Program-made: the position numbers and the translations under genes
Notes under the pieces: generated by a model
Database searches by the model: none
Told to the model about the DNA's origin: nothing
The model's input: the letters and a program-made list of their open reading frames with translations, nothing else
Origin: Desmodesmus armatus
Lineage: Eukaryota; Chlorophyta; Chlorophyceae; Sphaeropleales; Scenedesmaceae
DNA length: 64,000 nt
Direction: 5' to 3'
Assembly (NCBI GenBank): GCA_007449985.2
Contig: VIIQ02000120.1
Location: 218,010 to 282,009, forward strand
Part shown: in pieces, positions 1-64,000 of the stretch
Layout of the letters: every line of letters starts with the position of its first letter
Numbering within the stretch: position 1 is the stretch's first letter

Positions 1-1053
1 CAGCACCGGGTTGGTTGATTTGGAGTTGGTTGTCAACCAACTGCCGCCGGGTATCTGGCCGTATGTTTTTCCTAGCACACACAAGCTGCCGCACCTCACA
101 TGCTTGAACTTAGACGGTGACGACATTTTGGACTATGGTGTTGCGGGTGCTTTTGACGCATCTCCGCGGTGGGGTGCAGGTGACCTCTCCAGCCTTGTCA
201 GCTGCTGCCCATGGGCCAGCTTGTGCGCTATCCACACCCTTGCTTTGCAGCCTGGCCTGCATGTGTCTGAGCTGCACAAGCTCACAGCTTTGACACGCCT
301 TCACGTGTGTTGGTACTCAGCTGACGTTGAGGAGTCTTTTAGGGGCCTGGCAGCTGTCACACGGCTGCAGTACGTCGACATTAGTTTGAACATTCCTGGT
401 GTCGCGGTGACCTCCCTGTTGCCCCTCACCAGCCTCACAGCCCTGACCTTTCTCAACTGCGGCTTGCACAAAAAACACAAACATTGGGGTGGATCAAGCC
501 TACGCATCTCCACACAGGTAAACATGCAGGCCTCAAGGCCACCTCAATGCGACAATGTGCACTGGTGGTTGCAGTGTAGTGTGGCCCCAAGGCCATTTGA
601 TTTGAATTGAGCAGTTGCACTGTTGCTGCATGCAGTTTGAGGGTGCATGGCTGCCAGGACATAAGTTCGGATATAAGGTGTGTGGTTTTTTGAAGTGTGA
701 CAGTACCAGCAACAGAAGGGAGAGGGTGCATAAGGTGACAGCACTTTTATTTGAGCAGCATGTGCAAGCTTACCGGCCAAGGCTGACGTTGGCGGTGTGG
801 ATGTGCTTACCTTTTGCTGCTTCTGTGTGCTGTGCTTCAGGCAGACGCATCCCCTGATGTGTGGCTGCAACTGCTGGAGCGCTGTGCCACACACCCCGCC
901 TGCCAGTGCACCGCCCTGCGCAGCCTGGCGCAGCAGCTGTGCAAGCAACGGACTCTGATTGCAGAGCAACAGCAGCAGATCGCAAGCATGCAGCAGCAGG
1001 TGTCAAGACAGCAGCAGCGGTTGCTCGCGCAGGAGCAGCTGAACGCCGCGTAG
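1..1053 (+). CDS. F-box/LRR family gene, 3' part (open at window edge)
   Basis: Two exons of an LRR protein whose start lies left of the window. Exon 1 reads to 517. The intron is 518-840, with a CACAG|GTAAAC donor and a TGCTTCAG acceptor, phase 0. Exon 2 is 841-1053. Exon 1 carries the end of the LRR array, with the family signatures GIWPYVFPSTHK, HVSELHKLTALT and LLPLTSLTALT. Exon 2 encodes SPDVWLQLLERC followed by a Gln-rich coiled coil, and stops at a TAG at 1051. The frame stays Gln-rich and coil-like beyond that stop for about 100 bases to a second TAG, so the tail looks prematurely ended compared with the relatives at 8055 and 15321. The LRR surface probably binds a protein partner; the role of the tail is unknown. 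The module is the same as in the intact gene at 13671. Confidence 0.75.
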
Positions 1054-2072
1054 CAGCAACAACTAGCGGGCCTGCAGGAGCAGTTGTCAGCAGGGGAGCG
1101 CGCTGCTGCACAGCAGGGAGTGCTGATTGCTGGGCTGCAGGAGTAGCTTGCTGCCACACAGCAGCAGCAAGTTGCCTGCAGGAGCAGCTGTCAGCACAGC
1201 AGCAGGGCACAACACAGCAGAGTGCGCTGATTGCTGGGCTGCAGGAGCAGCTGCAACAGCTGCTGCAGCACCAGCAGCAGTGAGCAACATGTGCAGCTTG
1301 CATCGGTTCCATTTTGGGGTTGTGTGTTGGGGTTGTGTTATTGCGCATACTAATTCAGCATCTGTGTCTATGTCATAAAACACCGTGGTGCTGGGGCTTG
1401 AATACTTTTTTGGATTGTTACCTGGGGCGTTTTGACCCAGCGCCTGCCTGGTTTTCCATGGTCACCTCTGTGCTGTGTGGGCTTGTGGCTCTGCCATATT
1501 CTGTGAAGTTTGGTGCTGTTCTGTGGCTCAGCAGGGGCCACAGCAGGAAGAGGAGGTGTGGAGTGAGCTTGTAGATAGGCAGGCAGTGGCGTGCCCAGCA
1601 GCATCACTCATGTGGTGGTTTTTGTGCGCTAAGGCCAAGGCTGTGGGCCTGCACACACCCAGCACATGCAGTAGACTGAGTTCACCTTTCGGATTGTTGT
1701 GACTGAGCCTGGCTTCAGGACCTCGTCTGCCAGGGATGATAGGCTTTGACTGATAGCTCCCGACAGAAAGGCAGATTGAACTTCTTGACTTTGTAGGGTG
1801 AAATGAGCAGACGATCACGCTGAGCGTCGCTTCAGAAGTGCACTCCAAGCAAATTGATTCTTGACACATGTGCTTTTCAAGTTGTGGTTTCGTTGGTGAC
1901 AGGTTTGGCACAACACTGTCAGTTGTCAACTGTGAACTGCTTTGAAAACTTGGCTTGCGCTTCTCGAGAACCAGTCAGCTATATCCTAACTTTTCCTTAC
2001 ACGCAGGAGGCACATCTGTACGGTCCAGGCTGTGTTCCTGCTGCTGCTGCTGCTGATCAAGTCCAGATCTCC
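1054..2072. other. Non-coding stretch of the repeat unit (recurs at 3194-4212 and 5334-6352)
   Basis: The first 230 bases are leftover CAG-rich tail sequence after the TAG. This includes a second in-frame TAG near 1144 and ends in repeated LQEQLQQLLQ coding. The rest shows no convincing gene. It presumably contains the 3' end of one LRR gene and the 5' flank of the next. An AG acceptor-like site (ACGCAG, near 2007) precedes the F-box start, so a 5' UTR intron is possible. Confidence 0.5.
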
Positions 2073-3098
2073 ATGAACATGTCCTGTCTGTCGACTCTTC
2101 CTGATGAGGTCCTAAAGGCCATTATGCAACTCCTTCCTATCAAAGATCGGCTGGGCAGCTGCTGCTTGGCCAGCAAAAGGCTGTGTGCAGCAGCAATTGC
2201 AGCTACAGATTGCCTCGACCTTCTGCATCTGCCATCAGGCTGGCGTGCAGACTCTGCCATAAGTTGGATCCTGAAGAACGGTCAGCACTTAGAAAAGCTG
2301 AACCTGTACAACATCAGACAGACCATACAGCAGTTGCCTTGCCGGGGCGTGCTGGAGCTGCAGCTGGGTGGTTACGCTTGCAGCGTGCAGCTGGGGCCAG
2401 CAGCAGATGGCTCTCCAGGTGTGATCCAGGGCTGCACCAAGCTCACTAGTTTGTACGTGTGGTGCAATGTCATCGATGCTCCTGCTGGTGGTGTCCTGAA
2501 TGGAAATTTATCAAGTCTGGTTAACCTGCAGCGCTTGAAACTTGTGCCCACCTATAGACGGTCTGGACTTGGTGGGTTACTTGGAGACACACTGCCACGC
2601 TTGCAGCACCTGACGTATCTTGAGGTATGGAACTTGAGCTGTAGCAACCTCTTGCAACTGGTTGGCCTTACCAAGCTGCAGGAGCTGCGTCTTGTGGCTG
2701 GCGACAGTGTTGCTATCGGCCCCAGCAGTGTCCCTGGTTTGGCGCTTCCTGCATCCCTCACAAAGCTTGTGCTGTACTCACCAGTTGAGGCAGGGCTACT
2801 GTCCTTGGTTCCAACAGGGTTGCAGGAGCTGCGAGTGAAGTGTGCTGTGGAGGGTCCCGCTGAGGGGCCTGGTTCCTTGTTGTCCTGCATGTCCCAGCTG
2901 CAGCACCTTACGCGGCTGAAGTTCAGCCTGGACAGTGTTCTCAACTGGCCCCCTGTTGGTCCGGCATATTCGGCTCTCTTCTCTCTCATATTCTGGATGT
3001 GTGGCTGCAACTGCTGGAGCGCTGTGCCACACACCCCGCCTGCCAGTGCACCGCCCTGCGCAGCCTGGCGCAGCAGCTGTGCAAGCAACGGACTCTGA
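2073..3098 (+). CDS. Chimeric truncated F-box/LRR gene, copy 1
   Basis: The open frame gives about 341 residues. The start ATG at 2073 (MNMSCLSTLPDEVLKAI) is chosen because it puts the F-box at the N-terminus, as in the intact relative. The frame extends upstream to 1854, but that part looks like untranslated sequence. The F-box spans about residues 4-45 (LSTLPDEVLKAIMQLLPIKD, then SCCLASKRLCAAA). LRRs follow to YSAL at about residue 303. There the duplication junction fuses the frame, via filler, to the tail exon in the wrong frame. The last 38 or so residues are therefore a nonsense Cys/Ala/Pro-rich peptide, and the second half of the LRR domain is lost. If expressed it could still bind an SCF scaffold through the F-box. 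Sequence as copy 2 (4213). Confidence 0.65.
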   Translation: MNMSCLSTLPDEVLKAIMQLLPIKDRLGSCCLASKRLCAAAIAATDCLDLLHLPSGWRADSAISWILKNGQHLEKLNLYNIRQTIQQLPCRGVLELQLGGYACSVQLGPAADGSPGVIQGCTKLTSLYVWCNVIDAPAGGVLNGNLSSLVNLQRLKLVPTYRRSGLGGLLGDTLPRLQHLTYLEVWNLSCSNLLQLVGLTKLQELRLVAGDSVAIGPSSVPGLALPASLTKLVLYSPVEAGLLSLVPTGLQELRVKCAVEGPAEGPGSLLSCMSQLQHLTRLKFSLDSVLNWPPVGPAYSALFSLIFWMCGCNCWSAVPHTPPASAPPCAAWRSSCASNGL

Positions 3099-4212
3099 TT
3101 GCAGAGCAACAGCAGCAGATCGCAAGCATGCAGCAGCAGGTGTCAAGACAGCAGCAGCGGTTGCTCGCGCAGGAGCAGCTGAACGCCGCGTAGCAGCAAC
3201 AACTAGCGGGCCTGCAGGAGCAGTTGTCAGCAGGGGAGCGCGCTGCTGCACAGCAGGGAGTGCTGATTGCTGGGCTGCAGGAGTAGCTTGCTGCCACACA
3301 GCAGCAGCAAGTTGCCTGCAGGAGCAGCTGTCAGCACAGCAGCAGGGCACAACACAGCAGAGTGCGCTGATTGCTGGGCTGCAGGAGCAGCTGCAACAGC
3401 TGCTGCAGCACCAGCAGCAGTGAGCAACATGTGCAGCTTGCATCGGTTCCATTTTGGGGTTGTGTGTTGGGGTTGTGTTATTGCGCATACTAATTCAGCA
3501 TCTGTGTCTATGTCATAAAACACCGTGGTGCTGGGGCTTGAATACTTTTTTGGATTGTTACCTGGGGCGTTTTGACCCAGCGCCTGCCTGGTTTTCCATG
3601 GTCACCTCTGTGCTGTGTGGGCTTGTGGCTCTGCCATATTCTGTGAAGTTTGGTGCTGTTCTGTGGCTCAGCAGGGGCCACAGCAGGAAGAGGAGGTGTG
3701 GAGTGAGCTTGTAGATAGGCAGGCAGTGGCGTGCCCAGCAGCATCACTCATGTGGTGGTTTTTGTGCGCTAAGGCCAAGGCTGTGGGCCTGCACACACCC
3801 AGCACATGCAGTAGACTGAGTTCACCTTTCGGATTGTTGTGACTGAGCCTGGCTTCAGGACCTCGTCTGCCAGGGATGATAGGCTTTGACTGATAGCTCC
3901 CGACAGAAAGGCAGATTGAACTTCTTGACTTTGTAGGGTGAAATGAGCAGACGATCACGCTGAGCGTCGCTTCAGAAGTGCACTCCAAGCAAATTGATTC
4001 TTGACACATGTGCTTTTCAAGTTGTGGTTTCGTTGGTGACAGGTTTGGCACAACACTGTCAGTTGTCAACTGTGAACTGCTTTGAAAACTTGGCTTGCGC
4101 TTCTCGAGAACCAGTCAGCTATATCCTAACTTTTCCTTACACGCAGGAGGCACATCTGTACGGTCCAGGCTGTGTTCCTGCTGCTGCTGCTGCTGATCAA
4201 GTCCAGATCTCC

Positions 4213-5238
4213 ATGAACATGTCCTGTCTGTCGACTCTTCCTGATGAGGTCCTAAAGGCCATTATGCAACTCCTTCCTATCAAAGATCGGCTGGGCAGCT
4301 GCTGCTTGGCCAGCAAAAGGCTGTGTGCAGCAGCAATTGCAGCTACAGATTGCCTCGACCTTCTGCATCTGCCATCAGGCTGGCGTGCAGACTCTGCCAT
4401 AAGTTGGATCCTGAAGAACGGTCAGCACTTAGAAAAGCTGAACCTGTACAACATCAGACAGACCATACAGCAGTTGCCTTGCCGGGGCGTGCTGGAGCTG
4501 CAGCTGGGTGGTTACGCTTGCAGCGTGCAGCTGGGGCCAGCAGCAGATGGCTCTCCAGGTGTGATCCAGGGCTGCACCAAGCTCACTAGTTTGTACGTGT
4601 GGTGCAATGTCATCGATGCTCCTGCTGGTGGTGTCCTGAATGGAAATTTATCAAGTCTGGTTAACCTGCAGCGCTTGAAACTTGTGCCCACCTATAGACG
4701 GTCTGGACTTGGTGGGTTACTTGGAGACACACTGCCACGCTTGCAGCACCTGACGTATCTTGAGGTATGGAACTTGAGCTGTAGCAACCTCTTGCAACTG
4801 GTTGGCCTTACCAAGCTGCAGGAGCTGCGTCTTGTGGCTGGCGACAGTGTTGCTATCGGCCCCAGCAGTGTCCCTGGTTTGGCGCTTCCTGCATCCCTCA
4901 CAAAGCTTGTGCTGTACTCACCAGTTGAGGCAGGGCTACTGTCCTTGGTTCCAACAGGGTTGCAGGAGCTGCGAGTGAAGTGTGCTGTGGAGGGTCCCGC
5001 TGAGGGGCCTGGTTCCTTGTTGTCCTGCATGTCCCAGCTGCAGCACCTTACGCGGCTGAAGTTCAGCCTGGACAGTGTTCTCAACTGGCCCCCTGTTGGT
5101 CCGGCATATTCGGCTCTCTTCTCTCTCATATTCTGGATGTGTGGCTGCAACTGCTGGAGCGCTGTGCCACACACCCCGCCTGCCAGTGCACCGCCCTGCG
5201 CAGCCTGGCGCAGCAGCTGTGCAAGCAACGGACTCTGA
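4213..5238 (+). CDS. Chimeric truncated F-box/LRR gene, copy 2
   Basis: Identical in sequence to the copy at 2073, including the filler junction and the out-of-frame C-terminal peptide, because it is the second unit of the 2,140-bp tandem array. The F-box plus about the first 250 residues of LRR are intact. The PDVWLQLL/Gln-rich module follows at 5136 onward but is read in a different frame, so no normal tail is made. Function is doubtful. It is either a very recent duplicate or a collapse/expansion error of assembly. Confidence 0.6.
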   Translation: MNMSCLSTLPDEVLKAIMQLLPIKDRLGSCCLASKRLCAAAIAATDCLDLLHLPSGWRADSAISWILKNGQHLEKLNLYNIRQTIQQLPCRGVLELQLGGYACSVQLGPAADGSPGVIQGCTKLTSLYVWCNVIDAPAGGVLNGNLSSLVNLQRLKLVPTYRRSGLGGLLGDTLPRLQHLTYLEVWNLSCSNLLQLVGLTKLQELRLVAGDSVAIGPSSVPGLALPASLTKLVLYSPVEAGLLSLVPTGLQELRVKCAVEGPAEGPGSLLSCMSQLQHLTRLKFSLDSVLNWPPVGPAYSALFSLIFWMCGCNCWSAVPHTPPASAPPCAAWRSSCASNGL

Positions 5239-6352
5239 TTGCAGAGCAACAGCAGCAGATCGCAAGCATGCAGCAGCAGGTGTCAAGACAGCAGCAGCGG
5301 TTGCTCGCGCAGGAGCAGCTGAACGCCGCGTAGCAGCAACAACTAGCGGGCCTGCAGGAGCAGTTGTCAGCAGGGGAGCGCGCTGCTGCACAGCAGGGAG
5401 TGCTGATTGCTGGGCTGCAGGAGTAGCTTGCTGCCACACAGCAGCAGCAAGTTGCCTGCAGGAGCAGCTGTCAGCACAGCAGCAGGGCACAACACAGCAG
5501 AGTGCGCTGATTGCTGGGCTGCAGGAGCAGCTGCAACAGCTGCTGCAGCACCAGCAGCAGTGAGCAACATGTGCAGCTTGCATCGGTTCCATTTTGGGGT
5601 TGTGTGTTGGGGTTGTGTTATTGCGCATACTAATTCAGCATCTGTGTCTATGTCATAAAACACCGTGGTGCTGGGGCTTGAATACTTTTTTGGATTGTTA
5701 CCTGGGGCGTTTTGACCCAGCGCCTGCCTGGTTTTCCATGGTCACCTCTGTGCTGTGTGGGCTTGTGGCTCTGCCATATTCTGTGAAGTTTGGTGCTGTT
5801 CTGTGGCTCAGCAGGGGCCACAGCAGGAAGAGGAGGTGTGGAGTGAGCTTGTAGATAGGCAGGCAGTGGCGTGCCCAGCAGCATCACTCATGTGGTGGTT
5901 TTTGTGCGCTAAGGCCAAGGCTGTGGGCCTGCACACACCCAGCACATGCAGTAGACTGAGTTCACCTTTCGGATTGTTGTGACTGAGCCTGGCTTCAGGA
6001 CCTCGTCTGCCAGGGATGATAGGCTTTGACTGATAGCTCCCGACAGAAAGGCAGATTGAACTTCTTGACTTTGTAGGGTGAAATGAGCAGACGATCACGC
6101 TGAGCGTCGCTTCAGAAGTGCACTCCAAGCAAATTGATTCTTGACACATGTGCTTTTCAAGTTGTGGTTTCGTTGGTGACAGGTTTGGCACAACACTGTC
6201 AGTTGTCAACTGTGAACTGCTTTGAAAACTTGGCTTGCGCTTCTCGAGAACCAGTCAGCTATATCCTAACTTTTCCTTACACGCAGGAGGCACATCTGTA
6301 CGGTCCAGGCTGTGTTCCTGCTGCTGCTGCTGCTGATCAAGTCCAGATCTCC

Positions 6353-8372
6353 ATGAACATGTCCTGTCTGTCGACTCTTCCTGATGAGGTCCTAAAGGCC
6401 ATTATGCAACTCCTTCCTATCAAAGATCGGCTGGGCAGCTGCTGCTTGGCCAGCAAAAGGCTGTGTGCAGCAGCAATTGCAGCTACAGATTGCCTCGACC
6501 TTCTGCATCTGCCATCAGGCTGGCGTGCAGACTCTGCCATAAGTTGGATCCTGAAGAACGGTCAGCACTTAGAAAAGCTGAACCTGTACAACATCAGACA
6601 GACCATACAGCAGTTGCCTTGCCGGGGCGTGCTGGAGCTGCAGCTGGGTGGTTACGCTTGCAGCGTGCAGCTGGGGCCAGCAGCAGATGGCTCTCCAGGT
6701 GTGATCCAGGGCTGCACCAAGCTCACTAGTTTGTACGTGTGGTGCAATGTCATCGATGCTCCTGCTGGTGGTGTCCTGAATGGAAATTTATCAAGTCTGG
6801 TTAACCTGCAGCGCTTGAAACTTGTGCCCACCTATAGACGGTCTGGACTTGGTGGGTTACTTGGAGACACACTGCCACGCTTGCAGCACCTGACGTATCT
6901 TGAGGTATGGAACTTGAGCTGTAGCAACCTCTTGCAACTGGTTGGCCTTACCAAGCTGCAGGAGCTGCGTCTTGTGGCTGGCGACAGTGTTGCTATCGGC
7001 CCCAGCAGTGTCCCTGGTTTGGCGCTTCCTGCATCCCTCACAAAGCTTGTGCTGTACTCACCAGTTGAGGCAGGGCTACTGTCCTTGGTTCCAACAGGGT
7101 TGCAGGAGCTGCGAGTGAAGTGTGCTGTGGAGGGTCCCGCTGAGGGGCCTGGTTCCTTGTTGTCCTGCATGTCCCAGCTGCAGCACCTTACGCGGCTGAA
7201 GTTCAGCCTGGACAGTGTTCTCAACTGGCCCCCTGTTGGTCCGGCATATTCGGCTCTCACACCCAGCAGCAGCCTGGTGCATGTGAAGATTAGGGTTGGC
7301 GGCTTGCCACCAGGGGTCTGGCCGTATGTGTTCCCCAGCGCACACAGCATGGCACACCTCACTCACTTAGAGTAAAGGGGGTCATACATGGATGGTGATG
7401 ATGATTCTTTTGACGCATCCCCACTGTGGGGTGCAGCAGACCTCTCCAACCTTGTCAGCTGCTGCCCTAGCTTGTGCTGCATCAACACCCTTGCTCTGCA
7501 ACCCGGCCTGCATGTGTCTGAGCTGCACAAGCTCACAGCCTTGACACGTGTTGACGTGTGGTGTTACTCAGTTGATGTCGAGGAGTGTGTGAGGGGCCTA
7601 GCAGCTGTTACACGGCTGCAGGATATGGACATCAGTACGGACAATCCTTCCCTTCCGGCGGCTTCCCTGCTGCCAATCACCAGCCTCACAGCCCTGACGG
7701 CCCTCAACTGCAGCTTGCACACTGATGATGATCAGTGGGGTGGATCGATCCTGAACATGCGCACAAAGGTAAACATGCGGGTGACTTTCGCAGCACCGGG
7801 CAGTCGTGCTTACATCGTGATGTCACCCCGAAGGCACACCATATGCGCAGTGCACTCTTACGGCATTATGTCTGAGGGCGCATGGCTGCTACGACCTTTG
7901 TTGAGGCCAAAGGTGTGGACTTGAAGGGCCACCAGCAGCAGAAGGTAGAGGCCACAGGGTGTGCACGCCTATGGTCACAACCTCAGTAATATTGACCTAG
8001 CCGGTGCGGTATGGTAGTGCTGACCTATCTCCACGTCTGTGTGGTGTGCTACAGGAGGGCTCTGTCCCAGATGTGTGGCTGCAGCTGTTGGCGCACTGTG
8101 CTGCAGACCCTGACTGCCAGCCTACAGCCCTGCACAGTCTGGCACAGCAGCTGGCGCAGCAAAGGACCCTGACTGCACAGCAACAGCAGCAGATTGCTAC
8201 CCTGCAGCAGCAGGTGTCAGCGCAGGAGCAGGTGAATGCCATGCAGCAGCAACATGTTGTAGGCATGCAGGAGCAGCTGTCAGCACAGCAGCAGGTTACA
8301 GCACAGCAGGGTGTGCTGATTGCTGGGCTGCAGGAGCAGCTGCAAGAGCTGCTGCGGCGCCAACAGCAGTGA
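6353..8372 (+). pseudogene. F-box/LRR gene with Gln-rich coiled-coil tail, one internal stop
   Basis: This third unit runs on into the normal 3' half of the gene. Exon 1 is 6353-7768. The intron is 7769-8054 (AAAG|GTAAAC donor, TGCTACAG acceptor, phase 0). Exon 2 is 8055-8372. Without its stop it would encode 577 residues, almost exactly the 579 of the intact relative at 13671. The single defect is TAA at 7373-7375 in exon 1, after HLTHLE; the same frame resumes with DASPLWGAADLSNLVSCCP and further LRRs. Exon 2 reads EGSVPDVWLQLLAHCAADP and then a heptad-like Gln-rich coil (QLAQQRTL, LQQQVSAQEQ, LIAGLQEQLQELL). Domains in order are F-box (about 1-45), LRRs (about 70-460) and coiled coil (about 480-577). 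A short alternative intron removing the stop, or a base error, would restore it. Confidence 0.7.
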
Positions 8373-9887
8373 GCACCCACATGCTGGTGTGATGATACCA
8401 CTGCAAGGAGAAAGGTCTTTGCATGGCCATGCACTGTTTCAGTCACCTTGTCGTTCAAGTTAGCCAGTACTGTACTGATGCGGCTGTTTGGGGTCACATA
8501 CTGCTGCGCAGCCATACTTTCCTGCGGCGCTGCTGCTGGAAGCCAGCAGCTTGTTGTGCATGCAGTACGTGGGCGCTGCGTGGCTGATTTGCAGGATGTG
8601 TGATGCGTGATGCATGTGTGATGCTGTGGCGCTATAAATCGTGGTGGTGTGCTGCATCTGAGTAAGGCAAGTTTCAGCTTCAAGCTGTTTGCTGCAGCAA
8701 GGGCCAATCAAGTCACAGTGCGGACTTTGTTATATTGCAAAATGCACAGATTGCTGCACTGCAGCGGCAGGTGCAGCAGCTATTGCAAGGCTCGAAACAG
8801 TAGTGGTTTAGTGTTCATGATATGCATTACCTAACAGATTGCCGAGCATGCAGCAGTGCGTTATTGGTGGGTGCTGACGTGGGCTGCATGGTCCCTTGGG
8901 CATGCCTGTAGACTTTGAGGCCTTGCAGGGGTTTTGAAAGCTTGATGAGCTGGGGTTTAGTCGAGTGTGTCAAACGCTGGCTAGTGACTGCAGCCGCGCA
9001 CTATGATAGTGGAGCTTGATTATTTGTGCTGTCATGCATATGTTTGTGGTGGTGGTGGTGATGGTGGTGAGTGATCATGTGGCGTTGTGGATTTGCCCCC
9101 TAATGCCTTGCGAGCTTGGTGTCACTTTGTCCAGCTGCCCTTACATGGCATGTGACCCTAGGGGGGTGCTGAGCAGAGAGGCTCAGCCAGATCACCTTGG
9201 CAGCTTGTAGTGCCCCAACTCCCAATGCCCCAGCTTGCTGTGACGGAGTGTGCAGGATTTGTTGTGTGCTGGTGATTGCGAGCGCTTGGCAATGCCAATC
9301 ATTGAACGCAGCAGTACAGGATCAAGCGCTTTGTGCAAAGCAGCATTGGCATAGTTGTGCACAAGGAAACAACAGTAGATGCCAATCTTCTGGTCCTTGC
9401 ATCTCATGCTCTTTGAGCGAGTGTGTGACTTCAGCGGGTGCAGGAAGGCCATACGCAGCGAAGTTGATTATGAACACCTACATGTCGATCAAAGTGTCAG
9501 TGTCAGAAAAAGAAGAGTATTGGGGTCAGTAAAAGAAGAGTATTGGGGTGTTTATCTTTCAAAAAAAACCATTTGAGGTGTGCTGTTGCAGGGTATGCCA
9601 AGGTTATTGTTCCAAGGTACTGTAGCTGGTCTTGGACGGTTGCACTAGTGGCACGAAGGTAAATTAGGGTAAAGCCCGATAATGTTAACCAGTGCAATTT
9701 CGACATATTGTCGATCATAGATTCTTGTACTTTTGACCTGAAGTCGATTTTACAGGCCACCAGCAAACTCAACAACCCAGATCAACAGCACAGTCTGCCA
9801 GGCACACAGCCGCTGTTTCCTGTGCCTGATATGGCCCCCACGTGTGATTCCGCACTATCGCAATAGAGATCAACGTAGATAGCAGCC
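8373..9887. other. Intergenic, no supported gene
   Basis: About 1.5 kb between the LRR gene and the transposase. A TATA-like CTATAAATC at about 8631 and two near-identical 15-base GAAGAGTATTGGGGT copies (9510 and 9536) are the only structure I see. No reading frame has family resemblance. Confidence 0.4.
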
Positions 9888-11971
9888 ATGGATGATGATG
9901 AGCAGCTCTGCTTTGCAGATGTAGAGGATGATGAGGATGAAGCTGACATAAGGCCAGAGCTACTACAGGAGTACAGGCACCTGTATGCACAGCACAGGGA
10001 GGACAGGCAACAGCATGAGGAAGAAGTGCTCCAGTCGAGGGCCAGACACAGTGTAGCAACAGGCCCAGGCAGGGGGCGTGCAGCCCCACGACGTGCTGCT
10101 GGTGAACCAGCTCAGTCACAGCGCAGGCAGCGTCGGCGGTACACAAGCAGCCTTGCAGATGCAGCAGGCAGTCACACCTTTGGGGCTGTTGGTGAAGAGG
10201 CCATGGATGCTGCTGAAGTGCCACAGGGGCTAGAAGCAGAGGACGGTGTGATAGATGTACAGCGCTTTGTAGCACAGCTAGCTGCAGAGGCAGCAGCAGC
10301 AGCAGCAGAAACTGAACCAGGCTTTGTGTCAGAGGGAGAAGAGCCCAGTGAATGGAGCCAACGCAGTGCGCGTGCAGAAGCAGGATGGCGTCAGCAAGCA
10401 CCACTCCTGGGTGCAGCGGTGCTGCAGGCGGCAGCTGCGCCGGACCCCCAGCAGATCTGCAGTGTGTGTAGCACAGAGCAAGGGTGCACAGTGCGGTATG
10501 TGTGGAGCCAACCAGTTGCTTACATGTTTGCATGCGGAAGCAGCAGCCAGGCGTCAACAGCTACGCAGTCCATCGTGAGGCATGTGCTGAGTATGCACCC
10601 TACAGTCATTCTCTTGTGTGTCTGTTGTCTGCAGGTGTTGGTCTTGCTCACCAGCTGCAGGGTGTGCTCTGCTGTGTAGTGCTTGCGACCAGGCAGCACA
10701 TCAGCACCTGCACCTGCACAAACGGCAGCAGTATGAGGACAGCTGCTGGAAGGAGATGCCAAGGGCTGACCCTGTGGCGGGTGGGTCGTGGTTGCTGCTG
10801 GTCAGCACGCATTGGTGTGCTGCGACATCCTGTAACTGAATGCTTGTGCGCGCTTCAGGTTACTTCCTGTGCATACCCGGCGAGTGCCGACACTGCCACG
10901 GCACCGACATTGGCAGCGCAGCAGTGAGGACGCAGGCCATGGACTACATCACCAGGGGTGCGCAACCAGCATTATGCATCCTTTGCAACTGCTTGTGCCT
11001 GCTGCCTAGTGACGTAGCATCCAGGCCCACCCAAACTCTTGCATGGGGTTACTATGTGTGGATGTTCTGGCCGCAGATGGAGTGGTGCAGGCCAAGCAGG
11101 CTGCGTTCCAGTGCCTCAACCCAACTTGCGGCAAACATGTCTGGCAGCGGCCTCAGGACTTCATCAGCATGGGGGCTTGGCCAGCATCGCTGGATTACGA
11201 CCACTGCAGGTAAAGGCGCCGTCTAACATAGCACCTGGAGTGCTTGCCGTCAAGGTGCGGCGTAGCATTGGACGTCGCTCAAGGGTGTACTGTAATGCCG
11301 CAGGACCATCGTGGCTCAAGACGTCCTGCAGCTGTACGACTGCTTGAAGCTCAGCAGCCCTACACTGTCCTTGGCTGCTTTCTGCAAGGCAATCTCAGAG
11401 TCGGCATGGCGCAACAATCTGCAGCAGGTCGGTGATCGGCTTTGGGAGGGGGTGTGCGGCCCCGCGGGGTGGGGGGGGGGGAGATCAGCTTTCGCTCCAT
11501 CCGCATTTCACTAGCACACCGGCACTGCTTGGCTGTGCGCACCATCAACCAACCTAGGGCTGCAATAGATGTTGGCGCCAAGACAACCCAGGGTGCTGTG
11601 CTTGTTGCATGTTGCAGCCGTTGCGCGCCATCAGCACCAGCGCCTTCAGCCGCGCTGCTACTGAGTTCAGCAACTGTCAGCTGGACCTGCGGCTGGGCGT
11701 GCAGCTCCTGGATGACCTGGTGTGCCCTGCATGCAGTGGCGGCAACTGTGCATACCACATTGACGGCAACATGAAGCTCTTCATCTGGCAGCGGCAACGG
11801 GAGTTGTGGCGAGCTCCACACTCTCAGCTGTTCTTTGCTGACGATGGGGATGTGCAGCTGACAATCCAAGCTGTGGATTGGGCCAGAGTGTTGGAGCAGC
11901 ATGGCCCATGCCACCCACCCGGATGGCATCCCGCACAAATTGGCCATCGGCCAGTATTGCCATCTCCATGA
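9888..11971 (+). CDS. KDZ-type transposase with CxC zinc module, 3'-truncated
   Basis: Six exons join in frame: 9888-10495, 10635-10780, 10859-10923, 11025-11209, 11304-11427 and 11618-11971, for 493 residues. All introns are GT-AG (79-190 bp) and the phases match at every junction. The acidic N-terminus (MDDDEQLCFADVEDDEDEAD) is followed by basic and Ala-rich sequence. Joining exons 1 and 2 creates CSVCSTEQGCTVRCWSC, then LLCSACDQAAHQHLHLHKR, the cysteine/histidine CxC module of Kyakuja-Dileera-Zisupton transposases. Later exons give GYFLCIPGE, CLNPTCGKHVW, MGAWPASLDYDHC, then EFSNC...CPAC and HIDGNMKLF, the order expected for KDZ. The frame ends soon after FFADDGDVQ, so the C-terminal part of the catalytic domain is missing and it runs into the opposing gene. 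I see no terminal inverted repeats. It is probably a dead remnant. Confidence 0.75.
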
Positions 11972-13282
11972 AGCTCCTCTTGCTGCCAGGGACAAGGCCT
12001 GCCGCGGCTGGCCCGCGAGCGCCAATCACAGTGAAGATGCGCGTGCCGGCCAGGCGCTTATCTTGCACCTTCACTGGCAGATATACGCCTTCGCTGGCCT
12101 TGCTGCCGATCTGGTCCTCGTTGGTGAGCAACTTGCTGTGGATCACTCCTGACAGCTGGATGGTGACGCTGCACTTCATGGCTTTCATCAAGTCGTTCAT
12201 CTGCAAGACATCAGCAAAGGCATGCGGCGGCGCAACGTCAATGTGATGCTGGGCCAATGCACCCAAGGCTGGTGTGAGGTCCAAGTGAGGTAGAACAACG
12301 TCCTTGCAACCTTCAAGTAGGCGCTGACTACCAGGACTGATGCTGGGAAGCTTGCATCAGGTGGCAGCGCCTGCGTCCCGGCAGCATCCCATGCACTGCG
12401 TCTGTTACTGGGTGCCAAAGCAGCTTGCAGAGGTCCTACTAGCTGTGCATCACTGTTCGTGCTGCTGCTGTGGCGCGCACCTGTTTGCTGTAGAGGACCT
12501 CGTTCAGGTGGCTTTTGTAGTTGTAGGCTGCTTTTCTGTTGACACCTTTGGGGGGCTGGCCAACACCACAGTAGAAGTGGTCTGCCTCTTCCGCTGCCCC
12601 TTCTGGTGCCTCCTCTGCTGGCTGCTGCTGCTGCTGCTGCTTGTTCTTGGTCCGTTTCCGCTGGAACAAGCCCTCAGGAACTTCTTGCAGGCATTTTCTG
12701 CACTGGACACTCCTGTGAGCACCAAGAGGGAGGGGGTGTGTCATTGCTTGGATGGTTGGGTTGATGCTGCTTGCTTTTGTTGTGCACACTCAGCCTGTTC
12801 GGCCTCAGTGATCATGCATACCTGCCATAGAGTGGTTGCTTGCATTGTTGGCCAGTCTCTGGGTCTATGTATGGACACTCCTTGCTCTTGAAGTTGGTTA
12901 CAGTCCCATCTTCCTCTGGCACGGTCAGGTTCTGGCTGTTCTGGTTGGAAGGTTGCAGGGGGCCGTCAACTGCTGCATCTGACGGATCTGTGACTGAAGA
13001 CATCGCAGAGTAAGGCAGCTGCTTGTGCCAGCTGCTGCTGTGTGTCACATAGACAGAAGTGCCTGGTGGTGATCTGGTTTGTTCAAATGCGGAGCTGAGC
13101 AGATGAGCTGACAGCTGACCGATCCAGGAGAACCCATCAACGATAAAGCAAAGTGCAAGGGCTGATGCGATCTGGCCGGCTGTTGTTGAGCTTTTGTTTT
13201 GAAAAGCTGCCGTTTGTTGACTTTGCTGGGTGCCTGAATTATCGGCAAAGTCCCCTATATCACTACGTGAATCTTCGGACAT
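11781..13282 (-). CDS. Uncharacterised gene with a four-cysteine motif
   Basis: I do not recognise this gene. It is read from the start MSEDSRSDIGDFADNSG (13282) to exon 1 end 12822. A phase-2 intron to 12712 joins CPYIDPETGQQCKQPLYGR to SVQCRKCLQEVPEGLF, making a possible zinc site (C-x9-C-x10-C-x2-C). Exon 2 (12712-12481) then carries a basic stretch, a Gln run and a PAEEAPEGAAEEADH acidic segment. Downstream frames read VLVVSAYLK, then DVVLPHLDLTPALGALAQ, CSVTIQLSGVIHSKLL and RIFTVIGARGPAAAGL. A one-base frame change near 12300 needs either an intron or an indel. The 3' end is uncertain and overlaps the end of the transposase on the other strand; the two could be a composite of one decayed element. 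Confidence 0.45.
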
Positions 13283-13670
13283 ACACCGTATATGCACTCC
13301 TCTGTATCCTCGACCTTTTCCCTATACTACATACATGCCACGGTTGTCTTGGACGAGGAGATAGATAAGATGCTGTGACGACAGGCACTTCATACGGGTG
13401 GCGGCACCTTGCATTCATTCGCACCTTTCTACAGCTATCTCGCACTTTGCACCTTGCATCGTGGGTCCGGTGGTTTACCACAGCTGAGCAGCATGTCCAG
13501 TCTACAGTCTGTCTCGCGGTCTACGTCTCTCTCGCATACCGGCATCAGTCCGTTCTTCTTTTATTGCATTGAGTAGTGTTTGAACCCTGCTTGTCGCCGA
13601 CTCTCTCTTCCTACAGATTTCAGTCGGTCTGCTGTCATTTACAGGCAGAAACTGCCCGCCGTTTGGCATC
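13283..13670. promoter_or_regulatory. Divergent intergenic region
   Basis: About 390 bases between two genes transcribed away from each other, so it should hold both promoters. It is pyrimidine-rich near the LRR gene (CTCTCTCTTCC at about 13604). I see no clear TATA box. Confidence 0.35.
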
Positions 13671-15623
13671 ATGTCAAGTCTTCTTTCGCTGCCAGAGGAA
13701 GTCTTTAAGCTCGTGGTGCAGCGCATACCGGTCAAGGATAGGCTTGCCAGCTGCTGCCTGGTGAACAGGGGGCTGCATGCAGCAGCAGTAGCAGTGACAA
13801 AGGAGCTTCAGCTCGGTGTGTTTTCGAGGGTCAATCAAGAAGACAGCCATAATAAGATCTTCTACGGATCTTCATTCCGCGCACAGTCGTTCCTGGGATG
13901 GCTGGCCCACTACGGACAGCACCTGACGTCCCTGAAGATGCACACATTCCCTGAGGCACTGACGCAGCTGGCCTGCCCCAATCTGCTAGAGCTTATCGTG
14001 GAAGGCTCCTGCAGCGTGCAGCTGGCACCATCGGCAGATGGCCTTCCTGGTGTGGCTGAGGGCTGCCTCAGCCTGACTCAGTTGGAGTTGCAGTGCGACA
14101 TCGTTGATGCCCCTGACAACGCTCCACTTCACGGCCTATCAAGTCTGGTTCATCTGCAGCATCTGTTCTTGATGCCTAATGACATGCACGACAATAACTA
14201 CGACATCATAGGTTTGTCGCCTGACACGCTGCCGTCCTTGGAGCACCTAACGCACCTACGTGTGAGAAAGTTGGACGCCGAGAACCTTCTGCAGCTGGCC
14301 GCCCTCACACGCCTGCAAGAGCTCGAGCTGGATGTGTGTGGTGACAATTCGGTCGGACCTATCAGTGTGCCCGACCTGGCTTTTCCTGCATCCCTCACGC
14401 AGTTGTGGCTAATGTCGACGTCGCCAATAGAGGCTGGCGTGCTGGAGCTAGTCCCGACCAGCTTGCAGGAGCTTTGGATCGTAGCCTTTGTGGAGGGCAT
14501 TGGTAACTTATTTTTGTCTGGCATGGCTAGGCTGAGCCACTTGACTGAGCTATCCGTAGAGGTCCTTGGTGGCCTGGACTGGCCGCCTGCTGGTCCTGCA
14601 TACTCTGCCCTCACGGCCAGCAGCGACTTGGTGTCACTTGCCTTGACTAACTGCAAGCTGCCAGAGGGTGTGTGGCCATACATGTTCCCTGCCTCACGCA
14701 GACTGCCTCACCTGACCTCCATCTTTGTTGAGACTGTATTTGAATGGGGGTTCCCTGAATTGCCCTTTGCTTGGTGTGCAGAGGGTGTGTCTGGCCTTGT
14801 CACCTGCTGCCCCAACCTGCAAGAAGTTCAGAGGCTGTCACTGCAACACGGGTCGCATGTATCTGAGCTGCACAAGCTCACGGCCTTGACTGAGCTTCTG
14901 TTAGGGTATGGTGTTGGCATCTCACCAGCCTTTGAGTCGTCCATGAAGGGCTTAGCAGCTGTTACACAGCTCAAGGACATGATTTTGTTGCTGGACAACG
15001 AGGACTTGCCAGAGGCGGCCTTGCTCCCGCTTACAGCTCTCACCTCCTTGACAAGACTGGATGTCTACTCATCGCGGGAGGAGCCCCATGTCTACCTCAG
15101 GAGTGATGTGAGTCTTTGCTGCTGCAGTGACAGACAACACAAACCTGACACACCAGTGCGCATGTGCATGATCAGCAATGTGCATGATCAGCCATGTTGT
15201 CTGCTCTGCACAAAGGGAAGGGAGACACATGTGGGTTGCAAACTCTCATAAATGGCTTGCGTGCTTACCATGCCTGCCCGCTATGACTTCTGACACTGTG
15301 CATGTGTATCTGTGCTGTAGGCCGTCTATCCAGATCCCTCCGATGTGTGGTTGCAGCTGCTGGAGCAGTGCACTGCAGCACCCGGCTGCCAGCACGTGGC
15401 CCTGCGCAGCTTGGCACAGCAGCTGGCTCAGCAAAGGGTGACAACAGCGCAGCAGCTGGCTGAGCTGAGAGGGATTGTCACGCAGCAACAACAGCAGGTC
15501 AACACACAGCAGGAGCAGATCGCTGCACAACAGCAACAGATTGCCATGTTGCTGCAGCTGTCAGCCCAGCAGGTTGCATTTGGGCAGGGTGGGCATGCTG
15601 CTGGCTTGCAGGTGCAACCCTAG
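13671..15623 (+). CDS. F-box/LRR protein with Gln-rich coiled-coil tail (intact)
   Basis: This is the best-preserved member of the family and the reference for the others. Exon 1 is 13671-15107. The intron is 15108-15320 (GAT|GTGAGT, CTGTAG), phase 0. Exon 2 is 15321-15623. The product is 579 residues. The start MSSLLSLPEEVFKLVVQ opens directly into an F-box (about 3-45, with PVKDRLASCCLVNRGLHAAA), suggesting a substrate receptor of an SCF ubiquitin ligase. About 400 residues of irregular LRRs follow, with the signatures SSLVHLQHLFLM, SLTQLWL, WPPAGPAYSALTASSDLV, GVWPYMFPAS and HVSELHKLTALTELLL. Exon 2 gives DPSDVWLQLLEQC, a QQLAQQ heptad region and a Gln-rich coiled coil that may mediate oligomerisation. 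Target and partners are unknown; SCF membership is inferred from the F-box only. Confidence 0.85.
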
Positions 15624-17140
15624 CTACAGCATCAACTGACCGTGTCCGTGCTAGTGCTGGTCCGGTGGGCCACTGCCTCTTGCAGCACACTGTGTTTGCA
15701 CACGAACGGCTGCTGACGCGCCATTTGCTTGTTTTTCTATGTGTTGGTGGGGTGGCCGCTGGACGCCGTGGTCTGATTGAGTGTATGCCCAGCCAAGGTT
15801 GGCAACCTTAGTGATGCTTTCAACAATGCCCTAGCTGCGCAGCTAGGGCACTGCAACTGCTGATGTTGGCACATGATGCCTGCAACTGTGCTTGCAGCGC
15901 TACACAATACTGCACTAGTGTAAGCCATTTTTCGATGTGTGTATGTGTTTTGGCAGTTGCCGGAGTATGAGCAGGGTTGAGCATGGGTTCAGATGTTTGT
16001 TGAGAATGACCTCGCATGTGATGAGCATGTTGAGTACCCATTTGTGGTGTCTGATGTAGTCTGTGGGGCGCGTGACCCTGAGTACCCCCCTGTGGTGTGA
16101 GATGTAGTTTGTGGGGTGCGTGACCCTGAGTACCCCCTTGTGGTGTGAGATGTACTCTGTGGGGTCTTTGCAGTGCAATGGTTGGCCTGAAGAGGACGAC
16201 CCCATCCTACATGCTCCTCAGACTCTGTGTGTCCAACCTTCAGCTGCACCTGCATGCTGTCGTGTTCTGGGTGCACTGCTTGCCCAGCCATCTAGCTCCT
16301 TTGTTGTAAGCGATCATGGCAGCTTGAAGATTGTGCATGCCGCCAGCAGCTGACCGGCTGCTTCCGGGGCCTCCTCCTGGCAGCGTCCCCAACGGCCTCA
16401 TAGTCGCGTTCCACCGCATGTGTGCACTGTGTAAATGGTCAACACGGCCCATGATGTTGCTGTGTCAACCGATCACCCTGATGATGATCCTTGCCATGCC
16501 TGCTGGCTTGAAACTGCGTGGACCGTGGCAGCTTCACCTTGAACTTCTGCAAGGAAGGAACCCTGGATGGGTCTAACATGTCATGAAAAAAATGGCCAGA
16601 AATGTACATGCTGAGCATTGCTTGGTATGAGATAGGACAGCCCACGTCTCACGCTCAACATGTTCGAACAATGATTTGTCCATCAACGATTGGGGGGCTT
16701 GATACACATGCATGCATGCACACGAATACGTTTGCTGCAGTCTTGGTTGCAGAAGCGCCGATCTGTAAAAGGGAGAGCCGGGTGGCGAAAAACAATCAGA
16801 CAACCTTACTGACCCTGTGTGAAACGGAAGGCGCAATGCGAGCGGCAGCTGTTGGTGAGGAGCCCTGTCCGTGGCACGGATACGGAATGCTGCGGGGTGC
16901 TAATGGATGGCATTTAGTCGCTTTTAGCACGACACACTGCCAGTATATGTCATCTGCATGTCGTTGGGGCTTGAACCGGCAGCAATATCTGCACAGCACC
17001 AACACGCAGTCACTGAGTCGGTGCAGCGGTGGGCACTTCTCAGCGCGCCCCAGCAAGGCCTCCCTCCAGCAATGTTGCACCAAAGAATACCGTGTGCACC
17101 TTGCGCAACACGTGTTGCATCTATCTCCAGTAGGCCAGCA
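15624..17140. other. Intergenic, with hairpin and minisatellite
   Basis: No convincing gene. It holds a perfect 22-bp palindrome at 15828-15849 (GCCCTAGCTGC and its complement), which could be a hairpin just past the LRR gene, and the 48-bp minisatellite listed separately. Upstream non-coding exons of the next gene could lie here but I cannot place them. Confidence 0.4.
16032..16170. repeat. 48-bp minisatellite, about 2.9 copies
   Basis: Three units begin with GAGTACCC at 16032, 16080 and 16128 and continue TGTGGTGTGAGATGTAGT..TGTGGGGTGCGTGACCCT with a few substitutions. Confidence 0.85.
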
Positions 17141-20100
17141 ATGTCTCCATGCGTGCAAGTCTATGCAGCCAAGAAGAACAAACCCCAGACCAGCAAAGTG
17201 CGCAAGAGAAAGGTGCACAACAGTGGAGGGCTGTCTGCACTGGACCAGTACCCTTCCAGGCAGCAGGGCAGCAACAGGCCCGAGTTGGCGTTTGGCTCAC
17301 TCCTGGGGGCAATGGGCATGAAGGAGGCAGCAGACCGCATGTTTGACTCCCGGGTGCCGGACTTCATCACAGAGTTTGAGGAGTCAGATGAGACCCTGGC
17401 AGGGTAGGTGCCCGGCCAATTGAATTGGCAAGGTTGCAAGCGTTGTGGGCAGTGCCTGGTAATAAACAAGACAGCTGTCACTCTGGGGCGTTCGATTTGG
17501 TGTGTTGCATGAATTGAGGAGTCACAGGTGACCTCAGCGTAAGTGCTGATGGGACTCCACTGGCAGTGCCTGGTGCACAGAAGCAACAACCGCAAAGATT
17601 CACAACAGCCCGTATGACATGACTCGTGCTGCTGCCAGCATCGCAAGGTGCCACAACAAGTAGGTGTAGCACCACCATGATGGCCAACGTGTTGGTGGTG
17701 CCCCCTGTAGGCTTTCAGCTTCGCAAAAGTTTGCAGTCTGCCATGCAGTGGACACCGCCTGTAGTACAGCTCGTATGATGCCCATGCACCTGGTGGCTCT
17801 CAGCAGCAATAACTTCGAGGTGGCGGTGGGGACTGAAAACCTTACCATGCGCTTGGGAGCACAGGTGTGTGTGCAGCAGCTGTAAGGTGCCCTAAGTACA
17901 GACCCCATCTGCCAGCTGTGTCTTGAATGGGCGCTGCCGCAGTGCATGCCATGCAGTGCAGCCGCTCCCTGAGCTTTGCCAGAGCTTCATCCTGCAGCGT
18001 CCATGCCAGTTGCCAGCTGATAGGCTTGGAGGCAGCTGTATGCGTGAACATGCCTGAACAGGGTGTGCCTGGCAGGAGACCCCTAGGCGTAGCGGATCCA
18101 AGTGATGATCTCCTGTGCTCGCTTTGGCCAGTAGTGTATCACTTGCAACTAGGGTTTGGCCAGCAGTGTATCATAAGTGCCCCGAGGCAAAAGCTCTTGT
18201 CATCCCCTGGCTGTGTCTGCTGTGGTTTGTGAAGTGCAGCTGCAGAGAGAAGGCGGGGAAGAGTGGTTCTTCAAATCACCGCCCGGAACACCCTTGCTGA
18301 AGGACACCCCAATCAAGTACGATCAGCCAGGCACTAACTGGCAGAGCTTTGCCAACACACAGCACGGTGGCATACAAATGCTGCCCGGTTCAACACATGT
18401 GTCAGTGGGATTTGCAGACCTAGGAGAGCTGGCAGCGGCAGTAAGTGCATGGGACACAGCAAATGCAGGCCCTGAGACGTCATTACCACAGGCTGCAGTA
18501 CCGGGCAGGAAGCAGGGACCACGCAATCAGCAGGGCAAAAATTCACAGCGGCTCCAGCCTGCAGGGGGCGGCAACTTTGAGTATGTCTTGCAGCTGCTGC
18601 AGCGAGCTCAAGCAGTCAACAGCAATAGCTTCAACAGCAGCAGCAGCAGTCAGAGCGACAGCCCCATCGACAGCAGCAGTGGTGGTGACGCTACCAGCAA
18701 CAGCAATGCCTTCGGCCAAGGCAGTGATGGCAGTCACAGCAGCAGCAGCAGCAACCCCAATGTACAGCCTGGGCAGCCTCTAACCTGGGTGGGCTATGAC
18801 GCCTCACCTTATGCAGTGGCCAAGGCTGCTGTCCTGCTGGAGATGATGAAGGGTGGAGCAGGGACAGATGCAGTACTGCAGGTACCGAATAGTCACTATC
18901 ATATCATATCATATCATATCATATCATCAAATCACCATGGCATGGCCTAGCTTTGAGTCATAACCGTTATGATGATGATCTGGGACGGTGCACGGCACAC
19001 TGTGCGGCACAAGCTTGGCTTTGAGGCCAGCCAGCAGCTGTGCAATCGAGCGCTTCGGAAGTAGTGTAAATGAAGCCACTCAGGCGGCTGAGCTATATTG
19101 CCAGCAACACATGATGCATCATCGACGGGCAGTTAGGGGCACTGCCTGTCGGAACTTCCGGCATCAGAGCGGCTCTGATTCACAGCCATGCCCCGGCTGT
19201 TTGTGTTGTTGTGCTGTAAATGCAGGTGTGGTTCTCGTCCTGCTGGTCCTTTGCAACCAAGACAGCCTTCTTAGAAGCCCTGTCAGCAGTGCTATGCAAC
19301 AACCCGCCAGCACCAGCTGGCCTCAGCAGCCTGCTCACCTCCGCTTTCAAACAAGCCAGCACAGACAGACAGAGCAAGCAGCCCGGCAGTCCCAGCAGCA
19401 GGGCACCTGCTGCCAGTCAGCTCAGCAGTGATGTGCTGCGGCTCCTGCAGCACTGGCAGCAGCACCCAGATGTGCCGCTGTCTAAGTCCCGCAGCAGCTG
19501 GGCTGAAGCTTGTCACCAAGACAGGGGCGTACATCGGAGGCTTCAAGAGGAAGCAAGACAGGCTGGCGCTGGCACGATACAACTTCACAGGTGCGCCGAG
19601 AAGCAGTTTGACTCGCATCAGGTCACCTGCGGCTGGTTGCAATGCCATTCCTCCGGGAGGAGACATCAAACAGTGTCTACTGCCATGGCTCATCAGTCGG
19701 ACTGAGATAAATTGCACGTTGCCCTCACCCAACATTGCCGTTAGTGAAAAAAGTTCAAAGAGAGAGAGCAATCATTGAGATGGTAATGTGCATCGTCATC
19801 GCCTTGCACATGTTGCTAAGAGACCAAGTTTGTCAGTCTGACTAGTGCACATGACTTTGCCAAGTGTCACCCCTGGGGTGCTGTGACAGCACAGAGGCAG
19901 AGCTTGCAAAAGCTTTGTTGCCACTACGCACTGGCGGCTAGCCTGGCACAGCATTTCAAATCTCTGGCAGAGAGCCTATTTGGTGACCTTGTGACCTGCC
20001 AAGCAGTGCTGCCATGCTGTGCTACCCGCAGGAGAGCTACTCACTGCTGATGTTGGCAGCACAGCCATGTGCTCACTTCCCTGGGGCCGGTCCATGACTG

Positions 20101-22575
20101 CAGATGAGAACTTCTTGGCAGTAAGTACCTGACACACGACTGATCAAAGACAGTATTACGTCTGACGCGGAGACTGAAGACAAGTTGGAACACCTGCAGA
20201 TGTTTGCTTGTGTTCATATGTGCTGCAAACCTGGTACATGCTTATCACACACCCCATACAGTATCGGCTGCATCTCAAATGACAAGCTGACTCCAAGGAC
20301 GGGTCCGACCCGAGCAGAATGCCGGGCAGAAATGTGTTGTTGAGTAGTGGCACTGTGGCCCAAGCAGTGAACTCTACTAGAGCGGTCCCCCACGTTAGCT
20401 CTGTCGGCAACCAGGCTGTCCTTGAATTCAGCCGTCATAAAAGTAGCGCTGCTAGCATGTGGCCCTCCCGGTGCTTTGGTGCCCTGCACTGCTGTGATAG
20501 CGGTTGCTCTCTTGGCCAGCAACTCCGCTCATCTGTGTGCACATGCTTGCAGACCCTGGAGCTTTCCGTATTGTCCAAGGAGTGGACCACACAGCCGCAA
20601 CAGCTGGATGTTGTGGCATCAGGGGTGTCTGTGTGGCGGCGCCGCATCTCCAGGCTGTCTGAGCTGCTGAGGCAAGGTGCAGTCACAGCTGAGGTGGGTC
20701 ACCTAGCAGTTCCGCCGCAGAGCCGTTGAACTTCTGACAACACATATTTGACTGCTGGCTGCAGCATGATGCTGCGGTGTGTGCTTGGAGTTCATGATTG
20801 CTACTGATCTAGACCTGTAACTATGTAGCTTTACGTCCGGCCAACTGTAAACATGCCTATCATGTGGGGACCAGGCTCACCTGGAAGAATGCAGTGCATT
20901 CTTCTTGACACCCACTCATAGCCAATGATTGCGAAGTCACTTCAAGTGACTCACTCTGAGACAGTGTGTTTTGCTGACCTGCCACAGGTGCGGCATGCAA
21001 CCATTGAGCTGGGCAACAAGGCAGCAACTGAGGCAATCCACAGCCTTCACCCCACCAGCATGAGCTGGAGCAACGTGCCAGACTACATGGTCCTGAAGGT
21101 AAGAGCCTTGTGGCCGATCAAGCCGAAGCCGCTCGGAGTGTGGGCCACACCATGCGCTGGGCCCTGGTGTGTCAAGCCTTGGATTGAATTGATGACTTGC
21201 ACCGCTCGTGCTGAGTTGGCCATGCCATGGTGTGCATGCCGACGCCCAATACTGAGCGTCAAACTAGTTTGGGAGTGCAGAGGCTACTTCCAGCCAGCTG
21301 AGCAGTGCTTTGTGCCACCAACTTGAAGTGCCTACCGCAGATGATGCCGCCAGACCACAGCAGCTACTGCCAGTCACTGAATACTACTACCCTAGTAGGG
21401 TTCATGCAGCACAATGGCCAGACTGCCGCACTGTGTCTCATGGTTTTGCCTTGTCTTGTACATGTCTGCAGGACTACTTTCACTGGCCCAGGCTTGCTCT
21501 GCCCCCGCAACGGTTCACTTCATGCACAGCATGAACTGGGTGCGAGAGGTCAAGTGCGCCTGTCACGTAGACTTCCTCGTGACCCGCGCTGCTGCACTGG
21601 ATACGGGTGGATCGGATGCTGAGATGCTGGCTGAAGCGATGGACCAGGTGGGGTTCAGACCGCCACCACATGGCACACAGCAGCGCCAAACATAAACGTG
21701 TCATATTTGGGTTCCGAAAACCCTTTCAGAGCAGCCAGCTGCAGGCCTTCTAAAGTGTGCAGTGTATGGTGCTATGATTTTGCAGGCGAGTCCCACTGGG
21801 ATGGGTCTAGCCTACTAGTCTAGTAGTAGTTCAAACTACTTTAGCAAGCTTGCCGGGCTGAAATGCATACTGCAACTTACAGTGTAGCAGTACAGTGATT
21901 GAAACTCGCCGAGACAATTCCAGCCTGGTCACTGCAACGTAATTGCACTCAGGCGTTGGAAGCAAGCCTGGAAATGGGCTCAACTGCGATTGTCCAGTCC
22001 TACTCCAGCTTCAAGGTGGACAAGCTGCTGCTGACAAGGCCCACCGTGGACAACCCAAGGAACATTATAGACTTCCACCTGTACCAGGCGTATTACACGG
22101 TTAGATCACCGCAGCCTGACAGGCTCGTTGAAAACGCCATGAATTAGCAACAACCACCATCGAGAAACATTGCTTTGTGGCCGCTGACTATCAGCAGTAC
22201 CGGTTGTATAAGAGCAGCACAGGACAGCCTGTGACAGTGTCGCTGCGGCAGCGACGGTCGCTGCGGCAGCGCATGCATGTGAAGGCCACAAATACAACAC
22301 TGGTGTGCTGCGTCTTGTCTGCTGCGCAGGCCTGGCTGGAGTGCTTCATGGCAGCGGCGCAGCAAGCTGTGGCTGGCACAGACCCTCAGTTGGTGGCAGC
22401 GTTGACGCCAGATGTCCCTCGCCCCACTCTGATGGAGGTCGATGACTTGCCGCGTCTGAATGAACTGCAGCATGATGCCAGCACCCACATGACCGTGCTA
22501 GAGGAGCCTTCATACACCCCCTTCCACCGTACCTCCTCCACTTTCTTCACTGCTTTTGTTCTGTATGGAAGCTGA
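17141..22575 (+). pseudogene. DUF4470-like multi-exon gene with two frame breaks
   Basis: Many exons with matching phases can be read. They are 17141-17403, pieces near 17600-17655 and 17763-17870, about 18240-18881, 19226-19590, 20032-20120, 20553-20693, 20988-21098, 21472-21647, 21953-about 22100 and about 22160-22575. Motifs in order are VGYDASPYAVAKAAVLLEMM, VLQVWFSSCWSFAT, LLQHWQQHPDVPLSKSR, GGFKRKQDRLALARYNFTG, ELLTADVGSTAMCSLP, SMSWSNVPDYM and VHFMHSMNW. From memory this order matches the C-terminal half of DUF4470/MYND proteins of fungi and algae; the usual N-terminal DUF4470 motif is not visible. Two one-base shifts break it: near 19501 (one G too many in TGGGCTGAAG) and near 21484 (one base missing after ACTTTCAC). 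Function is unknown. It is either a pseudogene or two base errors. Confidence 0.55.
18896..18928. repeat. ATATC pentanucleotide microsatellite
   Basis: About six tandem ATATC units lie just after the splice donor at 18882, inside an intron of the DUF4470-like gene. Confidence 0.9.
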
Positions 22576-24216
22576 ACACCAGCTGGTGCTCCGAACAGTG
22601 TCAACAACAGCACCAGCGTTTGTGTTTTTGCAAAGTTGAATAAGCACCAGCAGTACTGGTGCTGTTCGACAGTGGGAACTGATTGTGTGCTGGGCATGTA
22701 GGACGGGTATTTTGGAAGGGAGCCCTCCTGGTGATTGCATGCACTTTGACAGTCACATTTATCCACCACGCACTCAGCGGATTGCAGATATGCATATCCA
22801 CATCTACCATATGGTAGAGCGACTGATTACATGCCGCGTGTGAATGCACACCAGTATCCATGATGTACACATCCCAGCCTCCACAAGTTGTCCACACGAG
22901 ACGTACAAAAAAGATGCTGCTGAACAGGCTGCGACCAGCTGTGGCAACACAGCTGGTGGCACCAACGATTTGAACACATAGCGGCTGGAGCTAGAGAGGG
23001 ACACCAGATACCATCGTAGCAACGCCACTGCTGCGTGTGACACATCATGTGGTGCCACCAGTGTTGCCATCCAAGAGCTGCAAATAGAGTGCTGTTACAG
23101 CCACAGCAGCAGCAGCAGCAGTGCAGAGCTTTGACACTTGCCATGAACAGGACAAGGCACATAGGATTGACTGACAGCCACCAAACAGAACACCAATGTA
23201 ACAACGTGACACAGGCCTGCAGCTGTGCAAGTGAGCCCGGCTGGGTGACCCATAAGCTGATGATGACTTCGCTAGCAGCAGGTTGGTGCCATAGGCTGTG
23301 TCACAACAGTGTTGTGAAGCTGGTGATGTAATATGCCTATGTACAACAATGTGCGAGATACCGATATCCCGCCGCTGGTAGTACTTGTAAAACCGTGCAC
23401 CGGGCCAGTGCTTTCTTGGCTGGCTGGCTGTGCTGCACTGTTGCACACCGCTTCATACTGGCGTGCAACACGGCGGCAACACAACACACATCACCAGGCA
23501 GACGCTGCACATGCTGCACCAACATGAACAAGCTGCTAGGCTGAGATGTGCCAGGTGGTGCAGCACACACCACACCCAAGCCTGTACATGTGCTGCGCCT
23601 CATGCTGATACATCGTGCTCGTGCAAGATGCCCGGCATCTGCTTTGAGAAAGTGTGCTGATGCAAGGACGCCGAGACAAGAAAGAAAGGCAGAATCAAGG
23701 ATCACACGCGCCGCTCTGGCAGGGCGCAGGGCAACACAACACACCACATGCATTAGAAACTCAGACCACACTCAGCACAGCTACAAGTGGGTGGTGTTCA
23801 CACTCCAACCACACAGCTAGAACAAGACAACACAGTGGCCGCCAGAAGATATGAACGATGGTGTTCTCAAACCTGCCGAACACCTTACCCACAAGGTGCA
23901 CACAACCTGCAGGACCAGGGCACAGGCAGTGGCTGAGACAGTGCCGCTGGCAGGCAGTGTTTCAACGAGACAGCAGTGCCACATTCATGTTCAGGAGGCA
24001 CCACTTGAGCCACAACCTCAGATTTGCGGTACTGCTTGGCACCATGACGGGCCGTCAGCAATGCTGACGCAGCATTTCATTGTGGGATGCATCAGCAGCA
24101 CTGAGCAAGGCGACACCCTGCAGGCGTCACCATGCGTGCTGCACATCAATCAACGTTATACCGCTGTTGTACATAAACCTCTGTTCTAGACCATTCAAAC
24201 AGCCTCAACACAGTCG
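22576..24216. other. Intergenic, no supported gene
   Basis: About 1.6 kb with several open frames on both strands but no domain, splice pattern or compositional support. It may contain the 3' ends of the two flanking convergent genes. Confidence 0.35.
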
Positions 24217-26407
24217 TCACCGTGCCATCGTCGGCTGCTGGATCTCCGGTAGCCTGCTCGTCGTAACTAGCTCCTGATTCCACGTCATGTACCGCTGCAC
24301 GACCTGACCGTGCCGGAACACCTCGCGAGGCACTTTCGCGCTGTTGACGTTGAGACAGCAGCAGGCGTCGCACGCGGGCATGCACCCATCGGGAAACAGG
24401 CGCCCGAGGCAGATGCTGCTGTTGTCGATGCAGGGCTCCAGCACTGGCGACAGCAGCTTGATGCAGCAGCAGATGAGGAAGAGACTCATGTTGCACCACG
24501 CCAATTGCTGCAGGACAGCACAAGCGACAGCAGTAACAATCAGGGACAATCAGGGCAGTTGCATCGTTGAGATGCCATTCCTCTGTATGTAGCGCCTCAG
24601 CAAGAGCAGCGCTTACGCTACACCCACAGCTGTGCTAGATTTCTCATGTTCATGTAGCCCATCAAACACCATGCATCTGCATCATGCCTGGATGAGCACG
24701 CGCAAAAGTAATATGCCAAGCTGCGTATGAAGGCCCGTCCATGATGGACTCAGCCGCATACACTGCCTACAATGCATCCATCCATACTGACGTCAAGATG
24801 CTTCGCCGGCTGCTTTTGCCGTCAAACCAACAGCAAGTCCCATCCCCAACACCCAGCCTCTCGCGCCCACCTCAAGTGTCCGTCTCCACCAGCCCTCAGA
24901 GGACAGCACTCCGTACCGCTCATGAATAGCTCCGGCAGCAACACCCCACAGCGCAATGCCAATTGTCTCAAGTGCCAGGGGCACTAGGTTGCGCACACCA
25001 GGGCTGACTTTGCTGTCTGGCAGCAGCTGCAGCACCACACGTAGCAGCAGCGACGGCGACGGTGGCAATCAGTGGCATAAATTGCTAGCAGCTAGACGGA
25101 TATGCTGGCGAAGTATGTGAAGCACTTCATGACAGTGTGCAGGAAGTCTGGTGACAGTACAGTTTGCATGACAGTGTGCGCTGCTTCGCTGCACTCGGTG
25201 ATGGTGCATCAGGTTGTACCAGAGTGCTGCTGCAGCTGCTCTGATGTCAGAGGGACCCTGCTTCTCAAGAACATGCTACAGTTGGTTGCAGCCCCATACT
25301 GCTGGGCCAAGTGACTAAGCCACTCCTACTGCAGCTACAGCCACTGCAGCCTGCCCTTGTATGCACCGTCAAGCTGCTGTGTGCCTGTAATGGGGAGTGG
25401 CTGTTCTCCACCCATGCTGTGCACAACAGCTGCTGCCACAATCCCACATGCGGCATTCACTGGCACCGTGCTAAACACACACTGCTCTATTCATCCCTGG
25501 TTATTCCGATCCATGGAGGATGACGCCACAACTGCTCAACAACCCACTGCAACAAGCACGCAACACCGCAGCACACCACAGCACTGACAAAAGTCATAAT
25601 CGTGTGTGGCTGGCCCTCACCTCTGTAACCATCACCCCCACTGCCAGTGGTGCAGTCAGCCCTGCTGCTACGTACGTGAAGGAGCACAGATGGTCACCTG
25701 GTGTCATGGACACAAAGAACGCAGCAGCATTTACAGATTGCAAACGCAATAGCTTGTCGCAGCTGACATACAAAGGGGGAACGGGAGCAGCAGCGGCAGC
25801 TAGCGCAGGGGGCATGCGGCTTGGTAACAGCAGCTGCAGTGACCCTCACCACCCATGCAAGTGAGCATCAACAGCAGGCCAAACACCTGATGCAGGCACA
25901 AGCGTGTGCACGCCCCTGTCTTGCATGTTGCTGCTCATCAGGGCACATCTGCTGCCTGCTGCTGCTGCTGATGTTAGCCGTGCAGGAGTAGCAATCTAGC
26001 AGTGCTCAGTTGGCTGGATTTGCCAGGGGTGTCTGCTGTTGAGTGCCCGTTTCAATAATGGGGAGGCAGTTTCAAAGTCCTGTTTTGTTGATACTGCAGA
26101 TGTCTCAGCATGTGTCACAACTTGTTGTTGTGCGGTTGTGACCCGCAGCGCTGCTAGCAGTATATGCCCAAACAGGTCACTGTTGCTCCCACTCACCATT
26201 GGGCATGTAGCTGAGCAGGCATCTGTGGTACTTGCTGTAGTGTAAGCCTGAGACCAGCACTGCAGCGAAAGCCACGCAGATCTCTACCACTGAGCAGCTG
26301 CAGTAGAGCAGCAGCAGCGTGCTGTTCGCCAGGTCCCTGGGTGCTGTGGCTATTCGCTGTATGGGTGGAGCCCCGTTGGCACCCGGATAAAACTCGATGA
26401 TAGTCAT
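24217..26407 (-). CDS. Putative multi-pass membrane protein (exons incomplete)
   Basis: I do not recognise the family. Exon-like pieces on the minus strand read in order: MTIIEFYPGANGAPPIQR with a hydrophobic helix (LLLLYCSCSVVEICVAFAAV) from 26407; DLFGHILLAALRVTTAQQQ near 26170; VNAAAFFVSMTPGDH and AAGLTAPLAVGVMV near 25700; PVNAACGIVAAAVVHSMGG near 25440; LVPLALETIGIALWGVAAGA near 24970; and a cysteine-rich end (PDGCMPACDACCCLNV) finishing at 24217. Each middle piece has a transmembrane-like segment, and intronic GT/AG sites lie at plausible places, but I could not fix every junction. About five membrane segments are likely. The start ATG at 26407 is the first in frame. Confidence 0.45.
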
Positions 26408-28359
26408 TTCTGACTATGTTTTCGAGATCGAACTGAGCATGGGTTGCTGATTGATACCAGGTCTGTCTTGTGTTTGTGTGATGAGGACAGTGCTTGTCAC
26501 TAGCAGCGATGGAGCACGCACACGAGCTGTCTGCGAGATAAAGTAGTCAGTTGATTGAACATCACGCTCGACATATGTGTATGTCCTGCCTGTCGTGTGT
26601 CATACAAGGATTGTAGTGCTTGTATTGTGGGACGAAGTTACAAGAGTGTTGTGTCAATATTTTGCAATATATTACGTACTCATTCAGTGAAGGATAGTAT
26701 GCACCACAAGTGTGACTGGGTGACACGCCAACGGCCCTCAACAACCTTGGATTCCCAAAGTGCCCTCAGCCAGCACATGCTGTTAGAAGCAGTGTGGTTG
26801 TCCTTATCATGTCATTCATTACAAGTTACTATCGGGCTGTGTTGTACTATAGCACATGCCTACTATCATGATTGGTCATGCCAAGTTGCCAACCATTGGG
26901 CAAGCCAAGCAAGCATGCATGCAGCCTTCCCCACAGCTGCCACCTCAGACGATCCAATTTGTGTCACATATGGCCCAAAGGCCGGTGCCTTGGCCGGTTG
27001 ATCAGCCTGACATGCCCCCCTGCTCCCGCCTTGAGTGAGCCCAATGATGATGGCCACACTGTGACAGCTGTGGCAGGCAGCAACAACCCTTGTCAACTGC
27101 AAGCCTGTCCTGTGTTGCGTACCAATGTATTGATGCCCTTGCGCACAACAAAACTGTGCAAACGCTCAGGTCAAAGGGCCAGCCTTGGCAGCCAGCCACG
27201 CAACAGTCACTGATACCACAGAGCACCCACCACATGCTGTCACAATTTTGCCATTCACTCACACCATAAGCAGTGCACAGCCACACGCAAGCACCGTTCT
27301 CATAAACATGTATGTGTGCAGTCTGGCAACCCCTGCCTCACATGCAAAGCCGGCAGGCAGGACACAACAGCTCACAAGAGCACAAATCAAATCAAATCAA
27401 AGTTAAACCTGTAGTTATGAGACTCAAGAGCTCATGCCAGCCATTCACTGATATCACGGAGATAGTACAACAACCCAGAAGGAACAACATACTGAGGATC
27501 AAAACAGAGAAGCCTGACGCTTTTGTGAGGATGAAAGCCATCCCCAAAATCCCCAAGCGTACTGTCTGAGTGCACGAGATGGACAAGCACGGCACTGCCA
27601 ACACAATTGTAGAACTTACAATGCTCTCGAGGCGTACTAAACTACTGGCAGAGCCCACCAACCTGGATCTTTCATGCTGTGAAGGCCCCTAGCCAGGTGG
27701 GTGATAACATGCATGGGGCTATGCAAGCTGTGTATACCCTCCAGTCTGGCAGTGCCAGCATCTCAACACTCCACAACAACGCCATGAGCTGTGCCACACT
27801 CCCCACAATGTCAAGCATGTCCAGCTGGCATGGCAAAAGTGGCAGTCACAATGGTCAGTAACCACAGCAAGAAAACAGCGTCGCTTGGCAGCCGTGCTTC
27901 CCAGGTGCACAGCGCACATATGCAGTGGAAAGAAACCAAGTGTTCTGTTGCATCAATAGCTATAGGGGCAACCTGTCGGCTGTTGGTGGCATGCACACCA
28001 CTTTCTCCAAAGCGGCACATGCCCGCACAGAACATACCGGGGCCAGCACAGCCGGGCAGCTGGCAGCCAACCACACTGACAAAGCACAATGGGGAAGGCC
28101 CTTCGCATCGGATGCGATATGCACTCATACGGCACATGCACCCACTGCCAGAAGCGGACTGCCGCTGGACATGCAGCGTGCCAACATACTCTCCTAGACG
28201 GATGCTGACTCAGGTGAGGTGACCTCCATGCACTTCTGGTGACAAAAACAGTTGCAGCGCACGATGGCTGCTGCTGCTGGACTGAGTCTATGAAACAGGC
28301 TGCAGGTTGCTGCACCAATCCCGTCATGCCAACGTGCCCAAGGTCACCGACTATGGACT
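26408..28359. other. Intergenic, no firm gene
   Basis: About 2 kb. The only notable frame is minus strand 27392-27661, an 89-residue hydrophobic peptide, but it is the mirror of a Lys-rich plus-strand frame over the same bases and neither has other support. A short AAATC repeat lies near 27384. Confidence 0.35.
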
Positions 28360-30015
28360 TCACTGCCGGTAGGATGGCAGCAGCTGCTTCACTGCCGCAT
28401 GCAACTCCTGCAACTGCTCCTGCAAGCCAGCCACTTGCTCTGCTGCGATCCGCTGCTGTTCTGACATCTGCTCTTGCAAGCCAGCGATCTGCTGTTGTTG
28501 GGCAGCCATACGCTGCTGCTGGTCTGACAGCTTCTGTCTTTGTTTTGAAGTCAGCGCCATGCGGTCGGCCAGCTGCTGCGCCAGGCTGCACCGGGCCTTG
28601 TGCTGACATCCCCCAGGGTCGGTAGCACAGTGCATCAGCAGTTGTAGCCACACGTCAGGAGCAGAGTCTTTCTGCAGCATGTGCAGCACTTGCCTTGGCA
28701 AGGCAAAGAGTCACTGAGTCAGCAACAGTGGCAGGCATGTGAAAAATCACACCAGTCTGACCACTTGTCATCACGCGCTGTCATTAGGAACAGTTCCTCC
28801 CTGACCAGCAGCAAAGCCCTCAACATTGGCAACCGCTCTTGGCTGTGTGCTCGCTGTGCTCGCTGTGCAAGAGGCCATGCACAGTGTTTTTCAGTACACA
28901 CCAGTCCTTGGATCTGCTGGAGAGCTGACGAAGAGTTGCAATCGTTGACGCGCATCGGCCGGCAGGCTTTCCATCATTGACGCGCTCACAGAATCAAGAA
29001 CACACTACAGCCCTGTGCACCAGTAAAATATACACTTCGCTCACAGATTCTGTGCTCCACCACATGCCATGTGACGATCCCGCCGCTTCGCCGCCCTGGA
29101 GTGTAGGCTTGACTGACAGACGCCGCAACGCTCTGAGGCTTGTCAGTAGCAACAAGGAAGCAACATTGGCCTGGCTCCTCCCAAACCGTGGTTGATCAGC
29201 ACGTACAGGCATTCCAGCTGCGTCACAGCCGCCAGCCCCAGCACAGAACCGTAGAGGCTCTGTGCTAGAGGCTCTAGGCTTGCAGAGTCACTCGAGTCGA
29301 TGTCAACACGCAACTCTGTCAAGGCTGTGAGCTTGTGCAGCTCAGACACATGCCGCCCAGGCTGCAGCAGCAGAGCATCGACATCACACAGGCCATCAGG
29401 GCAGCAGCTGACAAGGCCGTTGAGCTCTGCTGCGGCCCACTTGGGGGTTTCAGCATGGTTGTAGTCAGTGTCATACACACCCAACCGTAAGCACGCAAGG
29501 TGTGACAGGCTACGCCACAGTGTGGGGGCAAACACGTGCCGCCAAATTCCCTCTGGGCAACTTGCACTTACCAAGCGTAGCTGCACTAGGTTGCTGCTGG
29601 CCGTGAGAGCTGAGTACACAGGACCAGGAGCGGGCCAGTTCAAAGACGTCGGGACCAGATGTAAGTCTGTCAAATGAACCAAGTGAGCCATACTAGACAA
29701 GAAGGAACCTGGCCCCTCAGCAGGACCAATCACATCACACTGAATAACAAGCTCCCTCAACCCTTCAGGGACACACGACAACAGCCCTGCCTCCACTACC
29801 ACCGGCGACACTAACAGAAGTGTCTTGAGGGAGGCAGACAACACCAGACCAGGCACACTGCCGGGCCCAATGGCAGTATAATCAGCGGCATGCAGATGCA
29901 GCTTTTGCAGGCTGGAGAGGCAATCCAGCTGCTTGAAGTTCTCTGCACTCAAGCCGTTGACGTGCATGTATGTGAGGTGTTGCAAGCACGGCAGTGTGAC
30001 ACCAAGAAGTCCATT
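28360..30015 (-). pseudogene. LRR family member, 5'-truncated and frameshifted
   Basis: Exon 2 (28671-28360) encodes KDSAPDVWLQLLMHCATDP and a Gln-rich coiled coil ending LQELHAAVKQLLPSYRQ. Exon 1 runs from about 30015 down to 29045 (AATCT|GTGAGC donor) and carries the second half of the LRR array (GVTLPCLQHLTYMHV, GPAEGPGSFLSSMAHL, HVSELHKLTALTEL). The F-box and roughly the first 200 residues are missing; the LRR homology dies away between about 30015 and 30070. Near 29170 the frame must shift by one base to pass from LYVLINHG to NVASLLLLTSLRAL, which otherwise matches the family LLPLTSLT motif. It is on the opposite strand to all other members in the window. Confidence 0.7.
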
Positions 30016-30133
30016 TACGTATCCTTCTAGTAGATAACACGCATTCGTTGCCGTTCAGTAGCCCTTCCCGCACCCAGGCACAAGGTCTGCACCACTCTGC
30101 TGACCTTGGCGGCTTTTATGCATGTGCATGACA

Positions 30134-30794
30134 AAGGGGCTGACCACTCAGCCTGACTGGGCCAGCTACATGCCCCACCCACCGGGGCGGGCATGTAGCT
30201 GGCTGTAGCTTGCCGAGCCGGCTGCACCAGTATGATGGGCATGATCGGTAGGCTCTATAAAGCAAGACAGCTACCTACAGGTACCTACAGCTACGAGCTA
30301 CCGCAGATTGGCACAGCTGCCCTAGGAACTGGCTACAAGCTACGGTTGCCAGACCTTACTGTGTAGCTGGGTGTAGGTGGCTGTATCTCACCATGCTCAT
30401 GGTGTACAGAATCCATGCTCTTGTCTGTTGTGATACTCGCTGATCAGTGGGTGCCCAAGGCAGCCATACTCAACACAGCTGATGGGTCATCTTGATTGCA
30501 CCAGCAGCTATGCGCAAAGTCCACGAGCTACGCGCACCAGCAGCAGCACAGCTATAGCCAGCTACGGGGGGCTACAGATTACAGCAGATATGGCTTCTCC
30601 CAGTCATTCTCAGCTACAAGCTACAGTCCCAGGCACACATACGTGTCCGGAGAGGGAGTTTTCATGTAGCTGACCTGGGGGCTGGGGCGAATTGATCCAA
30701 AAATCACATCTGCCGGAACACATGCTGTAGTTACAGCCAGCTACAGGTCTGCCCTGGGGGTGGGACACGTAGCTGGCTGAGTGGTCAGCCCCTT
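30134..30794. mobile_element. MITE-like element with 20-bp perfect terminal inverted repeats
   Basis: The ends AAGGGGCTGACCACTCAGCC (30134-30153) and GGCTGAGTGGTCAGCCCCTT (30775-30794) are perfect inverted repeats. Similarity between the arms continues imperfectly for about 70 bases (CAGCTAC..GTCCCACC, TGTAGCTGGCTGTA). The 661-bp interior encodes nothing obvious but is packed with AGCTAC/GTAGCT hexamers in both orientations. No clear target-site duplication is visible. It sits just upstream of the truncated end of the LRR pseudogene. The transposase family that would mobilise it is unknown. Confidence 0.7.
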
Positions 30795-31062
30795 AACCAA
30801 GGATATTTTGACGCCAAGCCTGAGTGACTGCGTTAGTTTGAACACAGCAACAGCTGCTGGGGCGGCAAAATTGTTCAGCAATTACAGACACGTTGTGACT
30901 GCAACAGCTGCTGCGTGCGTCCTCCTGCAGCCGCAGCCCAGTGCAGGCCACAGGAACCTGGCCCAACAGCAGCTGCCCACTGGGACTGGGACTGGGCCAG
31001 TGCAGGTCACCGGAACTTCACTGCAGATTCCTTGCACCCGGCAGGCTGCCTCGGCCAGCCTC

Positions 31063-31070
31063 TATAAAAG
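31063..31070 (+). promoter_or_regulatory. TATA box of the beta-trefoil gene
   Basis: TATAAAAG lies 93 bases before the ATG at 31156, so transcription should start near 31095 with a short 5' UTR of about 60 bases. Confidence 0.7.
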
Positions 31071-31155
31071 CCGAGCTGCACCCAGTCCTTCACCACGACC
31101 ACTTTCCCGGTAGTCAATCATTATCGTTTCATACGTTCAGGCAGACGCGTCGAAC

Positions 31156-31983
31156 ATGGCTTCCAACCGCTTCGCCATCAGTGCCCTATTGTGTGTTCTT
31201 GGGTCATTGCTGCTTGTGAGAAGCGCCTGCGCACGTAAGTCCGATTTGTGGGATTGCACTTCAGCGTGCAGACGTGAACTTGGGCAGTCAACGCCACGTG
31301 CGCCCCACTTGGGTTGTCTGACATACGAGCTAGCCTGCCCTCGGGGCATAAGTTCACTTGCACATGATATTGTCAAACACAATCAACACCAGCAGTTTTC
31401 ACCTTCCAAGCGATACTTTGGATGTAGTTCGGATTGAATCAACTGAACCACATGTGATAGCAATGGAGGTGGGCAGCAGCAGGTCTTTCACCCTTGTGCT
31501 GCCACCTGACACCACCCCCGCACCATTCCTTGCTTGCTCGCAGTCCCCGCCAACAACGGCATCTACAGCATCACATCATCATCCAGACGAGCTTCCTGCC
31601 GCAGCTTCTACCTTACAGCACCCTCCTGCAAATCCACCGACCGCCCAGTGATGCAAGACATCGTGAGCGGAGTCAACCTGGGCTGGAGATTCGAGCTGGT
31701 GCCTGGCAGCAGCGACAAGTACTACATCTCCTCCGTCGGCTGCAGGAAGTATCTCAGCATCCAGGGCTGTGGTGGCACGACCTTTGTCGACTTATGGGGC
31801 GGGGCCGGCATCAACCAGCAGTTCCAGCTGGTGCCTACCGGACGCAGGGATGAATACTACTTTAAGGCTGTGGCTCGTGCTGACGCTTGCAACGAGTGGA
31901 TGTCGATCCAGGGCTGCGATGGGAACAACCTTGTTGACTTGTGGGGAGCTACCGGGGGCAACCAGGCATTTGTGGTGTCCTGA
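31156..31983 (+). CDS. Secreted beta-trefoil (ricin-B-like) protein
   Basis: Two exons, 31156-31234 and 31544-31983, with a 309-bp intron (GCAC|GTAAGT, TCGCAG), give 172 residues. The N-terminus MASNRFAISALLCVLGSLLL is a clear signal peptide, probably cut after SACA, so the product is extracellular or vacuolar. The mature part holds three related segments, as expected of a beta-trefoil: YSITSSSRRASCRSFYLTAP, then YYISSVGCRKYLSIQGCGG with FVDLWGGAGINQQFQLVP, then ADACNEWMSIQGCDG with LVDLWGATGGNQAFVV. The W/Q ends of the repeats (INQQFQL, GNQAFVV) resemble QxW-type lectin repeats. Even numbers of cysteines suggest disulfides. Carbohydrate binding is inferred and not shown. The gene is complete and undamaged. 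Confidence 0.75.
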
Positions 31984-32899
31984 ACCTGATGGCCTGACAT
32001 GTTGACAGTACGATTGATGGCTGACAAAGCTGGGGTGAAATTAGTCACAGATCAGATCTCCTGTAGCGTCGGGGCTCTGAGGCCATGGTATTCGATGGCA
32101 CTAGTAATGCAAACAGTGGTGGTCATCGCTTTGGGCCAGAATTGAAGCCGAACTCTTGTGGCACAGATCTGTTCACGAGCTTGTGTTGACAGCAGCACAC
32201 CGGGTTGTGGCTTGAGTTGTGTTTTGTAACGCTGCTGATGGTTGTGGCAGTACCCACCAGGCTGCAGCCTGCATGGATTTGAACCCAACATGCGTGCCTT
32301 GTGTGATTCTGTGTTACATCACATCAAGGTCCTCAGAGCACCAACTGCGTCAAGAAGTGCCTGCTGCAGCTGGCAGCGGCTTGGGAGCAACGCATCAATC
32401 AGTGCCACCGATAATCAGACACTCGCCCCCGCCAACACCAGTCTGGAGACACAAGTGCCACCGAGCTGCATGCAGCCAGGCCTAGCAGGCTTGCTCAGGG
32501 GCCAAGTACCGCAACTGTGCAGCAGGAGAAGTATAGCAGGAGTCACCAAGCAAAAAAAGCGCAGGCAAGAACAGCCCAGTCGTACTGGCAGGAACTAATC
32601 GAGGACCTTGCCTGTAGTCAGTCTCTTCGGTCCAAGTACAAAACATGAGGGGTATGGTACAGCAGTGCATGGCAGCGCGCTGGTAGCTGCCTCACACAAC
32701 AAGCACGGCGGCAACTCCACACAAACACACACGCCATCTCCATGGCTGTATATAAACAACCATACACACACAAAGCAAGGACAAAGCTATAGCGTCGTAT
32801 GATCACACACACGCACACTCCTCCAAGCTCACACACTCTCCACTCCCAAAGCCTCAGAGCCGTCTGGTACCGATAGAAATGCATGTCGTGTACAGCAAA
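31984..32899. other. Intergenic, no supported gene
   Basis: About 0.9 kb with CA-rich simple sequence near 32790-32840 and no reading frame with support. Confidence 0.35.
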
Positions 32900-34442
32900 A
32901 CCACACACACCATTGTGGTTGGGCGCAGTGTGTGTACTGGAGCAAGCACAGGTGCGCCACATGTGCACAGATCCAATGCTCCCCTGGCACCTGGTACAGG
33001 CCTTCCACACCAGTAGACAGCCCATCTTGATCGTGACCAGTGCCACGCCCTTACCCTCTGCCCTTGTCAAAAAGACGGGGTTCAACGGCTTCAATAAACC
33101 CCCCATGTGGGCTTCACCACGGGTAAGTGAGGGCCTCTTGCAGGTCAAGCCTTCCCAGCAGCAGCTTGTGCGGGCGAATCAGCTGGGTCGTACTTCCTAG
33201 GCGCATGACAGGGCCACACACACATACATACACCCCCTTCTCTTGTACAAAGCAAAGCTGTTGCCAAAAAAAGGTACAACTCACACCCCATCAGTACCGC
33301 AAATGCAAAAAGCAAAGAAAAAGCACACACAACTGGGTAACCATTCACGTCCTGCAAGTTGCAAACTTCACACAAAACACACATATGTACGAGACTGGGG
33401 TCTTCGCACGAATGGAAAAAGGCTCAGTGATACAAGCTTAGGGTTTGGGGGGCTGAGCCTACCCCTGCACCCCGCACACACTTGGCGGGCTGCCATTCAC
33501 ACACATATGTACACACCAGTTACACAACCGTCATGCTGCATGCAAGCAAGCAACTGCATCAAGTAGAAGCCAGCAGCACGCAGTAGGATCAGGAACGGAA
33601 AGCAGATACACTCCAAAAGGTGTTGGCAAAGCAGCACCAGGATGACTTGGCCGTGCCGCTCAGCAACGGCAGCTACCCCATGCACACTTCAAGGCAAGGG
33701 GTGTAGCTGGAACACATCTGCCCGGAAACAAGGGCCGGGGGCGTTACAGCGCTGACATCACCACCACTCACAGGGATGCATGCACAGCCACCCTACACCT
33801 TTAAACAGGCAGCACCTGACAACACAATATCAGCAACGGCAGCTACCCCATGCCATGCAGTGTTACATGCGGGGGTGCGCCATCCTTCAGCCTGGAGCGG
33901 CATCCTTGTTCATGTCACACATGAACATGCGACATGAACAAGCACCGGACATCACATCACCACTCAGGCCACTGTTGTGTCAAAAAGGAGAGCAGCAAAC
34001 TTATGAGACCTACGCATGGCATGAACGTGTCAAATGACGACCACAGCCAATGACCACTGATGCCACAGATGGGGAGAGCCATCCAGATGGCCAGCACACC
34101 ACTGGCATGCATTGGTATTCCATGGGCTCACGCAGCCGCATCCATCCATGCCCTTGCACCAATGTCAGCACGGCAGGGCACAAGCCCAGCACTAGGCAAC
34201 ATGCCTTGAAACAATCGGCTACCAAAGAAGGCTCCCACCAACAAATTCCGCAACCCCTTCCACATACCTGATCCAGTCACTAGTTGGCGGCACCAAACAC
34301 ACGCATGCAGGTGCGAGAGCCTGATGCTCTGCCCATCCACTGCCCAAAAGACAGCCTCACGTGTCAGCAGCATGTCATAGCCTGCTCCACACGTCCTGCA
34401 TGCTTTGTCAGGCCCTGGTTTTGTCGTCCCCTTCTCAGACAA
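32900..34442 (-). CDS. Possible cysteine-motif gene, few exons visible
   Basis: I do not recognise it. The best exon is 34414-34268, with an acceptor-like CCAG and a GTATGT donor. It encodes KACRTCGAGYDMLL, then AVFWAVDGQSIRLSHL, then ACVWCRQL. The two C-x2-C pairs, 31 residues apart, could bind zinc. A second candidate exon around 33140-32940 reads LKPLNPVFLTRAEGKGVALV, then ACTRCQGSIGSVHMW. No start, stop or complete splice chain can be given. It could be two fragments of unrelated decayed genes. Confidence 0.3.
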
Positions 34443-36092
34443 GCCTTCTCAGAAGGGTGACAGAGCAGCTGGGCACTGTAGATTGATCGACAGCAGGGGT
34501 AAAGGCACCCACCCCAGCAACTTGGCTACAAGCAGTGCCAACGATCAAGTATGCAGAGCCCATGCGAGCCCGCATGAAGCACGCAACGAATGCACGCATG
34601 GATGCACACCAAAGGGTGCTGATGTACACTGTTGTGCTGCCGTGGGGCGGTAACGCACAACCTTCAAGGGTTTGGGTTTGAAACCCTACACCTTGTGAGC
34701 TCGCAAGCTCAGCTGGGAAGCAGCTCACTGCCAAGGCAGCCTGAGCAGCCTTGAGCCTTGCTCACTCACTCCTCCTCACATCTCTTGGCTGGCATCCATG
34801 CATTAGATATACTGCTGTAGCAGCATTAGTGGCACTCGCAGAAAGCCAACGGGAACAAGGCCATGCCTCTCCACAAAAATGCGTATCCTCGACAAGCAGA
34901 AGGACATCATGTGGCTAATCGTACAGGCAGGAGAAGACACAGGCAGGGATGCATACGCATACACGACCCAAGCACAGGCATACAGCTATGTAGGCACCCA
35001 TTGACGTACCCGCCCACAACAGCGGCTTGCCACCACCTCAAAGAAGCACATGCCGCACAAGCAATTGCCCACAGCCGTCAGACCGGCTGCCTTTGTGTCA
35101 CCTGCTACACAAGCAATTGGATAGTGTACATGTCAAAGCACTCACCCCAAATCAACGCCTGCCCCCCCCTCCACTCACGCCCCAAAACCCACCCCACACC
35201 ACCGCCACAAACCAACAGACACCACAAGCTAGTGTGTGTGTGTCCCTGCCGCCGCAACTTGTTGTATGCTGCACCGACCCCCAGCAAGCGCGTGTAGCAG
35301 GCAAACGCCGCGATTGCATGACCCAAGCCGCAACTATAGCCCACATTCAGCATCAACCAACATCCATAGCACACTGCCCCTGCTGCTGCAGCAGAGCACT
35401 GCACAATGCTTGCGCCCCGCAGGACATCCTGATGCTTGTGATTGCGAACGTAATCTTGTCACACACACTACCTTGCAGAAACCAAGCGCCCACATGGCAG
35501 AATACATTGCACGGCTAGTGTGTGAACAAAACCCCACCCAACCACCCCTCCTCCGCTTGCTCCTTAACATAACACCGCACACCATCCCACACTGCCACTT
35601 GCCCCAACAGACATACACCCCAGTAGCTGTCACATGCTTTGTGAGGTACAGACAAGCCCAGAGTTTCTGCGCCCCAGGAGAACAAACACTTCTCGTCCTC
35701 CCCATGGGAACAGCAAAAGCCGCAGCTACCTTTGCCATAAGATCAACCCCACACAGCAACACAGCCCCGCTGCTCCGTTTGCCACTGCCACCGTATCTGC
35801 TGCTGCACCATCTGCCCCCCCTCCTTCTCTTGGCACACATGCACCTTCCAGCGGCAGATGCAACTAGTGCTGCACCATCCACCAACCAGCTCAGCTGATC
35901 GACTCAAACAGCAGCTTGCACATGTGCTGCCGCCACTGCGCTTGTGCTTGCAGGCATATAGCCTGACTGCTGCCAGCATGAAGCAGCTGCTTCCACTGCC
36001 GCTGCTTTTCTGCTGCTGGTGTATTCAGCAAGCCAGCCAGCCAGGCAGCCAGCCAGCCAGCACGCAAGCCAGCCAGCGGCCGGCCCGCCAGC
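34443..36092. other. Low-complexity intergenic region
   Basis: About 1.6 kb rich in CA and CCA simple sequence, with an (AGCC)n/(CAGG)n tract at about 36025-36075. Open frames are low-complexity and overlap on both strands; none is supported. Confidence 0.4.
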
Positions 36093-38786
36093 TTACATGT
36101 ACGTAGCTGTGACTGCTGCCCCCTCGAACCTGCTGTACCGTGTGATGCTGGGTGTGAGGTGTCCCCCCTGGTTGATCAGCTCCTGCAGGCTGACCACACG
36201 CATCACAAGCTTGGACAACTCGTGGTCACGACGGCGCAGCATGGAGCGCAACACGGTGGCCCTGTGGACAGACAACAACGGGGGGGGGGGCGATACATCA
36301 TGACAGCAGGTTGTCACGCTGACTCAGCATGGACAGAAGCAGGGTGCCTGCAGTCGAACACACGGGGGCGCCGGGGGGGGGGGGGGAGAGTATTGGCAAG
36401 GAAAATAGTTAGGGCACCTAGTCAAGGCAGGTTGGCCTGGTTGATCAGCTCCTGCAGGCTGACCACCCGCATCACCAGCTTAGAGAGCTCGTGGTCACGC
36501 CGACGCAGCATGGAGCGAAGCACGGTGGCCCTGTATGCAGAGGTACGAAGGGGTGAGGTGAGTCAACACATGTGAGTGACAGTGTCAGGCCAGCTTTGAC
36601 ATGACGAGGCAGCAAGGAGCGCAGCATGGTGGCCCCGAAGGCAGAAAACATGAGGGTCGGGGGGGGGGGGGTACGTGTGAGTGGTGAACATGGCCCCCCT
36701 GGTTGATCAGCTCCTGCAGGCTGACCACACGCATCACAAGCTTGGACAAGCCGTGGTCACGACGACACAGCATCGAGCGAAGGGCGGCAATGAACACAGT
36801 TGAAAATTGGGTGGATGGGTGGGGTGGGAGGTGAATCTGGGCACAACGTATCACAGGCTGACCACCCGCATCACAAGCTTGGACAGCTCGTGGTCACGCC
36901 GACGCAGCATCGAGCGAAGCAGCGTGGCCCTACAGTCAGGAAACATGAGGGGAGTGTCGATACATGTGAGTGAACGCTGTCACAGCGAGCTGACACGACG
37001 ACGCAGCATGGAAGGAAGCAGGGCGAGCCCTTTAGCTGCAAGTGTTGACACTACTACTCCCTTCCATTCCTTCTGCCTGCCCTCCACCCTCCCGTCTAAG
37101 AATCACAGAGGTCCCACTCACTCTTTGCGGGACTTCATCCACAGTGCCAGACACACCACAGCAGCAGCACTGCTCAGCAGCAGCCGCCAGTCACCAGCAG
37201 CAGCAGCAGCGGCTGCTGCCAGGCCTCCAGACTCCTTGGCTGACAGCTGCAGGGCACGCAGGGCCGCTGCTGCACGCGACACACAAGCCGCCTGGCTGTC
37301 ACGCCCAGTCTGTAGGGGGGGGGGGGGGGTACAGGAGAGAGAGGGGGGGCAGAAAGGGTTTGGATGAGGGAAGAACGCGTCAGCAAGTGCTACAAGATTG
37401 TGTGTGTGTGGGGGGGGGGGGGTGACATCGACAAGGGGGGAGGGGGGGGGGGCGACACGGGGTGGCTGCAGGGCGCGCAGGGCTGCTGCTGCACGGCACG
37501 CACAGGCCGCCTGACCGTCGCGCCCGGTCTGTGTATGGAGGGGGGTAGAGGGGACGGTATGGGTGGGAAGGCCAACATGGTTGAGGCGAAGAAATAGGGT
37601 GTCGGCAAGGACAGGGGGAGAAGCGACAGGAACAGCTGCAAGGAACGCAGGGCCGCTGCTGCACTGAACAGGCTGCCTGACTGTCACGCCCGGTCTGTAT
37701 GTGGAGACGGGGGTGTGGTGGGGCGCGGGAGGGGGTGGCAGGGATTGGGTGAAGCAAGGCAAGAGGGTGCGAGTGACAAGGGGTAGGCACGAGAGGGAGA
37801 GGGCTAGGCGACAAAACGAGGATAGGACAGGTTACAATTGCAGGCTGCTGCCAGGCCTGCACCCACCTACACCAGTGCTGTCAATGACTCCACAATCCAG
37901 GCCCTCAGGTCACCCGCCAGAGACAGCAGACCAATCCCCACCTCTCGCCCCCACGCAGACACCCCGCCCTACCAACTTGACCCCAACACCCCTACCTCCC
38001 CCTCCACGCCCCCACCCTGCACCCCACCCACCTGCACCAATGCTGCCAGTGACTCCACAATCCAGGCCCTCAGATCACCCGCCAGAGACAGCAGACCACC
38101 AGACAGCAGCCCCAATGCCTCCTCAGCCTCACACACAACCTCATCTGCAGCGTCACCCACTGCTGCCACTGCTGCCGCGTCACTGCTGCCACCAGCCGCC
38201 GCCTCGCCGGCAGCAGTGCCGTCTGCTGCTGCTGCTGCTGGTGACGCCGGCCGCACAGGGCTGCTGCTGCTGCTGCCTGCATCCTCTGCAGCAGCAGCAG
38301 CCGCCGCTGCTGCCAGCATAACTGGGTGACCTAATATACTTGCAGCGAGCTCGTCCCTTGGAGTGACATCAGACCCGCATTCGCTTCCTGGGTCGGTCAT
38401 TCCTCCCTCAAAGGGAGAAACAGCCCCAGACAGACCCCCTGAAGCCGCAGCAGCACCCATTGGGGTAGTAACCCCCGTGCAGGGGGTTGCAGAGACCCCC
38501 CGAGGGGTGGCGGCTCGCCCTGCTGCTGCCGCTGCTGCTGCTACAGCCTCTGGATCTGCCTCGAAGCTGTAGCGGCCGCTGCTGCTGGCAGCTTTGACTG
38601 ATGACCCCGTGACACCATGTGCCACTCATCGTCGGTCACACTGAGGCAGCGCTCACTCCCCACACGGGAGTGAGACAGGGGTGAGAGGCCAGGAGGAGTG
38701 ACCATGGTGTGACCTGTGGTTGTGACCACACCTGCTGCTACTGCTGCTGCTGCGGAGCCTGGTACTGTCAGCATGGGGGTCTCAAC

Positions 38787-38824
<38 letters not shown>

Positions 38825-38892
38825 TTGGGGGTGTGAGGGAGGCAATGCTGTGTGTGAGGGCATCTGACACTGCATCAGCAGTGCTGTTGGCA

Positions 38893-38930
<38 letters not shown>

Positions 38931-40455
38931 GGGGCTGTCAATTGTGCCTGCAGCAAAACATGGCAGCAGGATGCAGCGCACACAGCAAGCTATGAAATCC
39001 AAGCAGCCGGAGTAACATAATGCAGGCTTGAAGTTTGAACACAGGCGGCGACCTGCCCACAACTACCAGTGACGCCTTTGGCCAGACCAGCTCACCCCCC
39101 AAACCCCCTGTGGCCCCCATCAGATCAGATGCTGCCCCTCAACCTCCACTGAATGCGCACCCCCCCCTGGCCTTGCCCCCCCCCCCCCCCCCCCGGATGT
39201 GTAGCAACAAAAATCATGTGACCTCCCGCCCCTCTCCAAAGATGCACTGCGGCCCAAAGCCATTCAGTCCTGCCGCTCACCTTCCATTGACCCCACACTC
39301 CCAGTGTTGCCAGCCCCATGTGGCCCTCCCGCCTCCCGAATCTTATGCCCCCTCCCCTTCAACCTCCACCTCCAGAAACCCACTGTGGCCACAGCAAAAC
39401 AACTCTCCCCCACACCTCTAAGACCCCCCCCCAAAAAAAACCCACCCATCCTGGCCCAAAGGAAACATCACTGCTCCTCACCTTCCACAGATCCCACACT
39501 CTCAGTGGATTGCCTCAGTGTGAGCTCACTGTGCATGCTGTCAGTGGCAGCATCAGCATCAGCAGCATCAGCACTGCCCTGCTGCAGAATCAAGTCATAG
39601 CAGGCATAGCCCCCCCCCCCCCCCCCCCCCCCCTCGCCAAAGACCCACTCAACCCCCAGTCAGTGCAGCATTGCCCTTACCTTCCACAGATCCCACACTC
39701 CCAGTGGACTGCCTCAGTGTGAGCTCACTGTGCATGCTGTCAGTGGCAGCATCAGCAGCATCAGCAGCGGCGGCCTCAGCACTGCCTTGCTGCTGCAGGG
39801 TTACGTCATCACCATCACGCTGTGGGGTTACGTCATCACGCTGTGGGGTTACGTCATCTTCGCCGCCTGCAGCGGCTGTGGGGGATAGCCTGGCCACCAG
39901 CAGCTGCTGCTGGGCACCTGGGAGCAGCGAGGCGGGGAGCACGCACAGCAGCAGTGTGTTTGTCAGCTCTTTGTCAGCTCTTTGTATGGGGTTGGGGAGC
40001 TGTCTCCACTCAGCATTGGTGAACAATAAGGGACTGGGCTCTGACATGATCCACTCGCTCCCACAGAACAAGCAACAGTCCCCACCCCCCCTCCCATGAT
40101 CGTCCATGAGTCCTGACTTCAACACACATTCGACACACACATCAAAATGAAAGGAGCTGTCCCCAATGCTGCTGCTGCTGCTGCTGTTGTGTGGCCTCAC
40201 CTGCTGCATCTGCTGCTGCTGGCTGTAGCTGCTGCTGCAGTTCCAATTGCAGCTTCACCAGCACTGACTCCATCTGGCCTTGCTCCTGCTGCTCCTGCAT
40301 AACAAGGGGCGCAACAGTCAACATGGGGGCAGAGGCAGGCGTTGTGAAATCTGTATGGCTGATGGTGTGGCTTGAACGCATGCAACAGCATGTCTGGGTA
40401 TGTTTGTGGAGGGGAGGGTGTGTGTGTGGTGTGGTAGAGGGGTTGTTGTTTTGCA
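36093..40455 (-). CDS. Uncharacterised membrane-anchored protein gene with duplicated exon edges
   Basis: I do not recognise the family. Reading leftward: a Gln-rich coiled-coil piece (QEQGQMESVLVKLQLELQQQ, about 40300-40160); an exon with HFDVCVECVLKSG, DCCLFCGSEWIMSEP and TNAEWRQLPNPIQRADKEL ending in MHSELTLRQSTGSVGSVEG and a GTAAGG donor (about 40170-39678); an Ala-rich exon with DDEWHMVSR (about 38935-38600); a Ser/Ala-rich part ending LLSLAGDLRAWIVESLAAL (38625-38033); DSQAACVSRAAAALRALQ plus a C-terminal helix WRLLLSSAAAVVCLALWMK (about 37310-37118); and RSMLRRRDHELSKLVMRVVS (about 36930-36160). CVECV and CLFC may bind metal. The last exons would lie after the membrane helix. Exact splicing is uncertain because several exon ends occur two to four times. 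Confidence 0.5.
36160..38110 (-). repeat. Tandem copies of exon edges within introns
   Basis: Three coding segments of the minus-strand gene recur with their intron flanks. The segment encoding HELSKLVMRVVSLQELINQ occurs at about 36165-36262, 36435-36530 and 36693-36790, shortened at 36850-36932. DSQAACVSRAAAALRALQ occurs at 37240-37312, 37466-37532 and 37637-37700; the last copy has lost frame. LAGDLRAWIVESLAAL occurs at 38045-38100 and, as LTAL, at 37868-37915. Poly-G runs of 8-14 bases separate many copies. Confidence 0.85.
39285..39795 (-). repeat. Tandem copies of one exon end (SELTLRQSTGSVGSVEG)
   Basis: The exon end at 39678-39795, with its donor, is repeated at 39485-39595 (near-identical, coding RQSTESVGSVEG) and in part at 39285-39305. 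The spacing is about 190 bases. A 24-base poly-C run (39610-39633) and the 9-C/8-A run at 39424 lie in the intervening sequence. Confidence 0.85.
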
Positions 40456-40581
40456 ACGTGGCTTGAAACAGGGTATTGACACTGATGATGCTAGCGTGTG
40501 GAGGAGGGGGCGGGGAATCAAGCTGAGGCAGTCGGAGGCACAGTCCTGTGCAACAATCTTTCCAGCTTGGTCCTGCTGCTC

Positions 40582-40641
40582 CTGCAGTGTTGTGAAAGCT
40601 CTCGCTGATCGATCAGCGAGAGCTACTCCACAACACTGCAG
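40582..40641. repeat. 60-bp inverted repeat
   Basis: Outer arms CTGCAGTGTTGTG / CACAACACTGCAG enclose a perfect 28-bp palindrome (AGCTCTCGCTGATC and complement), with 2-4 unmatched bases between. It would fold into a strong hairpin or cruciform. Confidence 0.85.
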
Positions 40642-40904
40642 GGTGTTAAGAGGGCACAGACAACCGGTCAGGTTACATGCTGACGCTGGCAGCAGTAATG
40701 TGGCCAGTCAACGTGTGGAGTGCATGTGTGATATGGAGAGGGGGGGGGGGGGGGGGGGAGGAAGGGGGGGGGGGGGGGTACAGCACGGCCGCGGAGTGTG
40801 CCATGCAACAGCAGCACTCCCTGTTCGCATCATACACACCGTGCAGGTTTGTTGGGGGGGTCCCTTGTAATGAGGATGACGAAGGCCCCAGTTGGACTCA
40901 CCAT

Positions 40905-41305
40905 CCAACCAACTGCCAGGACACAAGCAGCCCCACTGCATGTGGTATGGTGAGCCAAGGTGATAGCCACACCAGGTACCAAATGCTGCGGGGCTGTACA
41001 AGTTCTGGCCAGAGGTCCAAATTGGCACAAAAATTGGCTCCAAAGTGGCCAAGATGGGGGGGGGGGGGGAGCGGCATGAGGCGCACAGAGCCAACCTACC
41101 GCCAGGACACAACAGCAGCGCTGCATGAGGTACAGGAACCATGGTGGTCAAGGAACCCGGTACAAACATGCTGCGGGGTTGTATAAGTACTGGCCTGAAA
41201 TCCCTATATGGCGAACATATCAGTTCCCATGTGGCAAAACAATTTTGATTCCAAGATGGAAAACATACTAAAAGGGGGGGGGCACGGGCGCACAGAGCCA
41301 AACAC
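40905..41305. repeat. Diverged direct repeat, two units of about 190 bp
   Basis: Both units share CAACC..CTGCCAGGACACAA (or CTACCGCCAGGACACAAC), CATGAGGTA/CATGTGGTA, ATGCTGCGGGG(C/T)TGTA, CTGGCC and a poly-G run followed by GGCGCACAGAGCCAA. No gene is visible; they may be further intron-type duplications of a gene edge. The region also has poly-G runs at 40741-40778. Confidence 0.6.
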
Positions 41306-41894
41306 TACATGACCCCCGTGGCACCCCAAAAACACAACGTGACCACTCGTGGTGTGCACCTGACAAAAACACTTGCCATTGCAGCTCCCAGCTGGGCCGC
41401 TGCGATTGAGTAGGGGACGCAGGGCACGGGCAAGGGGGGGGGGGGGGGGCGAGCACAGCCCTGAGCAACAGGGGAAGTAGGGGGCCGAGAAGTGTGGAGG
41501 ACTGCAAGTGGCTGGCAAATATGAAGTGTGAGAGCCATCCTGCTTCAATCGTGGTTGCTGCTGCAACTCATGTCGGCCACGCGCAAACGAACAGACAAAC
41601 TTGCATGCAACATTGTCAAGCGAAGTTGCAGCGCTCCGCTCAGGGTTGCAGCAACAGCACTGAAAAGCAGGATAAGCACCAAGCATGCCTTGAACCCAAC
41701 CACAATATGTTTGGCCATGTGCCAGTGCAACACGACACAAGCTCCAAACCTGGCAGCAGCACCTGCCAGCTGTGTGGTGCAGCAAGAGTCACGACAGTAG
41801 AGATTTGCATGTGCGTTAGCCATGCCAAGCTATGCTGGCCATGCACGGATATGCAACGCCACGCAGGTTGCACACCTAACAGCCGCATGAACAA

Positions 41895-42585
41895 ACCGTG
41901 TGGTGCAACCCACACCAAATGTTGACCAAGTGTGTCAGTGGGATCACGGAGTGACTGAATAAGTGTGGATTATGGCTCAATCAGACCCAGTCACTCAGTT
42001 GCACCCACTGACACACACTTGGTCAACATAAAGGCACCTGTCCGGCACTTTGCAGTGGCTGCCTTGAAAGGCAGGGATGGGACAAAAGACAGCATGGGCC
42101 AGGATGAGCACGCATGCATGGTGACGAAAGCACAAGGGAAACTGCGAGACCGCCCACAATGATGTCAAGAGAGTTGGCAGTATGGTGTGAGAGCTAATGG
42201 GAAAGAGGGGGGGGGGAGAGTTCGGCACAGCAGTCAACATCCTGCTCCACCAGCACCAGCATCAGCCAACACACCGTGTGGTGCAACCCACACCAAATGT
42301 TGACCGAGTGTGTCAGTGGGTTTCACGGAGTGACTGAGTGAATGTGGTTTGAACCCACGATCCACAAGCACACAGTCACCCATTGACACCCACTGCCACA
42401 CTTGATCAACATTTAGGCACCTGGGCGGCACTTCGCAGTGGCTGCTGTGCAGGCAAGGGTGGGAAAACATAACAGCTAGGGTGGGTAGGGATGAGCATGC
42501 ATGCATAGTGGCAACAGCACAATGAGAGGCTGGTGGGTAAGAGGGGGGAGGGGGGAAGAGTGTGGGCACAGCAGTCAACATCCCC
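41895..42585. repeat. Tandem duplication, two units of about 340-380 bp
   Basis: ACCGTGTGGTGCAACCCACACC starts the units at 41895 and 42273. Both continue with AAATGTTGACC(A/G)AGTGTGTCAGTGGG and CACGGAGTGACTGA, then a CAACAT.AGGCACCTG..CGGCACTT segment, and end in a G-rich run before GCACAGCAGTCAACATCC. Within each unit the TGTGTCAGTGG/CCACTGACACA motif recurs inverted. No coding function is seen. Confidence 0.8.
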
Positions 42586-43239
42586 GCTTAGGCAGCACCA
42601 GCAGCCAAATATTCAGCCAGTGGCCTTGTGGTTTACCGACAGATGCACATGCCTGGTTTCCAGGAAAGCAACCCGACAAAAGAATCTGCAGATGAATTCC
42701 ACAGCAGGCAGCTGCTGAGCCTGAAGCCTGGTGCTTGTGGTGCCACATAAAAACCTTGTGAACACAACCCCCTTCTGCAGAATTTTCGCAACCAGATGTC
42801 GTGCAAGGATGAACAGGGGTGTGTGACATTGCCCAGGGATGAGCCCCGGAAGCTGCTGGCTGTGCTGACTGCTGCTGACCACCCGCTGGCGCAGCACGCT
42901 GACTCAGTGAATCTACAGTTAAGGGGTTTTCAGGGCTGTACTGCTGTGAGGGTAGTCAGGGCTGGTGCTGCCATGAGAGCAGAAGATTATATATAATATA
43001 TTATACTAGCAGCAGCACTGCAGGAGCTGGGCCTGCTCTTTGATAACCTGGAGGCAGGGGGGGAGCAACAGATAGTATCAAAGTGTAGAGCAGCAGAGCA
43101 CCTTGCCTGACCGTACACAATTTGAGCACCTTACCCCCCCCCCCCCAAAAACACACTCACACACATGCCACAGCAGACCCCTTATATGCTGTCCACACCT
43201 GGCGGTGCGGAGGTTTGGGGGGCGGGGGGGGGGGCGCAA
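42586..43239. other. Unassigned stretch
   Basis: Contains a 66-codon plus-strand frame (42796-42996) reading LLAVLTAADHPLAQHADSVN that may be an exon but has no partner. An AT palindrome-like tract (ATTATATATAATATATTATA) lies at about 42986-43006. Confidence 0.3.
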
Positions 43240-44166
43240 CAGCAGATGACATATACAGGAGGTTGCAGAGTTTGAGACCTGGGGTTGGGAGTTACGGCGC
43301 CACAGTTACGGCGCATGACGATGAACATCGATGCAATGCGCCTATACTTCGACCTCCATACCTTAGGCAATCGTACCCTATGTGTTCACAAACTGCTCTT
43401 GCAACCCTGAGAGAGGGGGGGAGGGGGGGGGGGGGGGGGGAGGACACGCTGTTGACGCCTGCACCATCCCTTTGGGGCTTCACACCAAAAGCAACAGCTC
43501 CAGCTGCTGCAATCCACCATCATAGTATGATGTACATGACACTGGCTGGACATCAAAGCACACCTGATCAACTGGGAAGTCGTCCATACGCCTCGTCAGC
43601 AGGCGAGCAGGCTGAAGGGTGGTTGTGATGCAATTCCGCCTGTGGGACACAGACCACAGCGGAAAAAGTTGTAAGGCTGACATAAGATCCAAGTGACGGT
43701 CCAACATAGATGGTTGCTGCGTGGCATGGGCCAACCATCTCTACTGCCCCATCAATCTGCTGCAAGCGTTGCTGCTGCTACCCACCCCACCGTTCTCTTG
43801 TGACAAGCAAACCAGCCACTCTAGGGTTCAAAACATTATAACTATTACACAAGCTTCGCATCAAGGCGCACAGGCTCGCATTCCAGCCTGGGCGTCTGAG
43901 ATGCACACTCAGCACAGCATTTTCTGTTGCCACGAGCACGTAGTCAGAACGTAACAGCTATACGCCGACCATCACAGAAGCCTCACCTGAAGCCGGCTCC
44001 AGGAGAAGCAGGGATACCTCTCAGGGGCAGTCCGGTTGATGGCTGCGACGAGGCGTGGATACTTGATGGGAAACTCTGATCTGACCTTAAAGCACGCCCT
44101 TGATCGCTCTGAGTCCTCAGTCGGGGCAGCAGTGAACTGAGACCTGAGACCTGAGCTTGATTTCAT
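43240..44166 (-). CDS. Possible uncharacterised gene, three exon pieces
   Basis: I do not recognise it. Piece 1 (44166-43987) starts MKSSSGLRSQFTAAPTEDSE, continues RACFKVRSEFPIKYPRLVAA and ends at SWSRLQ before a GTGAGG donor. Piece 2 (about 43639-43490) follows a CCCACAG acceptor and reads RNCITTTLQPARLLTRRMDD, then FDVQPVSCTSYYDGGLQQ. Piece 3 (about 43380-43250) reads SKYRRIASMFIVMRRNCGAV. The phases of pieces 1 and 2 do not agree directly, so an exon is missing or the model is wrong. Confidence 0.35.
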
Positions 44167-44256
44167 CTGTCACTTTGTCTGCCTCATTTGCATGCCTCAC
44201 CCACATTATTGTGCTTTTTTACACTGATAGACCCATTCAAGATCATGTCGACCTAG

Positions 44257-44276
44257 CCCCCCCCCCCCCCCCCCCC

Positions 44277-44363
<87 letters not shown>
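44257..44363. repeat. Poly-C run and (CA)n microsatellite
   Basis: About 21 C residues (44257-44277), then CA dinucleotide repeats for about 80 bases to 44363. Confidence 0.95.
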
Positions 44364-44365
<2 letters not shown>

Positions 44366-44884
44366 CCAGCAAACACACCCCTCGTGCCCACTCAACATGC
44401 ATACACCCTGCATGTGGTATGCCTGGAAAATGTCCAAGGAATCCACTTATCCCAACAACAGCAGCTGCTGCAGGTTCTGACAGACAGCATGGTCTACTAG
44501 GTAAACCAAAAGCCACACCTAGCCTCGAGCGCTTTCTGCGCCAGCAACAGCGAGGAGCCACCCGTGCTATGCGATGAACTAGATTGGTTTAGTCCCTTGG
44601 CAGTCTATGCAACACACAATCTCCCTCGCCCTGCAGGACAACTTCTGGGGTAGGGGATTCCCCCCCCCCCCTCCCACACACACAATCAGTGGAAAGGAAC
44701 ACATCAATCGCCATAGCGGAGCCCAACGCTCAGGAAGCTCACGTGCATCACTGCTGCAGCCGTCATTCATGTACACCACCCGCTGTTACTAGCTGCCACT
44801 TGAACGCAACTTTGAGCAAACCCCAAAAGCACCACAACGCCCACGTTGGATCATGACCACCCCACTCAAAACAGTCAAACTTTT

Positions 44885-46720
44885 GGCATGTACTGTGCAT
44901 CTGCATACGGATCCTCCCCCGAGTCCGTGACAGCAATGTGCTCCAGCCGCTTGACAGCAGCTGCTGCGTCCAGGGCGACAGCAGGCTCTTGACCGCACAC
45001 ACTGCTGCAGCAGCCAATACATGCACACTACCCTTCAAGGGTTGGTGACCCTCATACAAGTCATGCTGCACATATCAAGCTTGCCAACTCCACTGAAGGC
45101 ACACCAGCGCAACAAGGACCAAAGTCACAAACCCAGTCAAACCGCTGGCATGTATTGCTCGTCTGCGTACGGGTCCTCCCCTGAGTCCGTAATGGCAATG
45201 TGCTCCAGCCGCTTGACAGCAGCTGCTGCGCCCTGCGGCGACAGCAGGTTCTTCACCGCAAACACTGCTGCATCAGTGCCAGCAGTGACGCCGCTGCTGG
45301 TGAGGTACATGCCGTCCTGCACCCAGCGTGCCTTGCGCACCCAGCTGACATTGCTGCTGAGGGAAGTGACCCAACCCCATGCGACCTTGTTGCTGGTGGC
45401 ACGCCTGCAAGGGTGTGTGTGTGTGGGGGGGGGGGCATTGGTCACCTACAACGGTAGTAGGCATGCCGTAACAGGGGAGGGGGGTCAAATTGATTGATGC
45501 TTGTGGTGTATTTTGTGGGTCGGTTGAATGTGGTGTGAGCTACTGGTGAGGTACACGCTGTCCTGCACCCAGCTGACACTGCTGCTGATGGAGGTGACCC
45601 AGCCCCACGCAACCTTGTTGCTGGTGGCACGCCTGCATGTGAAGCAGTGGTGGTGGTGGTGGTGCAACAGGCATGCCGTCACAGGGGAGGGGGTCAAAAA
45701 CACTGATGCTTGCGGTGTATTTTGTGGGTCGGTTGAGTGTGGTGTGAGCTACTGGTGAGGTACACGCTGTCCTGCACCCAGCTGACACTGCTGCTGATGG
45801 AAGTGACCCAGCCCCATGCGACCTTGTTGCTGGTGGCACGCCTGCAAGCGGGGGGGGGGGGGGGGGGGGGCGACAGACAGGATGGGGAAGGGGAGGGAGT
45901 TCAACATGTCAGCACACAACGTCATTGTGTGCTCAGCAGTTGCTGCTGCTGCTGCTGCTGCCGTTGCTGCTGCTGCTGCTTACAGTGGCAACCCAGCCCC
46001 TCAGGGGCAAGGGCCTTGCGACCTGGTTGCTGGTGGCATGCCTGCATAAAAGCAGCGGTGGCAGTGGTGGTGGGACATGCACGAGAGAGGACGGGGGCGG
46101 GCGCTGACTTCTCATCAACACACTCCAGTGTGAAACAGGAAGGTAGCACTGGCATGCCATGTAGGTGTGCCCGGCCTGCACATACATACACGCCCAACAG
46201 TGAGTCGCGCATTACACAGCGTTTTTTTACACCGCGTTACTACTACTACTCAGTAGTGGTCCACATGAGCTTGCAAGCCTGCAAAACAGCCCCACCCACC
46301 CGCCCCGCCAGTGCTAAACTTCAGCCCCCGGGGCTGAAGTTTAGCACTGGATGGCGGGTGGCTGGGGGCCCCAGCCACCCGCCATCCAGCACTCCCGCAG
46401 CTGCCAGCAGCGCCGAGCCAGGGCACACTGACATCACAACGGACAGATCCACCGCAAGGTCACACCAGCCTTGGTCTTGGCCACCATGCTGTGCACCGTC
46501 ACGGTGCTTGAGCCCCGCACTGATTGAAGGGGTGGGGTGTGAATATCCCCCCCCCCCCCCCGCTTACCCAATGGCGCCAACTGGCAACATTTGGTGACCC
46601 CAAAAAAGTTGCTGCAGAAATTTCTCACCCAGACACCCCGCTTGAATGACACGGCCCCGCGTCCACCTGCCGTCCAGCACTCCGGCGGCTGCCAGCAGTG
46701 CGACCCAGCGGTGGTCCAGT
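44885..46720 (-). repeat. Exon-edge copies around exon 3 and in intron 2 of the DJ-1/PfpI gene
   Basis: The start of exon 3 with its acceptor (ATSNKVAWGWVTS) is repeated. The true exon begins at 45404 and copies begin at 45632, 45841 and, degenerate, 46041 (spacing 228, 209 and 200). The two nearest copies share a deletion of the RKARWV region. The end of exon 2 with its donor (ALLAAAGVLDGR) is repeated with ends at 46667 and about 46380, the true end being 46794. Past the stop codon, the end of exon 3 (AAVKRLEHIAVTDSGEDPYA) recurs at about 45010-44885 with a one-base frame loss. Confidence 0.9.
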
Positions 46721-47704
46721 TGCATTGTACGGCCACAAAATAACCCCACTCAAACGCACTGCCAGAGCTCAAGTTGACCCCCCACCCACCCACCTGCTAT
46801 CCAGCACTCCTGCGGCTGCCAGCAGTGCCGACCCAGTGCACACCGACATCACCAGGGACAGGCCAGCAGCAGGGTCACACCAGCCCCTGATGTAGCTCAG
46901 CAGCACTTCGTTCTTGACCCCCTGCCTTGTGCCAATGCCACCAGGTACTAGCAGCCAGTCCAAGGAGCCCTTCTGAGGGGGCAGGTTTGCGAAGCTGTGT
47001 TTGGCAAGCATCGTCATTGTGGCTGCAGGGCGGTATGGAATGAAAGGGGGCAGGGGTAGGGATGCATCACCATGACAATCACCATGTTTGTCCAGCAGGT
47101 TCAAACGGCACATGTGAACCCACCCACACCGTACCCTCAGCCCCCCCCCCCCCCCCCCCCCGCGCGGGATGCCGACACCATGTCACATGATTTATGATGT
47201 ATACATCATCGCTCCCAGAGTGAGCCCCCCCCCCCCCCCCCCCCCCCCCCCGGGCTCAACTGAGGTCATGCGCGCCGCTGGGCCTTGCCCAGATGATGAT
47301 GCTGGGCCTTGCCCAGATGATGATTTATGATCCCAAAGGCAGCTGCTCACCGCTGACAAACCTGACTGCCCTTTCACAGAGTTGACAGGGTGTCTTTCCC
47401 TCAGGGTGACTGACTTTGGGACTCCTAGGCCCCTCAGCCTTGCCTGTTTGCTATGTTGGACAGTGCGCGACTGTTCTGCTACCTGGCTCCAACACCTACC
47501 TGTTGTGCTTGTGACGGGCCCTGCTGCCTGTGCGATGTACACCACGCTAACATCTGTCCCTTCTGAGGTCTGTGGCACCGAACCAAAGATGCTGACTGGA
47601 CCGACAACGTCTAGGGGCTCATAGCCCTCAAACAGCAGCACCCCCACTGTTATGCTGCGTTTGTTAGACGTAGCAGGTGTACCGGCAGAGGCTGCATCGC
47701 TCAT
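45137..47704 (-). CDS. DJ-1/PfpI family protein
   Basis: Three exons, 47704-47500, 47022-46794 and 45404-45137, splice in matching phase to exactly 233 residues, the normal size for the family. The N-terminus has the Rossmann-like start TVGVLLFEGYEPLDVVGP (residues 19-36). Exon 2 has LDWLLVPGGIGTRQG and the nucleophile elbow SVCTGSALLAAAGVLDSR with the expected cysteine at residue 130. Exon 3 has RATSNKVAWGWVTSLSSNVS, then KARWVQDGMYLTSSGVTAGTDA and an acidic end GEDPYADEQYMPAV. The layout is that of the isonitrile-hydratase/AraC-regulator-like branch of the superfamily, here without a DNA-binding domain; the substrate is unknown and it may act in stress response or as a hydrolase/lyase. Intron 2 is about 1.4 kb and filled with extra copies of both flanking exon edges. 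These are left out of the model because skipping them keeps frame and family alignment. Confidence 0.85.
46308..46389. repeat. Two adjoining 43-bp perfect palindromes
   Basis: 46308-46350 has 21-base arms around one C (arm CCAGTGCTAAACTTCAG..). 46347-46389 has 21-base arms around one G (arm CTGGATGGCGGGTGGCTGG..). They share 4 bases. The second palindrome contains a copy of the exon 2 end and donor of the DJ-1/PfpI gene, so an inverted copy of that edge must have been created beside it. Confidence 0.9.
47142..47251. repeat. Two long poly-C runs
   Basis: About 20 C (47142-47161) and about 27 C (47225-47251), in the first intron of the DJ-1/PfpI gene. On the transcribed strand these are poly-G, able to form quadruplexes. 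Lengths are likely unreliable. Confidence 0.85.
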
Positions 47705-48261
47705 TGGTTGTCTAGAAGCCGAGGAGCGTGGGGGTGGGGGTCACCTGGGTGGGGGCACCAGGGTGGTGTGAAAGGGGGAGACTGAAGCAGAGCGGGCTGT
47801 GACATAGGGAACTGCGCTTTTGCGCACTTGCCCCCTTCAGTGGCATCTGTTCAACAGACCAAGGGCCTTTTTGTGGCATGGGAGCTCAACCGTCAGTTGT
47901 GACAGGTTGATCACGTGAGGGCATGTGGATCGCAACAGATGCGAGGACTTCCTCAGCAAGGTCGTTTGTGAACAGCCTGATGCATCACAGCAGTCTCGAG
48001 CGATCAAGCGTGTGCGTTCTCTGCAGAAACAGACGCAAACACGGCGTCATCAGTTCTTTCAAGTTGATCAAGTGCCTTATATACATCTGGTATACGTATT
48101 GATTGCCCCAGCAACCCCACAGGGGTGTCAGCAGCCTCGTGATGCAGAGCATGAGATGTGGTCACGCTGCCCTTGCGTGGCCGACACCTGGTGTATCGCA
48201 AACCCAGCAGGCCCTCCCAGCCAGGTTGTCACTGTTTTCTCTACATGGTGGTCAGCCCAGC
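47705..48261. other. Divergent intergenic region
   Basis: About 550 bases between the start of the DJ-1/PfpI gene (-) and the next plus-strand gene. A TATA-like ATATACATC lies near 48079. A 68-codon open frame here could also be an upstream exon, but nothing supports it. Confidence 0.3.
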
Positions 48262-50133
48262 ATGAGGTCGGTGCTTGGCTTGAGTGGAGTGGACCCCAAG
48301 ACCACCAAGTCCTCTTCTGGCATCAGCTCAAAAGCACACAGGGCTACCGTGTCCCTGCACCAGCGGAATCCAGCTTGCCCTGAGCACAGCAACAGCTCAC
48401 ACGTCAGCAGCCACCACCACAGGCAGTTGCGGGATGATGGCAGCTTGAAGGTGCGTATGGTTGAGCAGCAGTAGCAGCTAGCTCCAGAGCTGGGTGGTTG
48501 GCGCTCTGCTGGCTTGTGGCAGCAGACATCTATTTGTAGCCAGTCAACACATGAAAATACCGGAGCATGTGGTGGCCTGTCCTTGTGGACTGCTTTGGCC
48601 ACACACCTCTGAGCACCTCTCTGACAGAGGACACCTCGCAGGCTGTGGGTCATAGCAGCACCAGCACCGTGTTGCCACTCAGGCTGGAGCTGCCGCAGCG
48701 ACGCCCAGCCCCATGCGCACATGTGCGCCAGGGCAGCAGCAGATGTGCCGCTGCCACCATGCTGCATGTCATTCTTCATGCAACACACCCTTCAAGACCC
48801 TTTCTTGTGCTGAGCTGTCCCTCCGGCTGCAGAGGGCCCATCCAACACTATAACATTTTCCCGCCGTTTTTCCTGCAGATCATCATGCTGCTGGCGCTCA
48901 GCCTGACGCTGCTGCTGCTGCCCTGGGTCGCCCACCACCCCGAGTTCCTGCTGGCCCCCTTCGTGCTGGCAGTGATGCCTGTAGTGGGCAACGGGGTGCG
49001 CCCAGTCCTCAAGGAAGTGGCTGCAGGATTTGTCACCACCCTGCGCCTGATGGGTATGGCAGCATGGTTTGACATCACGCACGAGCTCCCGCTCCAGCAC
49101 AACCACCACCACAACCACCTCAGCAACGGCCACCAGCACAGCAGCAGCAGCACAGGAGCCTCTAGCCAGCAGCAGCAGCAGCAGCAGGCTCAGCAGTACG
49201 GCAGGGAGATGTACTCGCAGCCGCAGTCGTCGCAGCAGCAAGCCTACAGCTACCAGCACCTCCAGCAGCACCCGCAGCCCCGGCCCAGCGGTCCCCACAG
49301 CCCCTGGCCGAATCCAGCCTACATGCCTGCCAACTGGCCATCACAGCAGCAGGCGGGCCAACCTCCTGCTGCTGCTGTGGGGGTTAGTAATCCCGGCCTG
49401 ATGAGTCATCCCATCAGTGAGGACGCTGATGTGGACTGGGCACCCAGCAGCCCCCCAGACCCACACAGGTAGGTTCATGTGGTGTGGGGGGCTTCCTGTT
49501 GGGCAGGGGTCAGCTCGGCGCTTTGTGGGGGCTTGGTGCTGCAGCTGCTCTGCAAGGCTTGTTTGGAGGGTGGGTTGGCCAGGCATATCAGCACTGCAGA
49601 GGGACACTCTATCCCACCTTCACTGCTGTTTGCTAGTAACGTAAGCGGAGGTATAGGGTTGTCAGTCTCTTCACAGCCAACACCACCTGCATGTGCTAAC
49701 CTCTACCCCCATGCTGCTGCTTCCCTGTGTGTGCAGGGGCGACCCCAACTCCCTGCAGCACCTGCGCCAGGTCCTGGCAGCAGACCTGCAGACAGAGGCT
49801 GAGCTGGGCCAGCAGCGCAGCAGAGCCAGCAGCAATGCGGCGGCTGGCAGCGGCAGTGGTGCGGTGCAGGGTGGCGACCGCCGTAGCCCACAGCAGCAGC
49901 GCAGCCCTGCTGGCAGTCCCCTCAATGGCAACAGCCCCAATGCATCGGTGGCATCCCTGGACTCTGCTGATTTCCCTATGCCAGCCGCACCATCGCAGCA
50001 GCAGGTGGCCAAGCAGCAGCAGCAGTCCTCCAGGGATCCCAGGGTGCTATCTAAGGAGGCGAAGCAGCAGCTGTACAGGGACCACCACAACCACCTGCAC
50101 CAGCAGCAGAATGGTGGTGGCGGCAGCAGCTGA
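48262..50133 (+). CDS. Membrane protein with Gln/His/Ser-rich C-terminal tail
   Basis: I do not recognise the family. Exons 48262-48450, 48879-49468 and 49737-50133 join in phase to 391 residues; more 5' exons are possible. The introns have GAAG|GTGCGT..CCTGCAG and CACAG|GTAGGT..GTGCAG borders. The N-terminal 63 residues are Ser/His-rich and hydrophilic. Residues 64-95 or so form one or two membrane helices (IIMLLALSLTLLLLPWV, then FLLAPFVLAVMPVVG), followed by a short conserved-looking segment (RPVLKEVAAGFVTTLRLMGM). The rest is low-complexity: His runs, a Gln run, Tyr/Gln-rich and Ser/Pro-rich stretches, with PRVLSKEAKQQLYRDHHNHL near the end. The tail looks disordered and may be cytosolic. 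Confidence 0.65.
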
Positions 50134-52037
50134 TGGTAGGGCAACTGGTACTGCATGTATGGAGCATATTGTCGTCAGATTGCTACGCAGGAAGCAGCAC
50201 AAAGAAGCAGAATACTTGGATGTTTAGTTTGACAGCAGCTGTTGGGGTATAGCATGGAGGCAATCAAACCTCGCAGCCAGGGGCAGCACAGCTGTTTGTG
50301 CCTGCTGCAAGCGCAGGTCCTATGTGCTGCAGTCGTGGCAGTATTTTTTGCAGGGATGATACCGCATGTTTCAATTCAGACATTTTGATGCCAGAATTTG
50401 TATGGTTATGATGGGCTTTTGCACCCTGCTGTTGGTATGGTTGTTTATTGGGGCAGGTGGCAGGGGATGGAGCAGTATCAGGAGGGGTCGCCATCATGCG
50501 CCAGCCCTGCTGTGGTGTTGTGCATGCTGTTTGGCCAGTCTGTGTACAGCAAAGCACAGCGCAAGCATAGTGGTAGCATGCATGGTCCCAGATTTATACA
50601 ATTCACACATTGTTGGGACGTGATGCAGCGTCACTCCTGACAGCACTCGACGCGTCTTCAACAGCACACGATGCGTTTCAGGAAGCAGCTGTGGGTATGT
50701 TCTTGGGTGTGGCATGCAGTCCCATGCCGTGCAGGCATGGCTGTGGGCTGCAGCAGCGTTGTCAGAATCGGATGCTAGCTGCACGAGCGTCTGCAGTGGT
50801 GCTGTCTTGGCCAGACCGTGGTGGCATGACGGCAAGACCGCACTGGCATGCAGGCACGTCAGCGGTTGCAGCAGCGTTGTAGGGCATGGCTGCCAAGCGT
50901 TTGCAGTGGCGATGTATTGGCTACACCATGGTGGCATGACATGCTGGCGTGATGCAGGCTGAGCCCACATACATGATCGTGTGGGCGTCACTAATGTGTG
51001 GTGTGCTTGAGTGGCGTATCAGGCTTGTGCCGTTGCGTGGTTGGTTGGGTGAGGTAGCTGCTGCAGCTGCTGTGTTGGATGGGGCACAATGCACTCACTC
51101 TTTGGGTGTAAAGGCGGTGGACTGAAGAGATGTAACGTACAGCTAGCTGGTATTTGCTGACCTGCACTGGGAGGTGCCCGTTTTTTTGGCGGTAGGGCAT
51201 GACGACTGGTGATGCCCTGATGCACACCTGGCCCGCTTGTCCCCTGGCTCCGCTACTGGAGAAGTCCGATATGGTTGCTTTGGCATGTCTGCTTGCCACT
51301 GGACTTGGGGAAGCAGGTGTGAGTGGCAGTCATTGGTTGGTATGTAGTGCCAATAGGGTGGCATGCTTGCTGCTTGTGCCTGAGCTTGGCGTGTCATCGT
51401 AGTGGTGCAGCTCATGTGCAGCGGCGGCTACAAACTCTGCTGTCGACCTGTGTACCCGTGTAATTTGAACGCCACAGCTGGAGAGGGCTTGCATTCTTCG
51501 AAATGATGCACATGTGCGGAATGTGGTGCCATGTTCATGGTGGCAGTGCGTATGTGCTGTCAGCATGCCCTGTGCTCCTCAAAGTATCCTCATGCCCTCA
51601 TGTACAGGGCTGGCAGGACATGATGCATGCAGGTTGATTGAAGCACTGCAACCCAATTTGCACTTGCAGTCAACTGCCCGGGGGTTGCATGTGCCGGTTC
51701 GCCACCAAGAGCAGGTCCCGCAATCAGTACACTGAGCTGGCACCACTACCAGCCTGGCACACTCAGCACCACAGGTTGCTGGGCACTCAGCTGAGCAGCT
51801 GCCTGAGGGTGCTAGCTTTAATAGGGAGGGAAAAGGGGCCACCTCATTTCGTGGCTCAGCTGACACTGCTTTGAACTGCCAGCCTGGCAGGGTTGTGCCG
51901 GGAGAAGCAAGAGCTCGTGACCGACAACGAACGTGAACGGTAGTCGTTCTTTAACAAGTGCCAAAGTTCCGCAGCCGTTCGTCGAACAATCATCCCTTGT
52001 TTGTGGATCTGATCACCCTTGACATTGTCGCCTCGTC
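50134..52037. other. Intergenic, with a weak direct repeat
   Basis: About 1.9 kb without a supported gene. 50740-50832 and 50863-50940 share GCAGCAGCGTTGT, GC(G)TTTGCAGTGG, TTGGC.A.ACC(G/A)TGGTGGCATGAC in the same order, an old tandem duplication of 85-120 bases. Confidence 0.45.
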
Positions 52038-53826
52038 ATGTCGCCTCTCGCCTGGTCCTCAAGCTCTTGATGCAACACGTACCGACCAAGTACCGGCTGA
52101 CCAGCTGCTGCCTAGTGAACACGAGGATGCATGCAGCAGCAATGGCAGCTACCCAGCAGCTGGTGCTCTTTCCGACTGTTCGTTGCTTGGAGCAGGAAGA
52201 GCAGGAGCATTTATATAAGCTGGATCACATATCACCCGCGGAAAGACTCCATATCACGTCACGTGACAACGCTCAGTCTGTCCTAGGGTGGCTGGAGAAC
52301 TACGGTCGGCACACAACAAGCCTGCACATGGTTTGCTTCTCGCAGCCACTGCGCCAGCTTCCATGTCCCAATTTATTGGTGCTGAAACTGGACTACGGGC
52401 GCAGTATGCAGCTGGGACCAGCAGCAGATGGCAGCCCTGGTTTGATTGGGTGCTGCCCCAACTTGACGTGCCTTGAGGTGAAGGGCAACATCATTGGTGC
52501 CTGTGAACCTGATTTGCTTGACAGGCTAATCAGCTTGGTGCATCTGCAACGCTTGCGCGTCTGTCCATCTCCTTTTCCTCTTGGAGGCCTTTCAGAAGTG
52601 ACTCTGCCTTGCTTGGCACAGCTCACACATCTGTACGTCAGAAACCTGTCCAGCACTAACCTTGCTCAACTGGGCGCACTCTCCGGTCTGCAGGAGCTTT
52701 GCTTGGCAGCACCCAACGGGGCTAGGATTGGCGCTGGCAGTGTGCCGGCACCTGTCTGTCCTGCAACTTTGACAAGGCTAGAGTTTTGGACCCGGGGATG
52801 GAGCCAGGGATCCTGTCTTTGATCCCTGGGCTGAGGGAGCTTGATTTAGAGGGTCCTGATGAAGGGCCCGCAGAGGGGCCTGGGTCACTGTTTGCATGCA
52901 TAGGCCAACTGCATCAGTTGGTGCACCTGTACATGTCACTTGATGCCTGGCCTCCTGCTGGTCCTGCATATGCGGCTCTCACAGCCAGCAGCAGCCTAGT
53001 GCGCCTTGGATTGGGCCGTGCCAACCTTCCTTCAGGGGTGTGGCAGCATGTGTTCCCTGCCAACCACAAGCTGCTGCACCTGACATGCCTAGGATCTATT
53101 TGCAGGGCCCAGGATGTTGAGAATGTGCGCTCATCATGGGGAGCAACAGACATATCTTGCATCATGAGCTGCTGCCCAAATCTGCACGCCATTATAGGCA
53201 TGTGCCTGCAGCACGGTCAGCATGTGTCTGGGCTGCACAAGCTTACGGGGCTGGTGACCTTGGACGTGGTTTATGCTGCATGTGACGTGGCAACTCTTGA
53301 GGAGTCCCTGAGCGGCCTTGCAGCTCTCACTAGCATCGAAAGGCTCTTTGTCAGTCTGAGTATAGAGCAGGACCTGTCAGTGGCTTCTCTGCTGCCGCTC
53401 ACCAGTCTGACAAGCCTCATTGAGCTGGAGTTCAAGTGTGTACATACCTATGGTTTTCCACCACCTCACAGCTTCATGATGAATGACCAAGAGGACTGGT
53501 CCAAGAAGCCCTTGTCTGTGGAGCTTCAACAGGTGGGTTCGCTGACGATTATTCTGGACAGTTTCATTACTGCAGGATGTTGTTGTTCATGCACTGCACA
53601 GTGTGGCAGTAGATAGACTGCTCATCATGAGCAGTGCTAGCATCAATGCATCCAGTTTGTGCACGTCGCATGTTCATTGCCGCTGCTGCAACGCCCCCGG
53701 CCTGTTTTTCTGTCTGTGCTGCAGGTTGGCCCGTCCCCTGATGTTTGGCAGCAGCTGCTGGAGCGATGCACCGCAGACCCCACAGGCCAGCCTGCAGCCC
53801 TGCAGCCAGGCGAAGCAGCTGATTGA
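52038..53826 (+). pseudogene. F-box/LRR family member with several frame breaks
   Basis: Exon 1 runs to 53532 (CAACAG|GTGGGT) and exon 2 starts at 53725 (TGCTGCAG), phase 0 as in the family. The ATG at 52038 is one base out of frame with the F-box sequence LVLKLLMQHVPTKYRLTSC that follows, so a base is missing there. The LRRs then read well (LTCLEVKGNIIGACEPDLLD, LTHLYVRNLSSTNLAQLG). Near 52785 the frame shifts again: four T instead of five in GAGTTTTGGAC would restore EFLDPGMEPGILSLI. Exon 2 gives VGPSPDVWQQLLERCTADP and then loses frame after PAALQ; the shifted frame reads SQAKQLIEEGAG and further on LQQQIAGFQ and GVLIAGLLG, the remains of the Gln-rich tail. Three independent single-base lesions argue for a pseudogene, though all are of a kind sequencing can produce. 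Confidence 0.7.
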
Positions 53827-55325
53827 GGAAGGCGCTGGTTGCACACTGGCAGCAGCAATCTGCAGCAGCAGATTGCTGGCTTTCAAGACTGTCAGAAGTG
53901 TACACGTGCGCATGGTGTGCACGGTGTGCTGATTGCTGGCTTGTTGGGCAAATCATCGGGCTGCGTAATAGGTACATCAGCTGTGGCAGCACAGCACAGG
54001 GGTGGGCGTTCGTGCCCGGTCTGTTGCCGTCTCTTTATGTGGTGGTGCTTTGCACATGGGCTGCCTGCACACCCAGACGACGTTGTGGAGTTGCGGGCAT
54101 GCGTCCTTACCATCCTGCAGGTGGTGCTTTGGCTGAGGTATCGTGTAGTTGGCAAGTTTCATCTCCATCGCCAGCATGCACCGAGTGCGTTTGGGCTTCA
54201 AGCACACCAGCCTCACGCCGCACCAGTTGTGTCAACAGTTGCATGCATGCCGAATGCGCGTGCCAGTTTGTGCTGATGTGTGGCAGTTGTGGTGCTGAGC
54301 ACATGCGGCTGCATAGCATGCCGCAACATGTGTGCTGCAGTCTGAGTGACAGAAGTGGCAGCTGCGACGTTGTGGTTCGCCAGAACCACTGACGCAAATA
54401 TGGCAAGTGCGTGTTGCCAATGTCTAAATAGAGTCTCATGGCACCAGACTTGCTAATTGAAACAACAGCATTCTCAAGCCAGCATGTTCGATTGACACCG
54501 GCCTCCATGCAGTCTCTGTTGATCTTTGCAGCTACAGCTCTCTTTGCATACTGCTGAAGAGGGCAGTGCTTTTTTTCAAATCAATCAGTCATTGTCAAAT
54601 GTCACCATCAGCACATGTGCTGTACAGCCCTCTCAAGCTCTGCAAACATTCCAATAACTTCTGGGTGTCTTGACTGAGTTAGGTGGGTGTCTTGCAAGTG
54701 CAGTAGATGCACCAGTCCTTAAAACAATGCACCGGCACCAGCAGTGCTGCATTCCTGGCACCCAGCATATTACAGTCCTTCAGCACAAGGCGCAGAAAAC
54801 AGCATGGTGGATGCAAAAGGCGAAATAGTTATGGGCAAATGCAAGTTTGTCGTCTCCATGCAACGTCTTCATGCCCATGCATGATGGGTTCATGGCCATG
54901 CAACCTCCCTTCCTGTCACTTCCATGCCGTTCATGGCCATGCAACGCAACCTCTGATGAAGGGTCCCTCCTGGAACTCGGCTGTTTAACATCCACGACTA
55001 ATGAAATCAGTATTACGTTTATGAACTTACGAACTTCTGCATCCACAGGGTCCGCGATTGTGAGCACCTCAACAGCTCAAGGGCACCGACCTAGAGAAGA
55101 GGCATAGATGGAAAAGTCCACTAGGTAACAGCTCGTTTGATACAAGGGCTTGCCGGCATGTAGCAGGAAGGGGGCAGCAAGCAAGGCTTTTTTGCTCCTG
55201 CTGTTGTGCTGTGCTCAAAGCCATGCTCAGCATCACTGCCAGTGATGGGCAATGGTTGAAAGCTGACATATAGCTTTGTTTCGTCTCAAACACCTTGATG
55301 CTGGTGCTGCAGGACAACATTACAT
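53827..55325. other. Intergenic, no supported gene
   Basis: The first 120 bases are decayed tail sequence of the LRR member. Otherwise about 1.4 kb with no gene. TTCATGGCCATGCAAC occurs twice (about 54890 and 54931) and partly a third time, a short local repeat. Confidence 0.4.
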
Positions 55326-57666
55326 ATGCAGCAGCAGCCAGGCTTGCCTCACCTGCCAGATGCAGCAGTCATCTGCATCCTGAGCCACATCCCACTCAAG
55401 CAGCGGCTGCAACTGGCACTCACATGTCAATCATGGGCAGCAGCTGCTGTGATGGCGTCGACCAGCAGCACACATGTGACTCTGTCTCAGTCCCCAGCAC
55501 GTGCAAACAAGAAGGGCTTTGAGTTGTGGCTGGAGCGCTGTGCTGATCTCATCCATCACTTGACAGCATGCTCCAGCCTAGATGGTGAATTTGGCATGAA
55601 GGCCAAAGCGTTCCTGCAGCTGCCTTGCCACAAGCTCACTCAGCTAGTCAGCCTGAGCCTGCAGGATGTTTCACTGGACATGCGCCTGCCCAGCACCAGC
55701 ACGCGCACTGGCAAAAAGGGCCTCAACGCCGTGAACAGCAGCAGCCGGAGCAAGCATGGCGCCATCAACCAGCATGCAGCGGCTGGCCTCCTGCCATGCC
55801 TGCAGAAACTGGAGCTGGTCAACTGCGACGTCCTCATGCACCAGATGGAGCAGCTTTCCTGCAGCAGCAGCCTCACTTGCCTGACCCTGCAGCAGGTGCG
55901 GCTGTGCCCCAACAGCAAGACCATCGACATGAAGTCCAGACGGGCGTTTTTCGACGCGCGCCGCCTGCGCAAGGCGTTCACACCGCTGCTGACATCCGTC
56001 CCACCAGGCTTGGCCAGCCTCTCACTGGACAAAGAAGAGTACGTGTCTTTGTGGCTCTCCAAGAATTCAAGCAGGACAGAACCCTCATCTGCACCCAGCA
56101 GCATGCAGCGCCTGCAGCACCTCACCCTGCGCAACATCGACATGGCACCTGTCTTTGAGCTCCTGCCTGCCTCCCTTACCGCCCTAGAGCTGCACAGGTG
56201 CAGCGGGATGTATGCCATCCCCAAGGAGTCGACAGCCCAGCTCGGCAACCTGGAGCGGCTGCATCTGGAAGATTTATCCCTGGCTCCCAGCTTGCTGCTC
56301 GGCTTCCCCCTGCTGCAGCACCTTGTGCTGAGATCAGTCATGCCGCTGGTATTCCTGGCAACAGCAGATTCAAACAGCGTGCTGACCTCCGTGATGAATG
56401 CCTCCAAGCAGCGCAGGCCAAACCTGCACGGCATGCTGAGCGCTATCGGACAGATGACACAGCTGCAGCACCTGGAGTGGATCACAAGCTCGTCCGATGA
56501 GTACGCTTCGTTCCAAGGGGTACCCGTCAACATGTTCACTGCGCTGACGGCATCCACTCAGCTGACAGCGCTGCGCATGGAAGCAGCAGCAAGGCCCACC
56601 TACCGCCAGTTTCAGGCAGAGCCACTTGCGCTGCCACAGGGCGCGTGGAAACACATGCTGCCCACAGGCAAGGTCATGCCCCAGCTGCGTGTTCTGCAGC
56701 TGGCAGGTGCTGTCTGCAAGGCCCTGCCTCCGAGTAAATTTGGTAACACCCACCGTCAAGTTGCCGCAACGGGAGGAGCGGCAGTTGATGACTCACACCG
56801 GATGCTGACAGCTTCAGCACGCATCGATGCCGCCACGATTGGCCGCATTTCACGCAGCTGCCCCGCGCTGCAGGTGTGCCCCAGGGGAGCCAGCTGGGCT
56901 GTGAGTGCCATTGCCTTCGCCCTCGTACATGCATGTGATGAGCCGTCCTCAATGGGCGTGAGGCCAAAAAGAGAACACCTATGGCGTCACAGTACAAGGG
57001 GGTGTACTGATTATTTCTGTCTGTCTTTACTGCAGGAGGCCACCCTGCACTACGTCCTGCAGGATGCAGCTGCTGTCAACAGCCTTGCACAGCTCAGCAC
57101 CCTGACATCCCTCAGCATCGCAGGTCACGTGTGTGACGATGAAGCTGCAGCGGCAGTGGCGAGGCTCATTCGCCTACGCAGCCTACGCTGGGAGCGCAGC
57201 CGCTGCAGGGACGTTCATGCCAGTGTAACAGTGTCGGGTCTACTGCACTTACGGCTCTGCGTGCGCTGACATCGCTCACTCTGGAGGGCTGGCGTTGTGG
57301 TATTCAGGGGGGGGGTGGAGTCATCGGGTGTTGGCTATGGTGTAGCTGACCATGATGGCTGCATCACATTGGCAGCATCGCCATGGGTGAGTGCGGCTGC
57401 GAATCTTTGGAGTAAGTCAGTTTGTGGTGCATGTCCTCTCTTGCCGGCAAGGCATGACAACTGTGCAGGACAGCTCATCTGTAGCATGACAGGTGCGAAT
57501 GCATCCACCGAACTTGCTGTTGGTTGGCGTATGGCATCCTTCGTACTTTGCATTCACACTACTGTAGGACCAATCTGATGCACAGGGTGATGCTCTCTGC
57601 TTGTTTTCTGTGCAGGACGACGTTCCAGAAGTGTGGCACCAGCTGCAGCAGATCTGCAGGAAATGA
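55326..57666 (+). CDS. F-box/LRR protein, long form with vestigial tail exon
   Basis: Exon 1 is 55326-56873 (GCTGCAG|GTGTGC), intron 56874-57035, exon 2 from 57036, phase 0. The start ATG at 55326 opens into an F-box-like segment (LPHLPDAAVICILSHIPLKQ, then LALTCQSWAAAA). More than 500 residues of LRRs follow (LPCLQKLELVNCDVLM, MQRLQHLTLRNIDMAPV, LERLHLEDLSLAPSLL, LNSLAQLSTLTSLSIAG). The frame as written stops at 57269; a one-base shift near 57235 would continue as STALTALRALTSLTLEGW, which fits the LRR pattern. A last exon at 57616-57666 (GTGCAG acceptor) encodes DDVPEVWHQLQQICRK and stop, clearly the PDVWLQLLERC module of the shorter family without the Gln-rich coil. It is the same family at greater distance; probably an SCF substrate receptor by inference. 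Confidence 0.65.
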
Positions 57667-58434
57667 CAACCATCGGCGTTCATGAGTGGCCACTGGCAGA
57701 GTGTGACGGCTGCAAGCAGACTATGCAGTTGCTGACCTGAAGCTATTGGCGGCACCAAACTACTGGGCTATAGCATGTGTACATGCGTGTCACATGCAGC
57801 GCGGTACCTGTGTCCAGGGTGTTATAAGTTTTCACCAGCCGGGTGCTGACTGTTAGCACACGGATGTGCACATGGCAGGTTGTTGACTAGCATGTGGGCT
57901 TTTTACCTTTTGAATCCAGCGCTCTGAATCCAGCGCTTGCAGCTGCATACGCATGCCTGCATCATGTGTTCAACAGTCTGCCGCAAGCTGTGGCGGTGGG
58001 CACGGTTGTGATCTGTTTGTCAACTCTCCGATTGGATCCTCAGTGCTTTGTTCCTTCTGGTGCATTCTGCCATTTCCGTGATGTCAGGGAATGGCTGGCA
58101 TGAGCTTTTGAGCTTCATGTGTAACTTTGATGTTATTTGTCAACGGTGCCTTTCCTGTCAGAGTGAGTCAATTGCTGATGGTTTGGTGACGAAGTACATG
58201 GAGGATTGATCATTGATCAGCATGAGTCAGGCATGGCTTCAAAAAAGTCAACAGTCTATTGCCCAAGTCTATGCGTGCCCTGCCAGCACTCAAGGCGCAA
58301 CACTGCATACTGGCGATGCTGCAAACCTGGGCGTCAGCGGCCATATCACCGAGTAAAAATTGCCACACCCGTGGCGATTCAGCACCCGGCCCTGCTGCTG
58401 CTATTGCTGATAAATCTGCCCTGTCATCACACTC
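57667..58434. other. Convergent intergenic region, no gene seen
   Basis: About 770 bases between the 3' ends of the F-box/LRR gene (+) and the DUF89 gene (-). A direct 12-base repeat (GAATCCAGCGCT) occurs at about 57911 and 57926. Confidence 0.4.
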
Positions 58435-61400
58435 CTAATGCCGCATGCCTCCACCGCTGCTGTCCCCACAGCCCCGTTGGAAGCTGCACATGCAGTCGTA
58501 CAGGCTGCCCCCAAACAGCTTGACAGCCAGCCGCTCTGTCTTGATCATCGCCAGCTTGAGTGTGTCACACTTGAAGCGCGTGTTCAGGTTGGTGTGGATG
58601 GCGCGACCCATGCCCTCAATGACCTGCGCACAGAAGTGGCAGCAGAGGGGTGGTGAGGGTGGTGGTGGTGGTGCGGACGCAGTGAGCCTTTGTCAACTCA
58701 TCGCAACGACAACCAAACCAACTTGCGCTGACCCACCCCCATCGCCGACTGCCTGCAGAAGTAGCAGCATAGCAATGAGACTCTGTCAATACTTGCAGTG
58801 TGCGAGTTCACTCTGGCAACCCTGGCCCCTATCAACACTTGACATACAACTTCATGTCTCTCACCCCCCCCCCCCCCAAATCGTATCAGCCACCTGCCCC
58901 CCGCCTTGTTGCCCCATACTGCTCATTGCTCCCCACCACCCAAACTCTAGCCCTACTTCAACACAACTACTGCCCCCTACTTCAACACAACTACTGCCAA
59001 TGGTGAAACCCCCGACACCCAACCCACCAGCAGGTCCATTTCTGTCAACAGCACCAACCACCTGCCCCGCCCCTCTCTTCTGTTCCTCCTGTGCTCGTCC
59101 CACTTCATCCACCGCAACTCCAGCCCCATGTCTACACAACAAGCTCCCATGAAACCCTTGACACCCAGCCCAACCCACCAGCAGGTCGACTCCCACTGTA
59201 GCATCGGCCAGCGCAGCCGGCACCCTACTGAGGTCAAGGCAGGGTGAGCCACTGCCGTTGCCCAACACAAACAGCTTCGGCTCCACACCACGCCCCTGTG
59301 AGGGACCAGACGGCGGCGCAGCAGCAGCAGCGTCTTCCTCCGAGCTCTCCTCTGTCACCTCCTCCTGGCCGCCATCGCTGCCGCTGCTGCCATTGCTGCC
59401 GCCATTGCTGCCGCCATTGCTGCCGGCGGCTGTGTTACCAGACAGCGCACTCAACCCCTGCTGCCGCTGCTGCTGCTGCGGTGGCAGCAGCCGTGGCAGC
59501 AGCCCCTGCTGCTGCTGCTGGTGAGCTGCTGCCCAGTGTGGATCCTCCCCACTATCCGCACCCTCTAGGGAACTCAGCGGACTACCAAAGGCAGTAACCG
59601 GCCCAAACCCGGCCCACCCAGGACCTGGTGGGCCAGGCTGGCTGGCCCTGCAAGTGACACCACTGCTGCCGCCGGCGGCTGTGGCAGCAGTAGCGGCAGC
59701 AGTAGCATTGCTGCCACTGCTGCCGCCGGTGGCTGTGGCAGCAGTAGCATTGCCGCCGCTGGATGCAGCAGCGGCTGCGAGTGACTGGAGGTCTGAGTGG
59801 CTGGACTGCCGCTGCTTGAGGCCGGGGTAGGGTGGGATGGTGGGACCCCCGGTGACACTGCTGCCTCCCCGCCTGTTGGGCAGCTCAAAGGACTGTGCTG
59901 CTGCTCGGCCCGCCTTGATGATGGGGCACAGCTCTCCTGCTGCTGACAGCAGACTGGGAAGGAGGGAGGGACGGTGGAGGGGGGTGGGGTGAGGGGGGGG
60001 GGGGGGGGGGGAGGGGTAGATTGGGAGTAGGGGGTGGACAGGCTGGCAGGCAGGACAAAGTATGGGCAGATACATGGACCAATGCCTGCACCTTATGGAT
60101 AACCAATCAACTTGAAGATACAAGAGTCGCCTGACTTGCAGCGACCCATAGGCACAACGGCATTTACTGGTCCTAGCTCACCTCCTGAGCTCTGCTGCAG
60201 TGATGTCATTGATTGCCGGCAAGCTGTTAGCTACCATCACCACCTCACAGCCCGGCCCAGTTAGCAATTGGAGGGGTGGTAGGATGGCAGGAGGGCAACA
60301 TGAGCCCCCAGGGCAAACACCCACACCTTCTCTCCACCCAACAAAGAAAACTCGAGGCTCGAGGGCGACTCACTTTCTGAGCTCAGCTGCAGTAATGTCA
60401 TTGATTGCCGGCAGGCTGTTAGCTACCATCACCACCTCACAGCCCAGCCCAGTTAGCAATTGGAGGGGTGGTAGAATGGCAGGAGGGAAAACAAGAGCCC
60501 CGAGGGCAAACACCCACACCTTCATTCCACCCATCAAAGAAAACTCGAGGCTTGAGGCCGACTCACCCCCTAAGCTCAGCGGCGGTGATGTCATTGATTG
60601 CCGGCAGGCTGTTAGCCACCATCACCACCTCACACCCCAGACAAGTGTGCACATGCAGCCCAATCCTTACAGGAAGTGTGCGTGGGGTGGGGTGGGGGTG
60701 GGTGGGGTGGGGGGACCAATGAGCATTCATAGAGGCCATCAAAACAACCCAGCCTGCAGTACACCCATCCATATTCAAACCTCACTCACCTTCTGAGCTC
60801 AGCGGCGGTGATGTCATTGATAGCCGGCAGGCTGTTGGCCACCATCACCACCTCACAGCCCAGCCGCAGCATCTCCCGCACAAAGGGCAGAATGCCCAGC
60901 ACTATGTCGGCACCAGCATTGTCCACAAACACCATCACACGACGGAACGGCGGCCGGCGGCTGCTACTGCTGCTGCTGCTGTCACGGGCTGCAGTGTTTG
61001 TGGGCTGCTGGGGTGTTTGTGCGCTGCTGCTGGTGACAACATCACTACTGCTGCTGGTGGGGCCAGCAGCTGGAGCTGGACTGTGTGCTGCTGTCCCTGC
61101 TGCTGTTTCTGCTACTGTTTCATGTGCAATCCTGAATGGACTGATGTCTTCACTCCTGGGCGCCTCCCCAGCAAGCTGCTGCTGCTGCTGCTGGAGGCTC
61201 ATCCCCTGCAGCTGCTGCTGGGCGGCATACACCCCACTGGCAGATGCTGCCGCTGCTGCCATCACCTGGATGCCCCTCCAGGGACAACCCCTGACGGCTG
61301 CAAGCTGCTGCTGCTGCTGCTGGCGCCAGCAACAATGCTGCCGCCACTGCTGCCGCCGCAGCCGCCGCTGCTGCTGCTGTTGGTGCCGTACACTCGAGCT

Positions 61401-61466
61401 GCAAACTCGTCATAGTCATCCACACGCCATGGGCGGCGACTCAACCGCTGCCGAGCCTGAACACAT

Positions 61467-61497
<31 letters not shown>

Positions 61498-62509
61498 AGT
61501 TGCAAATTTGAAGTGCGTAAGTCATCCGTGTACGCTGTGTGCCTGCCAAGGTGCTGTAGCGTACCATAAGGCCTTGCTTCTTAGTGACACCAACAGCACC
61601 ACAGCAGCTGGTACTTTACACCAACAGCAGTGCAGCAGCTAGTAGCGACCCTACAAAAAAGCACAGCAGGTACCTCACCTCTGCAAACATATCCAGGATA
61701 GTACCGTTTGTGTACAGCTCCACACACGCCTTGGCTCCCCAGTCAAATATGTTGCCGGCTAGGATGCCCTGTAACAGGACACAAGGGGCGACAGGTGTCT
61801 GCATCAAAGTAAAGTATGTTGCTGTTGTGTACAGCACGCACGCCCAACAGGATGTTGGCACGCATCAGACTGACATGTACTGTACGGTATCGTACTGTAT
61901 TGCACCTTGACATCTATATTGTGTGCTGTACTGAAGCATGCATATGTATAGTGCAGTACAGTGCAGTACATACGATCAGAATGGCCTCCGCCAGCGACCT
62001 GACAGCTTCATGCTGGTGCTCACACATACAGTAAATGCAAAGATGGCAGATAGGAAAAGGTGAATTGCCAAGTGATTGAGGCTGTGTCTTGCTCAGCCCC
62101 CACCTGCACGAGTGACAGCAGTCTCTCCCGTGGCTCCATTGCATCCAGCTCAGCCAGCAGGTCAGGAAGAACCTGGAAAACAACAGCAGCGACAAAGCAG
62201 ACCACACTGCATCATCAATCAATAAAAAGTAACACAACAGCTACCGGGTACAGGGCAACTTATCAGACACATCCAGCTCAGCCAGCAGGCCAGGGAGCAT
62301 TCCTGACTAAACCTGGCGAAACGTGGAGCCCTCGCGTCCTGAGGCTTGTATCCTGCACACCAAACCCCCTACCTGCAGTGCCAGGTCGTTTTCCTTGTCC
62401 TTGTCCAGCCTGTACACGTCGCTGAAACCAACCCCCCCCTGAGAAGCCTCTCAGACAAGAGCACGGGGGCAGGGGCAGGGGCAGGAAGGAGGGGGGACAG
62501 GGGCGGCGG

Positions 62510-62549
<40 letters not shown>

Positions 62550-64000
62550 CGCTTCCAAAGCCACCCTGGTTACGTCAGATGCAGTACCCCAGCACAAGCA
62601 GCCACAAAAAAAGTGATATCCACCACCTGCAGTGCCAGGTCGTTTTCTTGTCCTTGTCCAGCCTGTAGACGTCGCTGAAGCCAAACTCCCTGAGGCACTC
62701 CTCACGCATCTCAAACAGGTCCGACAGACCAAGCTTGCCATACGCACCAGGGTCCTGGACACAGACAGGGATGTGATGTAAAAGGCGCAGCACAGATATG
62801 CATCAGTGCTGATGGGGTATTCACTTGTGCCACACAGGGCGAATGCATGCCTTTCGTGCTCAATGCTGTCATGATATCAGCAATCAAAACCCACACCCCA
62901 CCCTGGGCTATCGACCCCATCGGTCAGCACGGTCAGCACCAGCAGTTGAATTAAGGTTGTTTGGTTCCCGGCTCACCTGCCGCAGCTTTTGTATGTGGGC
63001 GCTGAAGGCCCGCGCAAATGCCGCTGCACGCCTCACTGCAGGCTGACCACCCCCCTCACTCTTGATGGCCTTCTCAACCACCGTGGGCACCTGAGGAGCA
63101 GCAACAGCAGCAGCGACAACAACAACAGCGACGGCAACAGCGACGGCACCTTCACTGTCTTGAACCAGCTGGCATGTCCAATCCCCACCATCTCCCTGCA
63201 GAACGCAGCTCAGGTCTGACGCTTACACATACATGTCTTTGCCAGAACCCTGACCAGACGCCCAATCACCCTGTCCCCCAATTGTCAAACAGCCACCCTC
63301 CCAACAAGAATCGAGCCCCATCCAAAAAACTGACCTGCTGCTCCAGCGATGATCAGGCAGATGTTTCTAGCGCGAGCAGGCATCCAGCTGTGCCCTTATA
63401 CTAGATCCGGTTCAAATTTGACAGAGGCAACAACGCAATTGTGATTGAGCTTTTGGCCCCCAGAGACCCCCCCTAACCTGGTCCTCCAGCACCCCCAGCA
63501 GCCAGTTGTACTCCACATCGTCTGTGTTGATGTCAATGGTGTTGGGATGGTAGCTGCAGGGTGGTACAGGGGTGGCAGGCAAGGCGGCAGCAGATACAAT
63601 CAGCACAAACAGCTGTGCCACACATCACGTTTCACTCCCAGATGTCAATGGTGTTGGGGTGGTAGCTGCAGGGTGGGGTGGCAAGACAGGAGGTACAAGG
63701 AACACAACAGCGGTGTCACACAAACCACGTTGAGTATGGAGACGACTTTGATCTCCAGTCTTGCTGACTCTGTTGAGCATGTGCGGGTTGCACACAGTAC
63801 TACCCAGTAAGCTAGATGTCACAATGTAGTGTATCGGAAGCACTTGCCACGTCAAGGGGAGCGCCCCTCTACCCAGCAGCAACCCTCAAACAACAGCGCT
63901 CCTCCCTGACCACAGCGGCAGCCACCCGCCCGCCTAACCACCCCACACTCACCCACTTCGACCCCCCCCCCCCTGTGCGTTTACGCCCCCCCCCCCCCCC
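58435..64000 (-). CDS. DUF89-domain (PANK4-type phosphatase) gene, 3' part
   Basis: The gene continues past the right edge. Exons, 5' to 3': 63553-63478, 63090-62977, 62754-62627, 62172-62104, 61768-61679, about 61456-60790, 59953-59179 and 58623-58435, mostly phase 0. Motifs in order match the DUF89/ARMT1-like metal-dependent phosphatase at the C-terminus of eukaryotic PANK4 and plant PANK2: MREECLREFGFSDVYRLDKD, LLAELDAMEPRERLLSLVQ, GILAGNIFDWGAKACVELY, SRRPWRVDDYDEF, VMVFVDNAGADIVLGILPF, MVANSLPAINDITAAELR, LFVLGNGSGSPCLDLSRV, VIEGMGRAIHTNLNTRFKCD and FGGSLYDCMC. DN in VFVDNAGAD and D in INDIT are the expected metal ligands. In PANK4 this domain hydrolyses 4'-phosphopantetheine and related damaged forms. 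Whether a kinase domain precedes it cannot be seen. Large Gln/Ser/Ala insertions interrupt exons 6 and 7. Exon 3 is one base short (128 instead of 129), and exon 6 also changes frame near 61263. Confidence 0.8.
60185..60865 (-). repeat. Four tandem copies of one DUF89 exon end
   Basis: The true exon end (GCEVVMVANSLPAINDITAAEL, donor at 60789) is followed in the intron by three more copies at about 60565-60637, 60375-60450 and 60190-60265. All encode MVANSLPAINDITAAELR, spaced about 185-225 bases. The two furthest copies also share about 110 bases of flanking sequence (CAATTGGAGGGGTGGTAG, CAAACACCCACACCTTC). Confidence 0.95.
62265..62430 (-). repeat. Copies of two flanking exon edges in one DUF89 intron
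   Basis: Between exons 62754-62627 and 62172-62104 lie a copy of the upstream exon's end (62372-62424, FSDVYRLDKDKENDLALQ) and a partial copy of the downstream exon's start (62268-62300, LPGLLAELD). A further copy of an exon start (YHPNTIDI) lies at 63637-63663, upstream of the exon at 63553. Confidence 0.85.
62511..62549. repeat. 39-base poly-G run
   Basis: The longest homopolymer in the window, in an intron of the DUF89 gene between an exon and its edge copy. Confidence 0.9.

Follow-up and report, generated by a model that had tools for sequence, protein, structure and literature searches.

Tandem exon duplication, as in mutually exclusive exons, leaves a coding-like duplicate adjoining its parent exon, the two being distinguished by silent differences. 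Internal gene duplication, or tandem genomic duplication, is reportedly a source of introns, in work ascribed to Gao & Lynch 2009 and Hellsten 2011. In the model summarized in PMC3443670, intron gain follows tandem genomic duplication: an exonic AGGT is copied, and it is between its two copies that the new intron arises. Here we describe introns of the chlorophyte Desmodesmus armatus that hold direct copies of the edges of their own exons, beginning with a 64,000-nucleotide stretch of contig VIIQ02000120.1 (hereafter the window).

Exon-edge copies in three genes of the window

A preliminary description of this DNA held that introns of a DJ-1/PfpI gene, an ARMT1-like (DUF89) gene and a gene at 36-40 kb contain copies of their exon edges, some with shared deletions. 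Self-BLAST and alignments recovered direct copies at each of these places (Table 1), and alignment placed a common 18-nt in-frame deletion in two DJ-1 acceptor-side copies, 45565-45673 and 45774-45870. Read along the minus strand, DJ-1 presents the donor-side exon, the donor-side copies, the acceptor-side copies and finally the acceptor-side exon. Gap-free homologue alignment across the junction supports the exon-proximal junction as the coding one in DJ-1, and gap-free homologue alignment does the same for a CPSF73-like gene elsewhere in our sample (piece L020). One pair in the 36-40 kb gene (37860-38098) has a match that stops 29 nt inside the predicted exon and is therefore exon-internal by the definition used. 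TRF found a period of 193 nt in the DUF89 array, one of 209 nt in the DJ-1 array and none in the window's other exon-edge sets, and Rfam gave no match at gathering score within the window. An exact 2,140-bp tandem repeat also lies at window positions 856-7258.

Table 1. Exon edges and their copies in the window (window coordinates).
Gene	Feature	Position	Strand	Evidence
36-40 kb	At least four related exon-edge segments: about 36160-36248, 36436-36530, 36691-36782, 36854-36940	36160..37023	-	Pairwise identity 72-93%
36-40 kb	Three related segments, offsets 219 and 170	37243..37714	-	Identity 80-83%
36-40 kb	74-nt segment and copy, offset 165	37860..38098	-	93%
36-40 kb	Predicted exon edge (39697-39866) and copy, offset 200-208	39466..39793	-	87% over 129 nt
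DJ-1/PfpI	3' edge of coding exon and its exon-proximal donor, assumed used	46785..46885	-	BLAST self-match; gap-free homologue alignment across junction
DJ-1/PfpI	Partial intronic copy, exon edge with donor	46663..46708	-	91.5% over 47 nt vs 46790-46836
DJ-1/PfpI	Intronic copy, exon edge	46370..46470	-	83% over 101 nt vs 46785-46885
DJ-1/PfpI	Next coding exon start with acceptor, taken as used	45337..45433	-	Self-BLAST, alignments, homologue alignment
DJ-1/PfpI	Intronic copy, acceptor and exon start	45774..45870	-	89.7% over 97 nt
DJ-1/PfpI	Intronic copy, acceptor and exon start	45565..45673	-	Self-BLAST and alignment
DJ-1/PfpI	Degenerate intronic copy, acceptor and exon start	46018..46081	-	81.5% over 65 nt vs 45609-45673
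DJ-1/PfpI	Downstream copy of last coding segment (45134-45276), 1-nt deletion	44872..45013	-	86% over 143 nt
ARMT1-like (DUF89)	3' edge of coding exon and its donor, assumed used	60785..60865	-	PF01937 match of joined upstream exon reaches exon end; self-BLAST
ARMT1-like (DUF89)	Intronic copy 1 with donor	60562..60646	-	92.5%; 5 silent, 0 replacement in 24 codons
ARMT1-like (DUF89)	Intronic copy 2 with donor	60368..60449	-	91.5%; 6 silent, 0 replacement in 24 codons
ARMT1-like (DUF89)	Intronic copy 3 with donor	60177..60261	-	88.9%; 8 silent, 1 replacement in 24 codons
ARMT1-like (DUF89)	Second exon 3' edge, one base shorter than its copy (frame difference near 62,655)	62625..62690	-	Self-BLAST
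ARMT1-like (DUF89)	Intronic copy of 62625-62690 with donor, touching coding-strand G-run	62371..62437	-	95% over 61 nt
ARMT1-like (DUF89)	Upstream intronic copy, acceptor and exon start; real edge within 63529-63624	63641..63722	-	97% over 36 nt at junction; 75% over 96 nt

Frequency, spacing and extent of the copies

The sample comprised 304 kb free of N bases, namely the window and 24 ten-kb pieces (L001 was left out), with gene models made in this analysis; these models labelled some copies as exons. We called a match a junction copy if it spanned the splice junction within 900 nt of an intron-facing exon edge and exon-internal if it stopped inside the exon short of the junction; for donor-side copies, the minimum of 25 nt inside the exon and the -6 end limit are chosen cut-offs. 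Junction copies occurred at 36 of the 546 edges scanned, and exon-internal copies alone at 9 more, as against any copy at 1 of 546 when a random edge was swapped in. All were in direct orientation, with inverted copies at 0 of 546 edges. The coding tandem array in L017 and the window's plus-strand exact repeat are included in the 36 of 546 and lie outside the spacing, extent and G-run tallies, the silent-site count and the profiles. The expected recurrence beyond the window was borne out by junction copies in 10 of the 24 ten-kb pieces, the L017 array excluded. Held-out pieces L022-L025 yielded 2 junction copies at 55 edges, a rate below that of the first sample; both end near the junction, one on the acceptor side starting at -3 (84%) and one on the donor side ending at +16 (only 76%).

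The copies appear to derive from the host exon, as had been proposed in setting them apart from introner elements: with the best candidates scored, a genome-wide search with two exon edges hit nothing beyond the edges themselves and the copies near them, which led us to reject a paralogous or dispersed source for those two edges. Two further exons matched the assembly in part at 70-74% and over short stretches at 77-91%, and because none of the four exons searched had a near-full-length second match, a second haplotype in the assembly was likewise rejected.

Spacing, put at 185-230 bp in the preliminary description, retains a centre in that range (median 211) and is broader overall (112-621 nt, interquartile range 160-266, 41 copies), a spread that lends no support to nucleosome-sized spacing; spacers between exon and copy in 12 donor arrays measure 54-554 nt. 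Intron lengthening was not borne out, median length being 218 nt for 14 introns with a donor-side copy versus 288 nt for 133 without, a weak comparison because some copies are taken for exons by the gene model.

What is shared is largely exon sequence: on the donor side the copied stretch starts at 25-134 nt within the exon, and in 26 of 29 such copies it stops in the interval from -6 to +16 relative to the junction. In an ungapped, anchored profile of 17 donor edges (excluding the DJ-1 last-exon pair and the other DJ-1 donor edge), identity was 0.88 at -10 to 0, 0.75 at +2 to +6, 0.62 at +6 to +10, 0.39 at +10 to +15 and about 0.33, or background, beyond; unrelated donors fell from 0.54 through 0.42 to 0.30-0.35. 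Over 11 acceptor edges, identity was 0.80-0.95 across the first 30 exon nucleotides, 0.72 at -10 to 0 and 0.46 to 0.39 further out, and acceptor-side copies carry intron sequence up to -60. Spacer homology among 30 copies was absent at E<0.1 in 13, clear (E<1e-4) in 9 and weak in 8. Three 95%-alike pairs (in L012, in L016 and at window 62371) lack any detectable homology in the spacer, so that decay alone hardly explains them; clear homology is found in two of five pairs at >=95% (L020 exon 7813 and window 63641). Whole junction units, as proposed, are repeated in some arrays (DUF89, DJ-1 and L020 exon 8886) and not in others. For most junction copies the length shared is well below the offset.

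Copies are associated with poly-G. A G8 run lies within 200 nt of the donor at 13 of 20 copy-bearing edges versus 15 of 236 lacking a copy (P 8e-10; odds ratio 7.7 and chi-square 10.6 when stratified by locus and strand), and a copy lies 0-5 nt from the G-run in 4 of 12 arrays. At acceptor edges, coding-strand G-runs accompany 3 of 11 edges with a copy versus 5 of 243 without, and C-runs 1 of 11 versus 15 of 243. Poly-G read tails were rejected as the cause, as this excess concerns coding-strand G-runs and not C-runs, a pattern not predicted by outward tails.

Possible origins of the copies

We tentatively favour a reading in which out-of-register joining, frequently at G-runs, brought together diverged versions of one exon-intron boundary and the exon-proximal splice site was retained. 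Two already diverged versions, for example alleles, would join with a slight shift in register, in many cases at a poly-G run a little way into the intron, and the incoming version would land in the intron with tens of bases of exon end and its own donor, or with its acceptor and exon start. The junction beside the exon body would still be spliced, leaving the protein unaltered and the copy to decay slowly, and later exchange among copies would produce arrays. That the source is inter-allelic, that G-runs promote breakage and that events followed this order is inferred.

Silent changes predominate on the donor side, making up 48 of the 77 differences across 18 edges, one of which (in L013) is probably a copy itself; a neutral copy of a constrained exon would give 28.9-34.8 (P <= 0.001, 2000 draws), implying an omega of about 0.3 for the copy. 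This count took the most similar copy at each edge with a copy of >=7 whole codons and excluded the DJ-1 last-exon pair, which shows 10 silent and 9 replacement changes. Several results count against joining out of register. The proposed alleles were not seen for the four exons searched in the assembly; acceptor-side copies are near neutral (30 of 62 differences silent, P 0.12-0.43); and third positions are favoured among variable sites of the intronic copies in three arrays (24 of 34) and not in the rest (6 of 26).

Clear spacer homology and whole repeated units, which also weigh against out-of-register joining, are what tandem duplication predicts. Short tandem duplications seeded by G-runs could have spanned junctions by chance, being tolerated through retention of the outermost splice site, and the G-rich part of the intron would then have decayed through slippage and indels to the point where just the exon part can be recognised; we regard this as possible and rank it a close second. 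The 304 kb contain 29 tandem and 77 dispersed local pairs, among them perfect or near-perfect tandem duplications (258 bp at 100% in L008), and the overlap of dispersed pairs with predicted exons is not significantly above random (41 of 77 versus a mean of 34.6, P 0.07), a result that favours chance-spanning duplication, as does the G-run association, and counts against out-of-register joining. A plain duplication of about 200 bp is nonetheless disfavoured because likeness stops on average at the junction, also in the three 95%-identical pairs, and because donor-side differences are mostly silent, with too few replacement changes for neutral sequence. The spacer tests and junction profile thus weaken simple tandem duplication as a full answer, and we keep it as a rival.

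The low omega would also fit donor-side copies that are still used, kept coding because some transcripts translate them as interchangeable exon ends, which we consider unlikely. A copy in the CPSF73-like gene differs at 7 silent and no replacement sites in 25 codons, with an acceptor-like TTGCAG 8 nt upstream in an open frame. As had been suggested, decoy splice sites are plausible, because 14 of 22 donor-side copies keep a donor whose score is no lower than the first quartile for predicted real donors; these donors are often unlike the real one yet high-scoring, and one reads by eye as a GC donor. Against continued use, acceptors lying close to the 5' end of donor-side copies exceed the 75th percentile of random intron windows in 5 of 22 cases, as by chance, and reading the exon on to the copy's donor keeps frame, judged by offset, in only 7 of 29 copies (L017 excluded). 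Alternative exons were rejected on this lack of an acceptor excess. It is equally doubtful that a junction-directed process places exon-end copies in the adjoining intron and that donor-side copies are reserve exon ends under coding selection.

An assembly artefact, in which boundary versions from diverged haplotypes or strains were placed end to end, would directly yield junction-bounded likeness and silent differences, and the exact 2,140-bp repeat and the one-base frame difference near 62,655 mark the assembly as in need of a check. We nevertheless judge it improbable: the sample is free of N, exact 2.1-kb repeats kept apart suggest reads long enough for the arrays, and arrays hold up to four distinct intronic copies, some with homologous spacers. 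Least probable, and very unlikely, is splice-site-directed copying, such as repair of intron breaks with a nascent RNA or cDNA piece ending at the 5' splice site, which would suit the ends close to the junction, varying starts and downstream, same-intron position of donor-side copies and perhaps a G-run link through R-loop-prone DNA, but leaves unexplained the silent bias and the differing yet high-scoring donors and sits poorly with intron sequence in acceptor-side copies and clear spacer homology.

Comparison with known systems

If the copies are real, roughly 1 in 15 of the sampled exon edges has a junction-spanning intronic copy, which would provide many natural pairings of a real splice site with a decoy whose sequence differs at a few bases. 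The link among poly-G tracts, local rearrangement and splice-site evolution could then be tested within one species, and gene prediction would be confounded, as it was for the model used here. Were the reserve-exon-end reading true, introns would be built partly of spare, interchangeable exon termini.

Judged by titles and the openings of abstracts, the papers surveyed offer no closer system than those cited. Introns from tandem genomic duplication, as summarized in PMC3443670, similarly involve local duplication of exon sequence with splice sites, tolerated through splicing; here, however, an existing intron gains donor-side copies near its donor and acceptor-side copies near its acceptor. 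The order expected under the AGGT model, with the upstream exon end copied at the intron's 3' end and the downstream start at its 5' end, was not found in DJ-1, and that model also predicts homology over the whole unit; here likeness falls on average to background from about +10, and spacer homology is absent in 13 of 30 copies and clear in 9. The small tandem duplications at DNA breaks outlined in PMC8355091 are also short, local and direct, and ours may be break-derived too, but those are tandem, whereas spacers separate exon and copy in the 12 donor arrays measured here. Like mutually exclusive exons, the copies are coding-like and lie beside a parent exon from which they differ silently; unlike them, only one exon edge is copied, with a good donor in most donor-side copies and no acceptor beyond chance. 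Finally, the copies resemble introner elements, as described in the abstract of PMC9860276, in altering introns in many genes of one genome, and differ from them in that each copy comes from its own exon, the two edges searched genome-wide having no counterpart elsewhere among the best candidates.

Exon-edge copies in individual genes

Self-comparison of the window recovered the direct repeats that the preliminary description had placed in the DJ-1/PfpI, ARMT1-like (DUF89) and uncharacterised 36-40 kb genes, and alignments bore out its reading of them as exon edges with their splice sites. Read on the minus strand, the DJ-1 intron shows first the real end of the donor-side exon, then two copies of that end and three of the acceptor-side exon start, and last the real start of that exon. 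In the ARMT1-like gene the real edge is followed by three copies, each comprising a donor and the ~75 coding bases before it. With exon-proximal edges used, the spliced DJ-1 protein aligned gap-free at the junction with four homologues. The top-scoring relative of the DJ-1 protein comes from the green alga Monoraphidium minutum (50% identity), and the source was accordingly treated as a green alga; some metagenome fragments are nearer over part of the length. Alignment with human CPSF73 gave no gap at the junction for the exon-proximal edges of a CPSF73-like gene in L020, a ten-kb piece sampled elsewhere in the assembly, where an intron carries a copy of the exon end coding HFHLDH. Exon-end copies occur at three exons of this minus-strand gene. 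A one-base shortfall at an ARMT1-like edge (see table) is either a sequencing error or a real lesion.

Repeats and one exon edge located in the window and in two other ten-kb pieces (L008, L015)
Feature	Sequence	Position	Observation
2,140-bp unit	window	856-7258	exact tandem, about three copies, 100% identical; CAG-rich, coding-like content
Strong inverted repeat (hairpin)	window	40581-40642	in/near copy-bearing genes; self-comparison
Strong inverted repeat (hairpin)	window	41919-42029	as above; one local duplicate pair with the next
Strong inverted repeat (hairpin)	window	42295-42414	as above
Strong inverted repeat (hairpin)	window	46290-46389	in/near copy-bearing genes; self-comparison
Exon-proximal ARMT1-like edge	window	~62,655	one base shorter than its frame-keeping intronic copy
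258-bp tandem duplication	L008	6107-6624	perfect
81-bp segments	L015	4140-4220, 4708-4788	identical, 568 bp apart, flanks unrelated

Frequency, extent and constraint of the copies

The source assembly comprises 115.8 Mb in 831 contigs, the window being 218010-282009 of one contig. Every exon model is our own HMM prediction, made from sequence alone by a two-strand gene finder whose training set was the window plus 20 ten-kb pieces. With exons called strictly, a local match of any sort turned up at 66 of 299 edges, many of these being repeats inside exons. In a relaxed analysis of 304 kb (546 predicted edges), 36 edges (21 donor, 15 acceptor) had a junction-spanning copy at most 900 nt away on the intron side and nine had an exon-internal copy only; the identical control search beside a different random edge returned any copy at 1 of 546, and inverted copies sought at the same 546 edges numbered zero. 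A held-out test on four later pieces under strict settings gave 2 of 55 edges. Once two repetitive cases were removed, 41 copies remained at 31 edges (20 donor, 11 acceptor), offset from their exons by 112-621 nt (median 211).

In ungapped comparisons anchored at the junction, identity between donor-side copies and their exon was 0.88 as far as the splice site, then 0.75 (+2 to +6), 0.62 (+6 to +10) and at background level past ~+10; identity of acceptor-side copies fell from 0.72 to 0.46 farther out than -10. When the sequences adjoining real junction and copy were compared for 30 copies, spacer homology at E<0.1 was absent in 13, weak in 8 and clear (E<1e-4) in 9, several of the clear matches being displaced or to another copy's spacer; of the five pairs with an identity of 95% or more, three lacked it and two had it. 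Within arrays, intronic units can match end to end (DUF89 copies; L020 exon 8886).

Counting one copy per edge, the most similar, we found 48 of 77 codon differences silent in donor-side copies (18 edges). A constrained exon with a neutral copy would give 28.9-34.8, depending on mutation bias, and 48 was reached in at most 0.1% of 2000 draws; this silent excess implies a copy omega near 0.3. For acceptor-side copies, 30 of 62 differences were silent, compatible with neutrality. Among intronic copies compared alone, third positions made up 30 of 60 variable sites, a share supplied by three arrays (24/34; 6/26 in the remainder), with one L013 set counted twice in these figures. A good donor was kept in 14 of 22 donor-side copies, and acceptors at their 5' edge were no better than random intron (5/22 above the 75th percentile). 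The constraint pattern, good donors and chance-level acceptors together give many copies the look of exon ends, either former or allelic, and not of alternative exons.

Association with G-runs

A coding-strand run of at least 8 G lay within 200 nt of the donor at 13 of 20 copy edges versus 15 of 236 edges without a copy (P = 8e-10), an association that held when the edges were stratified for strand and locus (odds ratio 7.7, chi-square 10.6). Twelve donor arrays were inspected: in 10, a G-run of at least 7 separated exon from copy or one copy from another, and 4 had a copy lying 0-5 nt from a G-run. Across modelled introns of the 304 kb, coding-strand G-runs lie toward the 5' end and donors (24/58 in the first fifth) and C-runs toward the 3' end and acceptors (25/30 in the last two fifths); the two co-occur (P = 0.01), and their pairing across introns is possible.

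Origin of the copies and known kinds

Our leading explanation, a tentative one, is that diverged versions of one exon-intron boundary may have been joined out of register. Such joining accounts for a likeness that is bounded by the junction, for the silent differences and for donors that are distinct yet good, but no such diverged versions were found in the assembly, where searches with four exons yielded local copies or incomplete, weaker matches and nothing else. Plain tandem duplication, favoured by the clear spacer homology in 9 of 30 copies, is a close second as a possible source. Tandem duplication accounts for that homology, the array structure, locality, orientation and G-run breakpoints, but predicts general intron homology and neutral copies. 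It is improbable that assembly error produced the copies, and continued use of donor-side copies, against which there is some evidence, is equally so. That the copies might be reserve exon ends under coding selection, a reading based on the omega of ~0.3, is likewise unlikely. Splice-directed copying, which also has evidence against it, is the least probable.

Gao & Lynch and Hellsten are reportedly sources for intron origin by tandem genomic duplication. In the portions of the literature that our search covered, no report was found of a genome in which G-run-linked copies of the flanking exon edges are common inside existing introns. Tandem genomic duplication is an accepted origin of new introns (PMC3443670).
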